Virus record (IMG/VR): IMGVR_UViG_3300032401_000002
Coordinates: 86,168 to 150,167 of that record
Length of the DNA stretch: 64,000 nt
Strand: one strand, 5' to 3'
DNA from: a virus
In this document: one piece after another, positions 1-64,000 of the stretch
Layout of the letters: every line of letters starts with the position of its first letter
How positions within the stretch are numbered: position 1 is the first letter of the stretch
Notes under the pieces: generated by a model
Databases searched by the model: none
What the model was told of the DNA's origin: nothing
The model's input: only the letters and a program-made list of their open reading frames with translations
Program-made: the position numbers and the translations under genes

Positions 1-147
1 GTTTGGTTCTCGTTGCTCTCCAAGTTAGATACGCAGCCAGAGGCCAAGGGGCTATTCAACTTCGTTAGCTTCTTCATGGCAATTCTGGTTCTGGGTGGGG
101 CGCTACTGGCCTTATTGGCTGGCCCGATGACCGCTGGGAGCACTTGA
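1..147 (+). CDS. Membrane protein, 3' end only
   Basis: An open plus-strand frame runs from the window edge to a TGA at 145-147 and gives 48 residues. The last half is a hydrophobic stretch (FFMAILVLGGALLALLAG) that looks like one membrane-spanning helix, followed by a short tail. The 5' end lies outside the window. It converges on the minus-strand tail genes. A small phage membrane protein such as a holin is possible, but nothing here is specific enough to say so. Confidence 0.5.
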   Translation, partial: VWFSLLSKLDTQPEAKGLFNFVSFFMAILVLGGALLALLAGPMTAGST

Positions 148-225
148 GCCTGAGAGTGGGCACTAGAAGGGGTCTGTGCGGGCCTGTATGGCCTCCTAAG
201 AGCTTCCGAGGGCATACGGGGGTAC
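148..225. other. Convergent intergenic spacer
   Basis: This is a 78-base gap between a plus-strand gene end and the minus-strand chaperone end. It holds only weak inverted repeats (for example GGCC-TGTAT-GGCC) and no convincing U-tract terminator. Confidence 0.4.
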
Positions 226-507
226 TTACTCCACTGCGATGCCAAATCGCCTTAGATCGGCAATGGTAGCCTCGACCTCTTCGTGGCTGAGTCGCTCGTA
301 GTTCTCAAGCTCGTCTTCGTTCAGCGCGCGGGCGAACAACTCATCCTCGTCAACCTGAGCGCCATCTAGCGCGTCAAGGATCTCCTTGGCTTCGCCGGGG
401 TGCATCGCAATGATCATCGAGCGGAACCTGTGCCACTCTAGCTCCTGCGCTACTTCCTGCTCGTACACGATAACCGTCAAGAGCGCAAGCTGCTGCACGT
501 CATTCAA
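226..507 (-). CDS. Tail assembly chaperone, frameshift C-terminal part
   Basis: The 93-residue acidic frame begins at a TTG. The same frame is open further upstream to about 586 and overlaps the end of the 176-residue ORF (552-1082) in the -1 register. Directly downstream of the tail tube gene, this is the usual position and architecture of the two-frame tail assembly chaperone, where the longer product is made by programmed -1 frameshifting. The TTG has no good ribosome binding site, so this part is probably made only as the extension of the upstream product. The function is inferred from synteny; no motif is diagnostic. Confidence 0.6.
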   Translation of the reverse strand: MNDVQQLALLTVIVYEQEVAQELEWHRFRSMIIAMHPGEAKEILDALDGAQVDEDELFARALNEDELENYERLSHEEVEATIADLRRFGIAVE

Positions 508-551
508 GTCGCCCTGTAGGATACCCTGACTATGAGCGAGGCGGCAGAGGG

Positions 552-1082
552 TTAGAGCGTGTGCCGACCCGCTGTCGATTTTAGCTCAAGTTCACTGAAT
601 GCCTGTGCTTGTCGTAGAAGCAGGTTGCTGAACTCAAGGTAGATCGACTCGATCACGGGGTCGTACCACTTGACTACGCGCTCGAAGTTAGCTCGGATAC
701 GCTGAATCGGATCTCGCTCTTCATCGGCGGACAAAGCAGCCGACAAGGGGCGTCCGTCTAGCGTGAGGATACAGGCTGCCACGTACACAGCCTCGATGGC
801 GTCTCCCATGCCAAAGGACTCGTCGTAGTCCTTAACTAGAAGGCTGCACGCCAAGCGCTCTCCTCGACGGAGAGTCTTGATCGTGAAGGTGTGACCGAAG
901 ACCTCGATGTCTGAAGTCAGATAGCCCAGATAGAGAAGGCCCTCGACATCATCGTAGATCTTGGGATCGAACTCATCCGCCTTGTCGGCGTTGAGCATGG
1001 GCTGGTCTGTTTCCTCGTCACGTTCAACGGTGAACCCAGCCGGGCCAAAGTCCACATCGGACTCGAAGTCGGGATTAGACAT
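552..1082 (-). CDS. Tail assembly chaperone
   Basis: A 176-residue acidic protein lies 34 bases downstream of the tail tube gene and starts behind a strong site (GATAAGGAGG, then ATG at 1082). In contractile- and long-tailed phages the gene between the tube and the tape measure encodes a chaperone that coats the tape measure during tail assembly. The C-terminal end overlaps the -1 frame of 226-507, with a candidate slip site at 579-585. The identification rests on position and frame architecture rather than on a recognised motif. Confidence 0.65.
   Translation of the reverse strand: MSNPDFESDVDFGPAGFTVERDEETDQPMLNADKADEFDPKIYDDVEGLLYLGYLTSDIEVFGHTFTIKTLRRGERLACSLLVKDYDESFGMGDAIEAVYVAACILTLDGRPLSAALSADEERDPIQRIRANFERVVKWYDPVIESIYLEFSNLLLRQAQAFSELELKSTAGRHTL
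579..585 (-). promoter_or_regulatory. Candidate -1 ribosomal frameshift site
   Basis: On the minus strand the sequence is G CTA AAA in the reading frame of 552-1082, 30 bases before its stop codon. Slipping back one base re-pairs AAA on AAA in the A site and enters the -1 frame, which is open from here to 226. P-site re-pairing (CTA to GCT) is imperfect, so this is a non-canonical heptamer. The -1 frame has a stop (TGA) just upstream, so a shift must occur at or after this point. Confidence 0.45.
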
Positions 1083-1116
1083 GATACCTCCTTATCGGCC
1101 AGGAGGCGAGAGAACC

Positions 1117-1701
1117 TTAGTGAGTCTCTTGCTCCCGTGTCATGTACGTGTACATGACCGTCATCGTCTTGATGACCTCCATGGTGCCGATCTCGATCTG
1201 CTCGTCGTCCCGGATATCCGTGATGACGACGTTGTGGTAAAGCTCTGCGTAGTGCTTCACCTTCGGGCCACCGCGAACGCCTGTGTTCGGCGGGTAGATG
1301 ATCTTCGATGCGTTGACGGGCTTGTTGAGAGCCGACAGTCGCAGGAAGACTTCAGAAAGGTCGTTGTAGCGAGCGTTGGAGCGCTGTCCAGCCGTGCCGA
1401 AGCCACCCGTGTCCGTGATCTTCATGATCTGATCCCAGACCTTCTGGCCGTACATCTCGAACAACTGCACCTGTAGGGTGCCAGCGCCGATTGCGGCCGG
1501 GGTGATGATCTGGAGCGGGTACTGCTGGTCAAGAGGCTGGATGGCCACCGGGGTAGCAACGGGCTGCGGAGCCTGATGCGAAACCTGCTGGGCGAATCCA
1601 ATGACGTGACCGTTCCACCAGAAGCTGGTGAAACCGGAACCACCGACGCGGAACGGCTTGGTGCGGTTGAAGATGTTCTGCTGTGCGCTTGAAGATGCCA
1701 T
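1117..1701 (-). CDS. Tail tube protein
   Basis: A 194-residue protein is encoded immediately after the tail sheath gene (10-base gap). Sheath, tube, chaperone is the canonical order in contractile-tail phages, and the tube protein polymerises inside the sheath to form the DNA conduit. The length matches the family (about 150-200 residues). The protein is rich in beta-forming, Gln and Gly residues at the N-terminus, with no signal or membrane segment. The start is the ATG at 1701. The call is based mainly on gene order. Confidence 0.75.
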   Translation of the reverse strand: MASSSAQQNIFNRTKPFRVGGSGFTSFWWNGHVIGFAQQVSHQAPQPVATPVAIQPLDQQYPLQIITPAAIGAGTLQVQLFEMYGQKVWDQIMKITDTGGFGTAGQRSNARYNDLSEVFLRLSALNKPVNASKIIYPPNTGVRGGPKVKHYAELYHNVVITDIRDDEQIEIGTMEVIKTMTVMYTYMTREQETH

Positions 1702-1711
1702 TGTCTAGTCC

Positions 1712-3715
1712 TTAGATGCCCTGGACGTTCGTTGCGTCCGTTGTGTCGAAGGTTACGCCCTGAGCGGAGTCGATGCTGAAGCTGATCGAGACCTGGTTGA
1801 GCGGGTATGCGGGTAGGTAGCTGAAGCGAACCTCAAGAGCGCTCGCGTCAGACGGGTTCCTACGAACCTGGATCGACTGGTAAGAAACCAGCGCACCCTC
1901 AGAGCGGAGACGCTCCAGGACAGCCGTGACGATAAGCTGAACTCGGAAGTTCGACTGGTCGTCCAGGACGATCTGGCCAATGACCTCTGTGTCGATGCTC
2001 TCGCGGATGTTCTCCATCATGTACTGCTTGGCGCGAACAACATTGAACTCTCGGCGAACCAGAGTATCCGTTGCGGTGGTGATCGCATGACGTACCTGGA
2101 TCGTTCCACGCTTGGCCTCAATGACCGTCAGGCCCGCCTGTGCGTCGGCGTCCTTGTCGGTCTCGGTGCGTGAGTCGTTGACTGATGTGATGACATTGAT
2201 ACGCTTGCGCGTCATCGGAGTCTGCACGGGGTAGCGACTAAGTGCGCCTGCGAAGGCTGCTGCTACGTACTGACCGCCGAAGAGGGCGTCCACCCCGGTG
2301 ACGGGGTTAGCGAAGTTGAAGGATGACGGCGATACGAAGAGCACACTGTCAGCCGGGGTGCGAGCACCAATGGCCTGAGCGTGAGCCTGTAGAGTGGCCT
2401 TGGAAGCCAAGGCACCACCAGTGCCGTCCTCGCCTACGATAGCCACGAGCAACTGCTGTTGCTGCTGGGCCATGTAGTTGACATGATCCTGCACCTTCTG
2501 TAGAATCTGAAGGTTGAGGGAGTCCGTGACCGTTGTAGCCAGGTTGCCAGCGGCGATGATCGGGACGATAACGTTTACGTCTTCGATGTCGCGAAGGTTC
2601 TTAAGGGTGTCCTCCCAGTCGTTGACACTGCCTGTCGGAGTCGTGCGCGGGCTACCTTCTGTGAAGAGAGCCTGGACGATCACGCTAGCAGCGCCGTTCT
2701 CGAATGCAACCGAAGCTGCGAAAGACACTGGATTGAGAATGTTTCCAACTGAGTCGTAAGCCGGGCCGAACTTGTCCTCGACATCACTCTGGCCGAAGCA
2801 GCGGGTCGGGAGCCAGTAGTCGCTCGGTGTCGCACGGTAAGAGACTCGGACGGCGAGCTTGTCAGCCGAAGCGCCAATCGTAGTCGTTCCCGCCGAACGG
2901 CTTAGCTGAAGGGTTGCCCCTGTGCCGGTCAAGATGTAGTCCAGATCGGTGGTGGTGCCCTTCTGATAGAGAGCAGAAGTGTTGGCGAATGTGCCGGGTG
3001 CTGTCTTGACAACAATGTTGTCGGCAGTTGTCGGCAGGTTGACCGGAGTCAGGTTGTTCAACTGCACCGCGATGTCGCTGAACTGAACAGCGCCAACTGT
3101 GTAGTCGAGGTAGACAGTCTGGAACTTCCTGAGAACAGTCGCCGTGTTGACCCAAACGATGGTCGGGGTTGCGCCTCCTGCGCCAACGACTGCGTAGTCC
3201 GCAACCGGGGCCAGGCCCTCGGTGCCGACCTTGACGGTAGCCGATACGGTTCCCGAAGTGCGCTGAGCCGGGGTAGCAAGGCTCGTGCCATTAAGGACGA
3301 TGGACTCGGTCTTACCGTCACCCTGCGACGGTGAACCTGAGTTCTCGAAGTACACGACAACCGACTCGCCATTGCCAATGGTGGTCTGCATCGCGCGAAC
3401 GATGCTGACGATCCCCTGAGTAGTCAAGAGGGTCGAGTCAACGTTATAGTCTAGATTGGTCAGAGTGGTTGAAGCCCGGAAAGGCTCAAGGGTTACGTTG
3501 CTCGCGTCACGAACGACGATGGTGCTGGTGTCCACGTTGAGAGCACCAAGCTGGATGGGAGTGTTGTCGTCCAGAACGAACACCTGAACGAAATCCTCAT
3601 AGCCCTGTCCAGGGCCGACAATGCAGATCGACGTAGGATCTAGCAGGATGGGCGAGAACGACGGTGATACGATCTCACTGACGGTTACGCCGGGCTTTAC
3701 GTATGCGAGTGCCAA
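1712..3715 (-). CDS. Tail sheath protein
   Basis: This 667-residue protein forms the contractile outer sheath of the tail. The N-terminus (ALAYVKPGVTVSEI) is typical of sheath proteins. The C-terminal region has the family pattern: RRKRINVITSVND-like strands, a conserved stretch around VVRAKQYMMENIRESID, and a beta-rich end (LEVRFSYLPAYPLNQV). The middle carries a large Ser/Thr/Ala-rich beta insertion, as in other actinophage sheaths. The start appears to be a TTG at 3715 with a GGAG about 15 bases upstream. The tube gene follows directly. This gene is the main evidence for myovirus morphology. Confidence 0.88.
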   Translation of the reverse strand: MALAYVKPGVTVSEIVSPSFSPILLDPTSICIVGPGQGYEDFVQVFVLDDNTPIQLGALNVDTSTIVVRDASNVTLEPFRASTTLTNLDYNVDSTLLTTQGIVSIVRAMQTTIGNGESVVVYFENSGSPSQGDGKTESIVLNGTSLATPAQRTSGTVSATVKVGTEGLAPVADYAVVGAGGATPTIVWVNTATVLRKFQTVYLDYTVGAVQFSDIAVQLNNLTPVNLPTTADNIVVKTAPGTFANTSALYQKGTTTDLDYILTGTGATLQLSRSAGTTTIGASADKLAVRVSYRATPSDYWLPTRCFGQSDVEDKFGPAYDSVGNILNPVSFAASVAFENGAASVIVQALFTEGSPRTTPTGSVNDWEDTLKNLRDIEDVNVIVPIIAAGNLATTVTDSLNLQILQKVQDHVNYMAQQQQQLLVAIVGEDGTGGALASKATLQAHAQAIGARTPADSVLFVSPSSFNFANPVTGVDALFGGQYVAAAFAGALSRYPVQTPMTRKRINVITSVNDSRTETDKDADAQAGLTVIEAKRGTIQVRHAITTATDTLVRREFNVVRAKQYMMENIRESIDTEVIGQIVLDDQSNFRVQLIVTAVLERLRSEGALVSYQSIQVRRNPSDASALEVRFSYLPAYPLNQVSISFSIDSAQGVTFDTTDATNVQGI

Positions 3716-3793
3716 GGGTTTCAGAGTCTCCTAAAGGGTTTCAATCTCAAACCTTAGGGTGGAGTAGACGGCTAGAAAGTAGCGGCCGTGTCA

Positions 3794-4951
3794 TTAGGCT
3801 GTAGTCACCGTGCCAAAGCTGGCCTCGCTGCCCTTGCCTGTGATGTTGACAGTGAGCTTGAAGGTCGGGGTGCCAAAGGTCGGGGTGCTCGTGAATCCTG
3901 TTACGTTGGCCGTTCTGTTCACACTCTTGGAACCAAAGGCTGCTGCTGACCCAAGACCAGTCACAGACACGTTGATGTGGCCTGTGAATGTCGGGGTGCC
4001 GAACGATGCCGCCGAACCGAGGCCGGTCACGTTGGTCGTCCTTGAGATCTTCAGTGTACCAATCGAGGCCACGGAGTTTAGTCCGACCAGAGTCGTCGTG
4101 GTGTTTACCGACAAGACACCGAAAGCCTGCGTTCCTGTTAGGCCCACAAGCGTGGTTGCCGTGTTCACCTTCAAGGTGCCGAAGGCTGCCGCTGAGCCAA
4201 GCGCAGACCCAATCGGGATGAATGTCCATCCAGGGATGATCGTGGTTGTGCCGAAGCTGGCAGCCGACCCCAGACCTGTGATGTTGACCGTCATGTCTTC
4301 TCGGGCTAGCGCGCCAATCTGGGCCGCTGAGCCAAGACCCGTCACGTTCACCGTGCGACTGATAGTGGTCGTACCGAATGCTGCGGCCGAGCCGAGAGCA
4401 GGCGGGAACGCCTGAGTGTTGATCTTGAAGACGCCGAAGGAAGCCGCCGAGTTGAGTCCAGGGATGGGAACGGTTGTCTTGAACGTGCGTGTTCCGAAGG
4501 CTGGCGTGCTGGAAAGCCCGGTGATGTTGACCGTTCTCTTGTTGCCGACCACGCCGAATGCGGGTACGCTGCTGAGGCCAACCGTGTTGACTGTCCTGCT
4601 GATGTAGACGGTGCCAATGCTTGCTGCTGAGCCAAGTCCAACGAGCGTCTTCTTGTGGTTGACATGCAACGTACCGAACGCTGCCGCCGATGCGAGAGCC
4701 GTTGGCGCAACGAACTGGATGTTGTAGGTCTCGTCCGCCGAGATAACGCCCGTGCCTCGAACCCACTGGTAGTCATCATCGTTATCGGTCTGGTACTCTG
4801 CGCCCGTTACAACACCAACAGCCCTGAGGCGGTTAGGATAGCTGTACGGGTGATTCGGGTCGGGATCGAGGTTGTTGTCCTCGTACTCGAACGGATTCGA
4901 CCAAGCAAGCTCGGGATGATCGCTGAACGGAAGAATGAGAGTGCTAGACAT
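3794..4951 (-). CDS. GLGSAA(A/S)FGT-repeat structural protein, shorter paralogue
   Basis: The 385-residue protein has a non-repetitive N-terminus of about 65 residues followed by about 15 imperfect repeats of roughly 20 residues. The core is T-V-N-V-T-G-L-G-S-A-A-A-F-G-T. The regular G/S/A/F pattern suggests a beta-solenoid or stacked beta-strand fibre. A second, longer protein with the same repeat lies at 52457-54685. The start ATG overlaps the end of the upstream gene (4944) by 8 bases, so the two are probably co-translated. It lies between tail completion genes and the sheath, so a virion role is likely, but the function is unknown. Confidence 0.7.
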   Translation of the reverse strand: MSSTLILPFSDHPELAWSNPFEYEDNNLDPDPNHPYSYPNRLRAVGVVTGAEYQTDNDDDYQWVRGTGVISADETYNIQFVAPTALASAAAFGTLHVNHKKTLVGLGSAASIGTVYISRTVNTVGLSSVPAFGVVGNKRTVNITGLSSTPAFGTRTFKTTVPIPGLNSAASFGVFKINTQAFPPALGSAAAFGTTTISRTVNVTGLGSAAQIGALAREDMTVNITGLGSAASFGTTTIIPGWTFIPIGSALGSAAAFGTLKVNTATTLVGLTGTQAFGVLSVNTTTTLVGLNSVASIGTLKISRTTNVTGLGSAASFGTPTFTGHINVSVTGLGSAAAFGSKSVNRTANVTGFTSTPTFGTPTFKLTVNITGKGSEASFGTVTTA

Positions 4952-5615
4952 CGAAGTCCACCGGCTGTTCGAACTGCGGATACGACTGTGACTCTACTCG
5001 CGTGATGAATGACCACTGATCCTGCGGGTAGGTGTTGTAGAAGCCACCATGGATCTCGATGTTCAAGTCTGACGAGTACACCAACACGTCCTCGGGAGAC
5101 CATGGGGCGATCTGGGCCGTGACGCCACCGTCGTTGATTTCGTCCACGTTGAGCATCAACTGGCTGAATGCCAGCATGAGGGGGTCATCGGGTGACCCAT
5201 AGATGCTGGTGAAGAAGTTACCTAGCTGGGCGTCAAGACGACCGAAGCTCAGAACCTCGACCAGTGAGTCCACCAGGAGGTCAAGGTCGAGAGGGGTCAG
5301 GGCGTGGCATGAGAAGTTCAACGTGCCCTCGAAGCGACGATGATTCCACTTTCTGAGGATTTCGTTGTCGTCTAGGAACCACTCTTCGTGACCCACGCCA
5401 GCGTTGATGATCCTCTGGCCGTTGTACTCTACCACGATAGACGGGTAGTCCAACTTGACGAGGGGATAGTGCGGCGTGATCTTGAGATCGACAAGCTGAC
5501 GCTCGCGCGTGTAAGCCGTGTCGTAGACTGCATGCAGGGCGTTGACGATCCCTCGCAGGACAAGTCGGCGATAGGAGGTAACAGAAAGATCAGTTGTGCG
5601 GAGCGCTTCACTCAT
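4944..5615 (-). CDS. Probable tail completion/terminator protein
   Basis: A 223-residue soluble protein overlaps its neighbours by 4 bases upstream and 8 bases downstream. It lies in the block between connector-like genes and the sheath, where tail terminator or tail completion proteins are found. The sequence is mixed alpha/beta (RRLVLRGIVNALHAVYD, then YPSIVVEYNG). No catalytic motif is visible. The role is inferred from synteny. Confidence 0.5.
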   Translation of the reverse strand: MSEALRTTDLSVTSYRRLVLRGIVNALHAVYDTAYTRERQLVDLKITPHYPLVKLDYPSIVVEYNGQRIINAGVGHEEWFLDDNEILRKWNHRRFEGTLNFSCHALTPLDLDLLVDSLVEVLSFGRLDAQLGNFFTSIYGSPDDPLMLAFSQLMLNVDEINDGGVTAQIAPWSPEDVLVYSSDLNIEIHGGFYNTYPQDQWSFITRVESQSYPQFEQPVDFDV

Positions 5616-5947
5616 ACTCTCAACCCATCGAGAAGGCTTTGTACGAACACTTGAGTCTCGGAGCTATCTGACATAGCTTCCTCCATCGAATCAAGACCAA
5701 TCTGTGTGACTTGCGTGTAGATGCTTTGATCGAGCAGGATAGCCTTCACCATGGCATCTTTGGTCTCCAGGCGATACCCGTATTCGCCATCATCCAGAGT
5801 GGCCTTGAAGGGTGCCCATGATCGTCTTAGGCCCTTGACGTTTGCGTCAGACTGACCCTGGATCAGGAGCGGCAAGATCTCTGTTCGCGCTCGTCGGTTG
5901 GCGATCTTGACGGCTAGTCTGACCACGCTCTGCTGTGCGGTAGGCAT
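5612..5947 (-). CDS. Small head-tail connector-region protein
   Basis: The 111-residue protein overlaps the gene on each side (4 bases with 4944-5615 and a shared base with 5947-6729), so it belongs to a tightly coupled virion operon. The N-terminus is basic (VRLAVKIANRRARTEI) and the rest is helical. Its size and position between neck-type proteins suggest a neck or minor tail protein. It is not recognised by sequence. Confidence 0.5.
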   Translation of the reverse strand: MPTAQQSVVRLAVKIANRRARTEILPLLIQGQSDANVKGLRRSWAPFKATLDDGEYGYRLETKDAMVKAILLDQSIYTQVTQIGLDSMEEAMSDSSETQVFVQSLLDGLRV

Positions 5948-6729
5948 TAGACGGTCGTAACCAATCCGAAGTCGTGCGCGTTCGTCAGCCCAACGGGCCT
6001 CTTGCTACTATTGACAACCAAGTCGCTGAAGTAGATTGAATCTACGGGAACCCCGTACAAGGCACTGTTGGTCGGAGCCTTGCTCATCTGGAAACTCTGC
6101 CCCACCTGGAATGGCTGATGACCACTGCGCTGCGCTCCTCGTCTACCTAGGCCGCGCATGGTGATCTGCTGAACGCGCTTCAACTGGAATCGATCATGCA
6201 TGTCGGTGATCGTGTAGCCATCCTGATCTAGCACAACGTTGATGCAGAGATCGTTGTCGCCCAGTCTGGGGTACCAAGGGGCCACACCTTCTGCATCGAA
6301 GGTCTGGATCATCACACCCTGCTCGTTGACTCGGAAGACATCAATTGCTACGTCAGGCTCAAGGAGCCAAGTCAGAAGTGGATTGGCGAAGCCTCCGTAA
6401 CGAGGGGCCTTGATTGATCCATTCGGCTGCGCGCCCGTCACGAGTTGTCCGTCAGTGGTGACCCAGACATCGAACGGATTGTCCTCGACTGACACGAATC
6501 CGAAGCTGTAGCAAACTGGGCAATCGTTTCGCGTCTGCTCGTACACTGAATCGAAGCAGGCCGGGCACTTCTTGGCTTCGCCGTTCTCGACATCGTCTAG
6601 GTTGTACATGTGACGAAAGACAACAGGCTGGCCCATCTTGCGACACAGATCCATGTTCTCGCGACGAAGTCTCTTGATCTCCTGCGGAGTGTTCGGCGGG
6701 CCGACCTCGCGAAAGGTTACGTACCGCAC
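5947..6729 (-). CDS. Virion protein with a zinc ribbon
   Basis: The 260-residue protein has two Cys pairs near the N-terminus (KKCPACFDSVYEQ and NDCPVCYSFG), which form a four-Cys zinc ribbon. A beta-rich remainder follows. The gene abuts 6730-7599 and overlaps 5612-5947, inside the head-tail connector block. A zinc ribbon in a neck or baseplate-hub protein is plausible, but no specific family is recognised. Confidence 0.55.
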   Translation of the reverse strand: MRYVTFREVGPPNTPQEIKRLRRENMDLCRKMGQPVVFRHMYNLDDVENGEAKKCPACFDSVYEQTRNDCPVCYSFGFVSVEDNPFDVWVTTDGQLVTGAQPNGSIKAPRYGGFANPLLTWLLEPDVAIDVFRVNEQGVMIQTFDAEGVAPWYPRLGDNDLCINVVLDQDGYTITDMHDRFQLKRVQQITMRGLGRRGAQRSGHQPFQVGQSFQMSKAPTNSALYGVPVDSIYFSDLVVNSSKRPVGLTNAHDFGLVTTV

Positions 6730-7599
6730 TTAGAAGCCCCTGCCGACGTTCCTTGACCGCATCGGGCCAGGAAGCATGCGACCGGCCTTCGTACCGAGGA
6801 GGAGAGAGCCGTGCGTGATGTCGTAACCACGGAGCTTGACTTGCTTCGTCCACTTGTCGAACAATGGAGCTTCAACATCGTAGACAGCTTTCCAAGCCTG
6901 CTGGTATCGCTTTCTGTCCATGAAGGCTACGGGAGACGAGACAACATCGGGCTGCTCGGTGTACGAGCGCATCAGATGTCGGATGGATGCAACGAGTAGG
7001 CCCTGGGCTGCCAGTGGGCCGTATGACCCCTGCGACCATGGGTAGCTAGCCTCAGTGTAGTCGGAGAACGGCATCGTCTCGTTCACGTTCATGATGACCT
7101 CTGGAATGAAGGCTCGAATCTTGGTCTTATCGAAGACAGCCAGTGTCTGATCCCGGAGCCAAGGGCCACCCAGTTCAGAGTCGAAGCAGTCTTCTAGCTT
7201 GAGCCATGCCATGTCAACGTATGGATCAGACACCGCAGACCCAGAGCGAACAAACGGATCAATGACAGTGAAGTCAACAATGACAGACTTGAGGGCGTTC
7301 GGGTACGGTGCAGAAGATACGCCAGTGTAGTCGAACGTCATGACGCCCTTGTACTCACCGGGTATGTCAGTTAGGTTGATAACCTGGAACTGAGCATGAC
7401 CGTCACCAACGATGTCTGCTGGATTGCTCTGGACAGATGGTGTGTTGGGATCATCACCCGGCTTCAGGATTGTGACGATGGCCGATGTGATATCGCCCAT
7501 GGGGATCAGAGTGTCGCCCGCGTTGTTGTACAGCCAGCCGTCTAGAATGGCGCTGTCATTCAGCATCACATTGGGCTGTCGCTCGTATCCGAAACTCAT
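6730..7599 (-). CDS. Probable head-tail connector/neck protein
   Basis: The 289-residue protein has an Ig-like or jelly-roll N-terminal half (LNDSAILDGWLYNNAGDTL onward). A helical half follows that begins DPYVDMAWLKLEDCFDSELG, a pattern reminiscent of gp6-like head-tail connectors. It is the first gene of the minus-strand run that leads to the sheath, with the ribosome site GGAGAGAGAAC before the ATG at 7599. The role is inferred from position and this weak resemblance. Confidence 0.5.
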   Translation of the reverse strand: MSFGYERQPNVMLNDSAILDGWLYNNAGDTLIPMGDITSAIVTILKPGDDPNTPSVQSNPADIVGDGHAQFQVINLTDIPGEYKGVMTFDYTGVSSAPYPNALKSVIVDFTVIDPFVRSGSAVSDPYVDMAWLKLEDCFDSELGGPWLRDQTLAVFDKTKIRAFIPEVIMNVNETMPFSDYTEASYPWSQGSYGPLAAQGLLVASIRHLMRSYTEQPDVVSSPVAFMDRKRYQQAWKAVYDVEAPLFDKWTKQVKLRGYDITHGSLLLGTKAGRMLPGPMRSRNVGRGF

Positions 7600-7845
7600 G
7601 TTCTCTCTCCTACCGCCATGGGTGTGGGTCTGCCTAGCCTTGTCTCAGGAACTCGCATTGGAACCTTAGCCTCGGCGTGCCCGACCTGTCCGAGTAAGTG
7701 CTCCCCCCTGCCCCTAGAGAGTCCCGAAGGCTGGCGCAGGTTATGGGTGAGCCGATCACTTGCGACAAGACCCGTTCGTTGTCATCACCCCTTAGGTGGC
7801 TGATTGACCTCTGTCTGTAGTGACCTAACAACCCGGTGACTTCTG
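7600..7845. other. Divergent intergenic region
   Basis: This is about 250 bases between a minus-strand virion gene and a plus-strand moron. It holds the motif CCCCTTAGGTG at 7788-7798, also found before 30219, and an unassigned stretch. On the minus strand the motif is followed by a possible 9-codon ORF. No RNA gene was recognised. Confidence 0.4.
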
Positions 7846-7854
7846 TGCTAGAAT
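7846..7854 (+). promoter_or_regulatory. Extended -10 promoter, leaderless start
   Basis: TGC-TAGAAT matches an extended -10 element (TGn plus a TAnnnT hexamer). The ATG at 7862 lies 8 bases after the last base of the hexamer, about where transcription would begin, so the message is probably leaderless. No -35 element stands at the right distance. Confidence 0.6.
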
Positions 7855-7861
7855 AGGTGAC

Positions 7862-8287
7862 ATGTGGGATTCAGGCATCGCTCGCTACCAGCTAGCCATA
7901 CCCGAAGCCAGTAACGCCGACGAGAGTGGTCAGCAACAGGATCTCACCTGGATGCTGCCTGGCATCTTGAAAGCGCTGGCTAAGGCTGGCTACGGTGACT
8001 CGACCGTGCGCAAGCACATCGATGGCGTCTGGACGAACCCTGACACGGGTGAGTCTTTCGCTGAGCCAATGACCTGGATTGACCTGGACGTGGAGGACAC
8101 GCCTGAGAATGATCAGACACTCCACTCGTTCGCTGCCGAGGTCGCACGCGCGACTGGACAGCACAAGCTGTACTTCAACAAGATTCCCCTTCCTCGTGTC
8201 CTAGTCTCCCCTTCGGAGACCGCTCATCCACTCTTTGAGCTACCGGACATGGCCGCAGGCGGGAATCTCTCACCAGACTTCCCCTAG
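7862..8287 (+). CDS. Unknown plus-strand moron protein
   Basis: The 141-residue acidic soluble protein is not recognised. The sequence is globular (MLPGILKALAKAGYGDSTV; WIDLDVEDTPENDQTLH), without membrane segments or Cys pairs. It is transcribed against the surrounding virion genes from a leaderless-type promoter and is followed by the Rpf-like gene. This context is that of an independently expressed accessory gene. Confidence 0.6.
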   Translation: MWDSGIARYQLAIPEASNADESGQQQDLTWMLPGILKALAKAGYGDSTVRKHIDGVWTNPDTGESFAEPMTWIDLDVEDTPENDQTLHSFAAEVARATGQHKLYFNKIPLPRVLVSPSETAHPLFELPDMAAGGNLSPDFP

Positions 8288-8449
8288 GAGGGGTCGTGTA
8301 CGGCTCTCAGAGCCGTTCTAAGCGCCATTGAGGGGTATACCCTACCACCAACATGGCTTTACAGAAAGGACAGGGCAGAAGCCCCCGTACGAGAAGCATG
8401 GCAGGCCCGTAGTTTCGGTCTCAAACGATGTTCTCAGTACGGCAGTGTT
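8288..8449 (+). other. Intergenic region with short hairpin
   Basis: These 162 bases separate two plus-strand genes. CGGCTC-TCA-GAGCCG at 8301-8315 can form a 6-bp stem with a three-base loop just after the stop codon. It is followed by TTCTA, so it may be a weak terminator. No clear promoter for the Rpf-like gene could be assigned. Confidence 0.4.
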
Positions 8450-8869
8450 ATGAGACATATCAAGACACAAATCGCGATTGTCGTCCTGGCAATCGCTGTG
8501 ACACTCACCGGGACAGCACACGCAACACAAGCCACACCATCTGTTACGAAGCAGACGTGGCAATGGCAATACAAGGTATGGATGCCCCAGCACTGGCAGA
8601 ATCTTGCTCAGTGTGAAGAGCATCTCGACTGGCACCACTCAGGGGGAGATTACGAAGGAGCTTTCGCCTTTGCACGAACTACATGGGATGCCTTTAAGTA
8701 CAATGGGTACCCTAGCTCTGCTGCCAACGCAACACCATGGCAACAGTACCGTGTAGCCCGCAGGATTGCCGCCCACTATCACTCAATCGCTGGATCGTGG
8801 GGCTGCTGGAGAGGCCCGCAACATGCCTGGGTCAGGAATGGGTTACCTGAACATGGCACATGGAAGTAA
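8450..8869 (+). CDS. Secreted Rpf-like/transglycosylase-like protein
   Basis: The 139-residue protein starts with a signal peptide (basic MRHIKTQ, a hydrophobic run to about residue 20, likely cleavage after AHA at 23-25). The mature part matches the actinobacterial Rpf/transglycosylase-like fold. W49-x-x-L-A-x-C55-E56 carries the catalytic Glu, followed by GGDYEGAFAFARTTWDAF and the domain-ending GSWGCWRG. Such domains cleave the peptidoglycan glycan strand. The plus-strand cassette lies amid minus-strand virion genes and ends in a terminator at 8873, so it is expressed separately. It may aid lysis, wall remodelling or host resuscitation. Confidence 0.8.
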   Translation: MRHIKTQIAIVVLAIAVTLTGTAHATQATPSVTKQTWQWQYKVWMPQHWQNLAQCEEHLDWHHSGGDYEGAFAFARTTWDAFKYNGYPSSAANATPWQQYRVARRIAAHYHSIAGSWGCWRGPQHAWVRNGLPEHGTWK

Positions 8870-8872
8870 ACT

Positions 8873-8894
8873 GAGGGGGCCAATCGGCCCCCTC
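8873..8894. terminator. Bidirectional hairpin terminator
   Basis: GAGGGGGCC-AATC-GGCCCCCTC is a perfect 9-bp stem with a 4-base loop. It lies between the convergent ends of the Rpf-like gene (8869) and a minus-strand gene (8897), with TTCT following on the plus strand. Confidence 0.75.
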
Positions 8895-8896
8895 TT

Positions 8897-9094
8897 CTAC
8901 GCCGAGCGCTTAACCATCCACTCTTTCTTGTCGTGTACGTACACGATGTTGTCGGGGTATTCGACCTCGCTCATGGTCGATAGATCCTCGGGTGGTAGAT
9001 CAAACCCACCTAGTTCTCCGGGTCGCCCCCAGAGATCGACGGACAGCTTGTCTAGCTGGCGCATCTTCCACCAGAGACGGAGACGAGTGATCAT
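8897..9094 (-). CDS. Small virion-operon protein
   Basis: The 65-residue basic protein (ITRLRLWWKMRQLDKLSVD at the N-terminus) starts with an ATG that overlaps the stop of 9091-9666 by 4 bases. That is a translational coupling typical of this phage and supports a real gene. No family is recognised. It is the last gene before the bidirectional terminator. Confidence 0.55.
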   Translation of the reverse strand: MITRLRLWWKMRQLDKLSVDLWGRPGELGGFDLPPEDLSTMSEVEYPDNIVYVHDKKEWMVKRSA

Positions 9095-9666
9095 CCGCTG
9101 ACGCGCTCGACTGTGACCGAACGGTCAAAGTTGACGCCCTCGGGCATGGCCGGGTTCGGCTTGTCAACGTTCTCCTGGCCGTGTCGGAGCGTCTCATGAA
9201 GAGCCTCGTCTGATCCGGGCACGTCGGCGAAGACCTGGCCACTCGTGCGGACGTTGCGGTCTTCAGGGGCACGCTGACCCTTGCCGTCCCAGTCGTCTGC
9301 GGTCTGGATCACGGTGTCAGCCTCGGTGTAGACCTTGGGTGCATCCGTGCGACCCAGGTACCCAACGGGCTGGTACTGGAGGGCACGAGCTTCAGTAACC
9401 GTGATGATCTCGAAGAGACTACCCACGCCACGGATGAAGGCGTAGTCCTCCTGGAGCGCAACCGGAATCGACTCCGTGTCACCCTGCTGACCACGCGGAG
9501 CTAGCTGGACGCGGTACGGGTCTTTGTTGTTTCCGAGACGGAAGTGGACAGGCATCTGGCGAAGATTCCTGATGATCTTCGGGCCTGCCTTGGGGCGCGT
9601 AGCGCGCGGCTTGGGTGCTGCCTTGGGTGCTGCCTTGGGTGCTGCTGCCTTACGGGGTGTTGCCAT
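9091..9666 (-). CDS. Structural-region protein with Ala/Lys/Pro tail
   Basis: The 191-residue protein opens with a low-complexity, highly basic A/K/P segment (about residues 2-30, three KAAP-like repeats). A compact beta-rich domain (FRLGNNKDPYRVQLAPRG) and an acidic C-terminal half follow. The start ATG at 9666 has GGAGGTCG upstream. It lies between capsid and connector genes once the inserted NAD operon is ignored, so a head-associated role is plausible. No motif identifies it. Confidence 0.55.
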   Translation of the reverse strand: MATPRKAAAPKAAPKAAPKPRATRPKAGPKIIRNLRQMPVHFRLGNNKDPYRVQLAPRGQQGDTESIPVALQEDYAFIRGVGSLFEIITVTEARALQYQPVGYLGRTDAPKVYTEADTVIQTADDWDGKGQRAPEDRNVRTSGQVFADVPGSDEALHETLRHGQENVDKPNPAMPEGVNFDRSVTVERVSG

Positions 9667-9787
9667 TCTAATTCGACCTCCTCAGGTCTATCTCGTCCGA
9701 TCCCCGGTAATGGGGCGGGCCGTTGATACTCTATTCGGTCATTACACGGGAGTAGTTAAGAGATAGAGAGTAGCCTTGTACCAAGAG

Positions 9788-9796
9788 TGCTACACT
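9788..9796 (+). promoter_or_regulatory. Extended -10 promoter of the NAD operon
   Basis: TGC-TACACT is an extended -10 element of the same form as at 7846 and 30800. It lies about 50 bases before the ATG at 9846. This leaves a leader of about 40 bases containing a hairpin and a strong ribosome site, so this operon is not leaderless. Confidence 0.55.
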
Positions 9797-9811
9797 TGGA
9801 CATATCACTAG

Positions 9812-9840
9812 AGGCCCATGGAGGGCCTTGAAGGAGGAGG
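9812..9840 (+). promoter_or_regulatory. Leader hairpin and ribosome binding site
   Basis: AGGCCC-ATGGA-GGGCCT (9812-9828) forms a 6-bp stem-loop. It is followed at once by AAGGAGGAGG (9831-9840), which sits 5 bases before the ATG at 9846. This fixes the start at 9846 rather than at the in-frame TTG at 9828, which lies inside the hairpin. Confidence 0.6.
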
Positions 9841-9845
9841 ACGTA

Positions 9846-10919
9846 ATGGATTACAAGCACGCTGTGTTCGTGGGCCGGTTTCAGCCGTTCCACATGGGAC
9901 ACCTAGAGGTCATCAGGCAGGGCCTACGCATTGCGGAGAACGTGATCGTCATCGTTGGATCGTCCAACGCTGCACCGTCTCCCAAGAACCCATTCACCTT
10001 TGAGGAGCGCCGTGGCATGATCATGGACTGCTTCACAGGCGAGATGAAGAATCGCGTCAAGGTGGTCGGGGTTCGCGACTACTACTACAACATCGACGCC
10101 TGGCTCATGGATGTTCAGGGCAAGGTCAACCAGTTCGCCAGAGAGGGCGACTCGATTGCGCTCCTGGGCCAGTTCAAGGACGCTTCATCGTACTACTTGA
10201 AGCTATTCCCGCAGTGGGATCACGAGCCAGTCGAGACTTCCATGATGGATGCCACCAAGGTGCGCCACCATCTCTTCAGCGGAGTCACAGACAGACGCGA
10301 CTGGGAAGGTAAGATCCCAGCCGAACAGCGCCACCCACTCGTAGGGGAGATCGACAAGCTCTTGCCTCTGAGCACCAAGGACTTCCTGAAGGGGTACGTT
10401 CACACCAAGGCGTATGCCGATCAGGTGCGAGAGTTCAAGTACGTTCAGGACTACAAGGCACAGTGGGCTGATGCCCCCTTCCCGCCCATGTTCGTCACCA
10501 CGGATGCGTGTGTCACCACAAGTGGCCACGTTCTCGTGGTCGAGCGCAAGACCAACCCCGGTAAGGGGTTGTTCGCACTACCTGGAGGGTTCCTCAAGCC
10601 GAATGAGTTCGTGCAAGACGGGATGCTCAGGGAACTGCGAGAGGAGACCGGGATCAGGGTTGACAAGCTGATCCTGGCATCCTCAATCGTAGACTCGAAG
10701 GTCTTCGATCACCCTGACCGTTCACTGCGGGGTCGCACGATCTCGCATGGCTTCCACATCAAGCTCAAGGACGGCAACCTGCCCGAAGTCAAAGGCAACG
10801 ACGATGCGGCACGCGCAATCTGGATGTCGCTCTGGGATGTGATCCAGAACGAAGACAAGTTCTTCGAGGATCACGCCCACATCATCAACTACTTCGTAGG
10901 CGCTCAGGGAGAGCGCTGA
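9846..10919 (+). CDS. nadM: Bifunctional NMN adenylyltransferase/Nudix hydrolase
   Basis: This 357-residue two-domain enzyme has an N-terminal nucleotidylyltransferase ([10 protein letters not shown] at 10-19, with the catalytic HxGH). It joins ATP and NMN to make NAD+. The ATP-binding [13 protein letters not shown] follows. The C-terminal half is a Nudix hydrolase with a complete box (G-x5-E-x7-REL-x-EE-x-G, about residues 247-269), which in this family hydrolyses ADP-ribose. The same fusion is known as NadM-Nudix in cyanobacteria, Francisella and several phages. The gene is followed 10 bases later by nadV, so both steps from nicotinamide to NAD+ are encoded together. The start is chosen by the strong ribosome site. 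Confidence 0.92.
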
Positions 10920-10929
10920 AAGGACAATC

Positions 10930-12318
10930 ATGAATGACAACATCATCCTTCTGTCCGACTCCTACAAGGTGTCGCACTGGAAGCAGTACCCGCCGAAGAC
11001 CACCAACGTCTACTCGTACTTCGAGTCTCGCGGGAGCGATGACTTCACCGAGACCACGTTCTTCGGCCTCCAATACATCATCCGCAAGCACCTTGCAGGC
11101 AAGCAGGTAACGGCTGCCAAGATCGACCAGGCTGAGGCCCTCTACGAGGCTCACTTCGGGTCGCCCGATCTCTTCAATCGCGCGGGGTGGGAGCGTATCC
11201 TCAACGAGTACGGGGGTCGATTGCCCGTTCGCATCAAGGCGGTTCCAGAAGGCACCAAGGTGCCCGTTGGCAACGTGCTGATGACCATCGAGAACACTGA
11301 CCCCGAATGCTTCTGGCTCACCAACTTCCTGGAGACACTTCTGTCTCAGGTGTGGTACCCGTCAACGGTTGCCACGGTGTCGGGCCAGGCTCGTAAGCAG
11401 ATCCTCGCGGCCCTGGAGAAGACCGGCGATCCGTCGTTGATCGACTTCAAGCTCCACGACTTCGGCTTCCGGGGCGTGTCCAGCGTCGAGTCGGCTGGGA
11501 TCGGTGGAGCGGCCCATCTACTCAACTTCCTAGGCACGGACACGGTTGCCGCCCTGACGTTCCTCCAGGACTACTACAGCGCAGGAATGGCGGGCTTCAG
11601 CGTCCCGGCTTCGGAGCACTCAACGATGACATCGTGGGGTCGAGAGAACGAGGCAGATGCCTACCGGAACATGATCGAGCAATACGGCGACTGCGGGATC
11701 TACTCCGTAGTGTCGGACTCCTACGATCTGTTCAAGGCCGTTAAGGACATCTGGGGCGACAAGCTCCGAGATGCTGTCCTGGCAGCACCGGGCACTCTGG
11801 TCGTCCGGCCAGACAGTGGCTTCCCGCCGCACATCGTGAACTACACCCTGGAACTGCTGGGTAAGCAGTTCGGCTACACCGTCAATGACAAGGGGTACAA
11901 GGTCTTGAACCCCAAGGTGCGTGTCATCCAGGGTGACGGTCTCAATCTCAAGATGATCGACAACATCCTGAAGACGATTGAGCACGAGAAGTGGAGCGCC
12001 GATAACGTGACCTTCGGGATGGGCGGTGGCCTGCTTCAGCAAGTCAACCGCGACACCATGAGGTTCGCATTCAAGTGCTCTTCAGCCATCGTGGATGGAG
12101 AAGAGCGGGATGTCTTCAAGCAGCCCGCTACCGATCAGGGCAAGGACTCCAAGCGTGGCCGGTTGGCGCTCGTCAAGAGAGACGATGAGTTCTTCACCGT
12201 GTCCGAAGAGGCAGCGAGTCGCTACGACTCGGGTAATCTCCTGGAGACCGTGTTCGAGAACGGCTGGGTCACTAGCGAGTGGAACCTCGACCAGATCCGC
12301 AAGCGTGCGCAGGTATAG
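10930..12318 (+). CDS. nadV: Nicotinamide phosphoribosyltransferase
   Basis: This 462-residue Nampt-family enzyme converts nicotinamide and PRPP to NMN, the rate-limiting salvage step. Hallmarks are SDSYKVSHWKQYPP at the N-terminus, YSYFESRG, HDFGFRGVSS (about 175-185), the active-site histidine in PASEHSTM (about 230), RPDSG (about 293) and a GMGGGLLQ phosphate-binding region. The length is that of the full family. It is co-transcribed with the NMN adenylyltransferase/Nudix gene and ends at two hairpins. Phage Nampt-NMNAT pairs have been shown to rebuild NAD+ after depletion by host defence NADases; that role is likely here but inferred. Confidence 0.93.
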   Translation: MNDNIILLSDSYKVSHWKQYPPKTTNVYSYFESRGSDDFTETTFFGLQYIIRKHLAGKQVTAAKIDQAEALYEAHFGSPDLFNRAGWERILNEYGGRLPVRIKAVPEGTKVPVGNVLMTIENTDPECFWLTNFLETLLSQVWYPSTVATVSGQARKQILAALEKTGDPSLIDFKLHDFGFRGVSSVESAGIGGAAHLLNFLGTDTVAALTFLQDYYSAGMAGFSVPASEHSTMTSWGRENEADAYRNMIEQYGDCGIYSVVSDSYDLFKAVKDIWGDKLRDAVLAAPGTLVVRPDSGFPPHIVNYTLELLGKQFGYTVNDKGYKVLNPKVRVIQGDGLNLKMIDNILKTIEHEKWSADNVTFGMGGGLLQQVNRDTMRFAFKCSSAIVDGEERDVFKQPATDQGKDSKRGRLALVKRDDEFFTVSEEAASRYDSGNLLETVFENGWVTSEWNLDQIRKRAQV

Positions 12319-12325
12319 ACGATAA

Positions 12326-12382
12326 CCCCGGAAACGGGGACAATCGTATACACAACGACAGAGGCCCCCTTCCGGGGGCCTC
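12326..12382. terminator. Double hairpin terminator
   Basis: CCCCG-GAAA-CGGGG (12326-12339) is followed by GAGGCCCCC-TTCC-GGGGGCCTC (12361-12382, 9-bp perfect stem). They lie between the end of nadV and the convergent end of the capsid gene. The second stem can serve both strands. Confidence 0.75.
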
Positions 12383-12412
12383 GTGTCGAGCGGTGTGCTT
12401 GGTCGATCAGGT

Positions 12413-13462
12413 CTAGCTGTAGAGGCCGCGATCTGCGATGTTGGTGACAACACCAGATGCTGCCCACGAGTCAGCCTTGAGGACTCGTGCGAGGCCGCGA
12501 GCGTTCAGGATCATCATCCCGACTAGCTCGTCCATGACCCAGCCCTTGTAGAACTGCTCCACAAGGTGGTTCTCCTCAACGTCGAGGCTGTACATGACCG
12601 GGAAGACGCCGACGTACTCTGGATCAGCGGAGAGGAAGACCTCGCCCTGCGGCACGATGACCGACTTCTGAACCTGGAACTCGCCGAACGACGTGATCTT
12701 CTCGCCTGCGAATACCTTGTCCTTGAAGCTCCAACCCGTGACGTTGATGTCCCAGGTGTAGAGGTCGCGGATGTCCTGCGGGTGAGCAAGGACACGAGAT
12801 GCCTCTAGCTGCTCGATCTCAACCATCGAGACCGCGCTGTAGAAGTCAACCGGCTCAAGCGGGTTCGATGCCCCGATGATGACGGTCTTCTCGCTCGTGT
12901 GGCCACCAGGGCCAGCCGAGATTCCGGTAGCGATACCGCCAGTCGGGGTCTGACCCGCTGCGCCGTAATCGCCGATTGCGCCTTCGAGAAGGAGGATGAG
13001 CTTGTAGTCTTCCTGCTTCTGGATGGCCTGCCGTGACTCGTCCTGCGCGTACTCGACCGCGTTCACTCGGAGGTAGTACAAGTCCTCCTTGCGGATGCGG
13101 GGGAAGGACGCGATGCGGAAGAGGTTCGGGAACGCCTGCTTACCTTCGAAGACCTGTAGCTTGACTTCAGAATCCGTAGCGTTCAGGATGTAAGCCTTAC
13201 CGAGGTCGTCTAGGATGTCATACGGCATGAGCGGGCCGCGCTCCAGGGTGTCCTCTAGGAGGACGTTGCGTACGATACCCTCGTATCGTAGGCGGATCTG
13301 GATCGGGCCGATCATTCCCTGGCCGAGGCGGTGCATACCGCTGGCCTTGTCAGCGAGGATCGTCGCGAGACGCTGCTGCTTCTCCTGCTTGGTCAGCTTC
13401 TTGAGCGAACCGAGCTTCTCGACGTAGTCGTCACTGTGCTTTGCTGTGCGTGCTGTAAGCAT
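12413..13462 (-). CDS. Major capsid protein
   Basis: The 349-residue protein fits an HK97-fold capsid subunit. It has a charged helical N-terminal arm of about 50 residues (KKLTKQEKQQRLATILADKAS), then a beta/alpha core with an E-loop-like region and a C-terminal axial-domain strand set (WVMDELVGMMILNARGLARV). It directly follows, in transcription order, a protease/scaffold gene and a decoration-like gene, the standard head cassette. The N-terminal arm may be trimmed by the protease. The call rests on size, fold features and order. Confidence 0.75.
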   Translation of the reverse strand: MLTARTAKHSDDYVEKLGSLKKLTKQEKQQRLATILADKASGMHRLGQGMIGPIQIRLRYEGIVRNVLLEDTLERGPLMPYDILDDLGKAYILNATDSEVKLQVFEGKQAFPNLFRIASFPRIRKEDLYYLRVNAVEYAQDESRQAIQKQEDYKLILLLEGAIGDYGAAGQTPTGGIATGISAGPGGHTSEKTVIIGASNPLEPVDFYSAVSMVEIEQLEASRVLAHPQDIRDLYTWDINVTGWSFKDKVFAGEKITSFGEFQVQKSVIVPQGEVFLSADPEYVGVFPVMYSLDVEENHLVEQFYKGWVMDELVGMMILNARGLARVLKADSWAASGVVTNIADRGLYS

Positions 13463-13504
13463 GTCTGTTATCTCTTTCTGAGAATCTTCAGTCAGGGCCG
13501 GGGC

Positions 13505-14050
13505 CTAGACGAGAAGCTCCACGATGACGGCGTTAGCTGACAGACGAGTCACTAGACGACCTACGTTGTTGATGACGTTTGCGCCCGCAGTGCCGACGAC
13601 CTGACCCTTAGCGTTGGACTTGAAGTAGACTTCGTTGGCTACCGCGCCATCCTCCGCTGCTGCCAGCGCAGAAAGACCCGTGTCATCGAAGGCCGGTGCG
13701 AGGATCTCGAAGACCCCACCCGCTCCGCGCCAAACACCAACGCGGTCGAAGTCGGTCGGAATGTCGGAAAGCTCTCCACCAACGAAGTTGGCGAACAGCC
13801 CAAACGGACGGTTGGAAGCTGCCGCAGCGGCCGAAACAGTTACAGCCTCTCCGACGAGCTTGTTTGCGACCTGTCCGGGAAGGATGGCCGACTTTGCACC
13901 CGTGATGGCAGTACCGCCCGAAAGCGCTCCTGCTGTACGGACGAAGGCGGAACTAAGCTGCACGTCGTACGGGTACGCCTGCGTCTGTCCATACAGAGCG
14001 CGGAGCGTGCGACGGTTGTACTTGTTCGCCAGGTTGGTTAGTCGTAGCAT
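13505..14050 (-). CDS. Probable capsid decoration protein
   Basis: The 181-residue Ala/Gly/Val-rich beta protein lies between the protease/scaffold gene and the major capsid gene, where head-stabilising (decoration) proteins are encoded. Features are a basic N-terminus (LANKYNRRTLRAL) followed by beta-type segments (VANKLVGEAVTVSAAAAAS; GVWRGAGGVFEILAP). The ribosome site AAAGGAAACC precedes the ATG at 14050. The function is inferred. Confidence 0.55.
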   Translation of the reverse strand: MLRLTNLANKYNRRTLRALYGQTQAYPYDVQLSSAFVRTAGALSGGTAITGAKSAILPGQVANKLVGEAVTVSAAAAASNRPFGLFANFVGGELSDIPTDFDRVGVWRGAGGVFEILAPAFDDTGLSALAAAEDGAVANEVYFKSNAKGQVVGTAGANVINNVGRLVTRLSANAVIVELLV

Positions 14051-14135
14051 GGTTTCTCTTGGTTTCCTTTGGGAGTTAGCCTGTTGAGGCTTTCTACATC
14101 TTCAGCCTAGGAACTGGCTTGGAATGTAGTGGGGC

Positions 14136-16832
14136 CTAGAAGATTGAGTCCTCGAACTCGTCTTCAACTGCGTGTGCGTCGATGTCGAACGAAGCAACCG
14201 GGCGGAAGCTCGGTACTCGTCCTGCTGTCGGTGCCTTCGTGCTCGTCGCCTTGCGGAGACCAGCGGTCTTGACCTTGGCGTACGCCTCGATCTGGGCGTC
14301 AAGCGCCTGAACCGGGGTGTCCTCTAGCTCGGACGCGCGGTCGAACTTCGCGTCAGAATCGAGGATGCCTAGCTCGACCTCAGTCTCTGCGACCTTGAGG
14401 GCCTTGTAGACCTGAGCCTTGGCGTTCGCTACTGCGACACCAATCGGGCCACCGACCTCGTTGGAGTTGTCGCCGCCAACAGGGTTAGCACCCTTGAGGC
14501 TACGGAACTCTTCACTGGAGTCGGTCTCGGTGGGGCCACCAACCTCTTCCTTCAGCGATCCGTCAAGCTGGACTCGCGTCGGGTCGTGATCGGGGAAGCC
14601 GTGGCCGGGAGAATCCCAGACGCCACTATCGTCAGCCGTCTTCTCCGTTGCGGAGACGGTGCTGAGCAACTCACCAGCATCACTCGTCACGGCATCCTGC
14701 TGACCAAGGCTATCGCCCTCGCCACCACTCCAGGTGTCCGTGTGGGGCGCGGTGAAGTCGCCCGTGTCCTTCTCTACGTTCTCGTTGTCGATGCCGCTCA
14801 GCGGATCTCCAGTGACAGCGCCCACGCCTTCTACGTCTACACGCTTGTCAGCCTGGACACCCTCACCATTAGCAGAGGCACCGTCAGCGATCTTTGTCTG
14901 TGCGGTCATGTTGTCCTTTCGGGTTTTACTTTCGACTGGAGCCTTCGAGTCCGTGATAACCTTCTTACCAATCGGCTTGTCTGACAACTGTCGTGTAACA
15001 GGAAGGATGGGCCGTTCCTGTGTCTTAATCCGTCCACCTTGGGCGGAAGTCTTCTCAACCTTTACAGTGGCCGTCTCTGCTACCTTTGATGTGGCAGGCA
15101 TAGCGCCGCCCGGCATGGGCTTGGGGCTACTCGGGTCGTTCGGGTTGGTCTGAATATCGTTGGGAGCGCCAGGCTGCTGGCCCTGTGCAGCCTGCTCAGC
15201 GTCCTGCTGATGCATCTGCTCATCGACCTCCTTGGCCTTCTCCAGGTCGGGATTGTCAAAGCCCTCGGGCGGCTCTTCGTAGTTGCAGACTTCGCAGACG
15301 CCGTCTTCCATATCGCTACCGCAGATCGGGCAAACCTGATCCTGACGAAGTGTGTCTACCTGATCGGGAGCAACCGTCATATCTGACTGCGGCTCGGGGT
15401 TACGGTCGGCTGTTACACCACGGCCACGCAAGATCTGCCGAATCTCATTTGCGTTCATGCCATACGAACGTGCGATGGCTTCCAAAGACTGGCCCTGTCG
15501 GTGAGCCGCCACAACGTCGTCATTCATGTTGGCCGTCTTGGCTGTTGAGCGATCCTCAAGACCAATCTGTTGTCCGGCTGCATCCCACTCTGCATCTGCT
15601 GCCTTCATAGCTGCATTGATTTCTGTCTGCTGCTCGGGGGAGAGCATGTTCCAGACGGACACGACCGAACCAGTCGAGCCTTCGCCCAGGAAGTCATTGC
15701 GATCTCCGGGGGTCTCAACGGTCGGGGTGCCATGCTCACCATAAGGGTCATGTCGATCTCCACCCATGGGAACAGCCTGCTTGTTCCGATCAAGATGGTC
15801 AACAAGCTCCCAGAGCTTCTGGTATGTGCCAGTGCTGATTCCACTGAGAGTCTCTGCGACCTCGTCGGGTGTGTAGTAGTCAAGACCTTCGGCGGGCGGG
15901 ATTGCTCCCTGTGCTCCGACGCCAGGTGCAACACCAGCGATGTTGTAGACCGGGACTAGATCTTCCTGCTGTGCTACCTGGACTCCGTACGGGGTCTGGA
16001 CGTGGTACTGAAGGATGCCACCATTGGCGGTGTAGTCCACGATCTTGCCGCTCTGGCCAGAGCCGGGGCCTCCACCGATCTGAACCTCTTCGCCAACGCG
16101 GAACTGCTGCGCGCCTTCTACCTGGACGGCAGACACGCGAGCGGCCTTCTTGATATCGCGCACGAGCGCGGTCTCATCGGCAGGATCGAAGACAAAGCTG
16201 ATCTCGAAGAAACCAATGTCGTAGCAGTCCTCATAGGACTTCTTGGCCACCTTCTGCCCACTCGGTGTGTGGAAGTCAAAGTATGCACCCTTGGACTGGA
16301 CGTGCTTGCAATATTGCTCGGGCGAGCGGGCTTCGTTACCGCAGTGTGAGCACTTGCTCAACTCTACGTTCGCACCCATGGACACGCCATCGATGTCGCC
16401 ATCTACGATAGCCTTGGCGAGCTTGGGGAACTTCTTGGCATCCACTTCGAGCAGAAGCTCGATCCAGGTTGCCGGAAGGTGATTGGCGGGAGCGGCCGAG
16501 TAGTACGGGTCGAGACTTGCTGTCTTCTCGTCCTCGATGTGCAGGGCTGCGTCCACGATGACACCACGCGCCCGCTTGGGGTCGCTGTTGTGGTGGTCTA
16601 CGAAGATCGGCTTGCCGATGAAGGTGCGCCAAGACTTCTCAAGCTCAGTGGCGGGCCATCCATCGTGGTTCTTGTTGACGCGCGATGAGATCGCTCGCAC
16701 GCGCACATAGACGTATCCGTCTTCAGTGCGATAGTCGTCGTACTCAGCGAACTTGGACAACGAAGCAGAGCGCTCCTTAGAGGGAGCGCTCTTGACTTCG
16801 AGGACTTCTAGCTTCGCGTACTTCTGGAACAC
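14136..16832 (-). CDS. Capsid maturation protease fused to scaffold
   Basis: An 898-residue protein. The N-terminal 220 residues resemble phage prohead proteases. A conserved His region (PIFVDHHNSD, H80/H81) and a Ser in GDIDGVSMGANVE (S151) are candidate catalytic residues, and a Cys-rich insertion (CSHCGN, C175) follows. The rest is disordered and acidic like a scaffold, with an HTH-like segment (about 439-475), a zinc ribbon (CPICG at 501, CEVC at 513) and several K-T-A sites (103, 432, 731 and near the end). The start is a GTG at 16832. The protease should cleave scaffold and capsid arms during head maturation. The fusion is unusually long. Confidence 0.7.
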   Translation of the reverse strand: MFQKYAKLEVLEVKSAPSKERSASLSKFAEYDDYRTEDGYVYVRVRAISSRVNKNHDGWPATELEKSWRTFIGKPIFVDHHNSDPKRARGVIVDAALHIEDEKTASLDPYYSAAPANHLPATWIELLLEVDAKKFPKLAKAIVDGDIDGVSMGANVELSKCSHCGNEARSPEQYCKHVQSKGAYFDFHTPSGQKVAKKSYEDCYDIGFFEISFVFDPADETALVRDIKKAARVSAVQVEGAQQFRVGEEVQIGGGPGSGQSGKIVDYTANGGILQYHVQTPYGVQVAQQEDLVPVYNIAGVAPGVGAQGAIPPAEGLDYYTPDEVAETLSGISTGTYQKLWELVDHLDRNKQAVPMGGDRHDPYGEHGTPTVETPGDRNDFLGEGSTGSVVSVWNMLSPEQQTEINAAMKAADAEWDAAGQQIGLEDRSTAKTANMNDDVVAAHRQGQSLEAIARSYGMNANEIRQILRGRGVTADRNPEPQSDMTVAPDQVDTLRQDQVCPICGSDMEDGVCEVCNYEEPPEGFDNPDLEKAKEVDEQMHQQDAEQAAQGQQPGAPNDIQTNPNDPSSPKPMPGGAMPATSKVAETATVKVEKTSAQGGRIKTQERPILPVTRQLSDKPIGKKVITDSKAPVESKTRKDNMTAQTKIADGASANGEGVQADKRVDVEGVGAVTGDPLSGIDNENVEKDTGDFTAPHTDTWSGGEGDSLGQQDAVTSDAGELLSTVSATEKTADDSGVWDSPGHGFPDHDPTRVQLDGSLKEEVGGPTETDSSEEFRSLKGANPVGGDNSNEVGGPIGVAVANAKAQVYKALKVAETEVELGILDSDAKFDRASELEDTPVQALDAQIEAYAKVKTAGLRKATSTKAPTAGRVPSFRPVASFDIDAHAVEDEFEDSIF

Positions 16833-16840
16833 TGCTGTCC

Positions 16841-17716
16841 CTACTTCGCGATCAGGGTTACAACCGCGATCTTGCTCTCGGGGAGATTGGTGTCCTGACC
16901 GTTGACAACGGCAGAGCCGGTGCGTCGGATCTTGGCCACCGTGTGTGTCGGGTAGAACTGGCGGGCTTCAGCGATGATCTCCTTGTTGCCTACCGAGCCA
17001 GTCGTGTTCTGACGAACAACGGTGATCTCAGCCTGCTTGGAGTTGTAGTGCGCGAACGCACCTACGCCGATGCCAGACTTGGGCTTGACCGGGGGAGGAA
17101 GCGGAGGGCCTCCAGCCGGGCCACCGGGAGCGGGTAGACCGCCACCCTGCGGGGGAGCACCAATGTCGGGAACAGCACCCGGATCACCCAGCGGGTCGCC
17201 ACCCATACCAGGGTCGCCTCCCATTGGATCGGGGCCGAGGTCGTCAGGGCCAGCATCGGGGCCGAGGCCACCGCCGCCCTTAACTACGTCGAGTAGCTGC
17301 TGGAGGAGTTGGATGATTCCATCGTCGCCCTTGAGCGGCTTCTCTTCTCCTCCGAGATCGTCGGCGTCTGAATCTCCGTCGCCGAAATCAGGTGCAGGAG
17401 AATCAGAAGAGTCGTCATCAGATGACGAGTCGTCTGCCGGGGGTGAATCAGACGGAGGAGCGTCATCAGACGGCTCCTCTGTGTCGCTGCTGTCGCTGTC
17501 GTCAGACGGCGGGAACTCACTCACGCGGATAGTTGCTGCGAAGACCTGATCTCCAACCTTCACGCCAGCGGCTAGTGCCTCTTCAGCGTCTGCCTTCTTC
17601 GCCTTGAGAGAAACAAGGTCGGCATTCGGGTAACGAGTCAGGAGAGACTTCGCTGCATCTGCGCGCGAGACGTTTGCCTTGCGGTAGAAAGTTGTGGTTG
17701 TCATTTCCTCTTCCAT
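16841..17716 (-). CDS. Acidic Ser/Asp- and Pro/Gly-rich head protein
   Basis: The 291-residue protein has a folded N-terminus (about 65 residues, Lys/Ala-rich helices). A long Asp/Ser/Pro stretch follows (about 65-120), then a Gly/Pro/Asp-rich region (150-200) and a beta-type C-terminal domain of about 80 residues that carries the HTVAKIRRTG strand. It is encoded just upstream of the protease/scaffold gene. Such acidic disordered proteins are often scaffolds or internal head proteins. The start may be the ATG at 17716 or the one at 17704. Confidence 0.55.
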   Translation of the reverse strand: MEEEMTTTTFYRKANVSRADAAKSLLTRYPNADLVSLKAKKADAEEALAAGVKVGDQVFAATIRVSEFPPSDDSDSSDTEEPSDDAPPSDSPPADDSSSDDDSSDSPAPDFGDGDSDADDLGGEEKPLKGDDGIIQLLQQLLDVVKGGGGLGPDAGPDDLGPDPMGGDPGMGGDPLGDPGAVPDIGAPPQGGGLPAPGGPAGGPPLPPPVKPKSGIGVGAFAHYNSKQAEITVVRQNTTGSVGNKEIIAEARQFYPTHTVAKIRRTGSAVVNGQDTNLPESKIAVVTLIAK

Positions 17717-17762
17717 GTGATTGGTCGTAACTTAGGTGTCTGCTGTTAGCCTGAACATAGGG

Positions 17763-18518
17763 CTACAGAGAGTCAACCCTTCGTACCTTGCATAGCGGGA
17801 TCAGTCCAACGTATAGTGGTCTGTTCTCGTGTGCAGTGCCGCTACCCTCTGTGTTGATGATCGTTCCAGAGAAGTTGGTCTGCAATGTGTGGGTGATCTC
17901 GTCGCGTACGTAGAAGAGGTAGTTGATTCCTCCCTGCGGTAGCTGGATGATCTGTTGGTTGTACGTGTGATTGTGGTTCCCGCCGCCGTGGTTATGGGCA
18001 GGTATCTGAGCCAAGGACAAGATTACCTCGTTAAGTCCTCCCGTAGCCTGGGGGCCGGGTGCTCCTGCTGGCAGGTTGATGTTGCCGTTCCCCACGGCGG
18101 CGGCAGCGGTGCCATCGGCCTTATTCAGGTCGGCACCGATGATTGAACGATTCAGTAGATTCGGTAGGGTGACAGACACCACTACACCAGGGAAGTCATG
18201 GTTGACGGCCGATACTACTGAACCATCGCAAACAAGGCAGCCGTCAGGGAGTGCAACGGTTGCGTCAGGGCGGAACCAGTGAAACACTGTGCCAATTGGC
18301 ATAGCGTCTAGCTCCAGAAGTTTGACCTCTCGATAGATACCACCATTCGTACCAGTGGTTGGAGGCCAGTCTCCAGCGGGCGGAATCCCAACGATCCCGT
18401 CCAGTGTGTCAAAGTTCTGAGTAAGCTCGGTGTGGTCGTACGAGTCAGTGCCTGCGGGCCATACCCGGAAGCGATGAACGCCCAGACTACCTGAGGGGTT
18501 TGACCAACGGTCAGCCAT
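17763..18518 (-). CDS. Tail collar-domain fibre protein
   Basis: The 251-residue protein has a collar-type pattern: MPIGTVFHWFRPDATVALPDG, then CLVCDGS, VTLPNLLNRSIIGAD and a His-rich HNHGGGNHNHTYN segment. This is typical of short tail-fibre tips, where His residues coordinate metal. The stop-start overlap with the endolysin gene (TAATG at 18518) shows co-translation. It is probably a receptor-contact or baseplate fibre component. Confidence 0.7.
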   Translation of the reverse strand: MADRWSNPSGSLGVHRFRVWPAGTDSYDHTELTQNFDTLDGIVGIPPAGDWPPTTGTNGGIYREVKLLELDAMPIGTVFHWFRPDATVALPDGCLVCDGSVVSAVNHDFPGVVVSVTLPNLLNRSIIGADLNKADGTAAAAVGNGNINLPAGAPGPQATGGLNEVILSLAQIPAHNHGGGNHNHTYNQQIIQLPQGGINYLFYVRDEITHTLQTNFSGTIINTEGSGTAHENRPLYVGLIPLCKVRRVDSL

Positions 18519-19306
18519 TAGCTCTTCTCGCGGATGAAGACCACGCGGTTGCCGCTAAGATGGCGCTGACGCCTGTAGACGCCGCCACCATTGCTCTGAT
18601 CGCCCGTGCCACCTTCTGGAAGAGTGTTCCCTTCGATGGTCTCGAACGTACCCTTAGCGCGATCAATCCACTTCACGAACAGACCGATATGATCGAACGT
18701 GCCATCGCTCTGCCAGTCGTAGAGGACGAAGTCTCCCTTGAGGGGGTTGTTGGTGACATAGAGGCCATTCTGGTTAGCGAATGCCGCTGACACGATATAG
18801 GGGCAGTAGCCGAACATGAACTTGCCGCCAGCCTTGTTGTCGCACCAGGAAGCGAAGTACGCGCACCAGGGGTTACCATCTGCACCGTACCACTTGCCGA
18901 AGATCGTTCGATTGCCGAAGCCTTCGCGATACCCAATGTGCTTCTCAGCTTCGATGATCCTCTTCTCGCCTAGCGTGACCTTCTTCGCATCGGCCGCTGC
19001 CTTTGCGATTCGAGCCTTACGTCGAACCTTGTAGGTGACAGGAAGATCCTTGTACGAAGGGTGATCGATCTTGACCAAGAACGAGCGGAGCTTCGCGCCC
19101 ATGTGGCTGTCGATCTGACCAGTTGGGTACCCAAGCCAATACTTGGCTCGATGAGCGGCAGCACCCGTGACCGGGCCGTACTCGCTATCAGGCTGTCCCG
19201 TGTAGAACTTCTGGTTCCAGCGGTTGTGACCGAGAAGCCACTGGGCTTCTTCGACATCCTTACCGCGTGTGTGTGGTGACGCGACTGCTAGAGTTGGAAA
19301 CAACAT
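18518..19306 (-). CDS. Endolysin: peptidoglycan-binding plus CHAP amidase/peptidase
   Basis: A 262-residue protein. The N-terminal part (about 15-75: GKDVEEAQWLLG to IDSHMGAKLRSFL) is a peptidoglycan-binding type 1 repeat. The C-terminal part (about 110-262) is a CHAP domain with catalytic Cys148 (NPWCAYFASWC), His206 (FDHIGLFVKW) and the E/N strand (TIEGNT). These cut peptide or amide bonds in the wall. No signal peptide is evident, so release would need a holin or a tail route. The ribosome site TAAGGA lies before the ATG at 19306 and overlaps the stop of the large upstream ORF. Confidence 0.88.
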   Translation of the reverse strand: MLFPTLAVASPHTRGKDVEEAQWLLGHNRWNQKFYTGQPDSEYGPVTGAAAHRAKYWLGYPTGQIDSHMGAKLRSFLVKIDHPSYKDLPVTYKVRRKARIAKAAADAKKVTLGEKRIIEAEKHIGYREGFGNRTIFGKWYGADGNPWCAYFASWCDNKAGGKFMFGYCPYIVSAAFANQNGLYVTNNPLKGDFVLYDWQSDGTFDHIGLFVKWIDRAKGTFETIEGNTLPEGGTGDQSNGGGVYRRQRHLSGNRVVFIREKS

Positions 19307-19314
19307 GTCAGTCC

Positions 19315-22300
19315 TTACCAGTTGAATTGGTCGTCTGTGCCGTCAACTACGTAGTGCGTGCCGTCAAGGTCTAGGCGATCAAGGTTTCTCGCTTCGCCGC
19401 CATCTTCATCGATGAATGCCCTCTGCTCGCGTGGATCGTAGTCCTTACCGGCCAATTTCGCCATTAAACCCGGATCTACGTCCACACCACCCGTAGAAGT
19501 ACCCTCCAGAAGCCATGTACGGTCTTCTGGGGCGTCTCCAGCGTATGCCCCAGTGAATGTGTCAAGTGAGACCATTTCGTCCTCAGAATCGCTTACAGCG
19601 CTGTTCTTGGAGTCGAGGTCGGAAATGTCATCCTGCTGGGGTGCTCCATCCATGCCGGGACGCGGGGGAGCTTCCTGATCCTGGAATCCATCTCCACTGT
19701 CCGTGATCTGGTCAGCGGGGGCTGCCGACGTGAATGTGGTACCATCTGTGTCTACCTGCTGCTTCGTAAGCTCGTGTCGGTAGGAGACGCCATCACCAGA
19801 GTCCACCGTGTAGGTGATCTTGTCTGGGAGAACTCTCTCGACTACGATCCGATCTGGGATCGCGAACGCGCCCGTCTTCATCTCGTACTCCTGACCTTCT
19901 TCGATCTGAGCGCCCTGATCATCTACCCAAGACTGTCCCTTGTCGGGATGATGAAGCTGATGGGGCTGCTGGGCTGCACCAACGCCACCCTCCTGCACTC
20001 TCTCTTCGCCTGCGGCGTAGAATGCGAACTCAGCATCAGTGGCTCCTCGATGGGCGAACATCTCGTCGTAGCTCGGCTGTCCGCGCTCATAGGCTTCATT
20101 GATCTCGTCTGATTCTGCGTACGGATTGAAAGCCTGTGCCTGATCATCCTGACCAAAGGAGATGCCGCACTGTCGGCACTGGTTCTGACCAGGGCCTGTT
20201 TCTACACCAGGGCCACCGCAAGCCGGGCAAATCGAGCCAGGCATGTCGGTGTCGTTATGAAAGTCAGATTCTGCAATCCAGTTGCCAACCTTGGTGACAA
20301 CCTTGGTGGGCTGAATCGCTGGGCCAATTGGCCCGGAAGCTGTGCCGGGGGCAACCTGATTCCCCTGCTGCGCAAGCTGCTGCTGCATGCTCGCATCAGG
20401 GCACGGGGTGCCAGCAATGTGGGACTGGCCACACATCGGGCAAGTCGGATTCTGTCCTACAGGTACGCCTGCCGCCTGGCCTGCGCCCGGCTGCGCGAAC
20501 TGCATCGGCGCGACACCAGCCATGCCAGCTTCCTTGATGCTTTCTCGCGAGGCGTCACATTCATCGCAGTGGCAATCTGACTCGTGCTCGGTAACGTCGT
20601 CATCGTCGTCATCGCTCGCTAGGTAGTCCCAGAGCGAAGCCTCCTTGGGCTTCTTCTCGTTGGCCTTCGGCTCGTCATCCGATGCTTCATCCGAGTCGTC
20701 TGAGTCATCCGACCCCTCATCCGAGATAGCCTCTTCTAGTGGCGATGTACCATCTTCCTGATCAAGACCATCCTTGTATCCGGGGAAGGCTTCTTCAAGG
20801 AGTGAATCTAGAGCTACCAAGATCGGGTTGTTAGTGCCCGGCTCGTCTGAGTCAGCAAACTCCATCACGAGCGGGAGGTTCAGGTGGAAAGCCTTCATGG
20901 CCTTGTCCTGCATCTCAGGATCGCCGTGACTGTTGATATCCTTGTCGGGGCCGTCAGGCGACTTGCCACCGCCTGTACCGTCAACATCCTTCAACTGCTC
21001 GGGGCCGTCACCCTGCTCCTTCTTGCCGCCGATGCCGCTGTCTGAAGCCTCATCTGTGGAGTTGGTACCGTCGTTCTTGGTTGCCCAACCATCTTCTTCT
21101 TCGCCGAAAGTGTCGGCCGTCTTGGAGACGAGTCCGATCTGCGAGGTATCGGTAGGATCTAGCGGGGCTGCACCGGGTGCGCCACCGCCTCCACCTTGAC
21201 CACCAGGGGATACAATGTTCCTACCTACACCCTGGACAGCACCCTGACCTAGCGCGCGGGTCATCATTCCACCTACGCCCGCCATGCCGCCAGCTTCTGC
21301 ACCGGCTGCCGCTGCGCCGCCGCCAATGCCCAACGCCTCACCGACACCCATCAGGGCAGGGATAGCGAGAGGGGCTGCTGTGACTTGCTGTGTGTGACCG
21401 CACGTATGACATACAGACGTGGATGCCTGCCTAATCATCGGGGAGTAACACTCGGGACAACTATCGAGGGGCGCTGCGTTGGCCTTGTGCCAAGCTAGCT
21501 CTTCATCGATGTGTGCGAAATACTCGGGCTTCAAGTTGATGTGTCCTCCACGTTGATGTTGGTACTGCATGATCTGATTCCAGGCATCGCGCTTCTGCCC
21601 TGGAGACCAATCCGCTGTAGCACCAGGCATCACAGTGATAGTATGGGAGTTCGGTTCAATCTTTAGGTAGTTGCCTGTCTCGACTTTGTTGTACTCGCCC
21701 TTGATGTCGAGGATCACAGGAATGCCCTCGGTGGTCGCCAGAACGGCCGCATGTGAGGTCATACCACCCGTTGCGGTGATGATTGCGCGCACACCTTTCT
21801 GCCATAGCATGAAGTCTTCAGGCTGAAGATGTTCGGCCACCAAGATAGCGTTCGGGGTGATCTCACCGTTCGAGCGTTCCTTGACCCAGGCGACTCCGGT
21901 GATGACTTCACCTTGCTGTTGGGGAGAGATGATCCACGTTCCTCCATGAATCTCGACGGGCTGGAATACCTGGCCCTTGCCCTGCGAGGGCGCTCCACCA
22001 ATCGGGCCATGAAGAGTGATGTTGGCACCAAAGGCTTGTTCGATCTGCTGCTGCGCTGACTCTTGGTTGAACTGTGTTCCGGGGAACACCCTCTGCACGT
22101 CGGCCGTGCCATCGTTGTAGACTGACCCAAGAGCGGCACAATCTTGCGGGTACCGAAGTCCGTTGCGCTCCGCTAGCTTCTCATGCACTGCATGAACACC
22201 ATGCTCAAAGTGCATCTGACCTTGCTTGTCGATAATCCACTTACCGATCTCGACCTTCATGTTCGCATCGCCTGAGAACATAGCGTCCCAGTCTTCTGCG

Positions 22301-22797
22301 GTGACCGTGCGGCTCGCAATCTTCTGGGCCATCTTCCAGGTCGCCAAGTTCATGGACGGATACGAGTCATCTGTCTTCATGCGGTTGCGCTTCGGCTCGC
22401 GCTCGGGCATGCCGTCTAGGTGATGCTCCTGCGGTGCCGGGTCGTTGTAGACGAACTCGTCGTCTTTCTTGTTCCACTCAGGAGTCAGGTCTTTGCCGCA
22501 TGTGGGGCATGCCCGCAAATCCGTGCTTTCTTGGCACAATGGGCAGTTGACAACTGTATTGCCCGTGAATCCGTGCATTGCAGCCATGTGCCCTTCAAGC
22601 TCGGGAACGCCAGCTAGCTCGGAGTGTTCTAGCTGATTCTGGTTGAACAAGTCGTTGTCACCACCAGTCGAGTGACCACGGTCAGGCCCAAGCCCGTTGT
22701 CGGGAGCTTTGATGTAGGTCTTCGACTCGGGTTCCCAGATCCAGACTGTGCCGGGATCTGTAGGATCGCTGAAGCTAGGCATGGGTAGATCGGGCAT
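19315..22797 (-). CDS. Giant multidomain protein with PEP-utilizer mobile domain
   Basis: About 1160 residues. Visible parts in order are a zinc ribbon (about 87-102: CPLC, CPTC), a globular region, and a PEP-utilizing-enzyme mobile (phosphohistidine) domain (about 295-395). Its signature GGMTSHAAVLATTEGIPVIL contains the His that is phosphorylated in PEP synthase and PPDK. Next come a second zinc ribbon (CPEC, CHTC, about 449-468), Gly/Ala and acidic low-complexity regions, two more ribbons (CPMCG, CPACG) and an acidic C-terminus. No ATP-grasp or PEP-binding barrel is visible. K-T-A/K-I-A linkers separate parts. The ATG at 22797 fits the ribosome site better than the GTG at 22803. The locus suggests a virion protein. 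Confidence 0.7.
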   Translation of the reverse strand: MPDLPMPSFSDPTDPGTVWIWEPESKTYIKAPDNGLGPDRGHSTGGDNDLFNQNQLEHSELAGVPELEGHMAAMHGFTGNTVVNCPLCQESTDLRACPTCGKDLTPEWNKKDDEFVYNDPAPQEHHLDGMPEREPKRNRMKTDDSYPSMNLATWKMAQKIASRTVTAEDWDAMFSGDANMKVEIGKWIIDKQGQMHFEHGVHAVHEKLAERNGLRYPQDCAALGSVYNDGTADVQRVFPGTQFNQESAQQQIEQAFGANITLHGPIGGAPSQGKGQVFQPVEIHGGTWIISPQQQGEVITGVAWVKERSNGEITPNAILVAEHLQPEDFMLWQKGVRAIITATGGMTSHAAVLATTEGIPVILDIKGEYNKVETGNYLKIEPNSHTITVMPGATADWSPGQKRDAWNQIMQYQHQRGGHINLKPEYFAHIDEELAWHKANAAPLDSCPECYSPMIRQASTSVCHTCGHTQQVTAAPLAIPALMGVGEALGIGGGAAAAGAEAGGMAGVGGMMTRALGQGAVQGVGRNIVSPGGQGGGGGAPGAAPLDPTDTSQIGLVSKTADTFGEEEDGWATKNDGTNSTDEASDSGIGGKKEQGDGPEQLKDVDGTGGGKSPDGPDKDINSHGDPEMQDKAMKAFHLNLPLVMEFADSDEPGTNNPILVALDSLLEEAFPGYKDGLDQEDGTSPLEEAISDEGSDDSDDSDEASDDEPKANEKKPKEASLWDYLASDDDDDDVTEHESDCHCDECDASRESIKEAGMAGVAPMQFAQPGAGQAAGVPVGQNPTCPMCGQSHIAGTPCPDASMQQQLAQQGNQVAPGTASGPIGPAIQPTKVVTKVGNWIAESDFHNDTDMPGSICPACGGPGVETGPGQNQCRQCGISFGQDDQAQAFNPYAESDEINEAYERGQPSYDEMFAHRGATDAEFAFYAAGEERVQEGGVGAAQQPHQLHHPDKGQSWVDDQGAQIEEGQEYEMKTGAFAIPDRIVVERVLPDKITYTVDSGDGVSYRHELTKQQVDTDGTTFTSAAPADQITDSGDGFQDQEAPPRPGMDGAPQQDDISDLDSKNSAVSDSEDEMVSLDTFTGAYAGDAPEDRTWLLEGTSTGGVDVDPGLMAKLAGKDYDPREQRAFIDEDGGEARNLDRLDLDGTHYVVDGTDDQFNW

Positions 22798-22826
22798 GGT
22801 CACCCTTTAGGGCCTAGCTATGAGAG

Positions 22827-23066
22827 CTAAGGAAGTGGCTCGTCCGGGATGAGCGCAGTGAGTCTATCGATCTCAGTCTCAAGCTCGCTGATCGCCATGG
22901 CGAAGTTGTCTCGCCTCGTAGCGCTTGCCAGTTTCACATCTTCCATCTCCAGGAGCGCCGCCATGCGGTACTCTAGATCTTGCAGATAGTGATCCGCCTC
23001 GATGTTGAGGAGCCTGTCTCTGGCGATGCCTAGCTGCTGCTGCGGTGTCAGAACGTTGTATCTCAT
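22827..23066 (-). CDS. Small coiled-coil protein
   Basis: The 79-residue, almost entirely helical acidic protein has heptad-like leucines (LLNIEADHYLQDLEYRMAALL; AISELETEIDRLTALI). The start ATG at 23066 follows the CCGATAAGG element seen before many genes here. It lies between a tail-fibre gene and the mobile-domain ORF. No specific function is recognised. Confidence 0.6.
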   Translation of the reverse strand: MRYNVLTPQQQLGIARDRLLNIEADHYLQDLEYRMAALLEMEDVKLASATRRDNFAMAISELETEIDRLTALIPDEPLP

Positions 23067-23090
23067 GACTACCTTATCGGACAGACCGAC

Positions 23091-24326
23091 TTAGATCTTG
23101 ATGAGGTAGTTCAAGACGATGTATGCGCCAGCTTCGGACACGCCCGACGTAGATCCAATGTTCCCGGATACACCATGGGTGTGGGTGCCGTCTGCTCCAC
23201 CGATGCTTCCGCTGAACTCACCGCTGGGGTGGGTGTGGCTTGCGGCATTGATGCTGATTCCAACACCATGGGAGTGAGCACCAGCGCCACCAGTGCCGCC
23301 ACCGCCGCCGTTGATCGATCCATTCGTCCATGCGGTTGCGCTACCCGCGAACGAGAACCCAGGAACCAGATTGACGCCGGTCGGAATACCACCGTAAGAG
23401 TGAGCATGGTCGCCAACGCCGTCTGTGCTGCCGCTGCCTGTGTGGCTGTGCGATCCACCAGAGATTGCGAGCGTGTGCGCGTGGCCGTGCGCTCCCGCTG
23501 TAGCTACTAGCAGCGTACCAACACCATGGTAGTGCTTGAAGGTGCGGGAACCAACGGCAAGTCCTTCATTCAGGTTCAAGGTCAAGACATCAGCGTTAGT
23601 GCCCTTGCCGACAACTGTTCGCCCGCGAAGGTCAGGCACGTTGAATGTCGTTGAACCATCGCCTACACCATAAGTGGTTCCGATGAGGGCGAACAGGGTC
23701 GCGTACGTTGCGCGTGATACGGCAGTACCGTCGCAGAGCAGCCAACCTGTCGGCGCGCTCGATCCTGCGTACGCAACCACCGAGGCGGGCGGGGTTCCAT
23801 TCGACTGAACGAAAGCCGTCGTTGCGATCTTGGTGCTTGAGTCTCCGTTCGAAGGGGTCGGCGCTGTCGGAACTCCGGTGAACGCGGGAGATGCCAAGCG
23901 CGCCAGTAGAGCTTCGTCTGAAAGGTTAGCTGCGGCTAGAGCGACTCCAGCGATAGACAGGGCTGCTGCGTTGATAGCGCCCGTGCGTGTGATGTAGGCA
24001 AGGATCGATCCCGAAGCGCTCTGCGCTTCAAGGAGATTCGCGATGTCAAGGTTGCTGCTCTGCTTGACGATGATCGGCGTAACGTCCGCCGTACCCTGGA
24101 AGATCTGGTTGGCGCTGGGAGTTAGCGTCGGAGCGGAAGCCAATCGAGCAACAACGGTGGAGAATGTGCCACTAGGGTTGACCCCAAGCTCGGTCTCAAT
24201 CGCCAAGATGGCGTCAGCGACGTTGTTGTGCTGGGGCGCGTGGACTCCTGCCGTAACCGTCGCGTCAATCGCGTTGTTCTTCAGGATCGTTGTGTTGTCG
24301 AGCGCTCCGGGGTAATTGGTCGTCAT
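23091..24326 (-). CDS. Tail fibre with collar domain
   Basis: A 411-residue protein. The N-terminal half is a repetitive Ala/Thr shaft (including GVPTAPTPSNGDSSTKIATT, a common fibre segment). The collar domain follows (TGWLLCDGTAVSRATYATLF; TTFNVPDLRGRTVVGKG), then a Gly/His-rich tip with many HxH pairs (HGHAHTL, HSHTG) that probably binds metal. It is a strong match to phage tail-collar fibres involved in host contact. It stands alone between a terminator and a small coiled-coil gene. Confidence 0.85.
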   Translation of the reverse strand: MTTNYPGALDNTTILKNNAIDATVTAGVHAPQHNNVADAILAIETELGVNPSGTFSTVVARLASAPTLTPSANQIFQGTADVTPIIVKQSSNLDIANLLEAQSASGSILAYITRTGAINAAALSIAGVALAAANLSDEALLARLASPAFTGVPTAPTPSNGDSSTKIATTAFVQSNGTPPASVVAYAGSSAPTGWLLCDGTAVSRATYATLFALIGTTYGVGDGSTTFNVPDLRGRTVVGKGTNADVLTLNLNEGLAVGSRTFKHYHGVGTLLVATAGAHGHAHTLAISGGSHSHTGSGSTDGVGDHAHSYGGIPTGVNLVPGFSFAGSATAWTNGSINGGGGGTGGAGAHSHGVGISINAASHTHPSGEFSGSIGGADGTHTHGVSGNIGSTSGVSEAGAYIVLNYLIKI

Positions 24327-24361
24327 CTCATCCCTTACGTGTTCGTCTCGCTACAAAGGAA

Positions 24362-24390
24362 AGGGACGACCCTCGTTGAGAGCCGTCCCT
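24362..24390 (-). terminator. Hairpin terminator after 24415-24888
   Basis: AGGGACG and CGTCCCT form a 7-bp stem. The arms enclose an inner CTC-GTT-GAG pairing. It stands 25 bases past the stop of the minus-strand gene and before the tail fibre start. Confidence 0.6.
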
Positions 24391-24414
24391 AGTCGAGCGC
24401 CTGCGAATTGCTGC

Positions 24415-24888
24415 TTAGGTCTGCTGGTACGTCGGCGTAACGCGCTCGGTATCTCCGTTGGAGAATGTACGAGTCGCTGCTGTATCTGCGCCGAAGAGAC
24501 AGTTGTCCTGGTTGATCGTGGTCGAGCCAGCGACGAACCAGAGAGTCGCACCGTTGGGGCTAGGTGCTCCCGTGAAGGTGAAGGACTTCTGTGCAGTCGT
24601 TGACTGATAGCTCGAACCAGGCTTCGTTGCAGCGGGCCATCCGCCGCCAGTCTGGTCACGAGAAATGGTCGCGCGTGCGTAACCATTCGCTGTTGCGGTA
24701 CCGACTTCAAGGATCTGGGCCATGACATCAGCCTTGGTCGATCCTACTCCTGCGGCACGAGTACCGAGACCTAGGCCCCAGTTGGCTCCTGCTGTCGGCA
24801 CGATGACGGGGGTGCCATAGTTGGTCTGACCGCCGAGCCAGCCGTCAATACAACTTTGTTCCCCTTTATTCCAAACGATGCTTGCCAT
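24415..24888 (-). CDS. Putative structural protein
   Basis: The 157-residue Gly/Thr/Ala-rich beta protein (SIVWNKGEQSCIDGWLGG; FTFTGAPSPNGATLWFVAG) resembles small phage virion or fibre-accessory proteins. The ATG at 24888 has AACAGGAAAG upstream, and the gene ends at a hairpin. It probably forms a one-gene unit with the fibre downstream. No enzymatic motif is present. Confidence 0.55.
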   Translation of the reverse strand: MASIVWNKGEQSCIDGWLGGQTNYGTPVIVPTAGANWGLGLGTRAAGVGSTKADVMAQILEVGTATANGYARATISRDQTGGGWPAATKPGSSYQSTTAQKSFTFTGAPSPNGATLWFVAGSTTINQDNCLFGADTAATRTFSNGDTERVTPTYQQT

Positions 24889-24936
24889 GTGCGTTAAGTT
24901 ACTTTCCTGTTGGAGGATTGAAGGTCGATAACCTCA

Positions 24937-24947
24937 CACCTTAGGTG
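24937..24947. promoter_or_regulatory. CACCTTAGGTG palindrome
   Basis: This 11-bp odd palindrome (CACCT-T-AGGTG) is extended outward by CCTC/GAGG. It lies in the 75-base gap between two minus-strand genes, about 50 bases from the nearest start. The same 11-mer recurs at 45767-45777, with one-base variants at 7788 and 30225. It is a possible operator or mRNA element. Confidence 0.35.
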
Positions 24948-24963
24948 GAGGTCGTTCGACGTT

Positions 24964-25305
24964 TTAAGGGGTCGCCTGCGGGAGCAAGTCAGCGATATCG
25001 ATGAGGTCGATGTGCTCCTCGCCGTCCAAGAACGACTGCTCGTTGTTGTAGCGCGCAGCCTCATAGATCCGGTACGGAGGGATGCCACTCGGGCCTCCAG
25101 CTTCACCAGCAATGTACCTGCGTGTGTGCTCTTCCACGAAGCTACGAACGGCCTCGTCGGTGGGGTTAGCCCGAATGATCAGCGGCATACCCACGCTCGT
25201 GATCAACGCGACGACGCTGTCGTCGGGAATAGCCTTCTTGGTTGCTGCCTTGGGTACTGGCTTCTTCCTCGGCCCCGATGCTGTGGTCTTCTTAGCTACT
25301 GCCAT
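24964..25305 (-). CDS. Small protein with basic tail
   Basis: The 113-residue protein has a Lys/Ala/Pro N-terminus (KKTTASGPRKKPVPKAATKK) that looks like a DNA- or capsid-binding tail, similar in style to 9091-9666. A compact alpha/beta domain follows. It overlaps the end of 25292-25792 by 14 bases. It is not recognised; the location suggests a virion or DNA-packaging accessory role. Confidence 0.55.
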   Translation of the reverse strand: MAVAKKTTASGPRKKPVPKAATKKAIPDDSVVALITSVGMPLIIRANPTDEAVRSFVEEHTRRYIAGEAGGPSGIPPYRIYEAARYNNEQSFLDGEEHIDLIDIADLLPQATP

Positions 25306-25792
25306 GAATGAACTCCTCTACGATCTTGGGCATCTCTTGCTTCGGGTCGATAGTCAAGATGTGGTCGCCCTGCTTGGTGCCGTCCGTGAAGCTCACGAAC
25401 CAGCGAGTTGGTCTTACGCCCCAATACATCTCGGGGCGGTTGAAGTACACAGCTTCGGCTAGCTCAGCCGGGCCGGTACCGATACAGAAGTTGCAGAATC
25501 CAGGCACCGGGCCGTTGTAGTCTGCACTGGAGATTGCCGCATGCTGCACAGCCTCTGCCTTGTCTCCCTTGAAGTCGTACCCTACCTCGCGAACCCAGAC
25601 GTACGCTGGACGTTCTTCGCACTTCCAGCACACAGGCTCTCGTGATTCCGCCTTCTGCGTGAGGAAGATATTCTTCAGGTCGAGCGCTAGCTTCTCAGGC
25701 CCGGTCAAGTGACGCGGCTTTGCAACATCCTTGTCCGCGATCTTGAACATCCCGTTATCAAGTCGAGTCTCTTCTAGGATCTGGCTACTCAT
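25292..25792 (-). CDS. Zinc-binding protein of unknown function
   Basis: The 166-residue protein has two Cys pairs (PVCWKCEERPAYVW and GFCNFCIGTG) spaced about 45 residues apart, a probable zinc site. The start ATG at 25792 follows the CCGATAAAG element. The gene is downstream of the large nuclease-like ORF and overlaps the next small gene. No family is recognised. Confidence 0.55.
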   Translation of the reverse strand: MSSQILEETRLDNGMFKIADKDVAKPRHLTGPEKLALDLKNIFLTQKAESREPVCWKCEERPAYVWVREVGYDFKGDKAEAVQHAAISSADYNGPVPGFCNFCIGTGPAELAEAVYFNRPEMYWGVRPTRWFVSFTDGTKQGDHILTIDPKQEMPKIVEEFIHGSS

Positions 25793-25828
25793 ACGCTCTT
25801 TATCGGCACGTTTGACGAAACAATCCAG

Positions 25829-27649
25829 CTAGCTGGAGAGTGACGCCCATTCCGATACCTCTTCCCAGTCTTCGTTTGAATGCTTGCGCCACCAATCCTT
25901 GATTGCTTCTTCCGCGTGTTCGCGAACTTCAGGCTCGGATAGCTGGGTGTGCTTGATCTTGATCTCGGAACCACTCGTGCGTAGCTCGCCCGTGTCGGTC
26001 TTTGTGGTGTCAATGTCCATCATCGCGTTGCCCGTGTCCACGCCGAACTTGTCGAGTAGCTCCTGGAGTATGTCTGTCACCTTGAGATTATGATCCCATT
26101 CCTTGATCACAAGTTCGCTCATGTAGTAGACGAACAAGTAATCAGGATCGCTGTCTTCGTCTGCTGCCGCCTTCAGGTTCTGGGACGGTACGCGCTGTGT
26201 CTTACCGGACTGGTAGTCCTTGACAAGCATGTGCTCGCCATCAGCCCCCAACACGATTCCAAGTCCGCCACCAGGCGTTGTGACTTGCGTCCCCTTGGCG
26301 AAGAGCGGAGCGCCAGTCTCAGTGATCGTCTCTGTGCCGGTAGGCTCGGACAATGCGTGACCGCATGTTCCTGCCATGCACTTCTGCATGCGGCGGGCTG
26401 TCTGCTGGTGAGCCAACTCGATGTTGGCCTTGCCGTGGTCGCCGTAGCCTGTTACGATGTGGTTGTAGCCGTCAGTGTCCGTCCACTGATAGACGGGCTT
26501 GCCGTTTCCGCTGTACCGATTGAAGCCCCATCCAAGCTCTTGGGCCAGTCCGTTCTCTCCGACTGCTCCGACCACAACGCGCGAGACGGGCTTGAGCGTG
26601 CGCTCGGGATCTTCGCCACATGAGGGACACTCGATGCGACCCTTGTGCTCGGCCTCGCGCTGGTACGTCACACCGCAGTGGTGACATCGCTTGATCGTGT
26701 GCTTGTGCTTGCCCTTCTTATCAACGATCTTCAACTCATGCACGTCCTCCTTGAAGGTGAACTTGCCCTCGTCATCTCTCTTGTGCTCGTCTTCCTCGAA
26801 CGCGGTCTTGGAGATAGCAGGCCCGAAGACATCATCGATGTCAGACCAATCATCGCCGCCAATCGCTTGGTCGGGGAGGTTAGCATTCTCGACGGCCAGA
26901 GCTTGTGACTGCGGGTCGGGAGTCTTGAAGGGGTTGAGATGACTGAAGTCATACGTACCTACCGTGATCATCTGCTTGTTGCCGATCCATGTGTCCGTTA
27001 GCCCCTCACGGAAGAAGACATACGCCTTGTCGGTGAAGAAGTTGAGGCGGACTCCGATCAGGGCGGGCTTCAGTCCATTCGCCATGCAGTAAGCGATCTT
27101 GGCCGCACGCTCGTCCTTGCCACCGATCTTGAATCGCTCCTGGGCTTGCGAGTGGTTCGTCTTGATCTCGACCCCGAAGTTGCCGCGCTCGCTGCGAATG
27201 ATGGCGTCAATCGGGAAGGTGTTCTGATTCGAAGCTGGCTCAACTGCACCAATACCTGGAAGCTCTCCGAGACCCAGGACAACCTGCTCGCCGATGTCCC
27301 CCATCTGCGAAAGCGTTAGACCAGATCGCGTACGCCCACCAGGATTCAGCACGGGCTTGCCGCTGCCGTCCGGGTCTTGAATGTGACTCTTGGAATCGTC
27401 CAGGTAGTTGTCCGTGTAGCCGCAATGAGGACAAGTGAACTCGCCACCGTTCTGCTCGATCTCCTGCATTTCACTTTGTGCAAAGTGATAACCGCACTTG
27501 GGGTTAGTGCAGTGAGCAGACGGATCTACATGATGCTGTTCGTTCGGGCCTGTCAGTTCAGCTACCGCGTCATCGACGTACTTGGGTCGTGCGACGGGCA
27601 TAGCAACGGCCTGCCAGTTTCCGATCTTCTCCCAGTCAAAGACAGTCAT
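25829..27649 (-). CDS. Large protein with PD-(D/E)XK nuclease-like domain and zinc ribbons
   Basis: A 606-residue protein. The first zinc ribbon is at 47-76 (CTNPKCG, CPHCG). A restriction-endonuclease-like core follows (about 110-235): E121 in GDIGEQVV, D148 in FPIDAII, and E161-x-K163 in GVEIKTNH, the classic E-D-ExK order. An SKTAF linker stands at 280, then a second ribbon (CHHCG, CPSCG, 322-344), then an alpha/beta region and an acidic C-terminus. The start overlaps the stop of the next large ORF (TAATG). A metal-dependent nuclease carried at a virion locus could act on host DNA or genome ends. The nuclease call rests on this motif set. Confidence 0.65.
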   Translation of the reverse strand: MTVFDWEKIGNWQAVAMPVARPKYVDDAVAELTGPNEQHHVDPSAHCTNPKCGYHFAQSEMQEIEQNGGEFTCPHCGYTDNYLDDSKSHIQDPDGSGKPVLNPGGRTRSGLTLSQMGDIGEQVVLGLGELPGIGAVEPASNQNTFPIDAIIRSERGNFGVEIKTNHSQAQERFKIGGKDERAAKIAYCMANGLKPALIGVRLNFFTDKAYVFFREGLTDTWIGNKQMITVGTYDFSHLNPFKTPDPQSQALAVENANLPDQAIGGDDWSDIDDVFGPAISKTAFEEDEHKRDDEGKFTFKEDVHELKIVDKKGKHKHTIKRCHHCGVTYQREAEHKGRIECPSCGEDPERTLKPVSRVVVGAVGENGLAQELGWGFNRYSGNGKPVYQWTDTDGYNHIVTGYGDHGKANIELAHQQTARRMQKCMAGTCGHALSEPTGTETITETGAPLFAKGTQVTTPGGGLGIVLGADGEHMLVKDYQSGKTQRVPSQNLKAAADEDSDPDYLFVYYMSELVIKEWDHNLKVTDILQELLDKFGVDTGNAMMDIDTTKTDTGELRTSGSEIKIKHTQLSEPEVREHAEEAIKDWWRKHSNEDWEEVSEWASLSS

Positions 27650-30219
27650 TAGGCAGCCGGGATGATGTAGGGGTTCTGTTCATGCGGATGATGTCCGGGC
27701 ACCTGAGCCAGTGGCACGAGGTTCTGTGGCTGTCCCTGGAACTCCTGGTCGAAGTCGTTAGCTGCGCGTTCGATGTGGCCGCGCCCTGCCTCGAAGGCTT
27801 CGGGGCCAACCCATGCTCCAGCCTTCGCGTTGGTCGCTGCGTCCCACTTAGCATCCGGGCCGTTCCACGGGAGTGGGTCGAGGATGCGGAGGGGAGAGTG
27901 GTCGGAGTGCTCGCCGGGATTACGAATGGCATCCCACAGTCCCCAGTGGTACAAGCCCAGAGGCATGTGACTGTAGCCTGTCGCGTCCTTGCCTGCGCGC
28001 TGCATGCGCTCCATCTTGTAGTAGTCTCGGGGTGTCATATCCTTCTCTGATCGACGCAGACCGCGAATGACGTGAGTGTCGATGATGCCAAGCTCCGAAC
28101 CCATGGGGTGCAGAAGCAGCCATGCGAACGATGCCACTTTGGGGTTGACACCCGGCAGGTTCATGTTCATCACGGTGTTGCGGAAGTGGAATCCTTTGCC
28201 GCCAGTCTTCAGATCTTCAAGGGCTGCATCTCGAATCTCGCCGATGCGCTTGCCAACAGTCTCGATGGCGTCGAGATGGCCACCCATGAAGGCACCATAC
28301 TTGGCGTCCTGGCTGGAGAACCCACTGGCGTCCTGATTACCCTGCTGCCATGCATCGTCGTGCATGAATAGCTGATCCTCAGCGGCTCGCTTGGTTCCCC
28401 ACTCTTCCGGGAAGGTTGTGTCTCCGGGTCGCTGATCATGGATGGGGCTGACGTAGCCTTCTTCCCAGTGCTGCTTGGGCTTGGTGCCCATCTGCTGGTG
28501 CATCTGATTGCGCACCCAGTCAGGCCACTCCTCGGGCGGGAGAGTAGCCGCAACGTCACGCGCCATCGCGGCAGCGTTCTGGATCTCTTCAGCAGCGTCC
28601 TCGTAGAACTGCTCACTGGCAAGAGCCATCTGTCCCGGCGTCCATCCTCGTGCGGGGTTGTAGTTCTCCTTGAGCCAGGTGTCTACCATTCGACGTGCCA
28701 TGTTGTAGCGACGTAGCTCGGACTTCTCTCCAGTGTCGTGCTCGGTCGCAAGCTGGGCCTCGAACTCCTTGATCTTATTGAAGATGACTTCCTTGGCTTC
28801 CTTCATTGCCTTGGCGGGATCAAGAGTCGGATCGTCAGCGGTTAGTTCGTGAGCCAGATAGTCCAACTGCTTCTTGTAGCTCAGATGTGACCCCTCTGAG
28901 TACCCTAGAGACTGGTTGTGCTTCTCTCGCTCTTCTTCGAGCATGTGCCACAAGTCAACAGCCTTGGTCGAAGGATCAGCATGCATAAGTGCCTGGTAGT
29001 GAGCGGCGTTCCAGCGAAGGTGCTTGCGGGGAGACAAGAGCGCCACACGGAAGGCGTTCATGATCGCACGCTCCTGAGTAGCCTTGTCCTCGCTCGGCCA
29101 ATCGGTATCGATCTTGGCTGCGTTCTGCGTTGTGGCCGCTGCGTCGATGTAGTCGTCCTCGGGCATCTCGGCGAAGTTCTTGGGCGGCACAGAGTGAGGG
29201 GGCTGCCAGAAGGCATTTGGATCGTGCGGGCGGTCGGGTGATACCATCTTCGCTCCTTCGACCTGATGCGTCTTCACGTCGAAACCCTGCATGACAGGAT
29301 TGCCCAGTCCGAAGGTTGGGGATGGTACGTAGTTCTGAGGCATGACCCAGGAGCCAGGCCCCTGCGTGTTAGCATCGGGGGACGCCTGGTCGAGCGCATC
29401 CTTCCCCTGGTTCATGTTGTCCGGCTGGTTGAACTGAGGTAGCCCGCCATGAGGCACGAACACATGCTCACCATGCTTCTCCTGCACGGGGTGAAGGAAC
29501 TTGCTCATGAAGCCAACCTTCTGCGGGCCGAAGCCCTTGGTTGACGAGCGATACGCTACCTGCCCAATGCACTCGGTGAAGAGCGCCTCACGGGCCAGAG
29601 GAGACACGAGGGGGAAGTGGACGCCACAAGCTAGGTTCTCGCCTCGCCACGAGAAGTCCCCGCCCGACTGAGCGTGCCCCAGAACGTCATGGACGATGCG
29701 GAAGTTCACGTTGTCTTCGACGCTCCAGATTGGGTGCTCGGAGTTAGCTCGGGAGACGATGAAATGCTTGTTCTTGTGGATGTCTTCAGCCATCTCTGCC
29801 GCGTCAGCGTATGGCTCAGGATCATCTGACACCTGAACGGTGATCTGCTGACGAATAGCATCGGCCTGGATCTTGGACTCAGCAGCCAAAGCCTTCCACG
29901 CGGGCACGGCGGCATCGTCAAACGGCGGCAGGGCTGCGTACGCCTTGGCAATCTCATCCTTCTCTGACAGCCAGTCGCTCGCCCAGGCAGCGATCTTGAG
30001 TGAAGCCATACGCCGCACCTTCGTGGCTTGCACCGCATATCGGTACACGGCGGCAAGCGCGATGGCAGGCGTCTTGCCTGAGCGCTCGATGTCTTGGCCG
30101 GTCTCCTCATTGCTCGCCTTGGCGACGTACACGTCACCCTTGCGGTCAATCTTGCCGAGACTCCAGCCCAGGCTCGTCAGCTTCTCGTAGATTTCTGACT
30201 GTGGCGTGGCTACTTGCAT
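27649..30219 (-). CDS. Large multidomain protein with endonuclease III-like segment
   Basis: About 856 residues. An N-terminal small domain is followed by a region with H-D-V-L-G-H (about 177-184) and a later E (FTECIGQ, about 218), a possible metal triad. A long helical middle comes next. The segment at about 688-730 has NLPGVNPKVASFAWLLL then IIDTHVIRGLRR. This matches the helix-hairpin-helix plus catalytic-Asp region of endonuclease III-type glycosylases (LPGVGRKTA ... VDTHI-R), keeping Lys and Asp. No Fe-S cysteines are seen. The ATG at 30219 lies 5 bases after AAGGGG and is preferred over the GTG at 30225. It may be a packaged DNA-repair or modification enzyme. Confidence 0.6.
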   Translation of the reverse strand: MQVATPQSEIYEKLTSLGWSLGKIDRKGDVYVAKASNEETGQDIERSGKTPAIALAAVYRYAVQATKVRRMASLKIAAWASDWLSEKDEIAKAYAALPPFDDAAVPAWKALAAESKIQADAIRQQITVQVSDDPEPYADAAEMAEDIHKNKHFIVSRANSEHPIWSVEDNVNFRIVHDVLGHAQSGGDFSWRGENLACGVHFPLVSPLAREALFTECIGQVAYRSSTKGFGPQKVGFMSKFLHPVQEKHGEHVFVPHGGLPQFNQPDNMNQGKDALDQASPDANTQGPGSWVMPQNYVPSPTFGLGNPVMQGFDVKTHQVEGAKMVSPDRPHDPNAFWQPPHSVPPKNFAEMPEDDYIDAAATTQNAAKIDTDWPSEDKATQERAIMNAFRVALLSPRKHLRWNAAHYQALMHADPSTKAVDLWHMLEEEREKHNQSLGYSEGSHLSYKKQLDYLAHELTADDPTLDPAKAMKEAKEVIFNKIKEFEAQLATEHDTGEKSELRRYNMARRMVDTWLKENYNPARGWTPGQMALASEQFYEDAAEEIQNAAAMARDVAATLPPEEWPDWVRNQMHQQMGTKPKQHWEEGYVSPIHDQRPGDTTFPEEWGTKRAAEDQLFMHDDAWQQGNQDASGFSSQDAKYGAFMGGHLDAIETVGKRIGEIRDAALEDLKTGGKGFHFRNTVMNMNLPGVNPKVASFAWLLLHPMGSELGIIDTHVIRGLRRSEKDMTPRDYYKMERMQRAGKDATGYSHMPLGLYHWGLWDAIRNPGEHSDHSPLRILDPLPWNGPDAKWDAATNAKAGAWVGPEAFEAGRGHIERAANDFDQEFQGQPQNLVPLAQVPGHHPHEQNPYIIPAA

Positions 30220-30257
30220 GGTCACCCCTTAGGTGTCCGATGCAGACAAGAGCTAAG

Positions 30258-30560
30258 CTACCAGGAGTAACGCCCCCAGTAACTGCCGCGCTTGTTGCCG
30301 CACCCGGTGCAGACGTACTGAGTCTTGTCCACGGTGTACTCGCTGCTCAGCCACTTGTCGCCCGCCAGGTTCTTGAAGCGACGGACGTGGGTCTCCGTGC
30401 CGATGATGCGCTTCTCGTAGGTGTGGACGTGCTTCTTGTTCTTGCCCTTGGCGTGGCGCTTGCGCGGAACCTCGTCCTCAGGCATGCCCGCGCTCTGACG
30501 GAACTCCTTACGGCGTCCACGGCTTGTCTGACAATCATCGCATCCGCAATGACGGCCCAT
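30258..30560 (-). CDS. Small zinc-ribbon protein
   Basis: The 100-residue basic protein has a CGCDDC at the N-terminus and CTGCGNK near the C-terminus, with many His and Lys in between (KRHAKGKNKKHVHTYEKR). It probably forms one zinc site. The ribosome site CAGGAGGTACATC precedes the ATG at 30560. It follows a 49-residue Cys-containing gene in the same direction. The function is unknown. Confidence 0.6.
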   Translation of the reverse strand: MGRHCGCDDCQTSRGRRKEFRQSAGMPEDEVPRKRHAKGKNKKHVHTYEKRIIGTETHVRRFKNLAGDKWLSSEYTVDKTQYVCTGCGNKRGSYWGRYSW

Positions 30561-30591
30561 GATGTACCTCCTGTGTTGGGTAGTTATCTAC

Positions 30592-30741
30592 CTAAACACA
30601 TGGATCATCCTTGTCTGTGTGACGCAGCATCTGCCGCTTCTCTGCAATGCCCTTCTGCTCCTTGTGGTTGCCAAGGCGATGAGGCGTGCAGATGCAGCAC
30701 TTGACGTGACGACGGCTGCGCTTTCGCTGGAAGTGTGCCAT
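30592..30741 (-). CDS. Tiny basic Cys-containing protein
   Basis: A 49-codon frame reads M-A-H-F-Q-R-K-R-S-R-R-H-V-K-C-C-I-C-T-P-H-R and ends DDPCV. Small phage proteins with this style (basic run, then KC-x-x-C and GNHK) are common in actinophages. It starts 7 bases after a -10 element (30748-30753), so it is probably leaderless, and it is followed by another zinc protein. No function is known. Confidence 0.65.
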   Translation of the reverse strand: MAHFQRKRSRRHVKCCICTPHRLGNHKEQKGIAEKRQMLRHTDKDDPCV

Positions 30742-30747
30742 TCACAG

Positions 30748-30776
30748 ATTATGACACAGATCCCTCCAGGTTGCAA
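30748..30776 (-). promoter_or_regulatory. Minus-strand promoter with -35 and extended -10
   Basis: The minus strand reads TTGCAA (30776-30771), 17 bases, then TGT-CATAAT (hexamer 30753-30748). The ATG at 30741 follows after 6 bases. Spacing and sequence fit a housekeeping-type promoter with a leaderless start. Confidence 0.6.
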
Positions 30777-30780
30777 GTGC

Positions 30781-30808
30781 TTGTGCCTTACAGCGGGTGT
30801 GTTACACT
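30781..30808 (+). promoter_or_regulatory. Plus-strand promoter, back to back
   Basis: TTGTGC (30781-30786), a 16-base spacer ending in TGT, and TACACT (30803-30808) form a promoter whose -35 lies only 4 bases from that of the divergent minus-strand promoter. The GTG at 30816 follows the hexamer by 7 bases, suggesting a leaderless mRNA. Confidence 0.6.
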
Positions 30809-30815
30809 ATGAGTA

Positions 30816-30980
30816 GTGATTCCGCTAGATGCATACGCGCTCCTCCATGTTCACATTCCGCTCCTCATGGAGGTCAACAGCCTTGAGCTTGACGAACAAG
30901 GAGAACCCGAAGTCGTGGTAGTTCAGATGATTGAGATGCCGGGGTACTACTGCTTCCACCAGGTGGTGTGCTACAACTGA
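30816..30980 (+). CDS. Small acidic leader gene of the kinase cassette
   Basis: A 54-codon frame starts at GTG (M-I-P-L-D-A-Y-A-L-L-H-V-H-I-P-L-L-M-E-V) and ends in PGYYCFHQVVCYN. Its TGA overlaps the ATG of the kinase gene (TGATG at 30978-30982), indicating translational coupling. It stands where a leaderless message from the promoter at 30781 should begin. It is not recognised. Confidence 0.55.
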   Translation: MIPLDAYALLHVHIPLLMEVNSLELDEQGEPEVVVVQMIEMPGYYCFHQVVCYN

Positions 30981-31453
30981 TGCTGATGATCATTCCTCCC
31001 AAGAGACTCGTCCTGATGCAGGGCATCCCCGGCTCGGGCAAGACCACTGTGGCGCGGAAGCTCATCGACTCCTTCCTGGCTGAGTCAATGAGCATCTCCT
31101 ACAATTGGACGGCTAAGAAGCTCTCGACCGACGACTACCGAGAGCAGCCGTGTGGGCATTACGTCCACGACATCTCTCAGAACGCTGCCCATCATGCCAA
31201 GACTCAGAGGGCCTGCGTGAATGAGATGATCGACTTCACCAACCTGATCGTCATCGACAACACCAACATCGAGAAGTGGCAAGCTGCGCCCTACCTGGCG
31301 CTGGCGTCCATGTACGACTACGAGGTACAGGTCATCAGCGTGCAGTGCTCGGTGGCTGACGCGAAGGCTCGCAACGCTTCTCGCGATCCTGGTCGGCGTG
31401 TGCCCGATGGGGTCATCGAGGCCATGCACGAGAAACTGGAGGTACTACTGTGA
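30980..31453 (+). CDS. P-loop kinase, polynucleotide kinase-like
   Basis: The 157-residue protein has a Walker A GIPGSGKTT at about 15-23, STDDY (about 49), then DNTN (VIDNTNIEKWQ), and a C-terminal basic lid-like segment (NASRDPGRRVPDG). This order matches the AAA_33/polynucleotide kinase-like family, which phosphorylates nucleic acid ends or small nucleotides. In phages such kinases repair cleaved RNA or DNA ends. There is no phosphatase domain. The ATG at 30980 overlaps the upstream stop and is preferred to the in-frame GTG at 30968. The next gene overlaps by 4 bases. Confidence 0.75.
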   Translation: MLMIIPPKRLVLMQGIPGSGKTTVARKLIDSFLAESMSISYNWTAKKLSTDDYREQPCGHYVHDISQNAAHHAKTQRACVNEMIDFTNLIVIDNTNIEKWQAAPYLALASMYDYEVQVISVQCSVADAKARNASRDPGRRVPDGVIEAMHEKLEVLL

Positions 31454-31659
31454 GACTGAAGATCATTGCCGAAGCTGGAGACCACTTCGTTGGCGAAGGC
31501 CCGGACGGAACACTCTACGGAAGATTCGAGAACGTAGACACGAAGAAGACCACCTGGGTTCCGATCCAGGGTTGGTCAATCACGCACGTACCAGGAGAGC
31601 TAGACAAGCTGACGTACGGAGAGACTCAGGCTGCTGCCCACTTGGTCTCAAACGTCTGA
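31450..31659 (+). CDS. Small unknown protein
   Basis: The 69-residue beta-type protein (RLKIIAEAGDHFVGEGPDG; TTWVPIQGWSITHVPGE) begins with a GTG that overlaps the kinase stop (GTGA). It is the last gene of the plus-strand cassette. Its end overlaps the tail of the convergent PAS gene by 34 bases. No family is recognised. Confidence 0.55.
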   Translation: MRLKIIAEAGDHFVGEGPDGTLYGRFENVDTKKTTWVPIQGWSITHVPGELDKLTYGETQAAAHLVSNV

Positions 31660-32291
31660 CCTGTATTTGGCTCGATGTAGCCAACGATGCCAGTCAGGTT
31701 TCCATCGGCGTCATGCATGACGTGATTGGTTGCTGAGACAGGGATTGTTCCATTGTCTGGAACCTGCATGTCGAAGTCCAACTCGTTCGTGAAGATGCCA
31801 CGAAGCTCGAAGTCTTCGACAATCTTAGCTACGCGCTCAAGGTCGTGCTTGGCAATGGTGCTTAGATACCCCATTCCGTATAGCTCTTCCTTGGGCCGAC
31901 CAGTCAAGTTCACGTAGGCCCTGTTGCACCACGTCATCAAGCTCTTCTCGTCGGTCATGTACATAGCTCGCTCGTCCAGATTCAACCATGCTTCGGCCGT
32001 GCGGTCACTCTTGATGGCTAACGCTTCGATGCGATTGATAGCATCTCGTAAGCTGGTGCCATGGTTGGGGACAAGCTCTTGGTGTACGCGGTCGAGGTCA
32101 GCCCTCATGCGCTCGACGGAAGTAACTAGCGACGGGATGTCCAAGTCCAACATCCTGCGATCCTTCCTCTTGCTTCTCAGCCAAAGCTGCCACCGAGCGT
32201 ACGGTATCTTGGTGATACCCCAGATGACGCCTGCTGCGGCGGCTAGCTGGACAATCAGTTCGGCGAAGTGCTGATAATCTAGATTATGCAC
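31626..32291 (-). CDS. Membrane-anchored PAS-domain protein
   Basis: A 221-residue protein. One membrane segment lies near the N-terminus (about 12-29, LIVQLAAAAGVIWGITKI), followed by a basic stretch and a coiled coil (about 50-95). A PAS fold fills the C-terminus (about 105-215: CNRAYVNLTGRPKEELYG, then strands ending GNLTGIVGYIEP). There is no kinase, cyclase or DNA-binding output domain, so any signal must pass through a partner or by interfering with host sensors. A PAS domain is rare in phages. The start is a GTG at 32291, and the gene converges on the kinase cassette. Confidence 0.75.
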   Translation of the reverse strand: MHNLDYQHFAELIVQLAAAAGVIWGITKIPYARWQLWLRSKRKDRRMLDLDIPSLVTSVERMRADLDRVHQELVPNHGTSLRDAINRIEALAIKSDRTAEAWLNLDERAMYMTDEKSLMTWCNRAYVNLTGRPKEELYGMGYLSTIAKHDLERVAKIVEDFELRGIFTNELDFDMQVPDNGTIPVSATNHVMHDADGNLTGIVGYIEPNTGQTFETKWAAA

Positions 32292-32382
32292 GGGGCGCTC
32301 CGATACGAGGCGCAGCCACTCGTGAACTTCTCATCTCAGTCATGTCACAAGTTAGGTTGTTGCCCAGGAAGGGAACTAAGCA

Positions 32383-34380
32383 TCAACGACCTGTTAAGCC
32401 CGTATAATGGCCACCTTGCGGATACGATTGATACAATCCGGGGGTGCGAAGCTCTTGCATTCCAGTCAGATGAACTGGCTTGCCTAGGTGTTCTTGTGCC
32501 GCATGAATGACATCATGGACGCCAACCTGATTGCCCCACTGGTTGCCGTACAAGCCATAGCCACCACCGTCGATAGTAGGGACTGCCCACCCTGACATAG
32601 TGTGTAGCTCCTCATCTCCTTGCTGGTGACGCTTCTTGAACTCTTCCTCCAAGTGGGGGTGGCCCAGTCCGTGCCACCCCTTGCCCCGCCATCTCAGGTT
32701 CTCCTCGGGTTCGGACATGAACTCCTTGCCATCCGACACGAATCGGTGCGCCCCCTTCCAGCCACTCCAGGTCTGAGGGCCATAAGGCATAGGAGCACCG
32801 TCCTTCCAGATAGCACTCCAGTCACCCTTGTTCTCGAAGTCAGCCGATCCCCAGTCGTCTCTGTTCTCAAGGGTGCCACTCCAGTCATGGAAGTCGCGCT
32901 GGTCTGAAGTCTTACTGAGTGTTCCAGTGAAGCGGTGATCTGTGCCCTCGTTCCCGCGAGCAAAGCGAAGGTACTTGAACTCTACGGGGATCTTCGAGTC
33001 CAGCTTCGGAAGTTCGTCATCCCAGTCGTAGGCCAGTGTGATGTGAGGCGTCCAGCCATACTCGTCCGACACGTTGAAGCCAGCCTCGTTGCAGGCAGTC
33101 GTTAACTCGTGACGTAGCTCAGCCAACTGCGGGATCGCAGGAGCAGCCCATAGCACTGGCTCTTCGTTGCTGAAGACGCCATAGCCGCCGATCTCGCCGC
33201 TCAGGGCAGGGAACTTCTTGGCGAACTGGGCTACGATCTCCTCGACCTCGTCCCAGTCATCACGGTCGGCAGCCTTGTCCGTGAAGTAGCACAGCGTGAT
33301 GTGCATCATGTCTACCGGCTCGCCACCCTCGATCTTGATCTTCTCCCCGACCTTCTTGGGTAGGAAGACCGCGATCATGGCCCCTGACATATCAGCATCG
33401 GCCTTCTTGCGCAAAGGACGTAGGAGCCGCTTTAAGGCTCTGAACTTACTATCCGGGGTGTCTATGCCAACAAGCCCTACGTGCTCCTTAGGAGCCGCTA
33501 CAGAGGCGTACAGACCCCCTCTAGCAGTGTTTCCCAGGTGATCTTGCGCCCATGCGGCGCTGGCGGCATGATCTACAAGCGTTGAGGGGTCTGTGCTGAA
33601 CTCGACTCCGAGATTCTCGTGGTCTTCCTGAACGGTCGGAAGGTAGATCTGAGAGTCAGGATAGAGCTTGGCAACTTCGGCCTTGACCTCCTGGATGACC
33701 TTGATCGGTGTATCGATACGTGATACTTCGATCTCGACGGCATCGCCCTCGGGGATCGCGTACCCAAGGTAGTCCTTGCCTCTTACGGTCACGCGGCCCC
33801 AGGTGTCCGAGGCTGCTTCGTCATGAGTCGGACGCTGATCTTCGCCAGTCTGCCACAAGAGCAACCCCTCGGGATCGCCATAAATCCACTTTACGATCTT
33901 GCCCTCCCCTGCGTGTGGGTCGGGCGCGAAGGCGTCATCCCATTCGAACGCCAGCTTGGGCTGCTTGAAGGAAGCGATCTTAGCCTTCCGCGCCACGCTT
34001 CCGGGGAAGTTGTCTTCGAACCAGTCGAACACACCTTGGGGGATCTCGGCCTTGTAGTACGCCTGGATGAGTACCACGGGAGGAGCTACCATCGTACCGT
34101 CGAGCTTCTTCTCGGCGGGGATGAACTGAGCCAGCCCTAGAATGTCTCCCGATTGCGCGGAAGGTTCTCGACCCATCTGGATCTCTAGCTGTCCACGATG
34201 GCTGCCAGGCTGATCTTCCATCGTCAGCCTACCATCTACGCCGCCCTTGACCCTCCAGACGTGAGTCTGGTTGGTCTGAGCATCAAACCCCCACTTGAAG
34301 TTGTACGGCCAAGCAGGGTCGAACTCCTCGGGTGATCCGATGGTGTTGTCTACTTGGGGTATGGGCTTCCAGTCATCCAT
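32383..34380 (-). CDS. Large protein with a 2H phosphoesterase domain
   Basis: A 665-residue protein. The N-terminal 130 residues are of unknown fold. A linker (KAKIASF) and a further domain follow (about 160-300). A 2H phosphoesterase domain (about 333-476) has both signature motifs: MHITLCYF (H360-x-T362) and PHITLAYDW (H446-x-T448). This fold includes RNA cyclic phosphodiesterases, 2'-5' ligase-like enzymes and the anti-CBASS protein Acb1. The C-terminus is Gly/His/Trp-rich. ATG 34380 follows a TAA-GGAG fused stop and ribosome site. Substrate and packaging are unknown. Confidence 0.7.
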   Translation of the reverse strand: MDDWKPIPQVDNTIGSPEEFDPAWPYNFKWGFDAQTNQTHVWRVKGGVDGRLTMEDQPGSHRGQLEIQMGREPSAQSGDILGLAQFIPAEKKLDGTMVAPPVVLIQAYYKAEIPQGVFDWFEDNFPGSVARKAKIASFKQPKLAFEWDDAFAPDPHAGEGKIVKWIYGDPEGLLLWQTGEDQRPTHDEAASDTWGRVTVRGKDYLGYAIPEGDAVEIEVSRIDTPIKVIQEVKAEVAKLYPDSQIYLPTVQEDHENLGVEFSTDPSTLVDHAASAAWAQDHLGNTARGGLYASVAAPKEHVGLVGIDTPDSKFRALKRLLRPLRKKADADMSGAMIAVFLPKKVGEKIKIEGGEPVDMMHITLCYFTDKAADRDDWDEVEEIVAQFAKKFPALSGEIGGYGVFSNEEPVLWAAPAIPQLAELRHELTTACNEAGFNVSDEYGWTPHITLAYDWDDELPKLDSKIPVEFKYLRFARGNEGTDHRFTGTLSKTSDQRDFHDWSGTLENRDDWGSADFENKGDWSAIWKDGAPMPYGPQTWSGWKGAHRFVSDGKEFMSEPEENLRWRGKGWHGLGHPHLEEEFKKRHQQGDEELHTMSGWAVPTIDGGGYGLYGNQWGNQVGVHDVIHAAQEHLGKPVHLTGMQELRTPGLYQSYPQGGHYTGLTGR

Positions 34381-34389
34381 GTCTACTCC

Positions 34390-35226
34390 TTATCGGACAG
34401 ATACCGACCCGCCATAAGCTGGCTCGACCGAATCTCTGAAAGCTCCATTGACGCCAGCGCGTTGAAGATTGACACCTTCAGCTTGCAAGGACGCCGGAAT
34501 AGCTGAGTATCCAGACCGAAGAACCTTCGACCCGCCCTGAGAGTTCTTGGCTGCCGCAAACGCATAGTCGGCATCGGACACAACGATAGTCGCGGACGCG
34601 ATACCAACGTTGTTGTTGTTAGACCAAGTCTGAGCCGGAATCTGCAAAGTGTTGCCAGGCCCTACAGTCTTGCGGAGGTTTGGCCAAACCAGCGGCCTGA
34701 ATAACAAAGATGAACCGCTGGGGAGTGGATCATTCACGTCGTAAGCGTAGGGATTGGTAGCTGGGCTGGTGGTAATCTGCAAGGCCCCACTGCTATACAT
34801 GAAGTAGCTCAGCACCATGTCTGTGTCGTAGACACCAACAGGAGATGCGGCCAACGTGGGGGTTGTAGTGACACTGCCAGCCACCGTGGTGGGTGAGCTT
34901 ACCGTCCAGGATTGCGACCCCAACATTCTGATCGTGTGGTCGGATACCCACCATGTGACTGTCGCTCCACCGCAAGTGAATGTGTAGCTTGTGTCCGAAA
35001 CTCCTCTGATTCCCCAATACAGTGCCACCCTACCGCCACCCCCGTCGTAGGTGTGGATGTGCGTCCATGAACCTGTGCCGGGAGGGGTAATAGTGTTGAA
35101 TCCGCTGAGTAGGTGACAAACCACCATCAAGTCACCTGTCTGGCACAAAGCCGAGGGCGAGTACGTACGTGATGTAACACCACTGGCCTGACCGCCGCCT
35201 TGCTGGAACTCTACCCTGGCGTACAT
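34390..35226 (-). CDS. Tail-fibre-region protein
   Basis: The 278-residue beta-rich protein (GDLMVVCHLLSGFNTITPPG, then GSWTHIHTYDGGGGRVALYW) resembles a phage adhesin-type domain. The organisation is similar to 36164-37084 (both have a GELV/GDLMV start and a PxGxW turn), so the two are probably related. The stop/start overlap with the neighbouring fibre gene (35226) shows a coupled operon. It is likely a fibre or adhesin component. Confidence 0.6.
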   Translation of the reverse strand: MYARVEFQQGGGQASGVTSRTYSPSALCQTGDLMVVCHLLSGFNTITPPGTGSWTHIHTYDGGGGRVALYWGIRGVSDTSYTFTCGGATVTWWVSDHTIRMLGSQSWTVSSPTTVAGSVTTTPTLAASPVGVYDTDMVLSYFMYSSGALQITTSPATNPYAYDVNDPLPSGSSLLFRPLVWPNLRKTVGPGNTLQIPAQTWSNNNNVGIASATIVVSDADYAFAAAKNSQGGSKVLRSGYSAIPASLQAEGVNLQRAGVNGAFRDSVEPAYGGSVSVR

Positions 35227-36164
35227 TAGCTAGACGTGTCCCACGTCGTTGTCTCGATGACATAGACGCCTGAGTTGCCCGATGTCTTTACGACCATGAA
35301 GGAGCGGCCAGCATAGTCACCCGACCCGTTAAACGTGTCTCCGTCGTTGAGATTCGCGATGACGTGCAGGAAGTGGTAGAACCCCCGCATGTAGCCTCGG
35401 ATGTACCCAGCGACCTCTGTGATGTACACTTTGGACAAGTACAGACCACCATCAGGAGCGTTCGGGAAGAGTTGTGTCCCGGCCAGAATCGTTGTGCTAC
35501 CGCGACCCGGATCTCCGACCTTGCCAACATTGATCGATCCTCCTATTCCTGTGTACGATGCCGCCATGTAGTTACCCGCGACGACGCTGAAGCCGGATGC
35601 AGTCACGTCTAGTTTGTCCACTGTGGTTGTCGCCGAGTTCTCCGCGTTGCGGCCCCAGATTCCAGCCTTGAGTGCATCTCCCGACTGGTAGGAGTAGATG
35701 TCTCCGAATCCAAATGCCAAAGCAAAGCCCGCGTTGTCAGCGGTGAAGACGAACAAGTATACCGTTCGAGTGTCTGCCACGCAGATCCATGTTCGGGCAG
35801 TCGCGCCGCCGTCAGCTTCGGCAGACTTGCGGATTGTGATCCCGGTAGCTAGCTGACCCACCGTAGGGAACTGACCTGTTCCGGCCCCGATGCCGGACGA
35901 GGTCGCGAACCCAAACGCACGGGCCTCCTTACCCAACGACGTAACGTTCGGGCCAGCGTCATGAACAGACAAGATGAGCTTGTTGGACGTGCCTCCCTGC
36001 TGGTAGTCTCGCTTGTTGGTAGCCGTCTGGGCAATCGTCCACCCCGCTGCTGCCTTAATCCCATACCCGTTGACCAGAATGGCGTCGAGTGCTGTTGTGA
36101 GCGAACCCTGTGTCGAGTTGATCACGGGGGCGCTTGCGTCTGAGCTTCTGTATACGGTAGGCAT
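35226..36164 (-). CDS. Fibre-cluster paralogue 1
   Basis: The 312-residue protein begins with Y-R-S-S-D-A-S-A-P-V-I. It shares with 37084-38061 and 38058-39392 the pattern S-D/T-x-x-A-P-V-I, the Gly-Tyr-Gly turn (ILVNGYGIKAAAGWT), R-T-x-Y-L-F-V-F and I-Y-S-Y-x-x-G-D. These are tandem duplicates of one virion gene. They probably form distal tail or adhesin subunits. The ends overlap with both neighbours. Confidence 0.65.
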   Translation of the reverse strand: MPTVYRSSDASAPVINSTQGSLTTALDAILVNGYGIKAAAGWTIAQTATNKRDYQQGGTSNKLILSVHDAGPNVTSLGKEARAFGFATSSGIGAGTGQFPTVGQLATGITIRKSAEADGGATARTWICVADTRTVYLFVFTADNAGFALAFGFGDIYSYQSGDALKAGIWGRNAENSATTTVDKLDVTASGFSVVAGNYMAASYTGIGGSINVGKVGDPGRGSTTILAGTQLFPNAPDGGLYLSKVYITEVAGYIRGYMRGFYHFLHVIANLNDGDTFNGSGDYAGRSFMVVKTSGNSGVYVIETTTWDTSS

Positions 36165-37084
36165 TACTGTAGCTTCACTCCTCCTCCGAACTTGTCCTTA
36201 AGTGTGGTCTTCCAGGATCTGGCTAATGTGCTGATTCCTGCTCCCACCCTCGACGGAATGCCAGGCTGTGGGCCACTAAGGATGACCCCTTTCTTGGCTC
36301 CAATGAAGTTCTTGGTGGGTGTGGCGTGTTGTGCCACATTGGCGAAGCTGCCAGCGGTATGGCACTTTCTTGACTGGATGTCTGGGTTGAGAACAGTAAG
36401 GCCCTGGCCCGTTGTGTAGTAGTTGGGGTCATCTACCTCTGTTATCGTGAAGTGCAAGAGCGTATGTTCTCCGACGTTGCCATGAGTGTGAGTGAAGCCC
36501 GCTGGAGACGTGCTAACTGCTTGCCTGTAGAGCATGTTGTAGATAGTGAATGATCCGCCAGTGCCTCCAATAGAGCCTACGTTCCAACCCGCCAAAGCGG
36601 GCCACGATGGTGATGCTCCTTGCGTACCTCGATAAGACCCCGTGGCTATCTCAAGGTCATCTAATGTTGTACCCGCGCAGGCTGCATATTCAGCATCCAA
36701 GTCTGCCCCTTCAGCAGACCCTGCCACCGTATTGAATGAAAGTTTCTTGCCCAAGGTGGGGGTGCGAATAGTGCTTACTTGCCATCCGATGTAAATGTTG
36801 CCCGTGGCTTGAGTCACTGTGATCGTTAGTCCATCCGACACAGCATACGTTTTAGCGTATATCATGACAGGGAAGTTGCCGCCCGCTGACTGGTCGTTCT
36901 GGCGCTTGATAAGCGTCCAGCCTGCTGGGAAGCTGATATCTGGTGCGTTGCTGGCACTGACCGGCGCGACGAAGATCATTACCAGTTCGCCGGGGATTGG
37001 AGCAACCCCAGTGATGTCAATGGCGACAGACGATACAGGGCCAACGTTGGCCTGTATCTGTTTCCGAATCTGGACGACACCCAT
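36164..37084 (-). CDS. Tail-fibre-region protein, relative of 34390
   Basis: The 306-residue beta-rich protein has IPGELVMIFVAPVSASNAP, then SFPAGWTLIKRQND, like the 34390-35226 product. The C-terminus is basic (GKKLSFN...KTTLKDKFGGGVKLQ). It sits between two of the paralogues and overlaps their ends by single bases, so the units alternate: fibre type A, type B, type A. It is a probable adhesin component. Confidence 0.6.
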   Translation of the reverse strand: MGVVQIRKQIQANVGPVSSVAIDITGVAPIPGELVMIFVAPVSASNAPDISFPAGWTLIKRQNDQSAGGNFPVMIYAKTYAVSDGLTITVTQATGNIYIGWQVSTIRTPTLGKKLSFNTVAGSAEGADLDAEYAACAGTTLDDLEIATGSYRGTQGASPSWPALAGWNVGSIGGTGGSFTIYNMLYRQAVSTSPAGFTHTHGNVGEHTLLHFTITEVDDPNYYTTGQGLTVLNPDIQSRKCHTAGSFANVAQHATPTKNFIGAKKGVILSGPQPGIPSRVGAGISTLARSWKTTLKDKFGGGVKLQ

Positions 37085-38061
37085 TAGCTACTCGTGTCCC
37101 AATCACTCGTCTCTACGCAATATAAGCCAAAGTTGCCCGTTAGCTTCAAGAACATGAATGTCTTCCCGGCGTATTCTCCCGATCCACCTACGTACGTATC
37201 TTGGTCAATAACACTGGCAACGGGGTGTGGGAAGTGATATAGACCACGCAGGTACCCACGACGATTGGGCTGTGGAGTCGTGACCGGGTCGATGATATGC
37301 AGTCTAGACAACCAGCCCGCGTTGGTGACCGGGTCTGGGAAGACGTACTGGCCAAACGTGCCGCTAGTCGTGGACGCTGTCTGAACGGCAGATACGTCAC
37401 CCACTTTGCCGACGTTGACCGCCCCGCCCAAGCCAGTGTAGCCACGAGCTATGTAGTGTCCAGTTCGCGCGGCTTGGGTGCTTGAGGCCATCGACATCAC
37501 ATCGAGGTTCTCGGTGGCGGCTACACCTGTGTTCTCCGAGGCTCGCGCTATCAGCATGTTCCTGTACCCATCGCCCGTCAGGTACGAGTAGATTTCGCCG
37601 AACATGGTGGCGTAATAGGTACCAGCCGTGTCGCCAGTCTGGATGAAGAGGTAGAATGTACGGTTGTCAGCGACAGCGACCCAAGGTCTAGTAGTGGCAC
37701 TCAATGCGGCGCTCTTGCGAAGGAACAATCCGTTGGCGAACTGAGCCGCCGTGGGGAACAAGCCCGTCCCGGTGCTCACGTCTGTCATCGTCTCGAATCC
37801 ACGTATGCGAGCTTCTAGGAAACTGCCCGCTCCTGGCCCCGCATCGTTCACGTCCAAGTAGAACTGGTTACCCCCTCCTTGGCGGAAGGCCGCTCGCGTT
37901 GATGAGTTACCAGCAAATCCAGTTTGGCGAGTCCACCCTGCGGCCGTCATCGACCCATAGCCAGACACCAAGATCTTGTCTAGTAGGTTGATCAGACTCC
38001 CTGTCTGACCGTCAATGACGGGTGCGCTGGTGTCTGTTGACCGATAAACTCGTACGGTCAC
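37084..38061 (-). CDS. Fibre-cluster paralogue 2
   Basis: The 325-residue protein begins MTVRVYRSTDTSAPVIDG, then ILVSGYGSMTAAGW, FRQGGGNQFYLDVNDAGPG, NRTFYLFIQTGDTAGTYYAT and GEIYSYLTGDGYRNMLIAR. It is closely similar to 38058-39392 and more distantly to 35226-36164. It overlaps the next gene by 4 bases. Probably a virion fibre subunit; recombination between the copies could change host contact. Confidence 0.7.
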   Translation of the reverse strand: MTVRVYRSTDTSAPVIDGQTGSLINLLDKILVSGYGSMTAAGWTRQTGFAGNSSTRAAFRQGGGNQFYLDVNDAGPGAGSFLEARIRGFETMTDVSTGTGLFPTAAQFANGLFLRKSAALSATTRPWVAVADNRTFYLFIQTGDTAGTYYATMFGEIYSYLTGDGYRNMLIARASENTGVAATENLDVMSMASSTQAARTGHYIARGYTGLGGAVNVGKVGDVSAVQTASTTSGTFGQYVFPDPVTNAGWLSRLHIIDPVTTPQPNRRGYLRGLYHFPHPVASVIDQDTYVGGSGEYAGKTFMFLKLTGNFGLYCVETSDWDTSS

Positions 38062-39392
38062 GCCGACGTATCCCAGGTGTTGCTAATCTCTACGCAAGCC
38101 ACGCCGCCCGTTCCGAAGATCTTGATGATCATGAAGGTGCGCCCAGCGAACTCGGTGCCCGCTGCACCCACGAACGTGTCACCATCAACGACACCCGCAA
38201 CGGGGTGCAAGAACTGATACAAGCCCCGCAGATACCCACGACGCTGGTTGACGGGAGTTGCCGTGAATCCATGCGTGTAGACGCGACTCAGGTAGAGCGC
38301 GCCATCGACTGGGTTGGGGAACGGACACGTCCCTGAGAACGCGGTTGATCCACTGCTCATAGCAGGATCGCCCATCTTCTGGAAGGCTTCAGATCCACCC
38401 AGGCCGTGGTAAGCTCTTGCCCAGTAATGCCCACCCAAGGATGAACCTATGAGTATAACTAGCCCACCCAAGCACTCAACAGAGGCGACCACTGTGGCTA
38501 CGTTCTCTGTGTCTCGTGCGATAAGGGCTGTCTTGAATCCATCGCCCGACAAGTAAGAGTAGATCTCGCCGAACATGAACGATGTGTATTGGCCCCCGGC
38601 CTCCGACTGGATGAAGACGTATACGGTACGCTCGTCTGCAACAACGTACCAAATGCGGGCTGCCTGGTTGGTGCCCGCCACGGCCTTGCGAGCGTACATA
38701 TTGGTTGCCCTTTGAGTCGTGGTCGGGAACTGGCCGGTGCCTACCGTGGCGGAAGTCGCTACCTCGAAGCCGCTCACTCTGGCCTCAGTCGAAAGACCGG
38801 CACCAGGAGCGTTGTCCAACACGTTGAGATAGAACTGGTTTCCCGCTCCTTGGCGATACATGGCCACATTGGTGCCAGAGAAGGGCTTCGTCCAGCCTGC
38901 TCCGACTGTAGTGTCCGTCCCTGATCCGCCAGTCAGCGTGGCACCGCTTAGTGTGATCTGAGCCGCGCTCTTAGAGATCGCGATGGAGTTTCCTGCTGTG
39001 CCACCCTTGTACGCCGTCAATGTCAGAACACTCGACGTTAAGGCAGACACGAAGACGTTGGTCTGCTGAGTCGTGCCCGTTCCGTAGTTGGTGTTACGGA
39101 CACCAGAATCGGCAATGGCCGCAGCCAGGTTCGACAAGTTGGTGGCTGCCGACACACCGATAAGAACCTGGTTGGCGCTCGGCGTCAGCGCCGTCTTCCA
39201 GGTGTACGTGATGCCGTCAATCGTGATGGTATCTCCGTCCGACACTGTGGTGCCGACAGTAACAGTGGCCGAAGCGCGAGTTGATCCATACCCGTTTACC
39301 AAACAGGCATCAAGAAGCTGGGTGAGAGCGCCAGCATGAGAAGTGACGATTGGTGCGTTAGTGTCGGTTGACTTGTAGACCCTTACGGTCAT
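38058..39392 (-). CDS. Fibre-cluster paralogue 3 with inserted domain
   Basis: The 444-residue protein has the same ends as 37084-38061 (MTVRVYKSTDTNAPIVTS; GEIYSYLSGDGFKTALIARD) but carries an extra domain of about 110 residues near residue 40-150. That domain (ITIDGITYTWKTALTPSANQ, then NLAAAIADSG) is a module found in other phage tail proteins. It is therefore a domain-gain variant of the tandem family. The stop and start overlaps with its neighbours indicate one operon. Confidence 0.7.
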   Translation of the reverse strand: MTVRVYKSTDTNAPIVTSHAGALTQLLDACLVNGYGSTRASATVTVGTTVSDGDTITIDGITYTWKTALTPSANQVLIGVSAATNLSNLAAAIADSGVRNTNYGTGTTQQTNVFVSALTSSVLTLTAYKGGTAGNSIAISKSAAQITLSGATLTGGSGTDTTVGAGWTKPFSGTNVAMYRQGAGNQFYLNVLDNAPGAGLSTEARVSGFEVATSATVGTGQFPTTTQRATNMYARKAVAGTNQAARIWYVVADERTVYVFIQSEAGGQYTSFMFGEIYSYLSGDGFKTALIARDTENVATVVASVECLGGLVILIGSSLGGHYWARAYHGLGGSEAFQKMGDPAMSSGSTAFSGTCPFPNPVDGALYLSRVYTHGFTATPVNQRRGYLRGLYQFLHPVAGVVDGDTFVGAAGTEFAGRTFMIIKIFGTGGVACVEISNTWDTSA

Positions 39393-40879
39393 TACTGCCC
39401 CTTACCTTCGAGAGTGACTGTCCATACGCTTGGGCCTATACCCACGCTCGTCCAGTTGAGACGAACTAGCTCTCCAGAGGTTACGGTGCCGAGGCTCGTC
39501 GTTATGACGTGCTCGGCTACCCCTGCGGCTAGCGTCATGGTTGATACAGTGGTGGGCGTGAATGCGCCACCACCTGGTGACTTCTGTAGCTGAATTGTCG
39601 TAGCTGGGCTACCCGTGACGGCCACATTCTCGACTCGGAGCACGAGTCTCTGGAGGTTGTACGTCTTAGATACACCGTTCTCGTACGGGATACGCCAAAC
39701 TCCACCGGCAGGCCCTAGACCCGCAGGCACTGCATCGCCCTGCCACAGCACGGACAAGTTGGTCTTCGGGACGATGTTGGCAACCAGCACCCAGACTCCA
39801 CCCGACTTGTTGTATACGTCGCCGTTGGATGTGTCGAGGTAGTTGTCGCCCTCTAGCCCAAGACTGTTCGACGGGACGCCACTTCCGGTGAACCACTTGG
39901 TGCCTCGGGGTGGTGCCAAAGGTGTGTGAATGTGTGATACATGAGTACCACCAGAGTGAACGAAGTGGATTGTCTTGTTCGAGTTCGAGTCGGTAACCGC
40001 ATACACCTTCACTACGATGCGATCAGTGGTGGCTACAGGTGTCCCCACAGTCGTGACGTACCCTAGATCAGACTGAAGCGTGACCGTTGTATCGTTGATG
40101 TCGCCAGAGTAGATGCTGAAGATCTCTGTCTCGGTGCCGCCAACCGTTCTCGTGTAGACACGGAAGCGAAGCTGGGAAATCTGAGCCGCATTCGATACGT
40201 ATCTGTAGAAGCTAAACTCCCACAGTCCAGGCGGGATCTGGTTTCCCGTGTTGAGATCATCAGACGTGATGTACGAGTCGAGAAGGACTTCTCCACTTGC
40301 GTTCGTTATGGTTACCTGATCATCATCTTCGGCCACCTGGGTGGGCGTTGTGGACAGGGTCACGTAAGCAGGAACCGCAACGTCGGCTGTGTCCTGGAAG
40401 AACAACAATCTGCCTGTGGTCGAACCCGTTGCTCCAGTGGCACCAGTCGGGCCTTTGATGTTCGCCACCAAAGTGTATGCCCCCAACACGCGCTCGTACA
40501 CGTCACCAGTTACAGAATCTAGGTAGTAGTCTCCGTCTACGCCCAGTCCGTTCGAGGGCGTACCCGACCCCGTACGCCAGACCGTGCCGTCCATACCGAT
40601 GATACCGTCAGCGCCCGGTGGCCCCTTGATGTTGGCCGTCAGAACATAGACCCCGCCAGTCTTCTCGTACACGTCGCCGTTGGTCTCGTTAAGGTAGAAG
40701 TCACCGTTGACTCCGAGACCATTCGACGGCACACCGGGGCCTGAGCGCCATGCTGATCCGCCCCCGCCTCCCCCACCGACACCAAGGTCTTCGAGGGCTT
40801 CCTGGATGCCGTCGATCATCGTGCCGACGTAGGGGATTCCCGTCCATGGGTTGGGGACTGAGATGTAGGGTAATGCCAT
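39392..40879 (-). CDS. Fibre protein with repeated GDVY modules and collagen-like turns
   Basis: The 495-residue protein has three copies of a module W-R-x-G-x-G-x-P-S-N-G-L-G-x-x-G-D-Y-Y-L (about 50, 100 and 330), each with G-D-V-Y-E-K and V-L-V-A-N-I. The first two are followed by collagen-like turns (KGPPGADG; KGPTGATGATG). A beta-rich C-terminus follows. The N-terminus (ALPYISVPNPWTG) is short and probably the virion attachment part. It is a typical phage side-fibre build, co-transcribed with the paralogues. Confidence 0.75.
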   Translation of the reverse strand: MALPYISVPNPWTGIPYVGTMIDGIQEALEDLGVGGGGGGGSAWRSGPGVPSNGLGVNGDFYLNETNGDVYEKTGGVYVLTANIKGPPGADGIIGMDGTVWRTGSGTPSNGLGVDGDYYLDSVTGDVYERVLGAYTLVANIKGPTGATGATGSTTGRLLFFQDTADVAVPAYVTLSTTPTQVAEDDDQVTITNASGEVLLDSYITSDDLNTGNQIPPGLWEFSFYRYVSNAAQISQLRFRVYTRTVGGTETEIFSIYSGDINDTTVTLQSDLGYVTTVGTPVATTDRIVVKVYAVTDSNSNKTIHFVHSGGTHVSHIHTPLAPPRGTKWFTGSGVPSNSLGLEGDNYLDTSNGDVYNKSGGVWVLVANIVPKTNLSVLWQGDAVPAGLGPAGGVWRIPYENGVSKTYNLQRLVLRVENVAVTGSPATTIQLQKSPGGGAFTPTTVSTMTLAAGVAEHVITTSLGTVTSGELVRLNWTSVGIGPSVWTVTLEGKGQ

Positions 40880-40881
40880 AG

Positions 40882-43854
40882 TTATGAACGCTCGTTGAGT
40901 GAAGTCATAAACTCGTCATAAGTCTGGACTTGACCGGCGAAGTGAGGCTCCCAATAGGATGTCTTGCTGATCTTCGCGCCCTTGTTCCAGCCCCTCACCT
41001 TGTTCTTGAGCCAGGGGTTGTTCCAGTGGTAGGCATCGATGGGCTTGCCGCTCGCGCGCAAGGGAGCAACCATCTGGTTGAACAACCCTTGCTCTCTGTG
41101 GTCGGGGTGTACGTACACTGTCCCCAACATGTTCCACCCGTTGGGGTCTTCCACGTACGTCATCGAACCAACTGGCTTGTCGCCATGGAGGGCAACAACG
41201 CCCTGACCCTGTCGTCCCTGTCGGTCGAGGAAGGTATCCTCAAGCTCGCCAGTTTGCTCCATCTTGTTGGTCTCGACATTCTTCTTCCAACCTGCTCGGA
41301 ATCTGGGGTGCTCTTTGCCGTCTTCATCGATCCAGGTGTTGTTCTCCAGATCGATGGGCACGATCCGATAAGGGCTAGCAGCTTGCTTGATAAAGGCTTG
41401 TTCGCACGCGGCCTTGATAGCCGGGATGTCAAGATCAGGCCGTCGCGTGTTCAACTCGATCCCACCTTCTGTGTACCTGCGGCCCTTGATCATTCCCCGC
41501 TTGATCCACTCGTCCTCGCCCAACCCCTCTTTCTCGTGCATGTCGCTGATGATGTCGAAGTGATTGGGGCCGAACCTGAACTGTTGCATCATGGGGTCGT
41601 AGACGAAGGCCGTTGACTCTTTGGGCCGAGGTACCCAGTCGTAGTCATCGTCCATGGTGGCTACCTTGCTGAGCGCACCCGGAATCTTAACCTCGGCCTG
41701 CTCGGGTGGGCCACTCGTCAAGTCTTCGTAGGTGGGTAGACCACGGTTCTCCTGGTTGGGGTCTGGGAGATCCTGAGGCAATGCCAGTCCGTTCGTGTAG
41801 ACTAGGTTGTACAAGTAGCTGATGAACTTGTAGGCATCGCCATACACGGCGTCGGCTTCCTGAGCCTCCAGGTCACTCTTCGACTCGTACCACTCGTCTT
41901 CGTAGTTCTCCCGCGCTAGCTCAGGGTCAAACTCGCCGTCTTCATCGAACGCCAAAGGCGTGTCATGCGAGTGGTTGTTCTTGAAGAACTGCTCCTCGAC
42001 TTCGCCGTCACTGATCTCCATGTAGTCCGACAATTGGAAAGCCCAGTCATTCAACTCTTGCTCGGCCTTCTCGATGTCCCTCATCGCGATATCCTTGGCC
42101 CTCTTGGCGTACTCGGGATCGGATCGCTTCTCGGCCCAGTCTTCGGTGCAGAGAGCCGTGTAGCATGCGTGGGCAGCACCCCGCCAGTCGTTCGTGTTCC
42201 ACTTGTTGCGGTCGTAGTTGTCGGCCAACGAGTTCAGGTAGTCCTGAAGGATCTCATCCCAATCGCTGATGTCGGGGTGCTCGCGCTCGGACGTGACGCC
42301 GTACTCGTCCTCGCCACCATGGCGGTACATCTCGTGGTTGTCGCGGAACGTGTTGTCGTACCACTCGTCAAGCTCTTGTGCGGTCTTCATGGATTCGTAG
42401 TCCCACTGCTGACGGCCTTGTTGGTCGAAGGGGTTCATGTAGTCTTCCGACCTCTTGAACTTCCAGCCCTTCTCCTTGAGCGAGTTGAGCCACTCTTTCA
42501 CCATACGCTGGTACTCGGGCTTCGGGGTCTTGTTCGAGTTGCCCATCATCTGCACAACCTCGAACGGATCTAGATCCTCCGACGTAGCTTTGCGTCCTTC
42601 TTCCCTAGACGAGTTGCGGACAACGAGATCCTCGGGCTTGTGAGTGTCAGGGTGAACCCTCTCGTCACCCGCGTCACGGTTGAACACCATGCCGTGATCC
42701 CCCATAGGCTCGGCAGCGCTGAACGGATGCTGTGACACCGTCTGAATCTCGATGGTAACGTGAGGGATGTTCTTACTGTCTCGCAGGCTATAGATGATCG
42801 TGTCGCCGCGCTCGACCTGGTAGTGGTAGCCTCCAACGCAGTGCCCCATCTCGTCGCCCTCGAACTGAAGCTGCTCGGGAGTCGTCAGCTTCTGGATCGT
42901 ATACCCGTTCCCGAAGTCGTACACCACAGCGCCTGCCGACAATGACTCGCGGTTGTCGCGCTTCCACTCCATCAGCCATTCCTCGAACTCCTTGAAGTTC
43001 AACTTGGCGATATCGAAGTTCTGCGGGATCTTGTTCTCTTGGCGAAGCTGGTTGAGGATCTTGCCGCCTTCCCCAACAACGTCTACCTCGTGGTCGAAGT
43101 TCAACTGCCCTCGACCAAGCTCAGGAAGGTAGCCATAAGCGCACTGGCTGGTGTAGTCGTCCTTCATGTGCTTGACGAACCAGGGCCACAGCTTGTAAGA
43201 CTCGGGATGGTTGGATTCCAGATCCATGATTGCCTTTGCCATCGCGGGATACAACTGGGCCAGGTTGGCTTCCTCGTTCTTCTTCAGGAGTTGACCAACA
43301 GCCTTCTTGGCCTGCTGTGACGGCGGCTCGTCTACCTTGGGATCGTAGGTGGGGCCTTGTAGGGGTCTGCGGGGTGTCCAACCTTCAGGAGCTTCGAGCC
43401 TGCCGCTGTCGGTATCCCACAACGAGTCATACACGGCAGCCAGCGCCTGGAACGCATGCTCTTGCGAATGGTAGTCACGCATCAGCATGTTGTAGGCAGC
43501 CAGGTAGCCTCGCTCGCGCGTGGTCAGCGTGTACTTGTCCTGCCACTCTGTTGCCGCTTGAGCCGCGTCACCGATTGAACTACGCTCGCCAGGAGTCTTG
43601 GAGCGCTGATACAGTCCATACACGTCCATCATCTTCTGGATGTCAGGACGAGGAGGCTTGTGACCTCCGTCAATGGGATTCTCTGGATCTGCGTTGTACC
43701 CGAAGATCGACTCTAGCTGCTCGCGGGCAAGCTCTTGCACAGAAGCTCCCAGACGCTCCATCGACGCCAATCTGACCCAGGCGTCCAGGTCATGCGTCGA
43801 TACGTCTGAGAATGGCTCCTGAGAGCGTACAAGGGGATTCCAGAGGTCAGTCAC
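40882..43854 (-). CDS. Large PcfJ-like and GNAT-domain protein
   Basis: A 990-residue protein. A helical N-terminal region (to about 250) leads to a PcfJ-like domain (about 250-380). Its core is DEMGHCVGGYHYQVERGD, followed by IYSLRD and PHVTIEIQ. A long acidic middle carries MKTAQ (about 489) and SKVATM linkers. A C-terminal GNAT acetyltransferase-like domain (about 880-955) has LGTVYVHPDHREQGLFNQMV, the acetyl-CoA loop pattern. It shares both domain types with 58074-64000 in the opposite order. The start GTG at 43854 follows CCGATAAAG. It is probably a virion or injected protein; acceptor substrates are unknown. Confidence 0.65.
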   Translation of the reverse strand: MTDLWNPLVRSQEPFSDVSTHDLDAWVRLASMERLGASVQELAREQLESIFGYNADPENPIDGGHKPPRPDIQKMMDVYGLYQRSKTPGERSSIGDAAQAATEWQDKYTLTTRERGYLAAYNMLMRDYHSQEHAFQALAAVYDSLWDTDSGRLEAPEGWTPRRPLQGPTYDPKVDEPPSQQAKKAVGQLLKKNEEANLAQLYPAMAKAIMDLESNHPESYKLWPWFVKHMKDDYTSQCAYGYLPELGRGQLNFDHEVDVVGEGGKILNQLRQENKIPQNFDIAKLNFKEFEEWLMEWKRDNRESLSAGAVVYDFGNGYTIQKLTTPEQLQFEGDEMGHCVGGYHYQVERGDTIIYSLRDSKNIPHVTIEIQTVSQHPFSAAEPMGDHGMVFNRDAGDERVHPDTHKPEDLVVRNSSREEGRKATSEDLDPFEVVQMMGNSNKTPKPEYQRMVKEWLNSLKEKGWKFKRSEDYMNPFDQQGRQQWDYESMKTAQELDEWYDNTFRDNHEMYRHGGEDEYGVTSEREHPDISDWDEILQDYLNSLADNYDRNKWNTNDWRGAAHACYTALCTEDWAEKRSDPEYAKRAKDIAMRDIEKAEQELNDWAFQLSDYMEISDGEVEEQFFKNNHSHDTPLAFDEDGEFDPELARENYEDEWYESKSDLEAQEADAVYGDAYKFISYLYNLVYTNGLALPQDLPDPNQENRGLPTYEDLTSGPPEQAEVKIPGALSKVATMDDDYDWVPRPKESTAFVYDPMMQQFRFGPNHFDIISDMHEKEGLGEDEWIKRGMIKGRRYTEGGIELNTRRPDLDIPAIKAACEQAFIKQAASPYRIVPIDLENNTWIDEDGKEHPRFRAGWKKNVETNKMEQTGELEDTFLDRQGRQGQGVVALHGDKPVGSMTYVEDPNGWNMLGTVYVHPDHREQGLFNQMVAPLRASGKPIDAYHWNNPWLKNKVRGWNKGAKISKTSYWEPHFAGQVQTYDEFMTSLNERS

Positions 43855-43904
43855 TCTACTCTTTATCGGTCAGAAGTGGTCGGAGATGGAGCACGGGCAC
43901 AAGA

Positions 43905-43932
43905 AAGGGGAGAGGCCGAAGCCCCTCCCCTT
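43905..43932 (-). terminator. Terminator of the collagen-like gene
   Basis: AAGGGGAG and CTCCCCTT enclose a GGC-CGAA-GCC tip. They form about 11 pairs with one mismatch, 25 bases past the stop at 43957. TTCTTG follows on the minus strand. Confidence 0.7.
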
Positions 43933-43956
43933 GGTCGAGCGGTGGATCGATTGGGA

Positions 43957-44847
43957 CTAGCTACCGAACGGGCCGGTGTAGAGAGACCCAGACGTAACGA
44001 CCTTGTACGCGAAGTCCGTACCCTTGTTGCACGTCGGCTTCACGAGTGTGCCGATACCGCCATCCTTCAGCGATCCCTGACCCTCGCCTTCCTTGCAGAT
44101 CCAGCGAGTACCATCGCCAAGACCGTTAGTGCCATTGGCACCAGCAGGCCCCTGCGGGCCAGCAGCACCCTGCGGGCCGGGAGCACCAGCGGGGCCAGTA
44201 GCTCCAGCCGGGCCGGGGACGGTCGAGGCTGCACCAGCCGGGCCAGCCGGGCCAGTGTTGCCCGTCGCGCCCTTGTCTCCGGTGTTACCCTTGTCGCCCT
44301 TCGGGCCAGCAGGCCCCTGAGCACCCGTGTCGCCCTTGGGGCCACGGTCACCCTGCTCGCCCTTGCATGAGTTACCCTCGTCGTTATGACTCGGGTTGTA
44401 GCTCTGCGGAGCGCGGTCGTCGTCCTCGTCGTCGTCCTTCTTCAGACACTCGGCATCCTTACCGGGTGCGCCGGTATCGCCCTTCGGGCCTGCGGGGCCA
44501 GTAGCGCCGGTATCACCCTTCGCACCCTGACCACCCTGTGGGCCACTTGCTCCGGGAGCACCGGGCTTGCTGACTACAACCAGACATGGGTCAGTCGGGA
44601 CGAGATTGACCGTCACCGACGCACACGGCACAGCTACGCCCGCCTTGCGGATCTCGTAGCTACGACACGTCTGTGTCTTGGCGATGCTGCGAACGACGCC
44701 TGCGTTCGCACCAGCGTTCGGCTTACCAACGCAGAACGGGCCGCTGAGCCGCCTACCCTGGTCGCCAGTCGGGGCTGCTCCGTTTGCTGCGAAAGCAACG
44801 CCAACACTCACGACGAGGGCCGCGAGCACAATGGGGATGATCCTCAT
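43957..44847 (-). CDS. Secreted collagen-like protein
   Basis: A 296-residue protein. The signal peptide is residues 1-20 (RIIPIVLAALVVSVGVAFA, cleavage before ANG). A Cys-containing N-terminal domain follows (about 35-90). Two Gly-x-y collagen-like tracts (about 95-128 and 163-245: GPAGPKGDTGAPG; GATGPAGAPGPQG) are separated by an acidic Asp/Glu linker. The C-terminal Cys domain contains RWICKEGEG. Cysteines in both globular parts could form disulfides outside the cell. A signal peptide is unusual for a virion fibre, so it is probably displayed or secreted by the infected cell. The ribosome site is AAAGGAAAG, and its own terminator follows. Confidence 0.8.
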   Translation of the reverse strand: MRIIPIVLAALVVSVGVAFAANGAAPTGDQGRRLSGPFCVGKPNAGANAGVVRSIAKTQTCRSYEIRKAGVAVPCASVTVNLVPTDPCLVVVSKPGAPGASGPQGGQGAKGDTGATGPAGPKGDTGAPGKDAECLKKDDDEDDDRAPQSYNPSHNDEGNSCKGEQGDRGPKGDTGAQGPAGPKGDKGNTGDKGATGNTGPAGPAGAASTVPGPAGATGPAGAPGPQGAAGPQGPAGANGTNGLGDGTRWICKEGEGQGSLKDGGIGTLVKPTCNKGTDFAYKVVTSGSLYTGPFGS

Positions 44848-44942
44848 TGTCGTCTTTCCTTTCGTTGGGGACAGGACTGTCCTATTCCATTACCCTCAGA
44901 GCTTAGTAGATGCCCCACAAGGTGTCCCTCGAACGAGTGATG

Positions 44943-45134
44943 CTAGTGCGTGACCTCGTATGAGTGGAAGACAAGCGGGTCTTCGTTGATCTTCCACGTT
45001 GCTACTCGGGTCACCGTAACCACCCAGCCATCCTTCTCGATGGGCTGCTTCCAGTCCAACCGGAATCGCCGTGTCTTCCCGAACACGAACCAGTGCCCTG
45101 ACTTGCCGCTGTATCCTCCATGCCTGAACATCAT
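44943..45134 (-). CDS. Small unknown beta-protein
   Basis: The 63-residue protein (MFRHGGYSGKSGHWFVFGK; DGWVVTVTRVATWKI) is rich in aromatic and beta residues. The start overlaps the stop of 45131-45532 (TGATG), supporting a real coupled gene. No family is recognised. Confidence 0.55.
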   Translation of the reverse strand: MMFRHGGYSGKSGHWFVFGKTRRFRLDWKQPIEKDGWVVTVTRVATWKINEDPLVFHSYEVTH

Positions 45135-45532
45135 CCACAGATGGGCTTACAGCCAGTGTACTGGCAACCCTTGTCGTCGTGGTCGAAGACACTGTGCCCA
45201 CACGCGCATGTGAAGATGTCATCGCTCTGAGTCTGGTTGATCGACAGAATCTCTGTGATGTTGAGCAAGTGGTCTTCGGTGATCGGCTTGTCGGCCTTGA
45301 CAAGTGCGGCGATCTGTGCTAGGACGCGACTTAGGGCACGGTTGTAGTTCGACATGGTAGCTGCTTGGAAGATGACCTTGTCCAGGTCGCCCTCGACACG
45401 TTCCAGCCTCCGAGCACCGTTCTCCAGTCCTTCCACGTACGCGCGTGCGACCTCGACTAGACGAGGAGATGGGCGCAAGACTTCTGCGCCACTCGTCTCC
45501 CCTTTGCCCCCTGCAATGCTATCGTCACGCAT
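45131..45532 (-). CDS. Small protein with C-terminal zinc ribbon
   Basis: The 133-residue protein has a helical N-terminal two-thirds (LEVARAYVEGLENGARRLER-type heptads) and a C-terminal Cys/His cluster CACGHSVFDHDDKGC that ends CKPICG. This ribbon type is frequent in small actinophage proteins. The start is the ATG at 45532, inside the GATGCGTGA that ends the previous gene. A longer in-frame start at 45619 would overlap that gene heavily and is less likely. Confidence 0.6.
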   Translation of the reverse strand: MRDDSIAGGKGETSGAEVLRPSPRLVEVARAYVEGLENGARRLERVEGDLDKVIFQAATMSNYNRALSRVLAQIAALVKADKPITEDHLLNITEILSINQTQSDDIFTCACGHSVFDHDDKGCQYTGCKPICG

Positions 45533-45752
45533 CTCCGAGATCCAGTACCCTGCGGGCCGTTGTGTACACATAATCACCGTCGTAGGCGTTCCTGAAGATG
45601 ATGGTGAGAGCGTTCTCAAGCTCCCAAATGCGGTCGGTTAGCTCCTGGCGCTGTTCTTTCAGCTTGTCTTCGAGCCAATCTGTCGTTGAGTCCGTGGAGC
45701 AGTGCATCATGCTCTCAGCGAACTCGTATTGCTTCTTCTCATCGATATCCAT
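45525..45752 (-). CDS. Small coiled-coil protein
   Basis: The 75-residue, highly helical acidic protein has TTDWLEDKLKEQRQELTDR, then IWELENALTIIF. The good site GAGGAGACGCGAA lies before the ATG at 45752. The preceding gene ends inside the CACCTTAGGTG element just upstream. No function is recognised. Confidence 0.6.
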   Translation of the reverse strand: MDIDEKKQYEFAESMMHCSTDSTTDWLEDKLKEQRQELTDRIWELENALTIIFRNAYDGDYVYTTARRVLDLGDA

Positions 45753-45766
45753 TTCGCGTCTCCTCG

Positions 45767-45777
45767 CACCTTAGGTG
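45767..45777. promoter_or_regulatory. CACCTTAGGTG palindrome
   Basis: This is an exact copy of the 11-bp palindrome at 24937. On the minus strand it contains the TAA stop of 45771-45968, and it lies 14 bases before the next start (45752). It may act as an operator or as an mRNA element near the ribosome site. Confidence 0.35.
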
Positions 45778-45968
45778 GGTGGCACAGGGCGTAACCAAGC
45801 TCTTACTCCGTCGAGCGTGGCCATCGTGCAATACCATCTCGCCCCCTCCAGCGATACCGTTTCGCCAAGGCGTAGCCGGATATTCCCCTCAACGTAAAGG
45901 GTGCCATCCTCTTGTAGCTGCGAGTTTGTGGGCCTGATGATCTTAACGGCCGGTTCGGCATCAATCAT
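45771..45968 (-). CDS. Small unknown protein
   Basis: The 65-residue protein (MIDAEPAVKIIRPTNSQLQE; VEGNIRLRLGETVSL) looks beta-rich. The start is placed at the ATG at 45968 because it lies 8 bases after an extended -10 element (leaderless). The in-frame ATGs at 45980 and 45977 fall within or before that hexamer. The TAA stop lies in a conserved palindrome. Confidence 0.5.
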   Translation of the reverse strand: MIDAEPAVKIIRPTNSQLQEDGTLYVEGNIRLRLGETVSLEGARWYCTMATLDGVRAWLRPVPPT

Positions 45969-45975
45969 GTGTCGC

Positions 45976-45984
45976 ATCATACCA
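45976..45984 (-). promoter_or_regulatory. Extended -10 promoter, leaderless
   Basis: TGG-TATGAT on the minus strand (45984-45976) lies 7 bases before the ATG at 45968. It is divergent from the plus-strand small-gene operon. Confidence 0.55.
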
Positions 45985-46018
45985 CTCTATCCACACAGCA
46001 CCGCCACCTAATAGACAG

Positions 46019-46126
46019 ATGGAGTTCTGGTTGATCATCGACGCCAACTATACACCCGAAGAAATCGGTGAATTGTGTCGCTTGTGGAAGCTCTTGGCAG
46101 ACGCAAACGGAGTTGCCTCATCCTAG
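46019..46126 (+). CDS. Tiny ORF at the head of the small-gene operon
   Basis: A 35-codon frame reads M-E-F-W-L-I-I-D-A-N-Y-T-P-E-E-I-G-E-L-C and ends NGVASS. It looks like a real helical peptide rather than noise (acidic, Leu-rich). It ends just before an extended -10 element. No clear ribosome site is visible; TAATAG lies 4 bases before its ATG. Confidence 0.4.
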   Translation: MEFWLIIDANYTPEEIGELCRLWKLLADANGVASS

Positions 46127-46129
46127 GTG

Positions 46130-46138
46130 TGGTAAGGT
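46130..46138 (+). promoter_or_regulatory. Extended -10 promoter of the small-gene operon
   Basis: TGG-TAAGGT lies 6 bases before the ATG at 46145. This makes that ATG the likely first base of a leaderless message and disfavours the in-frame ATG at 46139 directly after the hexamer. Confidence 0.55.
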
Positions 46139-46144
46139 ATGTCC

Positions 46145-46762
46145 ATGAGCGCAAACCCAACAGACAAGCCGTTCCCGCCTGATGGCGTCTTCGATGCCCA
46201 AACCAACACGTACACCGATGGTCTTGGCCGCAAGGTCGGCAACGTCCATAGCGCACGCCAGTGTGAAGGCAGGCCGTGCGTGATCCATGCACCGTCTGAC
46301 CACGTCATGCGGGGCTTCCCGACTCATCTTCGCATCCCCGGCCCGTTCGACATCAAGCAGATGCACATGGAGCGCATCTGTCCTCACGGCGTCGGCCATC
46401 CCGATCCCGATGACGCTGCTTACCAGCGCAGTCTCGGCCCCAACATGTCCGTGGACGTTCACGGGTGCGACGGGTGTTGCGGTGACCCCGACCAGGAAGT
46501 GCGTGACGCCATCCTGGACGAGCTTACCAAGGACGAAGTCAGGCCGTGGCCGATGTCAGACGAACCCACCATCGAGAGCCTTCAGGCCATGATCCGTTCC
46601 ATAACGGACGATCTGATGGAGGCGGACGAAGAGATCGAGAACCTGCACGAGCAACTTGCGGGCATGGATCAGTCCTACGAGACACTCAAGTTGAGCCGCG
46701 ACTTCTGGAGAGACTGTGCCAATCGAGCGCTCGAAAGAGCTAACGATGCAGACCAGTCGTAA
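46145..46762 (+). CDS. Cys/His-rich protein, first of the operon
   Basis: A 205-residue protein. The N-terminal half has Cys/His pairs (SARQCEGRPCVIHAPSDH; RICPHGVGHPDPDD; HGCDGCCGD) in an arrangement often seen in small actinophage genes of unknown role. The C-terminal half is a coiled coil (about 145-205, MEADEEIENLHEQLAG). A zinc-binding head with a coiled-coil tail suggests a protein-binding role. The start is set by the leaderless promoter. It overlaps the next gene. Confidence 0.65.
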   Translation: MSANPTDKPFPPDGVFDAQTNTYTDGLGRKVGNVHSARQCEGRPCVIHAPSDHVMRGFPTHLRIPGPFDIKQMHMERICPHGVGHPDPDDAAYQRSLGPNMSVDVHGCDGCCGDPDQEVRDAILDELTKDEVRPWPMSDEPTIESLQAMIRSITDDLMEADEEIENLHEQLAGMDQSYETLKLSRDFWRDCANRALERANDADQS

Positions 46763-47087
46763 GTCTTACTATCTCATGACGCCGCTCCAGCGCGTGGTGT
46801 CTGATCTCCAGCGCTTCGTGCGTGACCATCCGCAGCCTTGTCACTGCTCGCCGTGTCATGGTCTCCTGGAGGTTCGAGCTATGCTAGAGGACGAGGCTCG
46901 TGCTACCAAGGCAATCGTCAAGGCACACACGATCTTGGAGATCCTCGAAGAAGATGCCACTGAGGCCAAGCACGACAAGCGCAACCACAACGAGCCTGAG
47001 ATGTGGTACCAACAAGGCAAGGCTGACGCTTACCGCATCGCCATGCTGACTATGCGCGAAGAGTTCAGAGGAGACATCCCTCAGTGA
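46746..47087 (+). CDS. Small protein with Cys/His motif
   Basis: The 113-residue helical protein has HPQPCHCSPCHGLLEVR near residue 30, a possible zinc site. The start ATG at 46746 lies inside the end of the upstream gene, behind GAAAGAG; the in-frame ATG at 46716 would overlap more. The next gene begins at an overlapping GTGA. The function is unknown. Confidence 0.55.
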   Translation: MQTSRKSYYLMTPLQRVVSDLQRFVRDHPQPCHCSPCHGLLEVRAMLEDEARATKAIVKAHTILEILEEDATEAKHDKRNHNEPEMWYQQGKADAYRIAMLTMREEFRGDIPQ

Positions 47088-47329
47088 GCCAGATGTACTA
47101 CAAGTTCCCTGAGCCTGTGTACGGACAGTTCGTGCGCGCCAACGACGGCTTCTTCTACCACAACGAGAAGTGGTTCGCTCTACGAGGCAAGCGCCCCGGC
47201 CCTGATGGTCTGCTTACCGCTCTTCGCGAGTTGGAGATCGAGGTAGGAAAGGCTATCGATCACGTCCGAAAGTTGAACCAGACGCGGACAATGACAACCG
47301 GCTTTCCCAAGCAGGCCGGGCGTGGATAA
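47084..47329 (+). CDS. Small unknown protein
   Basis: The 81-residue basic protein (QMYYKFPEPVYGQFVRAND; RGKRPGPDGLLTALRELEI) overlaps both neighbours (GTGA start, and 8 bases at the end). No motif is recognised. Its codon use and coupling match the surrounding operon. Confidence 0.5.
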   Translation: MSQMYYKFPEPVYGQFVRANDGFFYHNEKWFALRGKRPGPDGLLTALRELEIEVGKAIDHVRKLNQTRTMTTGFPKQAGRG

Positions 47330-47651
47330 GTCAGGTGAGTTCGAACAGGGCCACGTTCTCGTTATCACTGGCGAGCCTGGGTCTGACGAACGCATGGAAG
47401 AAGTCGAGCACCTTCCCGATTGTCCCACCCAGACCGACTACTTCGGCGACGGAGAAGGATACGAGTGGCACGAGTGCGCTGTCGGATACCAGCAAAGCTA
47501 CTGGGGCTTCGACTTCACCGACCCCGACGTACATGCCTTGCCACCCGGCAGGTATGCTTTGAGCATGTGGCTCGAACACACCCCCGCCTCCTGGATGGGG
47601 TCTGAAGAGTACGACTACCAATTCGTGATAGGAGATCGCATCGATGCCTAG
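47322..47651 (+). CDS. Small acidic protein
   Basis: The 109-residue acidic, aromatic-rich protein contains DYFGDGEGYEWHECAVGYQQ. It has no recognisable domain. The GTG start overlaps the previous gene, and the end overlaps the HNH-like gene by 8 bases. Confidence 0.5.
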   Translation: MDKSGEFEQGHVLVITGEPGSDERMEEVEHLPDCPTQTDYFGDGEGYEWHECAVGYQQSYWGFDFTDPDVHALPPGRYALSMWLEHTPASWMGSEEYDYQFVIGDRIDA

Positions 47652-48018
47652 TCCAGCGCACTACCGCAAGCCTGAGAACATCCTGAGGTATCGCCACGAT
47701 GACATGCGTCATCGCGTTGAAGGGAAGCCCATCCGACACGGGGTCGAGCAGTACCCGTGGCTGGGGATGGAGATCTCCACGAGAGAAGAGTTCGTCGCTT
47801 GGGGATTGACCGATCCAGAGTTCGTCCGCTTGTACGACCTATGGGCTGCTGACGACTTTGCACGGCGCACGGCTCCCTCCTGCCACCGCATCGACCGCTC
47901 CAGGGGGTACACCATCGACAACATCAAGTTCATGCCCCACGCGGAGAAGTCTCGTCTTCATCTAGCTCAGGGGCACAAGACTCAGGCAGCCAAGAAGGCG
48001 CTCAAGGAGGCAGCATGA
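47644..48018 (+). CDS. HNH-like small protein
   Basis: The 124-residue protein has a C-terminal segment APSCHRIDRSRGYTIDNIKF, then M-P-H-A-E-K. This matches the middle of HNH homing-type domains (S-x-D-R-I-D-x-x-x-G-Y-x-x-x-N-I). The first catalytic residue is C-H rather than D-H, and Cys pairs are absent. It may be an active nuclease of the short HNH type or a degenerate relic. It overlaps the next gene by 4 bases. Confidence 0.55.
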   Translation: MPSPAHYRKPENILRYRHDDMRHRVEGKPIRHGVEQYPWLGMEISTREEFVAWGLTDPEFVRLYDLWAADDFARRTAPSCHRIDRSRGYTIDNIKFMPHAEKSRLHLAQGHKTQAAKKALKEAA

Positions 48019-48365
48019 CCGCTGTTCTGTTGGTCGAGGATGACAGCTACCTCGGCCCACTCATGGTGAGAGAGCTTGAGGCGAAGGGGTACGACACATA
48101 CTTCGCCACCACCTTTGACGAGGCGTATGAACTGATCGAGATGGATGGGCCGTTCGACGCTCTCGTTACAGACTACGAGTTTCCGGGTGGGAATGGCTGC
48201 GATGTGATCGACTACAACGCGCGCCAGGAGGAGCCTACTCCCCTCGTCATCCTGTGGTCGGGACTCGACCGCACTTACGAAGTTCGGATGGCTGGCCTGA
48301 TCGGGGTCGTTGATCACATCTTGACCAAGGATGCACTCGACAAGCTCTTCGAGGTTCTGCCCTAA
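48015..48365 (+). CDS. Stand-alone response-regulator receiver
   Basis: A 116-residue CheY-like domain with all key positions: E8-D9-D10 (LLVEDDSYLG) for Mg2+, phosphoacceptor D53 (VTDYEFPGGNGCDVID), S82 (ILWSG) and K105 (LTKDAL). There is no output domain, so it is a single-domain receiver. It would accept phosphate from a host sensor kinase and act as a sink, inhibitor or adapter. It lies in an operon of small unknown genes. This is uncommon in phages and noteworthy together with the PAS protein at 31626. Confidence 0.85.
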   Translation: MTAVLLVEDDSYLGPLMVRELEAKGYDTYFATTFDEAYELIEMDGPFDALVTDYEFPGGNGCDVIDYNARQEEPTPLVILWSGLDRTYEVRMAGLIGVVDHILTKDALDKLFEVLP

Positions 48366-48577
48366 TGGCTAAGGAAGACAAGAAGGCGCAGAAGAAGGCT
48401 GACATCAAGCTAGCGTACGCTCGCGTACTGATGGCTGCTCGTGAACATGCCGCTGCTCTCGAACAGAACGAAGAAGGCACGGGGTACCAGTTCGACATGG
48501 ACTTCTTCTGGCGCACTCGGGCCGAACTCATTCACTCCATCGCCTACCTCGACAAGCTCCTGGGGACAGAACAATGA
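48365..48577 (+). CDS. Small helical protein
   Basis: The 70-residue protein has a Lys-rich start (AKEDKKAQKKADIKLAYARV), then a helix and an aromatic segment (YQFDMDFFWRTRAELIHS). The start overlaps the receiver stop (TAATG). No function is recognised. Confidence 0.55.
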   Translation: MAKEDKKAQKKADIKLAYARVLMAAREHAAALEQNEEGTGYQFDMDFFWRTRAELIHSIAYLDKLLGTEQ

Positions 48578-48810
48578 GACGAGTAGACACGCTGTGTGAC
48601 TATTGTCGTGACGAGATCGAGGACGGATCGCTGTCTCGCATTTCAGCCACGTTCAATTGGGAAGGGTCGATGACTCACACCTACCACTCACCTGAGCGAG
48701 ACTTCTGTGATGCCGTCTGCTTGTCCAACTACGTCTTCAACGCTTTACCCCTGGTGATCGGCGAGCAGCGTGGTATGCCACCCACTGCCGTCAGAGCGAT
48801 CAAGCGATGA
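48574..48810 (+). CDS. Small zinc-binding protein
   Basis: The 78-residue protein has two Cys pairs (TLCDYCRDEIEDG and DFCDAVCLSNY) enclosing a beta segment (HTYHSPERD), a probable zinc finger. Overlaps of 4 bases with both neighbours show the compact operon style. The role is unknown. Confidence 0.6.
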   Translation: MRRVDTLCDYCRDEIEDGSLSRISATFNWEGSMTHTYHSPERDFCDAVCLSNYVFNALPLVIGEQRGMPPTAVRAIKR

Positions 48811-49028
48811 GTCTCACTCCGATCCATGACCACCCTGACTGGGGGTTGGCGTACATCTTGTCCGAGGTCGAGCGCGGGCGCACACACCAGAATGCCCGCA
48901 AGGCATACAAGGCATCGTGCGTCGGCAAGGTAGACGAAGACGCCGTGGTTGGTCTCTACCAGCGTCTCCACGGATTGCTGCGCACGCTCGAAGCTGTCTA
49001 CGACATGAGCGAGGTTCCAGAGCGGTGA
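48807..49028 (+). CDS. Small unknown protein
   Basis: The 73-residue helical protein contains WGLAYILSEVERGRTHQNAR and VVGLYQRLHGLLRTLEAVYD. It overlaps its neighbours and has no recognisable motif. Confidence 0.5.
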   Translation: MSLTPIHDHPDWGLAYILSEVERGRTHQNARKAYKASCVGKVDEDAVVGLYQRLHGLLRTLEAVYDMSEVPER

Positions 49029-49156
49029 GCGAGCAGACAGACATCGAGACAGTCGAAGAGGAAGTCGCACGGGCGATGAAGGAGTGGGAAGACTTCTCCG
49101 AGGCTGCGTCCAAGTGCTGCGGAGATCCGGGAGACTGCAATGAGCCTTGCAGCTAG
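49025..49156 (+). CDS. Tiny acidic protein with Cys cluster
   Basis: The 43-codon frame starts at GTG (overlapping GTGA at 49025). It has a helical acidic half and a C-terminal C-C-G-D-P-G-D-C-N-E-P-C cluster. An in-frame ATG upstream at 48917 would overlap the previous gene heavily and is unlikely. The next gene starts 17 bases before its end. Confidence 0.5.
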   Translation: MSEQTDIETVEEEVARAMKEWEDFSEAASKCCGDPGDCNEPCS

Positions 49157-49400
49157 AGGACTCCACAAGTCAGGCATGGTCGGAGGACGGCCCCAACCCT
49201 TCGATCCTGACGAGCCATGTAAGGCGCACTGCCCTGACGGTCTGGTCTTCGAGGGTGGAGATCCTCTCCTAGCGCTGTGCGGCAAACGCTTGATAGGGAT
49301 CGAGGCTGAGGCTAGCGCACCTAAGTGTGAAGAGTGCGAGCGCATCCTCGACAAGATCTACGGTGAAGATCGAGACTTGTACGACGGGCCGACACAATGA
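49140..49400 (+). CDS. Small protein with Cys pairs
   Basis: The 86-residue protein has DEPCKAHCPDG, then LLALCGKRL and PKCEECERIL, a possible zinc-binding set of Cys residues. It begins inside the preceding gene and overlaps the following one by 4 bases. Confidence 0.5.
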   Translation: MSLAARGLHKSGMVGGRPQPFDPDEPCKAHCPDGLVFEGGDPLLALCGKRLIGIEAEASAPKCEECERILDKIYGEDRDLYDGPTQ

Positions 49401-49678
49401 CCATCCCAGCCAAGTACACCTTGACCGAAGCTCACTGGATCATCGCAACGCAGGAGAAGGAGATCGAGGGTCTGGACATGTTAGCCAAAGCGATGATGAA
49501 CCAGGTGGATGACATGGCGATACAACGGATCAAGTTGAACGCTCAGATCAAGGAGTTGGAGGAAGATCTTCGGGACGAGCGCAACGACTGCGTTCAGGAT
49601 CAGGCGTACATCGTGAAACTGAAGGCTCGGATCAAGGAGCTTGAGGAAGAGCCGAACGCTGGGTGGCCACCGCAATGA
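49397..49678 (+). CDS. Small coiled-coil protein
   Basis: The 93-residue helical protein has heptad repeats (IKELEEDLRDERNDC; VKLKARIKELEEE). It overlaps its neighbours by 4 bases. No function is known. Confidence 0.5.
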   Translation: MTIPAKYTLTEAHWIIATQEKEIEGLDMLAKAMMNQVDDMAIQRIKLNAQIKELEEDLRDERNDCVQDQAYIVKLKARIKELEEEPNAGWPPQ

Positions 49679-49836
49679 AGATCAACGACGACATCGAGGA
49701 TCTGGTTGACTACTGTCACATCTGCGACAAGACAATCTGGCCTGGGAGTTCTGCCATCCACATCGTGTCTGCCACGTATTGCTCGTGGGATTGCGTGCAT
49801 GCTGCGGGTATCCACGACACCAAGGAGGCGTCATGA
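49675..49836 (+). CDS. Tiny zinc-finger protein
   Basis: The 53-codon frame starts at ATG 49675, inside the previous stop (AATGA). It has CHICDKT near residue 14, then CSWDC near 36, a typical C-x2-C ... C-x3-C pattern. Its end overlaps the GIY-YIG-like gene (TCATGA). It is too short for routine ORF calling. Confidence 0.6.
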   Translation: MKINDDIEDLVDYCHICDKTIWPGSSAIHIVSATYCSWDCVHAAGIHDTKEAS

Positions 49837-50411
49837 AGACTCCGACCCTCGAAGATCTTATCGGCGTGATTCCGATGGAGTTCGTCTACTTCGCTCAATA
49901 TCACGAAGACGGGCCAGTCAAGATTGGACGATCTATCAAAGTCCCCAAGCGCATGAAGGCCCTTCAACTGATGTGTCCATACGAAGTCAAGTTGCTTGGG
50001 ACATTCCCTGGAGGCGCGGGCGACGAGGCTGGCTTCCATCGCCGTTTTAAGGACTTTCACATGAGAGGAGAATGGTTTCACGCCACCAAGGAGATCCTCG
50101 CATTCATCGAGGAGTGTTGCGAGACAGGAGAGATGGTCGAGCAAGTCGTAGACTCGATGGCGTCTCATCGAAAGCCAGTCGTGCAAGTCATCAAGGTGCG
50201 AGGGTCGGAAGTTGACTCTAGCCACGTCAGTAGAAGATGCAAGATCTGCCAGTCTCCCTTTAGACTACAGATGGACTTGATGTGGGCTGGGGGTACGAGC
50301 GGCAGGCAGGTTATCCGATGGGCTGAGACGCAGGGTGCCTCCTTCACATCTAACAACATCTCGCTCCACATGCGCAAGCACGTAACCCTTCGTGAAGCAG
50401 ATGGGTCATGA
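49833..50411 (+). CDS. T5orf172/GIY-YIG-like protein
   Basis: A 192-residue protein. The N-terminal domain (about 16-100) has VYFAQYHEDGPVKIGRSIKV, an F-H-R-R-F segment and GEWFHAT, matching the T5orf172 (MUG113) branch of GIY-YIG-like nucleases. The C-terminal part has RCKICQSPFRL with an HTH-like helix (ISLHMRKH) that may contact DNA. The start ATG at 49833 overlaps the upstream stop (ATGA); earlier in-frame starts are improbable. It is probably a nicking or cleavage enzyme, catalytic competence untested. Confidence 0.65.
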   Translation: MKTPTLEDLIGVIPMEFVYFAQYHEDGPVKIGRSIKVPKRMKALQLMCPYEVKLLGTFPGGAGDEAGFHRRFKDFHMRGEWFHATKEILAFIEECCETGEMVEQVVDSMASHRKPVVQVIKVRGSEVDSSHVSRRCKICQSPFRLQMDLMWAGGTSGRQVIRWAETQGASFTSNNISLHMRKHVTLREADGS

Positions 50412-50427
50412 CGTACCCAAGGCGACG

Positions 50428-50646
50428 ATGAAGACGATCATCCACGTCAACCAGCACATCATCAAGCGCAACGCCAAGACTGGCGAGCGCGAGCCGACGT
50501 TGACGGTCAAGACGTACAAGTCCAACACGTACGCCCACGAGGTCGAGATACACGGGCCGTCACGAGTCGTGTACTCCCCAGACAAGCCTTTGTCGTGTGG
50601 GGCCAAGGTCTGGATCGAGACGGAAGCCGAGGTTAGTTGTGGGTGA
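50428..50646 (+). CDS. Small conserved-type actinophage protein
   Basis: The 72-residue protein has IIHVNQHIIKRNAKTGERE, a KSNTYAHEVEI strand and SCGAKVWIETEAE. It resembles a small protein often found in actinophage early regions. The ATG at 50428 has AAGG 5 bases upstream and is preferred to GTG 50392 or ATG 50401. No function is known. Confidence 0.55.
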   Translation: MKTIIHVNQHIIKRNAKTGEREPTLTVKTYKSNTYAHEVEIHGPSRVVYSPDKPLSCGAKVWIETEAEVSCG

Positions 50647-50845
50647 GCAGTGGGAAGGCATCAAGTACATGTGGGCGGGGCTACGTATCGCGATGTCGCA
50701 GTGGCGCTGCATCTTCGGTCACGACATCGTGCGCGTCTCGCTCGGAGATGGCGATCACACCTACATGTGCCAGCGCTGCGAGACTGAGATCAACATTCCG
50801 CCCTGCAACTGCGACCGCTGCGAGGAGGAGGTAAGCAATGGCTAA
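50639..50845 (+). CDS. Small zinc-ribbon protein
   Basis: The 68-residue protein has a central helix (WAGLRIAMSQWRCIFGHDI), then YMCQRCETEI and CNCDRCEEE, two Cys pairs forming a probable zinc ribbon. The GTG at 50639 overlaps the upstream stop and has GAGG upstream. The next gene starts 7 bases before its end. Confidence 0.55.
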   Translation: MGEQWEGIKYMWAGLRIAMSQWRCIFGHDIVRVSLGDGDHTYMCQRCETEINIPPCNCDRCEEEVSNG

Positions 50846-51263
50846 GTTTCGCATGATGAAGGATCTCATAGGTAATCCACAGCTAGCTGTACGATGGGAC
50901 GCAGACGATGTAGTCGGCGAGATGTTCCAGGCTGGATGGGCTGTAAGAGTTGTTAACACCCTCGATGAAGCGAACAAGCTGCGAGCGATGATCCGGGGTG
51001 CTTCTCGCAGACGTGCAATCGGCGGGGTCACAACGTACGTCACTAAAGTGCCCGCTCCGTTGTTTGAAGAGTCTTACTTGCACATCCGTGACTACTACGC
51101 AATATCGAACGAGGAAGCGCCTGAGTGCGACGGCCACATTCGCTACCTCGTTGAAGCGAACACTCTAGACTGGGATGGCGGATGGGGATACCCAGCTACG
51201 CGCGGTCTCTTCCATGAGATGGTCGATAGCATGTGCGAGATTGCGGGAATGTCACCACGATGA
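50838..51263 (+). CDS. Unknown small globular protein
   Basis: The 141-residue alpha/beta protein contains RWDADDVVGEMFQAGWAVRV and LHIRDYYAISNEEAPECDGH. No motif identifies it. It overlaps both neighbours (ATGA at 51260). Confidence 0.5.
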   Translation: MAKFRMMKDLIGNPQLAVRWDADDVVGEMFQAGWAVRVVNTLDEANKLRAMIRGASRRRAIGGVTTYVTKVPAPLFEESYLHIRDYYAISNEEAPECDGHIRYLVEANTLDWDGGWGYPATRGLFHEMVDSMCEIAGMSPR

Positions 51264-51931
51264 CGCTGTGTGAGTGTGGGTGCGGTCAGGAGGTTGGATT
51301 CCGCACAGACAAGCCTAATCAAATGAAGAGGTTTGTTCTGGGCCACAATGGTCGCAAGCTTCGCACGCCACTGGAACCAAAGTTGTGTGAATGTGGCTGT
51401 GGTCAAGTAACTCCCATCTCGGATCGAACTAACAACAAGGCAGGTTACGTCTTGGGTCAGCATAGGCGTTACGTGCCCGGCCATGCCCATCGCGGAAGAA
51501 CGCGAACCTTCAGCGAAGAACATCGAAAGAACTTGAGTGTCGCCTTGGTCGGCAATCAGAACTGCCTCGGGAAGCAGAACACTCTGGGTTTGAAGCATTC
51601 AGAGGAAACCAGAGCGAAGATAACCGGCCCAAATAACCCACGATGGAAAGAAGATGTGGGGTACGGCGGTCTTCATACGTGGGTAAAGCGCCACAAGAGT
51701 AAGACGGGTATCTGCTCTCATTGTGAACGAGATGTGGGATTTGGCACTCAGGCCGGGACACACTGGGCCAACGTCGATGGCGAGTACCGCAGGGCGCTGG
51801 AAGACTATATCGAACTATGCCCTGACTGTCACGGTGAGTACGACCGTGAGCGCGGACTTCGTAAGCTAAGTGGCCCTGGCTCCAGGAAGAAGCCCAAGAG
51901 TACCCCTGTAGACGCACAGAACGCCTCCTAA
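51260..51931 (+). CDS. HNH homing-type endonuclease
   Basis: A 223-residue protein. Two N-terminal CECGCGQ zinc-like repeats (about 4-10 and 42-48) are followed by two NUMOD3-type motifs (FSEEHRKNLSVAL; LKHSEETRAKI) that bind DNA. The C-terminal HNH-like domain has CSHCERDVGF, HWANVDGEYRR and CPDCHGEYDR, with His and Asn and four zinc Cys. Such free-standing HNH genes move between phage genomes. The start ATG at 51260 overlaps the previous stop. A terminator hairpin includes its stop codon. Confidence 0.85.
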   Translation: MTLCECGCGQEVGFRTDKPNQMKRFVLGHNGRKLRTPLEPKLCECGCGQVTPISDRTNNKAGYVLGQHRRYVPGHAHRGRTRTFSEEHRKNLSVALVGNQNCLGKQNTLGLKHSEETRAKITGPNNPRWKEDVGYGGLHTWVKRHKSKTGICSHCERDVGFGTQAGTHWANVDGEYRRALEDYIELCPDCHGEYDRERGLRKLSGPGSRKKPKSTPVDAQNAS

Positions 51932-51940
51932 GAGGCGTTC
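51919..51940 (+). terminator. Hairpin terminator of the small-gene operon
   Basis: GAACGCCTC-CTAA-GAGGCGTTC is a 9-bp perfect stem with a 4-base loop. The TAA stop of the HNH gene sits across the loop. It closes the plus-strand operon facing the minus-strand virion genes. Confidence 0.75.
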
Positions 51941-52008
51941 AGGGGTTAAACTACTCGTTGCCCCAGACTACTGTTACAGTAGCTTAGAAGGGCTTACAGC
52001 GCGACGAG

Positions 52009-52413
52009 CTAGTTAGCGCCGTTGTGAGCCACGAAGGCTTCAACGTTGCTCGCGCCCGATGCGTCTGTGCGGAAGAGGCGAAGGAGTGACGGAGAGAAGG
52101 GGCTGAGGTCGAAAGCCTCAAAGCCACTGATGCCCACGGGGAGAGATAGCTCGGTCGTGGAAGGGCTTGCGTGGTAGTCGTACCACGATAGTCCACCGTC
52201 TGTCAAGCCCGCGTCGATCTCGTTCAACCCAGCCTTGTCGGGCACCTGGCCTGCGACCTGAATCTTGAAGGTAGCTGCGACTGCGCCGTTCTTGATGAAG
52301 ATCGTTACGTACGGGGCCGTGCCTACGTACGCCCACTTGGATACGGCGTTCTGGGTGATAGCTGCGCCAGACGCTGCCGTCCAGACTTGTGTTGTTCCTC
52401 GAAGAGATGCCAT
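52009..52413 (-). CDS. Small beta-rich virion protein
   Basis: The 134-residue beta-type protein (VWTAASGAAITQNAVSKWAY; FIKNGAVAATFKIQVAGQV) is in line with the giant repeat gene. The start ATG at 52413 has AAAGGA upstream. A virion accessory is likely from position and composition. Confidence 0.5.
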   Translation of the reverse strand: MASLRGTTQVWTAASGAAITQNAVSKWAYVGTAPYVTIFIKNGAVAATFKIQVAGQVPDKAGLNEIDAGLTDGGLSWYDYHASPSTTELSLPVGISGFEAFDLSPFSPSLLRLFRTDASGASNVEAFVAHNGAN

Positions 52414-52456
52414 TGTCGTCCTTTACGTGTTGGAAGTGATGTGTTTAGTAGCCGTG

Positions 52457-54685
52457 CTAGACCCGCATGTACGTACCCTTGGCGATGCGAACCATGGGGT
52501 GGCCCTTGAGGTCGAAGATCATCTTGGCCGCACCTACGACGGTTCCACCGCCAGAGCCGTTCAAGCCAACAACATCAACGAACTGTCCAGTCGAGGTCGT
52601 TGGTACACCGAAGACTGGTGCTGCGGGGAGTCCAGTTACCTGAACGTTGACATTGCCGGTCGTGATGTTGACGGAGCCGAAGACATACGTGCTGCTCAGG
52701 CCCGTCAGATTGGTCGTCGTGTTGGTGGTAACTGCACCGAACGTCGGGGTCGGAGTCAAGCCAGTTACGTTGACGTTCTGGCTGAACGTAGCTATCGGCG
52801 TACCGAACAAAGGCGTGCCGGTCAGGGCGGTAACGTTGACGGTTCTCTGGATATAGATTGACCCAAACGACGCGGCAGAGTTCAAGCCCGTAACGTTGAC
52901 TGCCTGAGCACCAGTGGTGGATACTCCACCGAACGCGGCAGCCGAGTTCAAGCCAGTTATGTTGACCGTACGCTGGATGTAGATTGTGCCGAACGCTGGT
53001 GTCGAGCTTAGCCCAGTTACGTTGACCGTACGATTGGCGGTTGGTGTCCCGAACGCTGCCGTTGAGGTCAACCCAGTGACGTTGACTGTTGTTCGGAACG
53101 TAACCGTGCCGAACTGGGCCGTTGAAGTCAGTCCACCTACGTTGCCGCTGGGGTGAGTCGTTCCGAACGTAGCAGCGGAGTTCAGGCCAGTGATGTTGAC
53201 GGTAGTCTTTAATGTGACCGTACCGAACTGGGCGGTCGAGGTTAGGCCACCAACGTTTCCGCTTGGGTGAGTGGTTCCGAAGGCTGCTGCACTGTTGAGA
53301 CCCGTAACGTTGACGGTGCGGTTAATCGACAAGGTGCCGAACGATGCAGCGCTGTTGAGTCCGGTGACATTGACCGTACGGTTGATTGTCGGCGTACCGA
53401 ATGCCGCTGCCGATCCCAGTCCGGTGACATTGACTGTCCGATTGATCTGGAGCGTACCGAACGATGCTGCCGAACCCAACCCGGTAACGTTGACCGTAGT
53501 CTTGAAGGTAACGGTACCGAACGAAGCCGTGGAGGTAAGGCCCTGTACGTTAGCGCTGGGATGAGCCGTTCCGAAGGATGCAGCAGAACCCAATCCTGTA
53601 ACGTTGACTGTCGTCTTGAACGTGACCGTACCGAATGCCGCAGTGGAGGTTAGCCCTGTGATGTTCACCGTGCGGTTGAACGTGGGGGTTCCGAACGCCG
53701 CTGCGGAGCCTAGCCCCGTGACGTTGACAGTACGATTGATCTTTACGGTTCCGAACGAAGCCGCAGATCCCAAGCCCGTTACGTTAACATTCACGCCTGG
53801 CTGTGTGGCTGTAACGGTGCCGAAGGCGGCAGCGCTTCCAAGACCAGTGATGTTGACGGTCGTGTTGGTCTTGAGCGTACCGAACGAGGCCGCAGATCCT
53901 AGACCTGTAACGGGCACGGTCTGTTTAACGCTGAGCGTGCCGAATGATCCCGAAGGTGGAGCGATCTCAATGTACGCTCCGATTGTCCATGCTAAGGATG
54001 CCGCGTCCTGGGGGAATGGATTGGACGGAGATGCATCCAGGTCGTTGGACTTGAAGAAGCCACCACCAGGGGGAGCGCCAGCATTCGACAGCGCGATCTT
54101 GTCGGAAATAGCACCTGCGCCATTGACGTTCTGGAACCCAATCCACAACTTGCCGCTCGTGGGGGATGACACATCGACATCTGCACTGACCCAGTCTGGT
54201 GCGCCGCCTGCGGCCATCTGTACTGACTTGAGTAGCGTACCAGGAGAGATGGTACCGCCATCGTCATCGTACACACTGATGTAGAGATCGGGGCCATTCG
54301 ACTCCAAGTAGGCCCATAGCTTCTTTATTCTCGATCCGGCAACGACACTTACCGTGTACCCGTTAGTCCAGATATCCTTCTCTGCGATAGCGAAGTTCGT
54401 GAAGCCGGTTATGTCGGTCGTACCAAGGAGAGACGATGCTCCAAGCGCAACAATGTTGACAGTTCTCTTGATCGTGACCGTGCCAAACGACGCAGCAGAT
54501 CCTAGACCAACAAGTTGGACGTTGACGTTGCCCGTCGTAAGTGTGACGGTACCAAAGGATGCGGCCGAACCTAGGCCGGTTACATTGACGTTCTGCGGGA
54601 ACGTCGTGACTTGGCCCCGAAGACGAACGTCGTTCGGATTGGCCTCGCCGCTATAGAGGTTTACATCGGATGGCAGCAGGGGCAT
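52457..54685 (-). CDS. Giant GLGSAA(A/S)FGT-repeat protein
   Basis: The 742-residue protein is built from about 26-27 imperfect repeats of 19-20 residues with the core V-N-V-T-G-L-G/N-S-A-A-S/A-F-G-T. They are interrupted by an insertion of about 165 residues (near 80-245: WTNGYTVSVVAGSRIKKLWA onward) of beta-sandwich type. It is the longer relative of 3794-4951. The units share amino acids but use different codons, so the repeats are old or under selection at protein level. It is probably a long fibre or tape-like virion component. Confidence 0.7.
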   Translation of the reverse strand: MPLLPSDVNLYSGEANPNDVRLRGQVTTFPQNVNVTGLGSAASFGTVTLTTGNVNVQLVGLGSAASFGTVTIKRTVNIVALGASSLLGTTDITGFTNFAIAEKDIWTNGYTVSVVAGSRIKKLWAYLESNGPDLYISVYDDDGGTISPGTLLKSVQMAAGGAPDWVSADVDVSSPTSGKLWIGFQNVNGAGAISDKIALSNAGAPPGGGFFKSNDLDASPSNPFPQDAASLAWTIGAYIEIAPPSGSFGTLSVKQTVPVTGLGSAASFGTLKTNTTVNITGLGSAAAFGTVTATQPGVNVNVTGLGSAASFGTVKINRTVNVTGLGSAAAFGTPTFNRTVNITGLTSTAAFGTVTFKTTVNVTGLGSAASFGTAHPSANVQGLTSTASFGTVTFKTTVNVTGLGSAASFGTLQINRTVNVTGLGSAAAFGTPTINRTVNVTGLNSAASFGTLSINRTVNVTGLNSAAAFGTTHPSGNVGGLTSTAQFGTVTLKTTVNITGLNSAATFGTTHPSGNVGGLTSTAQFGTVTFRTTVNVTGLTSTAAFGTPTANRTVNVTGLSSTPAFGTIYIQRTVNITGLNSAAAFGGVSTTGAQAVNVTGLNSAASFGSIYIQRTVNVTALTGTPLFGTPIATFSQNVNVTGLTPTPTFGAVTTNTTTNLTGLSSTYVFGSVNITTGNVNVQVTGLPAAPVFGVPTTSTGQFVDVVGLNGSGGGTVVGAAKMIFDLKGHPMVRIAKGTYMRV

Positions 54686-54698
54686 CTGCGCCCCCTAT

Positions 54699-55067
54699 CT
54701 ACGTACCGATAAGTGTGTTGGCTGTCGTTCCGAAGACGGGTGTGCCGTCCTTGTATGCCACCACGTAGTACGATTCGCCAGGTGAAGGTGTGATGAACGT
54801 ATAGACGCCAGTCGATGCGTCCGACACCATCTGATCCACCTGAGCATCCGTGCCATCGATCTTGTTGGACTTGAACAACATCACAGTACAACTCCCAAGG
54901 ATGGCTCCAACACTATCGTAGGTAACACCAGTGATCGTAAGAACGCTCCCCTTCTGCGGGAGCTTTTTTTCGGTATCGCCGACCCCGCCCATTTGCGAAG
55001 TTAGCGGCCCGTGTCCAGGAACCTTCCAGCCCCTGTTATCACCGATGTTACCTACGACTCCAGGCAT
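54699..55067 (-). CDS. Small virion protein with Ig-like/carboxypeptidase-regulatory fold
   Basis: The 122-residue protein has a Gly-rich N-terminus and a beta domain with VLTITGVTYDSVGAILGS, then VYTFITPSPGESYYVVAYKD, the pattern of CarboxypepD_reg-like folds used in phage fibres. The ATG at 55067 overlaps the upstream stop (TAATG). The coding sequence contains A-AAA-AAG next to a hairpin (see the feature at 54945). Confidence 0.6.
   Translation of the reverse strand: MPGVVGNIGDNRGWKVPGHGPLTSQMGGVGDTEKKLPQKGSVLTITGVTYDSVGAILGSCTVMLFKSNKIDGTDAQVDQMVSDASTGVYTFITPSPGESYYVVAYKDGTPVFGTTANTLIGT
54945..54970. promoter_or_regulatory. Hairpin with T-run or slippery A-AAA-AAG
   Basis: GCTCCC-CTTCTGC-GGGAGC followed by seven T on the plus strand is a complete intrinsic-terminator shape inside a minus-strand gene. 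Read on the minus strand, the same sequence is A-AAA-AAG in the coding frame directly followed by the stem, like the dnaX -1 frameshift signal. A shift would give a short alternative end. Confidence 0.4.
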
Positions 55068-55837
55068 TAGATCGAGTGAACCGGAGTGACCCACTGGCAA
55101 GTGTACGACTGCGATGCCACTGAGATGGTGAGGTTCATGATCAGACCAGAGATGGCCGTGTTGTCGAACGCTGCCGCAACCGTGCCACCCATGACGTACA
55201 GGGTGCCAGTGGCTGCTGCTGCGCCCTGTGTCACTACCATGCCGTTACCCGTGATCGTTCCGCCTGCCGCTGCAAGACCCAGAGCACGAATAGTGGCATA
55301 GAACTCGCCATACCATGCCTGTGTTGTCAGAGATGCGGCAGGAGCCGTTGCGTTGGATGCACCCAGCGTCGGGTTGGTGGCTACAGTAGCAGAGACACCA
55401 TATCGAGGAGTCCAGGTCAGAACACCCTGCGTGGCTGTGCTCGTGAACACACCACCGAAGGCGATCTTGAAGACCTTACCAGCACGAGTCGAGTTAGCCG
55501 GGATGGGCGTCCAAATGGCGGGCACCCATAACTGCGTCTCTGTTGCTGTTGCCGTTACGGCTGTTGCTGATGTCGGGATAGCCGACGCCTGCCCCTCGAC
55601 TGCCGAGAAGCTGGCGTCAGCCATCTTCAGACCGGAGAAGATCGACCCCAATCGCTGATACTCGCGCACGCTGTTGGGCGCACGCTTGAGAAGCCAGTTG
55701 CGATGGAATGAGCCGAACTGCTGCCCGTTCTCCTGCTCCTTGGCGATGATGTCGCCAACAGTCCAGTCGCAGACTCCGTGCTCTGACGGAGCGGCAACCA
55801 GATCGAACTTCTCTGGTGAGATGACTGAAAGGGTCAT
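55067..55837 (-). CDS. Putative virion protein
   Basis: A 256-residue protein. The N-terminal third contains CDWTVGDIIAKEQENGQQFG (helical), and the rest is Ala/Thr/Gly-rich beta strands resembling a head or fibre protein. It overlaps the next gene at a TAATG. No specific family is recognised. Confidence 0.5.
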   Translation of the reverse strand: MTLSVISPEKFDLVAAPSEHGVCDWTVGDIIAKEQENGQQFGSFHRNWLLKRAPNSVREYQRLGSIFSGLKMADASFSAVEGQASAIPTSATAVTATATETQLWVPAIWTPIPANSTRAGKVFKIAFGGVFTSTATQGVLTWTPRYGVSATVATNPTLGASNATAPAASLTTQAWYGEFYATIRALGLAAAGGTITGNGMVVTQGAAAATGTLYVMGGTVAAAFDNTAISGLIMNLTISVASQSYTCQWVTPVHSI

Positions 55838-55846
55838 CGATGCCTC

Positions 55847-56263
55847 CTAGATCTTGAAGATGAACGGTGCAGTTGCCTGCCAGACGAACGTGATGTCGCC
55901 GCCGTTGGGTACGACCGAGAAGCCGTCGATGTACGCGATGGGGGTCGAACCCGCATCGTTGGTGACGAACTTGAAGATCGCGAGTGAGTCGAGTGCCGCG
56001 CCTGCTGTCCAGGCTACGAACGTCGAGTCCGCTGCGTCGAAGTTACCACCGTTGGTGCCGGTTCCGAGCACCTTGGTGCCTAGAGTTGCATCGCCGGGGC
56101 CACCTGTTGCAGCAACGACCGGAGTCATCGATGCATCAGTTGCTGCGAACGTGTACGCTGACACGCGGAGGGGGCGAACCTTGATGGTGTCGCCTGTGAG
56201 GTCGATACGGGTGGCCGACTGAATGAATCCCTGCAACCCGATGTTGTAGAATGCTGATGCCAT
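55847..56263 (-). CDS. Putative virion protein
   Basis: The 138-residue Gly/Ala/Thr-rich beta protein (TLGTKVLGTGTNGGNFDAAD) is in the small-gene run next to the giant ORF. The ATG at 56263 is close to the end of the next small gene. No motif is recognised. Confidence 0.5.
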   Translation of the reverse strand: MASAFYNIGLQGFIQSATRIDLTGDTIKVRPLRVSAYTFAATDASMTPVVAATGGPGDATLGTKVLGTGTNGGNFDAADSTFVAWTAGAALDSLAIFKFVTNDAGSTPIAYIDGFSVVPNGGDITFVWQATAPFIFKI

Positions 56264-56267
56264 GGTG

Positions 56268-56462
56268 CTAGATGCCTACCTTCTGTGTTTGTGCGTTGAT
56301 GGTTGCAGTCTCCTCAGCGGAGAACGTGCGGGAGAGCTTGCCGGTGGCATAGCCCTTGTGGATGAAGCCGTCAGCGACTTCGGTCGGGAGGTCGTACTTG
56401 TTCCCGGCTTCGTAATCTCCTTCAGACGAGACTACAGAATGGATCATTGTGACACTGGTCAT
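56268..56462 (-). CDS. Small unknown protein
   Basis: The 64-residue protein (YDLPTEVADGFIHKGYATG) starts at the ATG at 56462 after CATAAGGAGAAAC. It is a good candidate gene in the same operon, but nothing identifies it. Confidence 0.5.
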   Translation of the reverse strand: MTSVTMIHSVVSSEGDYEAGNKYDLPTEVADGFIHKGYATGKLSRTFSAEETATINAQTQKVGI

Positions 56463-56470
56463 GTTTCTCC

Positions 56471-56866
56471 TTATGTCCAGGGGAGAGTTGCTCGATCATC
56501 CCAGGCTACTCCACCTAATACTTGGATGCCCGAAACGAGATTCTCTCCTCCGAGGGTTGTGTGTTCAAATCGCTTGACTGTCCACTCGGGAACTGAAGTC
56601 AAGACTCCCTGCTGCGAGAATCCGAGGTATCGAATCTCGTAGTCAGCGCCTACTAGGTAGTAATCGAACTTGAGTGCGTTCGAATCGGATGTTGCCTCGT
56701 TAGGCCAGAGCGCGTTAAGTCCACCAGGGCCACGCTTGGCACTGATGACACCGTTCCACTCTTCGTCCGAGATGACTGAGACCTGACCAGGCTCAACGCG
56801 GCGCTTGCCCGCTGATCCATCAAAGACCCAAGGGTCAGTCAGTTCGTTCTTTACTACTACAGTCAT
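56471..56866 (-). CDS. Small unknown virion-region protein
   Basis: The 131-residue alpha/beta protein contains VEPGQVSVISDEEWNGVISA and YYLVGADYEIRYLGFSQQ. It is in the same minus-strand run as its neighbours. The function is unknown. Confidence 0.5.
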   Translation of the reverse strand: MTVVVKNELTDPWVFDGSAGKRRVEPGQVSVISDEEWNGVISAKRGPGGLNALWPNEATSDSNALKFDYYLVGADYEIRYLGFSQQGVLTSVPEWTVKRFEHTTLGGENLVSGIQVLGGVAWDDRATLPWT

Positions 56867-56929
56867 CAGTCCCTACCAGGGTCGGTCTTACTCGTTCCGC
56901 ATTGTGCGGTCACACCTTATGCGGAGCAA

Positions 56930-57139
56930 TCAACCCTCTTGTAGGGTAGGATTGAGAACTTCAGCCATCTGGGCCTGAAGCTCGACCAACTTCTTGCACG
57001 CTGCCTCGGTGTGACCCGGCAGAGTGACGCATGTGCCGCAATAGCGACAACATCCGATGCAGTTGCACACATGCGCAGGCTGAGCCGGGCCATAGCTCCC
57101 GGCTCCTCCATACGACGCTTGTTCTCCGTACCCGCTCAT
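56930..57139 (-). CDS. Cys-rich small protein
   Basis: The 69-residue protein has seven Cys (HVCNCIGCCRYCGTCVT, then EAACKK) and a Gly/Tyr/Ala N-terminus. It probably binds zinc or forms a disulfide-rich domain. Its start lies beside the end of the lysozyme-like gene. No family is recognised. Confidence 0.5.
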   Translation of the reverse strand: MSGYGEQASYGGAGSYGPAQPAHVCNCIGCCRYCGTCVTLPGHTEAACKKLVELQAQMAEVLNPTLQEG

Positions 57140-57594
57140 CTGACCTTCTCGTACCGCAGGGCGAGCTTGATGACGCGATCAGCGTACGCTAGCCCGATGG
57201 TTGAGTCAGGCTTGCCCGACACCCAGATGCTGAGACCGCTCACGAGGAACGGAGACGGCTTGGGCTTGAGGGGTGTGCCTGTCTTGAGTGCTAGCACGAT
57301 GCCAGCGTACTCGGGCTTCCTGAGGGTCTTGTTGGTTGCGTGTAGACCACTCAGATAGGTCGGGTAGTTCTGCACGCCCGATCCAGTGGCGGGGTTGAGA
57401 ACGTTGAAGTTCTTACTACCCAGCACCTTGGTTGTGGTGTTCAACCAGTTGTATTTCGCGGACGGCTTGACATCGCCTCTCGGCCCGCCGTTGCCACCCT
57501 CCCATGCCCACCACGACATGAGTAGATCCCTGTTCTGCTGCGTGCGCGGAGCACCAAGCAGAACCAATAGGTTCGGAATCCAGTAAACGCTCAT
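57136..57594 (-). CDS. Lysozyme-like muralytic protein
   Basis: The 152-residue protein has LLMSWWAWEGGNGGPRGDVK with Glu in the E-G-G motif, then YNWLNTT, VQNYPTYLSGLHATNKTL and an aromatic C-terminus. The pattern resembles phage tail-lysozyme/transglycosylase domains. The start is the ATG at 57594, which overlaps the stop of the membrane protein (ATGA). It is probably involved in local wall hydrolysis during entry or lysis; the fold assignment is inferred. Confidence 0.6.
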   Translation of the reverse strand: MSVYWIPNLLVLLGAPRTQQNRDLLMSWWAWEGGNGGPRGDVKPSAKYNWLNTTTKVLGSKNFNVLNPATGSGVQNYPTYLSGLHATNKTLRKPEYAGIVLALKTGTPLKPKPSPFLVSGLSIWVSGKPDSTIGLAYADRVIKLALRYEKVR

Positions 57595-58049
57595 CCGGTC
57601 AATCCCTTCTTCTTGCTGTAGTCCTTCAGTACCTCGTACGAGCACCAACCAGCGTTCCACGAGCCATCAGTCGAGTTGACCTGGTAGCACTGCTGCTTGA
57701 TGAGCTTGCCTTGCTGGCGGACGATGTAGCCCATGACGGCCTTCTTGTCCTTGGCGTTAAGCGCGTCCACGTCAGACTTGGGCTGCTCGGCACCATCGGC
57801 CAACCTGTAATACACACTCTCAGGCCCAGCCTTGCCAGCCGACTTGAACACGGCAGGCAGAGCACTAACGTCATCCTTGGCAACGAGGGGTGCCGATGCG
57901 ACTTGCGCCTCCAGCGAGCGGATGTGCTTGGCCTGGTGTCGTGCATTGATGATGCTGATCGTCCCGTACAACATGTAGCCCACGATGGCAACGATGACTA
58001 GACCGCTTACGATCCAGATCGGGACTTCGCTTTCTCCTTGTCTAGCCAT
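57591..58049 (-). CDS. Single-span membrane protein
   Basis: A 152-residue protein. One N-terminal membrane segment (about 10-32, PIWIVSGLVIVAIVGYMLYG) is followed by a basic helix and a C-terminal domain with Cys (QQCYQVNSTDGSWNAGWCSY). The start follows CCGATAAGG. It sits just before the lysozyme-like gene, so a lysis or wall-crossing partnership is possible. Confidence 0.6.
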   Translation of the reverse strand: MARQGESEVPIWIVSGLVIVAIVGYMLYGTISIINARHQAKHIRSLEAQVASAPLVAKDDVSALPAVFKSAGKAGPESVYYRLADGAEQPKSDVDALNAKDKKAVMGYIVRQQGKLIKQQCYQVNSTDGSWNAGWCSYEVLKDYSKKKGLTG

Positions 58050-58073
58050 GGGTACCTTATCGGTCTGTGAGTC

Positions 58074-61000
58074 CTAGGACTTGACCCATGCTCCATTGAC
58101 ATACGAGAACGACGCTGTCTGGCTTGCAACCTCGACGGGCTTGTCGATCTCGCCGCCCCATGCGTCGAAGTTCTGATCGTCCTTGTCGTACTCCACCAAC
58201 GTGACGTACATAGCCAGAGGATCGACGCCTGCCTGCACGAGGTACTCGTTGTTCTGGTCGTTCTCGTACCTGTCGGGGTTCATCTCGAACCCAGCCTGAT
58301 CTGCGATAGCTTCGTAGATCACTGTAGCCATCCAGTAGCGGTCAGAGTTGTAGCCTTCGTTCTCGGCTTCTGAGTCTTGCTCGAACGTAGCGTAGTATTG
58401 AGCGTTGGATCGGTCAGTCGTCCACAGTCCACGAGTGAACTGGTCAGCCAACTGGGCCGGGTCTTCCAGCACGTTCCATGGTGCTACTCGGGATGCTCCT
58501 CGATACACTGTCGTGGCGCTAGCCGTCTTGACAGAGCCTTGAGCGAACTGCTTGTCCCAGTCTTCAGGCGATGTATCCCAGCCATCATCCATGTCCATGT
58601 CGGCTTGTTCGGCGATGCTGTCGGGATCATGGCCCTTGGTGAGCGGCATACCAACGGCAGCTTCAAGCCTCTCGATGTGCTCGGGTGTGACATTGGGTCG
58701 CATCCAGATCGCATGCGTGTTGCCCTGAATGGCACCATCAAGGAACTGACCAGGGTACTTGAATGGATGCTGGTTGTACCAGTCCAGGATAGGAGCTTCT
58801 AGGTGGCGGTGGAAGTGACCAGGCGTTCCCATGTGCAGGATGTCATTGCCTCGGTCGTACTTGTAAGGCGTGCGGTTCTCCCACATGTCGAAGTCCTGGC
58901 CCATCTCGCCCTCGAAGTTCACTCGGTTGCTGGGAGTGTGGTCAACGATGTGGGTTGCCGTCCTCACGCGGGCAGCCTTCCAGCCTTCTTCTGCGTCATC
59001 CTGCTTGTCGAGTCGGTTCCACTCCATGCGGTTGGTGAGGGAGTCATCTTGATGGTCTTCATCGTCGTACTCGAAGTCGTCAGTGTCGATCCAGGGCTGG
59101 CGCTCCATCCAGTCTTCAAGAGCATCGCGCTCCCTGTCGTAGTATTCGTCCTCGTCATCGTCTTCACCCGGCCCACTCCACTCGGGGTGATCCTTGTAGA
59201 AGTCGTCCATGTACTCGCCGTCTTCGTCCATGATGCGGAAGTTGCCGTGCTCGATCTTGGACGGGTGGATCGGCCCGTAGTGCATTACGGGGTACCCATA
59301 CTCCTCGCTCAAGAACTTGGCTGTCTCTTCCCTCAAGTCGTTGGGCATTTGGCGCAATACGTTGACCGAGTGCTGGTGATGTCCACCACGCTCGTACCCG
59401 TACGCCTGCGCTCCTCCCAGGTCATCCTGGTCGTACCCAGGGTTCTCCTTCTCGTACGCATCGATGTGAGGCTGGATGCGATCAACGAGATCACTCTGCG
59501 TCGAAGACTCGCCATCCCTGTGCCACTCGGCAGCTTCCTGCTGCTCGGGGTAACGTCCCATGTATTGGTCGTAGAAGTGCTCGTGGTCTGGGCCGAGGTT
59601 GTTCTTGTCGATCCCCTTGACGCGCAGGATGCGAGGGTCAGTCCAATGGCCCTGCATGCGCTGGTACTGAAGGGCCTTCTGTGCGTTGGGCCACAGATAC
59701 ACAGCGTTCTCTTCGATAGGTAGGTTCCACTTGCGCTCGGTGCCTTGCTCTGATCCCACCAACCCCTGCTTGGCGATATCGGGGATGCGGTCGGCCTCGG
59801 TGACGTGGTACCAAGTGTTGTCGTCGTAGGGCATGGAGATTGCGGTCATAGCCAGCTTGAGTTCGGGCTTAGCCAAGCTCACGAGATCTTCGGCCCTGCG
59901 GTTCTCGATGTCAGAGTCATGGGGATACCACTGGACGTGGTACGTTCCATCGTCGTACCAGTTGTAGCCCTCGACATGGCCCGTCATGCCTTCACGTCCT
60001 GACCCAGGTGCGCCGGTAACAGCTTCGCCCTTGACGAAGGACTGCTGGCCACCACCTTCAAGCACGACGGGGTTGAATGCTGCCGTGTGCTCAGCCAACG
60101 TGATAGCGGGATCGATGCCTGCCTCGATCATGTCACGCTGGACTGACTTGCGGTGCTCGTTCATGTCACCCAATGCATATCCCTTGTAGGGTAGGATCTG
60201 ACCTTCAGCGATCTCGCCCGTGATGCCTGAGTACGGTAGGCGCTTGCGGATCGAGTCATGGTGCTTGCCCTGCTCGCCGAACTGGGTCTTGTCTACCTCG
60301 GGATAGTGGATGTACGGGATGCGGTTCTGCCAGTAAGCGTTCATGCGGTCGGTGCGGAGTGGCTGCTCCTTCTGCTCATTCAAGATCTCCTCCCACAAGT
60401 CAGTGCGCCCTGCGTGCTTGGCCGTCTTGCTCACCCACCCGTGCAGTGCGTTCTCAGTGTGATTGATGCCTGCCTGCTGCGCCCACTGTCGAACCATCTC
60501 GGTGTGCTCGGGCAGGGGTGCCTTGTTGCGTGGGCCAAGCACCTGGCCCAGGTTGCCCGTACCATCTGGCTCGTGCCACACGCCATCCTCGTACGTCTTC
60601 CAGATGCCTCGCCCCACCTGGAAGGATGCGAGAGGTAGGTTGGCGGGGTCACGCAGCGAGTAGTGCTCTGAGCCATTGATCGGGATGTGCTCGCCATCCT
60701 TGAAGATCGACCCATTCTGCTGCCAACAGTTGCGCATCATCACGCCTTCACGGTTCTTGTCTGCCATCGTCTTGAGTTGGCGAATCGTGTGACCATCTGG
60801 GAACTGATGCACGATCTCTGACTGATCAGGGCCTTGCGTTAGGTCGATCTCGTCGTTGGCACGCAGTCGCTGGTTGTACGTCTCGCCCGCTAGCTTGGTC
60901 TGAGCGTTGCGGTAGTAGTCGTTGCCTGCTTCGCCCCATGGCATGGTGTCGGGCCACTGCGTCTTGGCCATCTCTTCCACCGTGTTGTCTGATGGGATAA

Positions 61001-64000
61001 CCTCGTCGTTGCGTCCGATCTCGTACTCTGTTCGGCATCGAGGACATGTGGCCCCGCCTTCGAACAAGATCTCTAGCTGGCTGCCACACAACGGACACTC
61101 GGGGTACACATCACGATCTCCAACAGTGTCGAAGTTCCAGTCGGTTGAGTGTCCTGCCGTGGATAGCTTACCCTGAATTGCGATCCGAGATGGATCAATG
61201 TGGTCTAAGGTAGCCGCTGTCTGCGTCCACGAAATCGCTTCGTCAACGATTGTGGGATCACTTACAAGATCGTGCAGAGACACAGCGCCCTCATCCGACT
61301 CGATATACCCTGGGCCTTCCTCCCACCAAATCTCATCACCGTCGATTTGTCCACCTGTATCCACCAGACTCGGCAAGTCGGCCATGAGCTTCAGGCCATT
61401 GACGTTGACCTGGAGGATGGTGTAGTCTAGACGATTGAACGCCTGATTCTCCTTGGCCAACTCCCACGGCGAATATGCTAGGTAGACGGGTCGTCCACCA
61501 TAGAAGGCGTCAGCCCACGTACCAGCGTCCGTGAAGCCACCTTCTGCGCCTGGGGTCAAGCCCTGCTGCATGATGGTGGCAACGTTCTTGGTCTCGGTCA
61601 CATGATACATGGTCTCACCTTGTGCCATCTTCAACAGCTTGGTCACGACAGGATTGGGTGCTGGGATGGGCCTTGGGTTCTGAGCTTCAGCGTTGTAGTA
61701 GTCTGATTCGGTGTTGGGCTTGCCGAGGGGCTGGCCAACCACCGGCATCTGGAAGTGAGGCAAGCGCTCGATCTGCTCGTACCAGTTGGGGCCATGGACG
61801 TAGCCTGAGCCTTCGCCGTTGCCTCGATCCTGCACCCACTGTTGCCTACCAGCGAATGTGTTCTCGGGGTACTGATGACCACCAGGGATGTGGGGGTAGT
61901 TCAAGTTGTTGTGGTTCAAGTCGTTGCCAGGTGCGTTGTGTACCGGCAGCGTGGTCTCCAACGCAGTCTTTTCGTATGTCGCCACCCAGTCAAGCAGGTT
62001 GTCCACTCGGACGAACTGTTGCTCTCCTTGATCGAAGAGGGCCTGCTGCGGGTCGGCTGAGTCCTGCTGCTTGCGGCCAGCCTTCCATAACTGGATGCGG
62101 TCGTCCAACAATTCGAGGAGAGCTTGACCTTCTCGTCCATGTACTTGCATGAGATGGTGGGCCGTGGTGTACAACACTTGGGCTAGATGTCGAGCGTCCA
62201 CGCCTTTGTTGGCTGCTGTGATGGCTTGGTCGATGATCGGCTCGATGGCTTCGTTGTTGTTGTGCCCGGCGTTGTAGTTCTGATACCCCTGGATGTGGTT
62301 CGGCGTCTGGTACATCCAGACACTAGGGTTGCCGTTGGCGTCGTGCTCGACCTCGCCTTCTTCGTCTGTATGTGCCCACGGGTCACGATCCATCACGGCT
62401 TCGTGGTAGTCCTGCGCTCCCGCTAGCGTGTTGGGGTAGACCGTCTGGGCAGGATGGTAGTCAACGTCGGGGTCGTTGTACCAGGCTTCTTCGTCAAAGC
62501 CTTCGCCTACGTCGTACCCTGCTTTGTCCAAGTGCTCGTACCACTCATCGACCATAGCCTTGTACTCGGGCTTGATGTTGCCGTTCGACTTGCCCTGCTC
62601 TTGTACGACCTTGAACTCCTTGTCGTCGTAGATGGTGCGGTCGCCATTGGCTATGGGGCCAGAAGCCATGGGGTTAACATCGCCTTCAACTTCGATGGTG
62701 ACATGCGGATGGCCCTTGGGGTCACGGAGTGAGAAGATGGTTGAGTTGCCGTTGCTCACAGTGTCGCAGTACCCACCAACGCAGTGACCCATCAGTTCGC
62801 CCTCTAGCGCTAGATCCTTGGGGCCGACTTTGTCGATGTGCCAACCATCATCGAACGTGTGGACAACTGTTGAGTCAACCCACCCGCCGCCGTTCTCTTC
62901 GCGGTGCTGCTTGTCCATGTCGTAGACCCACTGCTCAAGCTGGGCGAAGTCGAACTGCTTGTTCATGTAGTCTGGGAGTGGCTTGTTGTGCTCGTTGGCC
63001 CAGACCATCCACTTGGTGGCTTGGTCGAGGATGTCCTCAGCGTGTCGTCGGTTGTTCTTGGTGATGCCTGGTCGATCTTCGCGCTGGCCAGGATACGCCT
63101 CGATGAAGTTGGGGTCGATGGGCTTGAGTCCACGCTTGTACTCCCTAACTGCCCACGGCATCAGCTTGAAGCCCTCGTCCGGGATGCCGTCGAGGATGAT
63201 CTTCAAGCGCTTCCAGTCAGTCATGATGGCGTTGCCACCATCTGAGTAGTCGTACGGCCCAGCGTTGTTGGGCGGTGGCATCTTGGTCGGGCCACCTTCA
63301 TCAGTGTTCTTCAGCTTGAGGATGTCCTCGCGGTTCAATAGCTGCTCTCGTGTCTTGGTTGCCAATGCTGACACGTCCGCTGCTAGTCGTGGCCAGAAGC
63401 CCCGCATAACACGTCGCTTGTGATGTGTTAAGCGCTGATTGGCTAGATAATCCATCACATGTGATGTCTTATGGTCACCCATCATCTCGACGTGCTGAGC
63501 ATACGACTCAGGGTCGTGCTTCTGTGCCCACTCTCTGCCAGCGTCTGACTGGTTGTCCCAATCGTGCTCGGGGTTGTGGCCCTGATCTCGAAGGTGATTG
63601 AACATGGCATCAGCCACACCACGCCGACGCCATCGAGGGTTGACCTCGACCTGCGTGACCAGGCCATCGGAGTCGATGAACATGTGCCCAACTTCTGAGT
63701 TGCTGAATCCAGTGAAGGCGTAAGCCTCGATCAGTGTTGACCCCTCGCCATCTTGATCGCTTGTGACCTCGAACGTCAGTTGAGGCAGATCACCACGCTG
63801 ACCCATGCCCAGCTTTGTAGACAAACTATGAGGAGTTGTCGAAACTGCACCCCCCTTTGACTTTGCAGTGTTACGAGCTTCCTTCTTGGCTGCGATCAAC
63901 TCACCATCAGTCCACTGCTGTGCCAACTCCAACGTGAACGTGCCACCGTTGGCCTCGACCGCCTTAGCGATCTCCTTGTGCTCAAGCTCGGCCAACCCGT
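58074..64000 (-). CDS. Giant multidomain protein with GNAT, PcfJ-like and ADP-ribosyltransferase-like segments, 5' end outside
   Basis: At least 1973 residues. In order: GNAT-like (about 75-145, RRRGVADAMFNHL), PcfJ-like 1 (about 250-490, LMGHCVGGYC at 401), EKTAL linker (676), ADP-ribosyltransferase-like A (about 795-940: MYHVTETKNVATIMQQGL, VYLAYS), zinc ribbon (967-987), degenerate PcfJ-like 2 (about 1050-1170), ART-like B (about 1394-1580: WYHVTEADRIPDI, VYLWPNAQKAL), acidic stretch, and ART-like C (about 1829-1930: VYRGAS, LWTTDRSNAQYYA, EYLV). Segments are separated by K-T-A sites (676, 1190, 1823). The frame is open at the edge; the TTG at 63995 is only a possible start. Confidence 0.65.
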   Translation of the reverse strand, partial: GLAELEHKEIAKAVEANGGTFTLELAQQWTDGELIAAKKEARNTAKSKGGAVSTTPHSLSTKLGMGQRGDLPQLTFEVTSDQDGEGSTLIEAYAFTGFSNSEVGHMFIDSDGLVTQVEVNPRWRRRGVADAMFNHLRDQGHNPEHDWDNQSDAGREWAQKHDPESYAQHVEMMGDHKTSHVMDYLANQRLTHHKRRVMRGFWPRLAADVSALATKTREQLLNREDILKLKNTDEGGPTKMPPPNNAGPYDYSDGGNAIMTDWKRLKIILDGIPDEGFKLMPWAVREYKRGLKPIDPNFIEAYPGQREDRPGITKNNRRHAEDILDQATKWMVWANEHNKPLPDYMNKQFDFAQLEQWVYDMDKQHREENGGGWVDSTVVHTFDDGWHIDKVGPKDLALEGELMGHCVGGYCDTVSNGNSTIFSLRDPKGHPHVTIEVEGDVNPMASGPIANGDRTIYDDKEFKVVQEQGKSNGNIKPEYKAMVDEWYEHLDKAGYDVGEGFDEEAWYNDPDVDYHPAQTVYPNTLAGAQDYHEAVMDRDPWAHTDEEGEVEHDANGNPSVWMYQTPNHIQGYQNYNAGHNNNEAIEPIIDQAITAANKGVDARHLAQVLYTTAHHLMQVHGREGQALLELLDDRIQLWKAGRKQQDSADPQQALFDQGEQQFVRVDNLLDWVATYEKTALETTLPVHNAPGNDLNHNNLNYPHIPGGHQYPENTFAGRQQWVQDRGNGEGSGYVHGPNWYEQIERLPHFQMPVVGQPLGKPNTESDYYNAEAQNPRPIPAPNPVVTKLLKMAQGETMYHVTETKNVATIMQQGLTPGAEGGFTDAGTWADAFYGGRPVYLAYSPWELAKENQAFNRLDYTILQVNVNGLKLMADLPSLVDTGGQIDGDEIWWEEGPGYIESDEGAVSLHDLVSDPTIVDEAISWTQTAATLDHIDPSRIAIQGKLSTAGHSTDWNFDTVGDRDVYPECPLCGSQLEILFEGGATCPRCRTEYEIGRNDEVIPSDNTVEEMAKTQWPDTMPWGEAGNDYYRNAQTKLAGETYNQRLRANDEIDLTQGPDQSEIVHQFPDGHTIRQLKTMADKNREGVMMRNCWQQNGSIFKDGEHIPINGSEHYSLRDPANLPLASFQVGRGIWKTYEDGVWHEPDGTGNLGQVLGPRNKAPLPEHTEMVRQWAQQAGINHTENALHGWVSKTAKHAGRTDLWEEILNEQKEQPLRTDRMNAYWQNRIPYIHYPEVDKTQFGEQGKHHDSIRKRLPYSGITGEIAEGQILPYKGYALGDMNEHRKSVQRDMIEAGIDPAITLAEHTAAFNPVVLEGGGQQSFVKGEAVTGAPGSGREGMTGHVEGYNWYDDGTYHVQWYPHDSDIENRRAEDLVSLAKPELKLAMTAISMPYDDNTWYHVTEADRIPDIAKQGLVGSEQGTERKWNLPIEENAVYLWPNAQKALQYQRMQGHWTDPRILRVKGIDKNNLGPDHEHFYDQYMGRYPEQQEAAEWHRDGESSTQSDLVDRIQPHIDAYEKENPGYDQDDLGGAQAYGYERGGHHQHSVNVLRQMPNDLREETAKFLSEEYGYPVMHYGPIHPSKIEHGNFRIMDEDGEYMDDFYKDHPEWSGPGEDDDEDEYYDRERDALEDWMERQPWIDTDDFEYDDEDHQDDSLTNRMEWNRLDKQDDAEEGWKAARVRTATHIVDHTPSNRVNFEGEMGQDFDMWENRTPYKYDRGNDILHMGTPGHFHRHLEAPILDWYNQHPFKYPGQFLDGAIQGNTHAIWMRPNVTPEHIERLEAAVGMPLTKGHDPDSIAEQADMDMDDGWDTSPEDWDKQFAQGSVKTASATTVYRGASRVAPWNVLEDPAQLADQFTRGLWTTDRSNAQYYATFEQDSEAENEGYNSDRYWMATVIYEAIADQAGFEMNPDRYENDQNNEYLVQAGVDPLAMYVTLVEYDKDDQNFDAWGGEIDKPVEVASQTASFSYVNGAWVKS

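Follow-up and report, generated by a model that had tools for sequence, protein, structure and literature searches.

A lysine-threonine-alanine-type motif shared by the head protease, head proteins and large multi-enzyme reading frames of Ceeclamvirinae-like phages may mark sites of processing inside the head

Phage lambda (C/Nu3) and herpesviruses (UL26/UL26.5) make their protease as a fusion to the scaffold, and an internal start within the gene yields a nested product that consists of scaffold only. Head proteases that cut packaged and injected proteins are known in T4 and in phiKZ-like phages (PMC5694885, PMC9391042). T4 gp21 cuts the scaffold as well as packaged, injected proteins that modify the host (the internal proteins and Alt), and the internal proteins IPI and IPIII act on host defence (PMC9391042, PMC5694885). 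In phiKZ and SPN3US, the prohead protease recognizes a three-residue motif (S-x-E, A-x-E) that is common to the protease, portal and ejection proteins, with Ser preferred at P1' (PMC10052503, PMC5694885), and SPN3US gp245 cuts A-x-E followed by Ser (PMC10052503). That polyvalent proteins may be packaged and then processed is not a new idea, as Iyer, Burroughs and Aravind (2017) predicted both the packaging of multi-domain ORFs and their proteolysis (PMC5512222).

The window analyzed here is a 64,000-base stretch covering positions 86168-150167 of a virus record that is 150,167 bases long, and 80 related loci were fetched for comparison; ORFs were called mechanically throughout. The major capsid protein (MCP) is 53-56% identical to the MCPs of the Ceeclamvirinae, the group of the mycobacteriophages Myrna and Bxz1. 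It is separated from the protease ORF by one small gene, both here and in about 60 related loci (Table 1). The portal and terminase genes are located outside the window (record positions 23482-25830 and 28545-30728, respectively). Beside the protease, MCP and tail genes, and on the same strand, are large ORFs that we treat as candidate cargo, and which are therefore near the late or virion genes. A cluster of phrog_9600 'tail assembly' paralogs was also observed on the minus strand (window 35226-36164, 37084-38061 and 38058-39392). A search of viral contigs for close orthologs of the cargo ORFs turned up a single near-identical fragment, and a literature search for virion proteomes or protease motifs of the Ceeclamvirinae-like group returned none.

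Table 1. Positions of the capsid, protease/scaffold and candidate cargo features and of their motif sites in the window
Feature	Position	Strand	Remarks
Major capsid protein	12413..13462	-	phrog_2522, 2e-94
Head maturation protease-scaffold fusion, 898 aa	14136..16832	-	phrog_18299, 5e-21
Predicted layout of the fusion			AF2 model: protease ~1-235; Tudor/SH3-like barrel ~241-296; helical/HTH ~388-471; zinc ribbon ~497-522; disordered 548-798; scaffold helices 799-865
KTA residue 103	16518..16526	-	variable loop, protease domain
KTA residue 432	15531..15539	-	helix edge in AF2 model
KVA residue 583	15078..15086	-	disordered stretch, AF2 model
KIA residue 647	14886..14894	-	six residues into predicted nested scaffold product; disordered stretch
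KTA residue 731	14634..14642	-	disordered stretch; sole KTA of this ORF deep in disorder
KTA residue 855	14262..14270	-	closes C-terminal scaffold helix; helix edge
Predicted nested scaffold gene, internal start M642, 257 aa	14136..14909	-	C-terminal part of protease ORF
Shine-Dalgarno AAGGA of internal start (AAAGGACAAC-ATG)	14914..14918	-	
Candidate cargo 1	19315..22803	-	PEP-utiliser mobile domain (316-380), zinc ribbons, conserved C-terminal module
KTA residue 561, cargo 1	21115..21123	-	
KLA residue 1116, cargo 1	19450..19458	-	equivalent place RTA in Myrna gp96, ET08 gp85
Candidate cargo 2	25829..27649	-	
KTA residue 281, cargo 2	26801..26809	-	between 45-244 and 374-434 modules
Candidate cargo 3	27649..30225	-	phrog_3170
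KIA residue 77, cargo 3	29989..29997	-	immediately ahead of N module
Candidate cargo 4	32383..34380	-	2H phosphoesterase / 2'-5' RNA ligase-like domain 328-484
KIA residue 134, cargo 4	33973..33981	-	
Candidate cargo 5	40882..43854	-	PcfJ-like (218-464) + GNAT (825-961)
KTA residue 490, cargo 5	42379..42387	-	directly past PcfJ module
KVA residue 730, cargo 5	41659..41667	-	ahead of GNAT module
Candidate cargo 6	58074..63998	-	PcfJ-like modules 275-495, 967-1177; weak DUF7002-like stretch
KTA residue 677, cargo 6	61962..61970	-	
KTA residue 1191, cargo 6	60420..60428	-	directly past second PcfJ module
RTA residue 1679, cargo 6	58956..58964	-	
KTA residue 1824, cargo 6	58521..58529	-	

The ORF next to the MCP very probably yields both a protease-scaffold fusion and a scaffold-only protein. 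This follows from the presence of a Shine-Dalgarno sequence before the equivalent of M642 in 18/18 aligned orthologs having that Met, compared to 17/274 for other internal Mets, even though the amino acids encoded by the internal ribosome-binding site vary among orthologs. In many orthologs the motif first appears in the scaffold-only protein a few residues past its start; the position of KIA647 is occupied by KTA, RTA or HTA in many of them, and the context of KTA855, V-K-T-A-G-L, is conserved in most. H80 and S151 are invariant in 28 protease sequences including that of Myrna, and represent a putative catalytic pair. The ORF had no Pfam protease match, the AF2 model of the protease fold reached a pLDDT of 54 with weak BFVD matches to prohead proteases, and searches of PDB and viral folds gave no PDB match and no reliable solved relative. 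Unlike lambda C/Nu3 and UL26/UL26.5, the ORF carries Tudor-like and zinc ribbon modules and variable inserts between protease and scaffold. The Tudor/SH3-like barrel (window 15945-16112, minus strand), for which Tudor-like matches were obtained, is absent from most orthologs and marks a variable insert site. Inteins occur in the protease ORFs of relatives (L065:5565-9248, L030:1809-5432 and L032:5166-9134), directly after the conserved SMG that contains the putative active-site Ser and in the zinc ribbon, and an intein also adjoins a PcfJ module of a cargo ORF (G013 150456-155132).

A preliminary description of the window had proposed that K-T-A recurs at domain boundaries of large minus-strand ORFs, and that the prohead protease cuts there to release packaged enzymes. 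Every K-T-A that it listed was present on recheck, including the four in the protease ORF, as were the K-I-A sites of cargo 3 and 4. Most of its residue numbers were off by one and are corrected here (281, 490, 677, 1191 and 1824), and the ORF given as 19315-22797 does contain a KTA, at residue 561, but ends at 22803. The list was selective, because three further KTA occur in the window: the tail sheath (1712-3715) has one and the ORF 38058-39392 has two. The KTA sites are real and above chance. The enrichment over expectation that had been named as a check was found across the whole record (22 KTA against 11.4 expected, with 10-12 for other letter orders), and the letter-order test was replicated in further genomes.

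To define the motif, we turned to 45 non-redundant protease orthologs, which contain 115 KTA compared to 14.1 expected. Position preferences in these sequences were K or R, and more weakly H, in first place, T followed by L, I and V in the middle, and Ala in third place. [KR]-[TLIV]-A describes the motif better than K-T-A, with 374 occurrences compared to 73 expected. With the widened motif fixed, we used as a control the mean count of the same letters in the five other orders, in seven genomes including the present one and then in seven genomes fetched later. The protease/scaffold ORFs contained 69 copies against 17.6 in the first set and 68 against 16.4 in the second (together 137 against about 34), and the terminase-to-portal genes contained 65 against 26 and 37 against 16.8 (together 102 against about 43), the gene classes of the second set being assigned by homology and position only. 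Cargo ORFs of relatives, which were collected by BLAST from the window's cargo and did not contribute to the preliminary description, contained 86 against 46.6 (p = 2.5e-6) and 46 against 29 (p = 6e-3; together 132 against about 76), where the p-values assume independent sites and the related genomes are not independent. All other ORFs showed only 1.07- and 1.13-fold.

The excess persisted when homologous or similar flanks were collapsed (protease 87 against 33, head 71 against 34, cargo 100 against 60). The middle T was preferred in the same gene classes, with observed/expected values of 54/6.5 in the protease, 32/7.5 in head genes and 51/16.1 in cargo, compared to 237/222 in the rest. In head and protease proteins the residue following Ala was S, D or G, and almost never V, I, F or P, a bias that resembles the P1' constraint of a protease. 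In cargo the excess of the widened motif is less than 2-fold, so that chance probably accounts for about half of the sites; KTA proper is cleaner there (17 against 4.2 and 13 against 3.6 in relatives' cargo, together 30 against 7.8). The pattern was weaker and different in the clade B relatives (G025, G027 and G028). One ORF of relative G002 with 15 RTA was excluded, because these form an [LR]TAAG-type repeat in a doubtful frame.

Placement at domain boundaries, as originally suggested, has statistical support. In 14 cargo ORFs, scored with a small and partly hand-picked set of recognized domains, the motif occurred 8 times inside domains against 9.4 expected, and 60 times outside against 32.8 (1.8-fold). 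For example, KTA281 of cargo 2 separates a module that is a standalone protein of 255-276 aa in four relatives from a module that is part of a 2581-aa ORF in another, and KTA490 and KVA730 of cargo 5 are both located between the PcfJ and GNAT modules. Some K-x-A matches are false positives within domains, such as the conserved KVASFAWL at residue 696 of cargo 3. When the coverage of BLAST segments (HSPs) was used as a domain map, sites were not placed outside conserved segments, but this map is uninformative because long alignments pass through linkers. The disordered, acidic flanks reported earlier were borne out only in part: flanks in the protease were marginally more disordered than those of control orders, with KTA731 as its one KTA deep in disorder in the AF2 model, and the flanks in cargo and head genes did not differ from controls.

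The content of the cargo ORFs resembles that of polyvalent proteins, which likewise join unrelated enzyme domains (GNAT, 2H phosphoesterase, nucleotidyltransferase, ParB), show extensive shuffling and are located near late genes (PMC5512222). The polyvalent pattern, in which a single large ORF combines at least two domains that are unrelated and for the most part enzymatic, was found in cargo 5 and in two ORFs of relative G021. One of the latter (L091:2259-6431, minus strand, 1390 aa) combines Acb1 anti-CBASS, a cyclic-phosphate receiver (cREC) and PcfJ, and the other (L092:2399-6106, minus strand, 1235 aa) combines YunG, PcfJ and a complete CCA-adding enzyme / poly(A) polymerase. The longest cargo ORFs of relatives, of 2581 and 3216 aa, contain repeated PcfJ modules, and the Acb1-like, CCA-adding, GNAT and PcfJ domains are shuffled among them. 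The N and C modules of cargo 3 are separate ORFs in relative G027, and the C-terminus of cargo 1 resembles Myrna gp96 and ET08 gp85. Cargo 6, the largest, has its 5' end cut by the contig end, and a search across contig ends for its continuation gave no end overlap and no continuing frame. PADLOC returned nothing convincing for the cargo.

Elsewhere, the 2H domain of cargo 4 is found in Arthrobacter and Microbacterium phages, in genes next to the portal that bear the annotation capsid maturation protease, and Streptomyces phage Geonosis has it in a MuF ORF. These occurrences lend some support to packaging, which would parallel the enzyme domains that MuF-fused effectors carry on portal-associated head proteins; unlike those effectors, the window's cargo ORFs had no MuF domain that we could find. 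The same 2H domain is matched by phrog_18402, a family labelled head maturation protease. DarA, DarB and DdrB of phage P1 are also very large packaged anti-defence proteins, some of them processed, but no KTA-type motif is described for them in the portions of the two sources used here (PMC9024508, PMC5512222).

The best explanation of these data, and a moderately probable one, is that the cargo ORFs encode 'polyvalent' packaged proteins and that the head protease, acting in trans, cuts these at [KR]-[TLIV]-A. It builds on the motif statistics, the restriction to certain gene classes, the absence inside domains, the domain shuffling and the internal start. The motif, mostly K-T-A with a small or polar residue after it, would be the recognition site of this lineage's head maturation protease, and would probably represent P3-P2-P1 with scission after Ala, although scission after K is also possible. 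Made as a fusion to the scaffold alongside the predicted scaffold-only product, the protease would cut itself and the scaffold during head maturation, as well as the small head proteins whose genes lie between those for terminase and portal. The large multi-enzyme ORFs would be cut inside the head too, freeing their domains for injection with the DNA. With no canonical zincin embedded in the cargo of the window, the head protease is the obvious candidate for the releasing enzyme. The cargo-polyprotein reading of the preliminary description is thus retained in part: the motif pattern that it predicted was found in the protease/scaffold, portal-adjacent and multi-enzyme ORFs, but its K-T-A definition was too narrow. 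Cutting at several internal sites of multi-domain ORFs would differ from T4, where short N-terminal propeptides are removed from single proteins, and from phiKZ and SPN3US, where P1 is acidic rather than the site having a basic first residue and Ala, and where reported substrate cuts, the protease's own excepted, release N-terminal propeptides.

Several observations count against cleavage of cargo by the head protease, namely the less than 2-fold excess in cargo, cargo flanks that are no more disordered than controls, the HSP-coverage result, no conserved motif site at the MCP propeptide position, the weaker signal in clade B, and structure searches that did not confirm the protease fold. Trimming of termini only, or a docking motif, would produce a similar pattern. 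It is conceivable, but rather unlikely, that the large ORFs are carried in the head and injected uncut, as polyvalent proteins, and that only scaffold and terminal propeptides are cleaved at the motif. Intact multi-domain virion enzymes are known, such as the N4 virion RNA polymerase (PMC5512222), and cargo shows a far smaller excess than do the protease/scaffold and head genes. However, the cargo excess replicates and falls between domains rather than within them.

We also regard as unlikely a docking function, in which the motif binds the protease, scaffold or shell and recruits proteins to the prohead while internal copies stay uncut. The same gene classes would bear such a tag, and the terminal positions of the motif would suit targeting equally. 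Terminase-portal genes have 7 motifs at residues 11-20 compared to 2 expected, cargo ORFs show no excess of such N-terminal, propeptide-type motifs, one portal-adjacent family has it at residues 14-22, like the T4 capsid targeting sequence, and portal-adjacent proteins also carry motifs 41-60 residues from their C-termini. Cutting is favored over docking by the many copies per protein at non-homologous places, including loops of the protease itself, and by the P1'-like constraint on the next residue. Processing of the cargo by another peptidase, either an embedded zincin of the kind proposed for polyvalent proteins or a host protease, is improbable. Embedded MPTases are the commonest polyvalent domain (PMC5512222), and a cargo ORF in relatives G027 and G028 carries a canonical HELQH, but the cargo ORFs of the window lack a canonical HExxH in a zincin context, and it is in the ORF of the head protease itself that the motif is strongest. 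Chance, composition or shared ancestry as the source of the recurrence, for which the KTA in the tail sheath and 38058-39392 and the several K-x-A sites inside conserved domains might speak, is least probable, being largely refuted by the letter-order controls, the replication set, the collapsed flanks and the near-null result in other ORFs.

Release of cargo by the head protease also departs from the published scheme for polyvalent proteins, which, in the part used here, ascribes processing to embedded zincin or C-terminal assemblin-like peptidases and describes no shared cleavage motif (PMC5512222). What appears new is a common motif that is confined to head and polyvalent genes and recurs in a replication set of genomes, together with the proposal of a separate, trans-acting head protease as the releaser. 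More tentatively, and with somewhat less than even confidence, we suggest that Ceeclamvirinae-like phages possess an unrecognized release tag of basic, hydroxyl/aliphatic and alanine residues, by which one trans-acting head protease dismantles both the scaffold and rapidly shuffled packaged polyproteins (2H/Acb1-like anti-CBASS, CCA-adding enzyme, GNAT, PcfJ); the host would then receive individual counter-defence enzymes along with the DNA. If so, the motif would allow the packaged proteome of a large and mostly unannotated phage group to be listed from sequence, and would point to enzymes injected ahead of phage gene expression, with anti-CBASS and tRNA-repair domains useful first.

This group includes the common laboratory mycobacteriophages Myrna and Bxz1, and the proposal that polyvalent proteins are packaged and processed becomes directly testable in Myrna virions. 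Myrna gp97, the protease/scaffold protein, contains 12 motif copies compared to 3.3 expected, among them KTA at residues 809-811 and RTA at 1192-1194, and is the top-ranked ORF in the tested 150 kb of the genome, and gp96 contains 7 compared to about 1.2. Although gp97 (46700-50335; L186/L187) is annotated as 'tape measure', it is actually the protease/scaffold fusion, and gp128 is separately annotated as the tail length tape measure protein.

What the first reader, a model, noticed from the sequence alone, without database searches (positions are those of the whole stretch)
58074..64000. Three ADP-ribosyltransferase-like segments in one giant protein
Two segments begin Y-H-V-T-E and have a G-L turn, V-Y-L and a later P-S-R/K-I strand, resembling KptA/phage-type ADP-ribosyltransferase folds. 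A third near the C-terminus has V-Y-R-G, W-T-T-D and E-Y-L. T4 injects Alt ADP-ribosyltransferases, so a delivered effector is plausible. The phage also encodes NAD+ salvage enzymes (9846-12318), which would supply their substrate.
Basis: inference. Interest (0 to 1): 0.7.

Follow-up and report, generated by a model that had tools for sequence, protein, structure and literature searches.

The report
Phage giant protein carrying ADP-ribosyltransferases
This phage encodes a giant many-part protein in which two parts have the fold of enzymes that transfer ADP-ribose from NAD+ (a third proposed part is not supported); it is probably packed into the virus head, cut up there and injected into the bacterium, a theme already known from other phages.

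Summary
The window holds one open frame of at least 1974 aa (58074-63998, minus strand), cut off at its N-terminus by the contig end. A profile built only from relatives' domains ranks this protein first among 7045 ORFs, at exactly those two places; A's predicted structure matches DarT1 and Tpt1/KptA. B's structure prediction failed, so B rests on sequence. Segment C has the quoted letters, but no homologue and no detectable similarity to any ART: unsupported. The protein also has one certain PcfJ domain, a degenerate second copy and a zinc ribbon. The phage is a distant Myrna/Bxz1-like myovirus whose relatives carry similar mosaic giants among late genes: phage polyvalent proteins, a described class in which ARTs are the commonest modifying enzymes. 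New here: [KR]xA motifs are selectively enriched in inner-virion and giant proteins, sit just before ART domains, and recur at the capsid-protein N-terminus. The head protease may therefore cut the giants into separate effectors. The NAD+ salvage genes are real but not tied to the ARTs. Packaging, cleavage, injection and catalysis remain inferred.

The parts
58074..63998 (-). Giant multidomain ORF, at least 1974 aa, N-terminus cut off by the contig end
63549..63818 (-). Weak GNAT-acetyltransferase-like stretch (residues ~61-150)
   Evidence: R-R-R-G motif read by eye; Pfam Acetyltransf_7 only E=0.19; tentative
62508..63188 (-). PcfJ-like domain 1 (residues ~271-497)
   Evidence: Pfam PF14284 E=3.9e-8, above cut-off, residues 394-439; homologues in relatives' giants
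61623..61631 (-). K-M-A (790-792), candidate head-protease site just before ART-A
   Evidence: inference
61161..61622 (-). ART domain A (residues ~793-946); H799 in strand 1, Y839 in strand 2
61017..61103 (-). Zinc ribbon (residues 966-994)
   Evidence: Cys pattern; weak Pfam zinc-ribbon matches
60888..60896 (-). K-L-A (1035-1037), candidate protease site before PcfJ-like domain 2
   Evidence: inference
60468..60881 (-). PcfJ-like domain 2, degenerate (residues ~1040-1177)
   Evidence: Matches in relatives' giants down to E=6.7e-25
60420..60428 (-). K-T-A (1191-1193), candidate protease site
   Evidence: inference
59850..59858 (-). K-L-A (1381-1383), candidate protease site just before ART-B
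   Evidence: inference
59223..59831 (-). ART domain B (residues ~1390-1592); H1398, Y1434
   Evidence: AlphaFold2 inconclusive
58521..58529 (-). K-T-A (1824-1826), candidate protease site before segment C
   Evidence: inference
58134..58520 (-). Segment C (residues ~1827-1955), ART claim not supported
14136..16832 (-). Head maturation protease fused to a long tail; the proposed cutter
   Evidence: phrog_18299 head maturation protease E=5e-21; 9 K[TLMVI]A versus 1.4 expected
12413..13462 (-). Major capsid protein; N-terminal R-T-A motif
   Evidence: 53-56% identical to Mycobacterium cluster C capsid proteins; R-x-[AV] in 45 of 48 distinct relatives
40882..43854 (-). Second large protein of the same kind: PcfJ + GNAT
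   Evidence: Pfam
9828..10919 (+). NMN adenylyltransferase-Nudix (NAD+ salvage, not required by the model)
10930..12318 (+). Nicotinamide phosphoribosyltransferase (NAMPT)

Best explanation
A phage polyvalent protein of a Myrna/Bxz1-like myovirus. It is a late-expressed mosaic of effector domains, including two KptA/DarT-fold ADP-ribosyltransferases, that is packed into the prohead, cut at [KR]-x-A linkers by the head maturation protease into separate pieces, and injected with the DNA. The ART pieces then use NAD+ to ADP-ribosylate host macromolecules (protein or nucleic acid) at the start of infection. Supported by computation: the architecture, the ART relationship and fold of A, the ART relationship of B, late-gene context, and the motif enrichment. 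Inferred: packaging, cleavage, injection, catalysis and target.
For: ART identity: relatives-only profile finds A and B; profile of A plus relatives hits only Tpt1/KptA in the PDB, best E=0.0011; AlphaFold2 of A has pTM 0.64, and Foldseek gives DarT1 2.8e-4, Tpt1 3.9e-4, then KptA and other ARTs, and viral KptA and DarT. H and Y are conserved in A, B and nearly all relatives used. Context: PcfJ-type giants of 1200-3200 aa with varied enzyme domains, several with ARTs, in capsid-protein relatives; the ORF lies upstream of minor-tail genes on the same strand. Processing: K-x-A ranks 1 of 360 spaced pairs in inner/giant proteins (61 versus 34.6), not in tail or replication proteins; it is high again in relatives' giants and Myrna gp96+gp97; [KR]xA lies within 35 aa upstream of 10 of 14 ART starts versus 2.3 expected; R-x-[AV] precedes a conserved block in 45 of 48 distinct capsid N-termini. 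Precedent: PMC5512222, PMC9503650.
Against: No virion proteomics. No peptidase inside the visible protein, and the N-terminus is missing. Sequence links to KptA are marginal taken singly. The model of A is of moderate confidence (pLDDT 66.6; TM-scores about 0.4). The [KR]xA motif was first noticed in this protein, and it could be an interaction or linker motif instead of a cleavage site. B's fold prediction failed.
Confidence: 0.55

Rival explanations
1. The ART domains belong to a virion-delivered RNA-repair or RNA-end-processing kit: KptA-like domains act on RNA ends left by host tRNA-cutting defences, alongside 2H phosphoesterase, cREC and CCA-adding domains.
For: Closest PDB sequences are all RNA 2'-phosphotransferases. 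In relatives an ART is fused to a CCA-adding enzyme (L105 1534 aa; L207); another giant has Acb1/2H plus cREC. The window encodes a 2H RNA-ligase-like domain at 32383-34380. PMC9503650 describes KptA-2H repair.
Against: The N-terminal lobe of Tpt1/KptA, with its essential Arg-His (own knowledge), is absent: matches start about residue 79-92 of Tpt1. B lacks the Arg before V-Y-L. The fold also matches DarT.
Confidence: 0.2
2. Late or structural protein made and used inside the producing cell (assembly, lysis timing, superinfection exclusion), not injected; its ART domains act late.
For: Late-gene neighbourhood next to tail genes; large size.
Against: Precedent for packaging (PMC5512222, PMC9503650); shares the [KR]xA enrichment with the head protease and other inner proteins, not with tail proteins.
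Confidence: 0.15
3. The ART domains are catalytically dead, kept as NAD+/ADP-ribose-binding or protein-binding modules, for instance sponges for ADP-ribose-based immune signals.
For: The third catalytic residue is not identified; A and B differ at the position before the last strand.
Against: H and Y are kept in A, B and nearly all relatives used despite about 20-25% identity.
Confidence: 0.08

Closest known systems
Phage polyvalent proteins (PMC5512222)
   Same: Giant multidomain proteins among late virion genes, ART domains in one or more copies, fast domain shuffling
   Different: No zincin or assemblin-like peptidase seen in the visible part; PcfJ is not named in that paper; candidate processing by a separate head protease at [KR]xA
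Tpt1/KptA RNA 2'-phosphotransferase
   Same: Catalytic-lobe fold and motif L/M-Y-H-x-T...G-L...V-Y/H-L
   Different: Lacks the N-terminal winged-helix lobe with its essential Arg-His; embedded in a mosaic protein
DarT1 DNA ADP-ribosyltransferase
   Same: Best Foldseek match of A (E=2.8e-4)
   Different: No sequence similarity found; no adjacent DarG-type antitoxin identified
T4 Alt
   Same: Proposed delivery in the head and early action
   Different: Alt is an R-S-E ART; A and B have H...Y; no sequence relation found
phrog_13493 (unknown function)
   Same: Matches A (E=0.0014) and ART domains in four relatives
   Different: Unannotated family

Membership tests
ADP-ribosyltransferase superfamily (domain A) | ART fold | tested here: met
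   AlphaFold2 + Foldseek: DarT1, Tpt1, KptA and other ARTs
ADP-ribosyltransferase superfamily (domain A) | Catalytic His in strand 1 and Tyr in strand 2 | tested here: met
   H799 and Y839 lie in strands 1 and 2 of the model and are conserved in the alignment
ADP-ribosyltransferase superfamily (domain B) | ART fold | tested here: inconclusive
   Profile hit and shuffle tests positive; AlphaFold2 pLDDT 39.8
ADP-ribosyltransferase superfamily (segment C) | Homology or fold | tested here: inconclusive
   No homologue or similarity found; not folded
Tox-ART-HYD2 clade of polyvalent ARTs | H in strand 1, Y in strand 2, D in strand 5 | tested here: inconclusive
   H and Y met for A; A has Asp932/Asp935 at the end of strand 5, B and relatives differ there
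Tpt1/KptA | N-terminal winged-helix lobe with Arg-His | tested here: not met
   All matches begin in the C-terminal lobe
T4 Alt / R-S-E ARTs | R-S-E triad | tested here: not met
   A and B carry H...Y; only C has an R-TT-E pattern, without homology
Phage polyvalent proteins | Several distinct effector domains in one polypeptide | tested here: met
   PcfJ x2 (one degenerate), ART x2, zinc ribbon
Phage polyvalent proteins | Encoded among late virion genes | tested here: met
   Same strand as, and upstream of, minor-tail genes, the head protease and the capsid gene
Phage polyvalent proteins | Processing peptidase within the protein (common, not universal) | tested here: inconclusive
   None found in the visible part; N-terminus missing
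Phage polyvalent proteins | Packaged and injected | not testable with these tools
   Needs virion proteomics

The most novel reading that the evidence does not exclude
Myrna/Bxz1-like phages build their injected effectors as polyproteins that the head maturation protease cuts at a shared code, [KR]-x-A, the same one that trims the capsid protein, so each virion delivers a set of separate enzymes including KptA-fold ARTs without their RNA-binding lobe.
Probability: 0.4. Interest if true: 0.65.

Novelty: new member of a known kind. Interest (0 to 1): 0.45.

Why it matters
It places ART-bearing polyvalent proteins in a large, little-studied group of actinobacterial myoviruses related to cultured phages such as Myrna. 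It also gives a directly testable cleavage code ([KR]xA) by which injected effectors could be recognised in any phage of the group: one mass-spectrometry run on Myrna virions would test it. If right, anonymous giant proteins become readable as sets of injected enzymes.

Tried and rejected
Direct searches of IMG/VR with the whole protein and with A and C, and with an A + Acinetobacter-phage pair, gave nothing: the patterns need near-identity. Pfam and NCBIfam give no ART call for A, B or C; PF22531 and PF01885 do not ring in the window phage. AlphaFold2 of B failed (pLDDT 39.8), so no fold search was made with it; several alignments for B were misaligned. A PADLOC PD-T4-6 hit to C (E=0.001) covers 55 residues of a 496-position model and was not taken as evidence of an ART. 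A supposed SH3-like module shared with the head protease was not supported. NAD+ salvage as an obligate partner of the ARTs: rejected.

Full report
What is there. The window is the last 64 kb of a 150,167-bp linear virus contig. One open frame runs from 63998 to 58074 on the minus strand, 1974 codons with no stop, and leaves the contig at its 5' end, so the protein is longer than we see. Pfam recognises one domain with certainty, PcfJ (residues 394-439, E=3.9e-8). Comparison with relatives shows a second, degenerate PcfJ-like copy (about 1040-1177). A zinc ribbon (966-994) and a GNAT-like stretch (about 61-150) are weaker.

Which phage. The capsid protein (12413-13462) is 53-56% identical to those of Mycobacterium phages Myrna, Phabba and Bxz1-like phages, and IMG/VR holds at least 80 related loci. 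One relative, G012 (152 kb), lies inside a genome contig of Candidatus Solirubrobacter pratensis, so at least part of this group infects soil Actinomycetota.

Relatives carry the same kind of protein. Searching 42 capsid-related records with the giant found PcfJ matches inside ORFs of up to 3220 aa. Their contents vary widely: CCA-adding enzyme, Acb1/2H, cREC, ParB, YunG, GNAT, inteins. Several contain modules that begin L-Y-H-G-T or L-Y-H-V-T followed by G-L-x-P and H-V-Y-L. Four relatives and the window phage match the same unannotated family, phrog_13493, in large ORFs.

Are A and B ARTs? A profile made from seven relatives' modules, with no window sequence, gives the window protein as best non-member of 7045 ORFs (E=5.6e-11), with two separate domain hits at 792-867 and 1393-1501. 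The profile of A plus relatives, searched against the PDB, returns seven sequences, all Tpt1/KptA (best E=0.0011). AlphaFold2 of A (seven-row alignment) gives pLDDT 66.6 and pTM 0.64, with a confident core. Foldseek against the PDB gives DarT1 with NAD+ (E=2.8e-4, probability 1.00), Tpt1 (3.9e-4), many KptA, then other bacterial ARTs and PARPs. Against viral models it gives a KptA of phage PaBG, a DarT and ART-PolyVal-like proteins. A is therefore an ART fold with good confidence. B rests on sequence: its own prediction failed (pLDDT 39.8). H799/Y839 in A and H1398/Y1434 in B are the expected strand-1 His and strand-2 Tyr. The third catalytic residue was not fixed.

Is C an ART? The quoted letters are there, but nothing else is. 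C shows no similarity to A, B, KptA or the relatives' modules (z <= 1.7) and has no homologue in five searches. It could still be a lone, fast-evolving ART; it cannot be claimed.

How it might be delivered. The protein is encoded among late genes, on the strand of the tail, capsid and head-protease genes. [quoted passage not shown]). About 44% of phage ARTs lie in contexts that suggest head packaging, and ARTs are over-represented in myoviruses (PMC9503650). Packaging itself is not shown here.

A candidate cutting code. K-M-A, K-L-A and K-T-A precede A, B and C by 3-12 residues. The motif was noticed here first, so it was tested elsewhere. In an unbiased scan of all spaced residue pairs, K-x-A ranks 1 of 360 in the phage's inner/giant proteins (61 versus 34.6 expected), with no excess at neighbouring spacings or in tail or replication proteins. 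In relatives' giants K-x-A ranks 3 and R-x-A 8 of 391. In Myrna gp96+gp97, which lie between portal and capsid genes, R-x-A ranks 2 and K-x-A 4 of 177, with no excess in other Myrna proteins. [KR]xA lies within 35 residues upstream of 10 of 14 ART starts, 2.3 expected. In the capsid protein an R-x-[AV] precedes a conserved block after a short variable N-terminus in 45 of 48 distinct sequences, as a trimmed propeptide would. The phage has a head maturation protease (14136-16832; phrog_18299 E=5e-21), itself rich in the motif. I infer that this protease cuts at [KR]xA and frees the effector domains in the head. A binding-motif role is not excluded.

NAD+ genes. 9828-12318 (plus strand) encode NMNAT-Nudix and NAMPT. 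NAMPT was found in only 3 of 20 related records, and in 2 of the 5 that have phrog_13493 ART domains. Phages use such enzymes to rebuild NAD+ after NADase defences (PMC9503650), which is enough to explain them.

What the ARTs act on is open. Loss of the Tpt1 N-terminal lobe speaks against plain 2'-phosphate removal. Fusion to CCA-adding enzymes in relatives keeps RNA in play. Protein or DNA modification is equally possible.

Verdict: a new member of a known kind (phage polyvalent proteins), with two supported ARTs, one unsupported, and a testable processing code as the most interesting by-product.

Noticed in passing
L209 4240-11378 (Myrna gp96, gp97): Large proteins between portal and capsid genes of phage Myrna are enriched in [KR]xA; gp97 is annotated as tape measure but lies where the head protease lies in the window phage and its N-terminus resembles it.
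   Followed up: partly
L108 5460-10133 (relative G017): A Hint/LAGLIDADG intein-like insert lies exactly between M-G-H and C-V-G-G-Y of the PcfJ core motif, hinting that this motif is functionally critical.
   Followed up: no
L105 10930-15531 and L207 5300-9484: Giants in which a KptA-like ART is directly followed by a CCA-adding enzyme.
   Followed up: partly
L110 5263-9432: One protein with an Acb1/2H anti-CBASS-like domain, a cREC domain, an ART-like Y-Y-H module and a PcfJ-like domain.
   Followed up: no
window 19315-22803: 1162-aa protein with a lone PEP-utilising swivelling domain and several zinc ribbons, rich in K-x-A.
   Followed up: no
window 32383-34380: Late-strand protein with a 2'-5' RNA ligase/2H domain, related in kind to anti-CBASS Acb1 found in relatives.
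   Followed up: no
window 9828-12318: NMNAT-Nudix plus NAMPT pair on the opposite strand inside the late region, a probable NAD+ reconstitution pathway.
   Followed up: yes
window 52457-54685: Minor-tail protein made of many repeats of the type V-N-V-T-G-L-G-S-A-A-S-F-G-T (phrog_13352).
   Followed up: no
L208 (NZ_AUEK01000007.1): A 152-kb relative lies within a 603-kb contig of Candidatus Solirubrobacter pratensis, so it may be a prophage of that host.
   Followed up: no
L009 3980-4357: Acinetobacter phage vB_AbaM_3098 has a small stand-alone relative of ART-A (33% identity, E=1e-4).
   Followed up: partly
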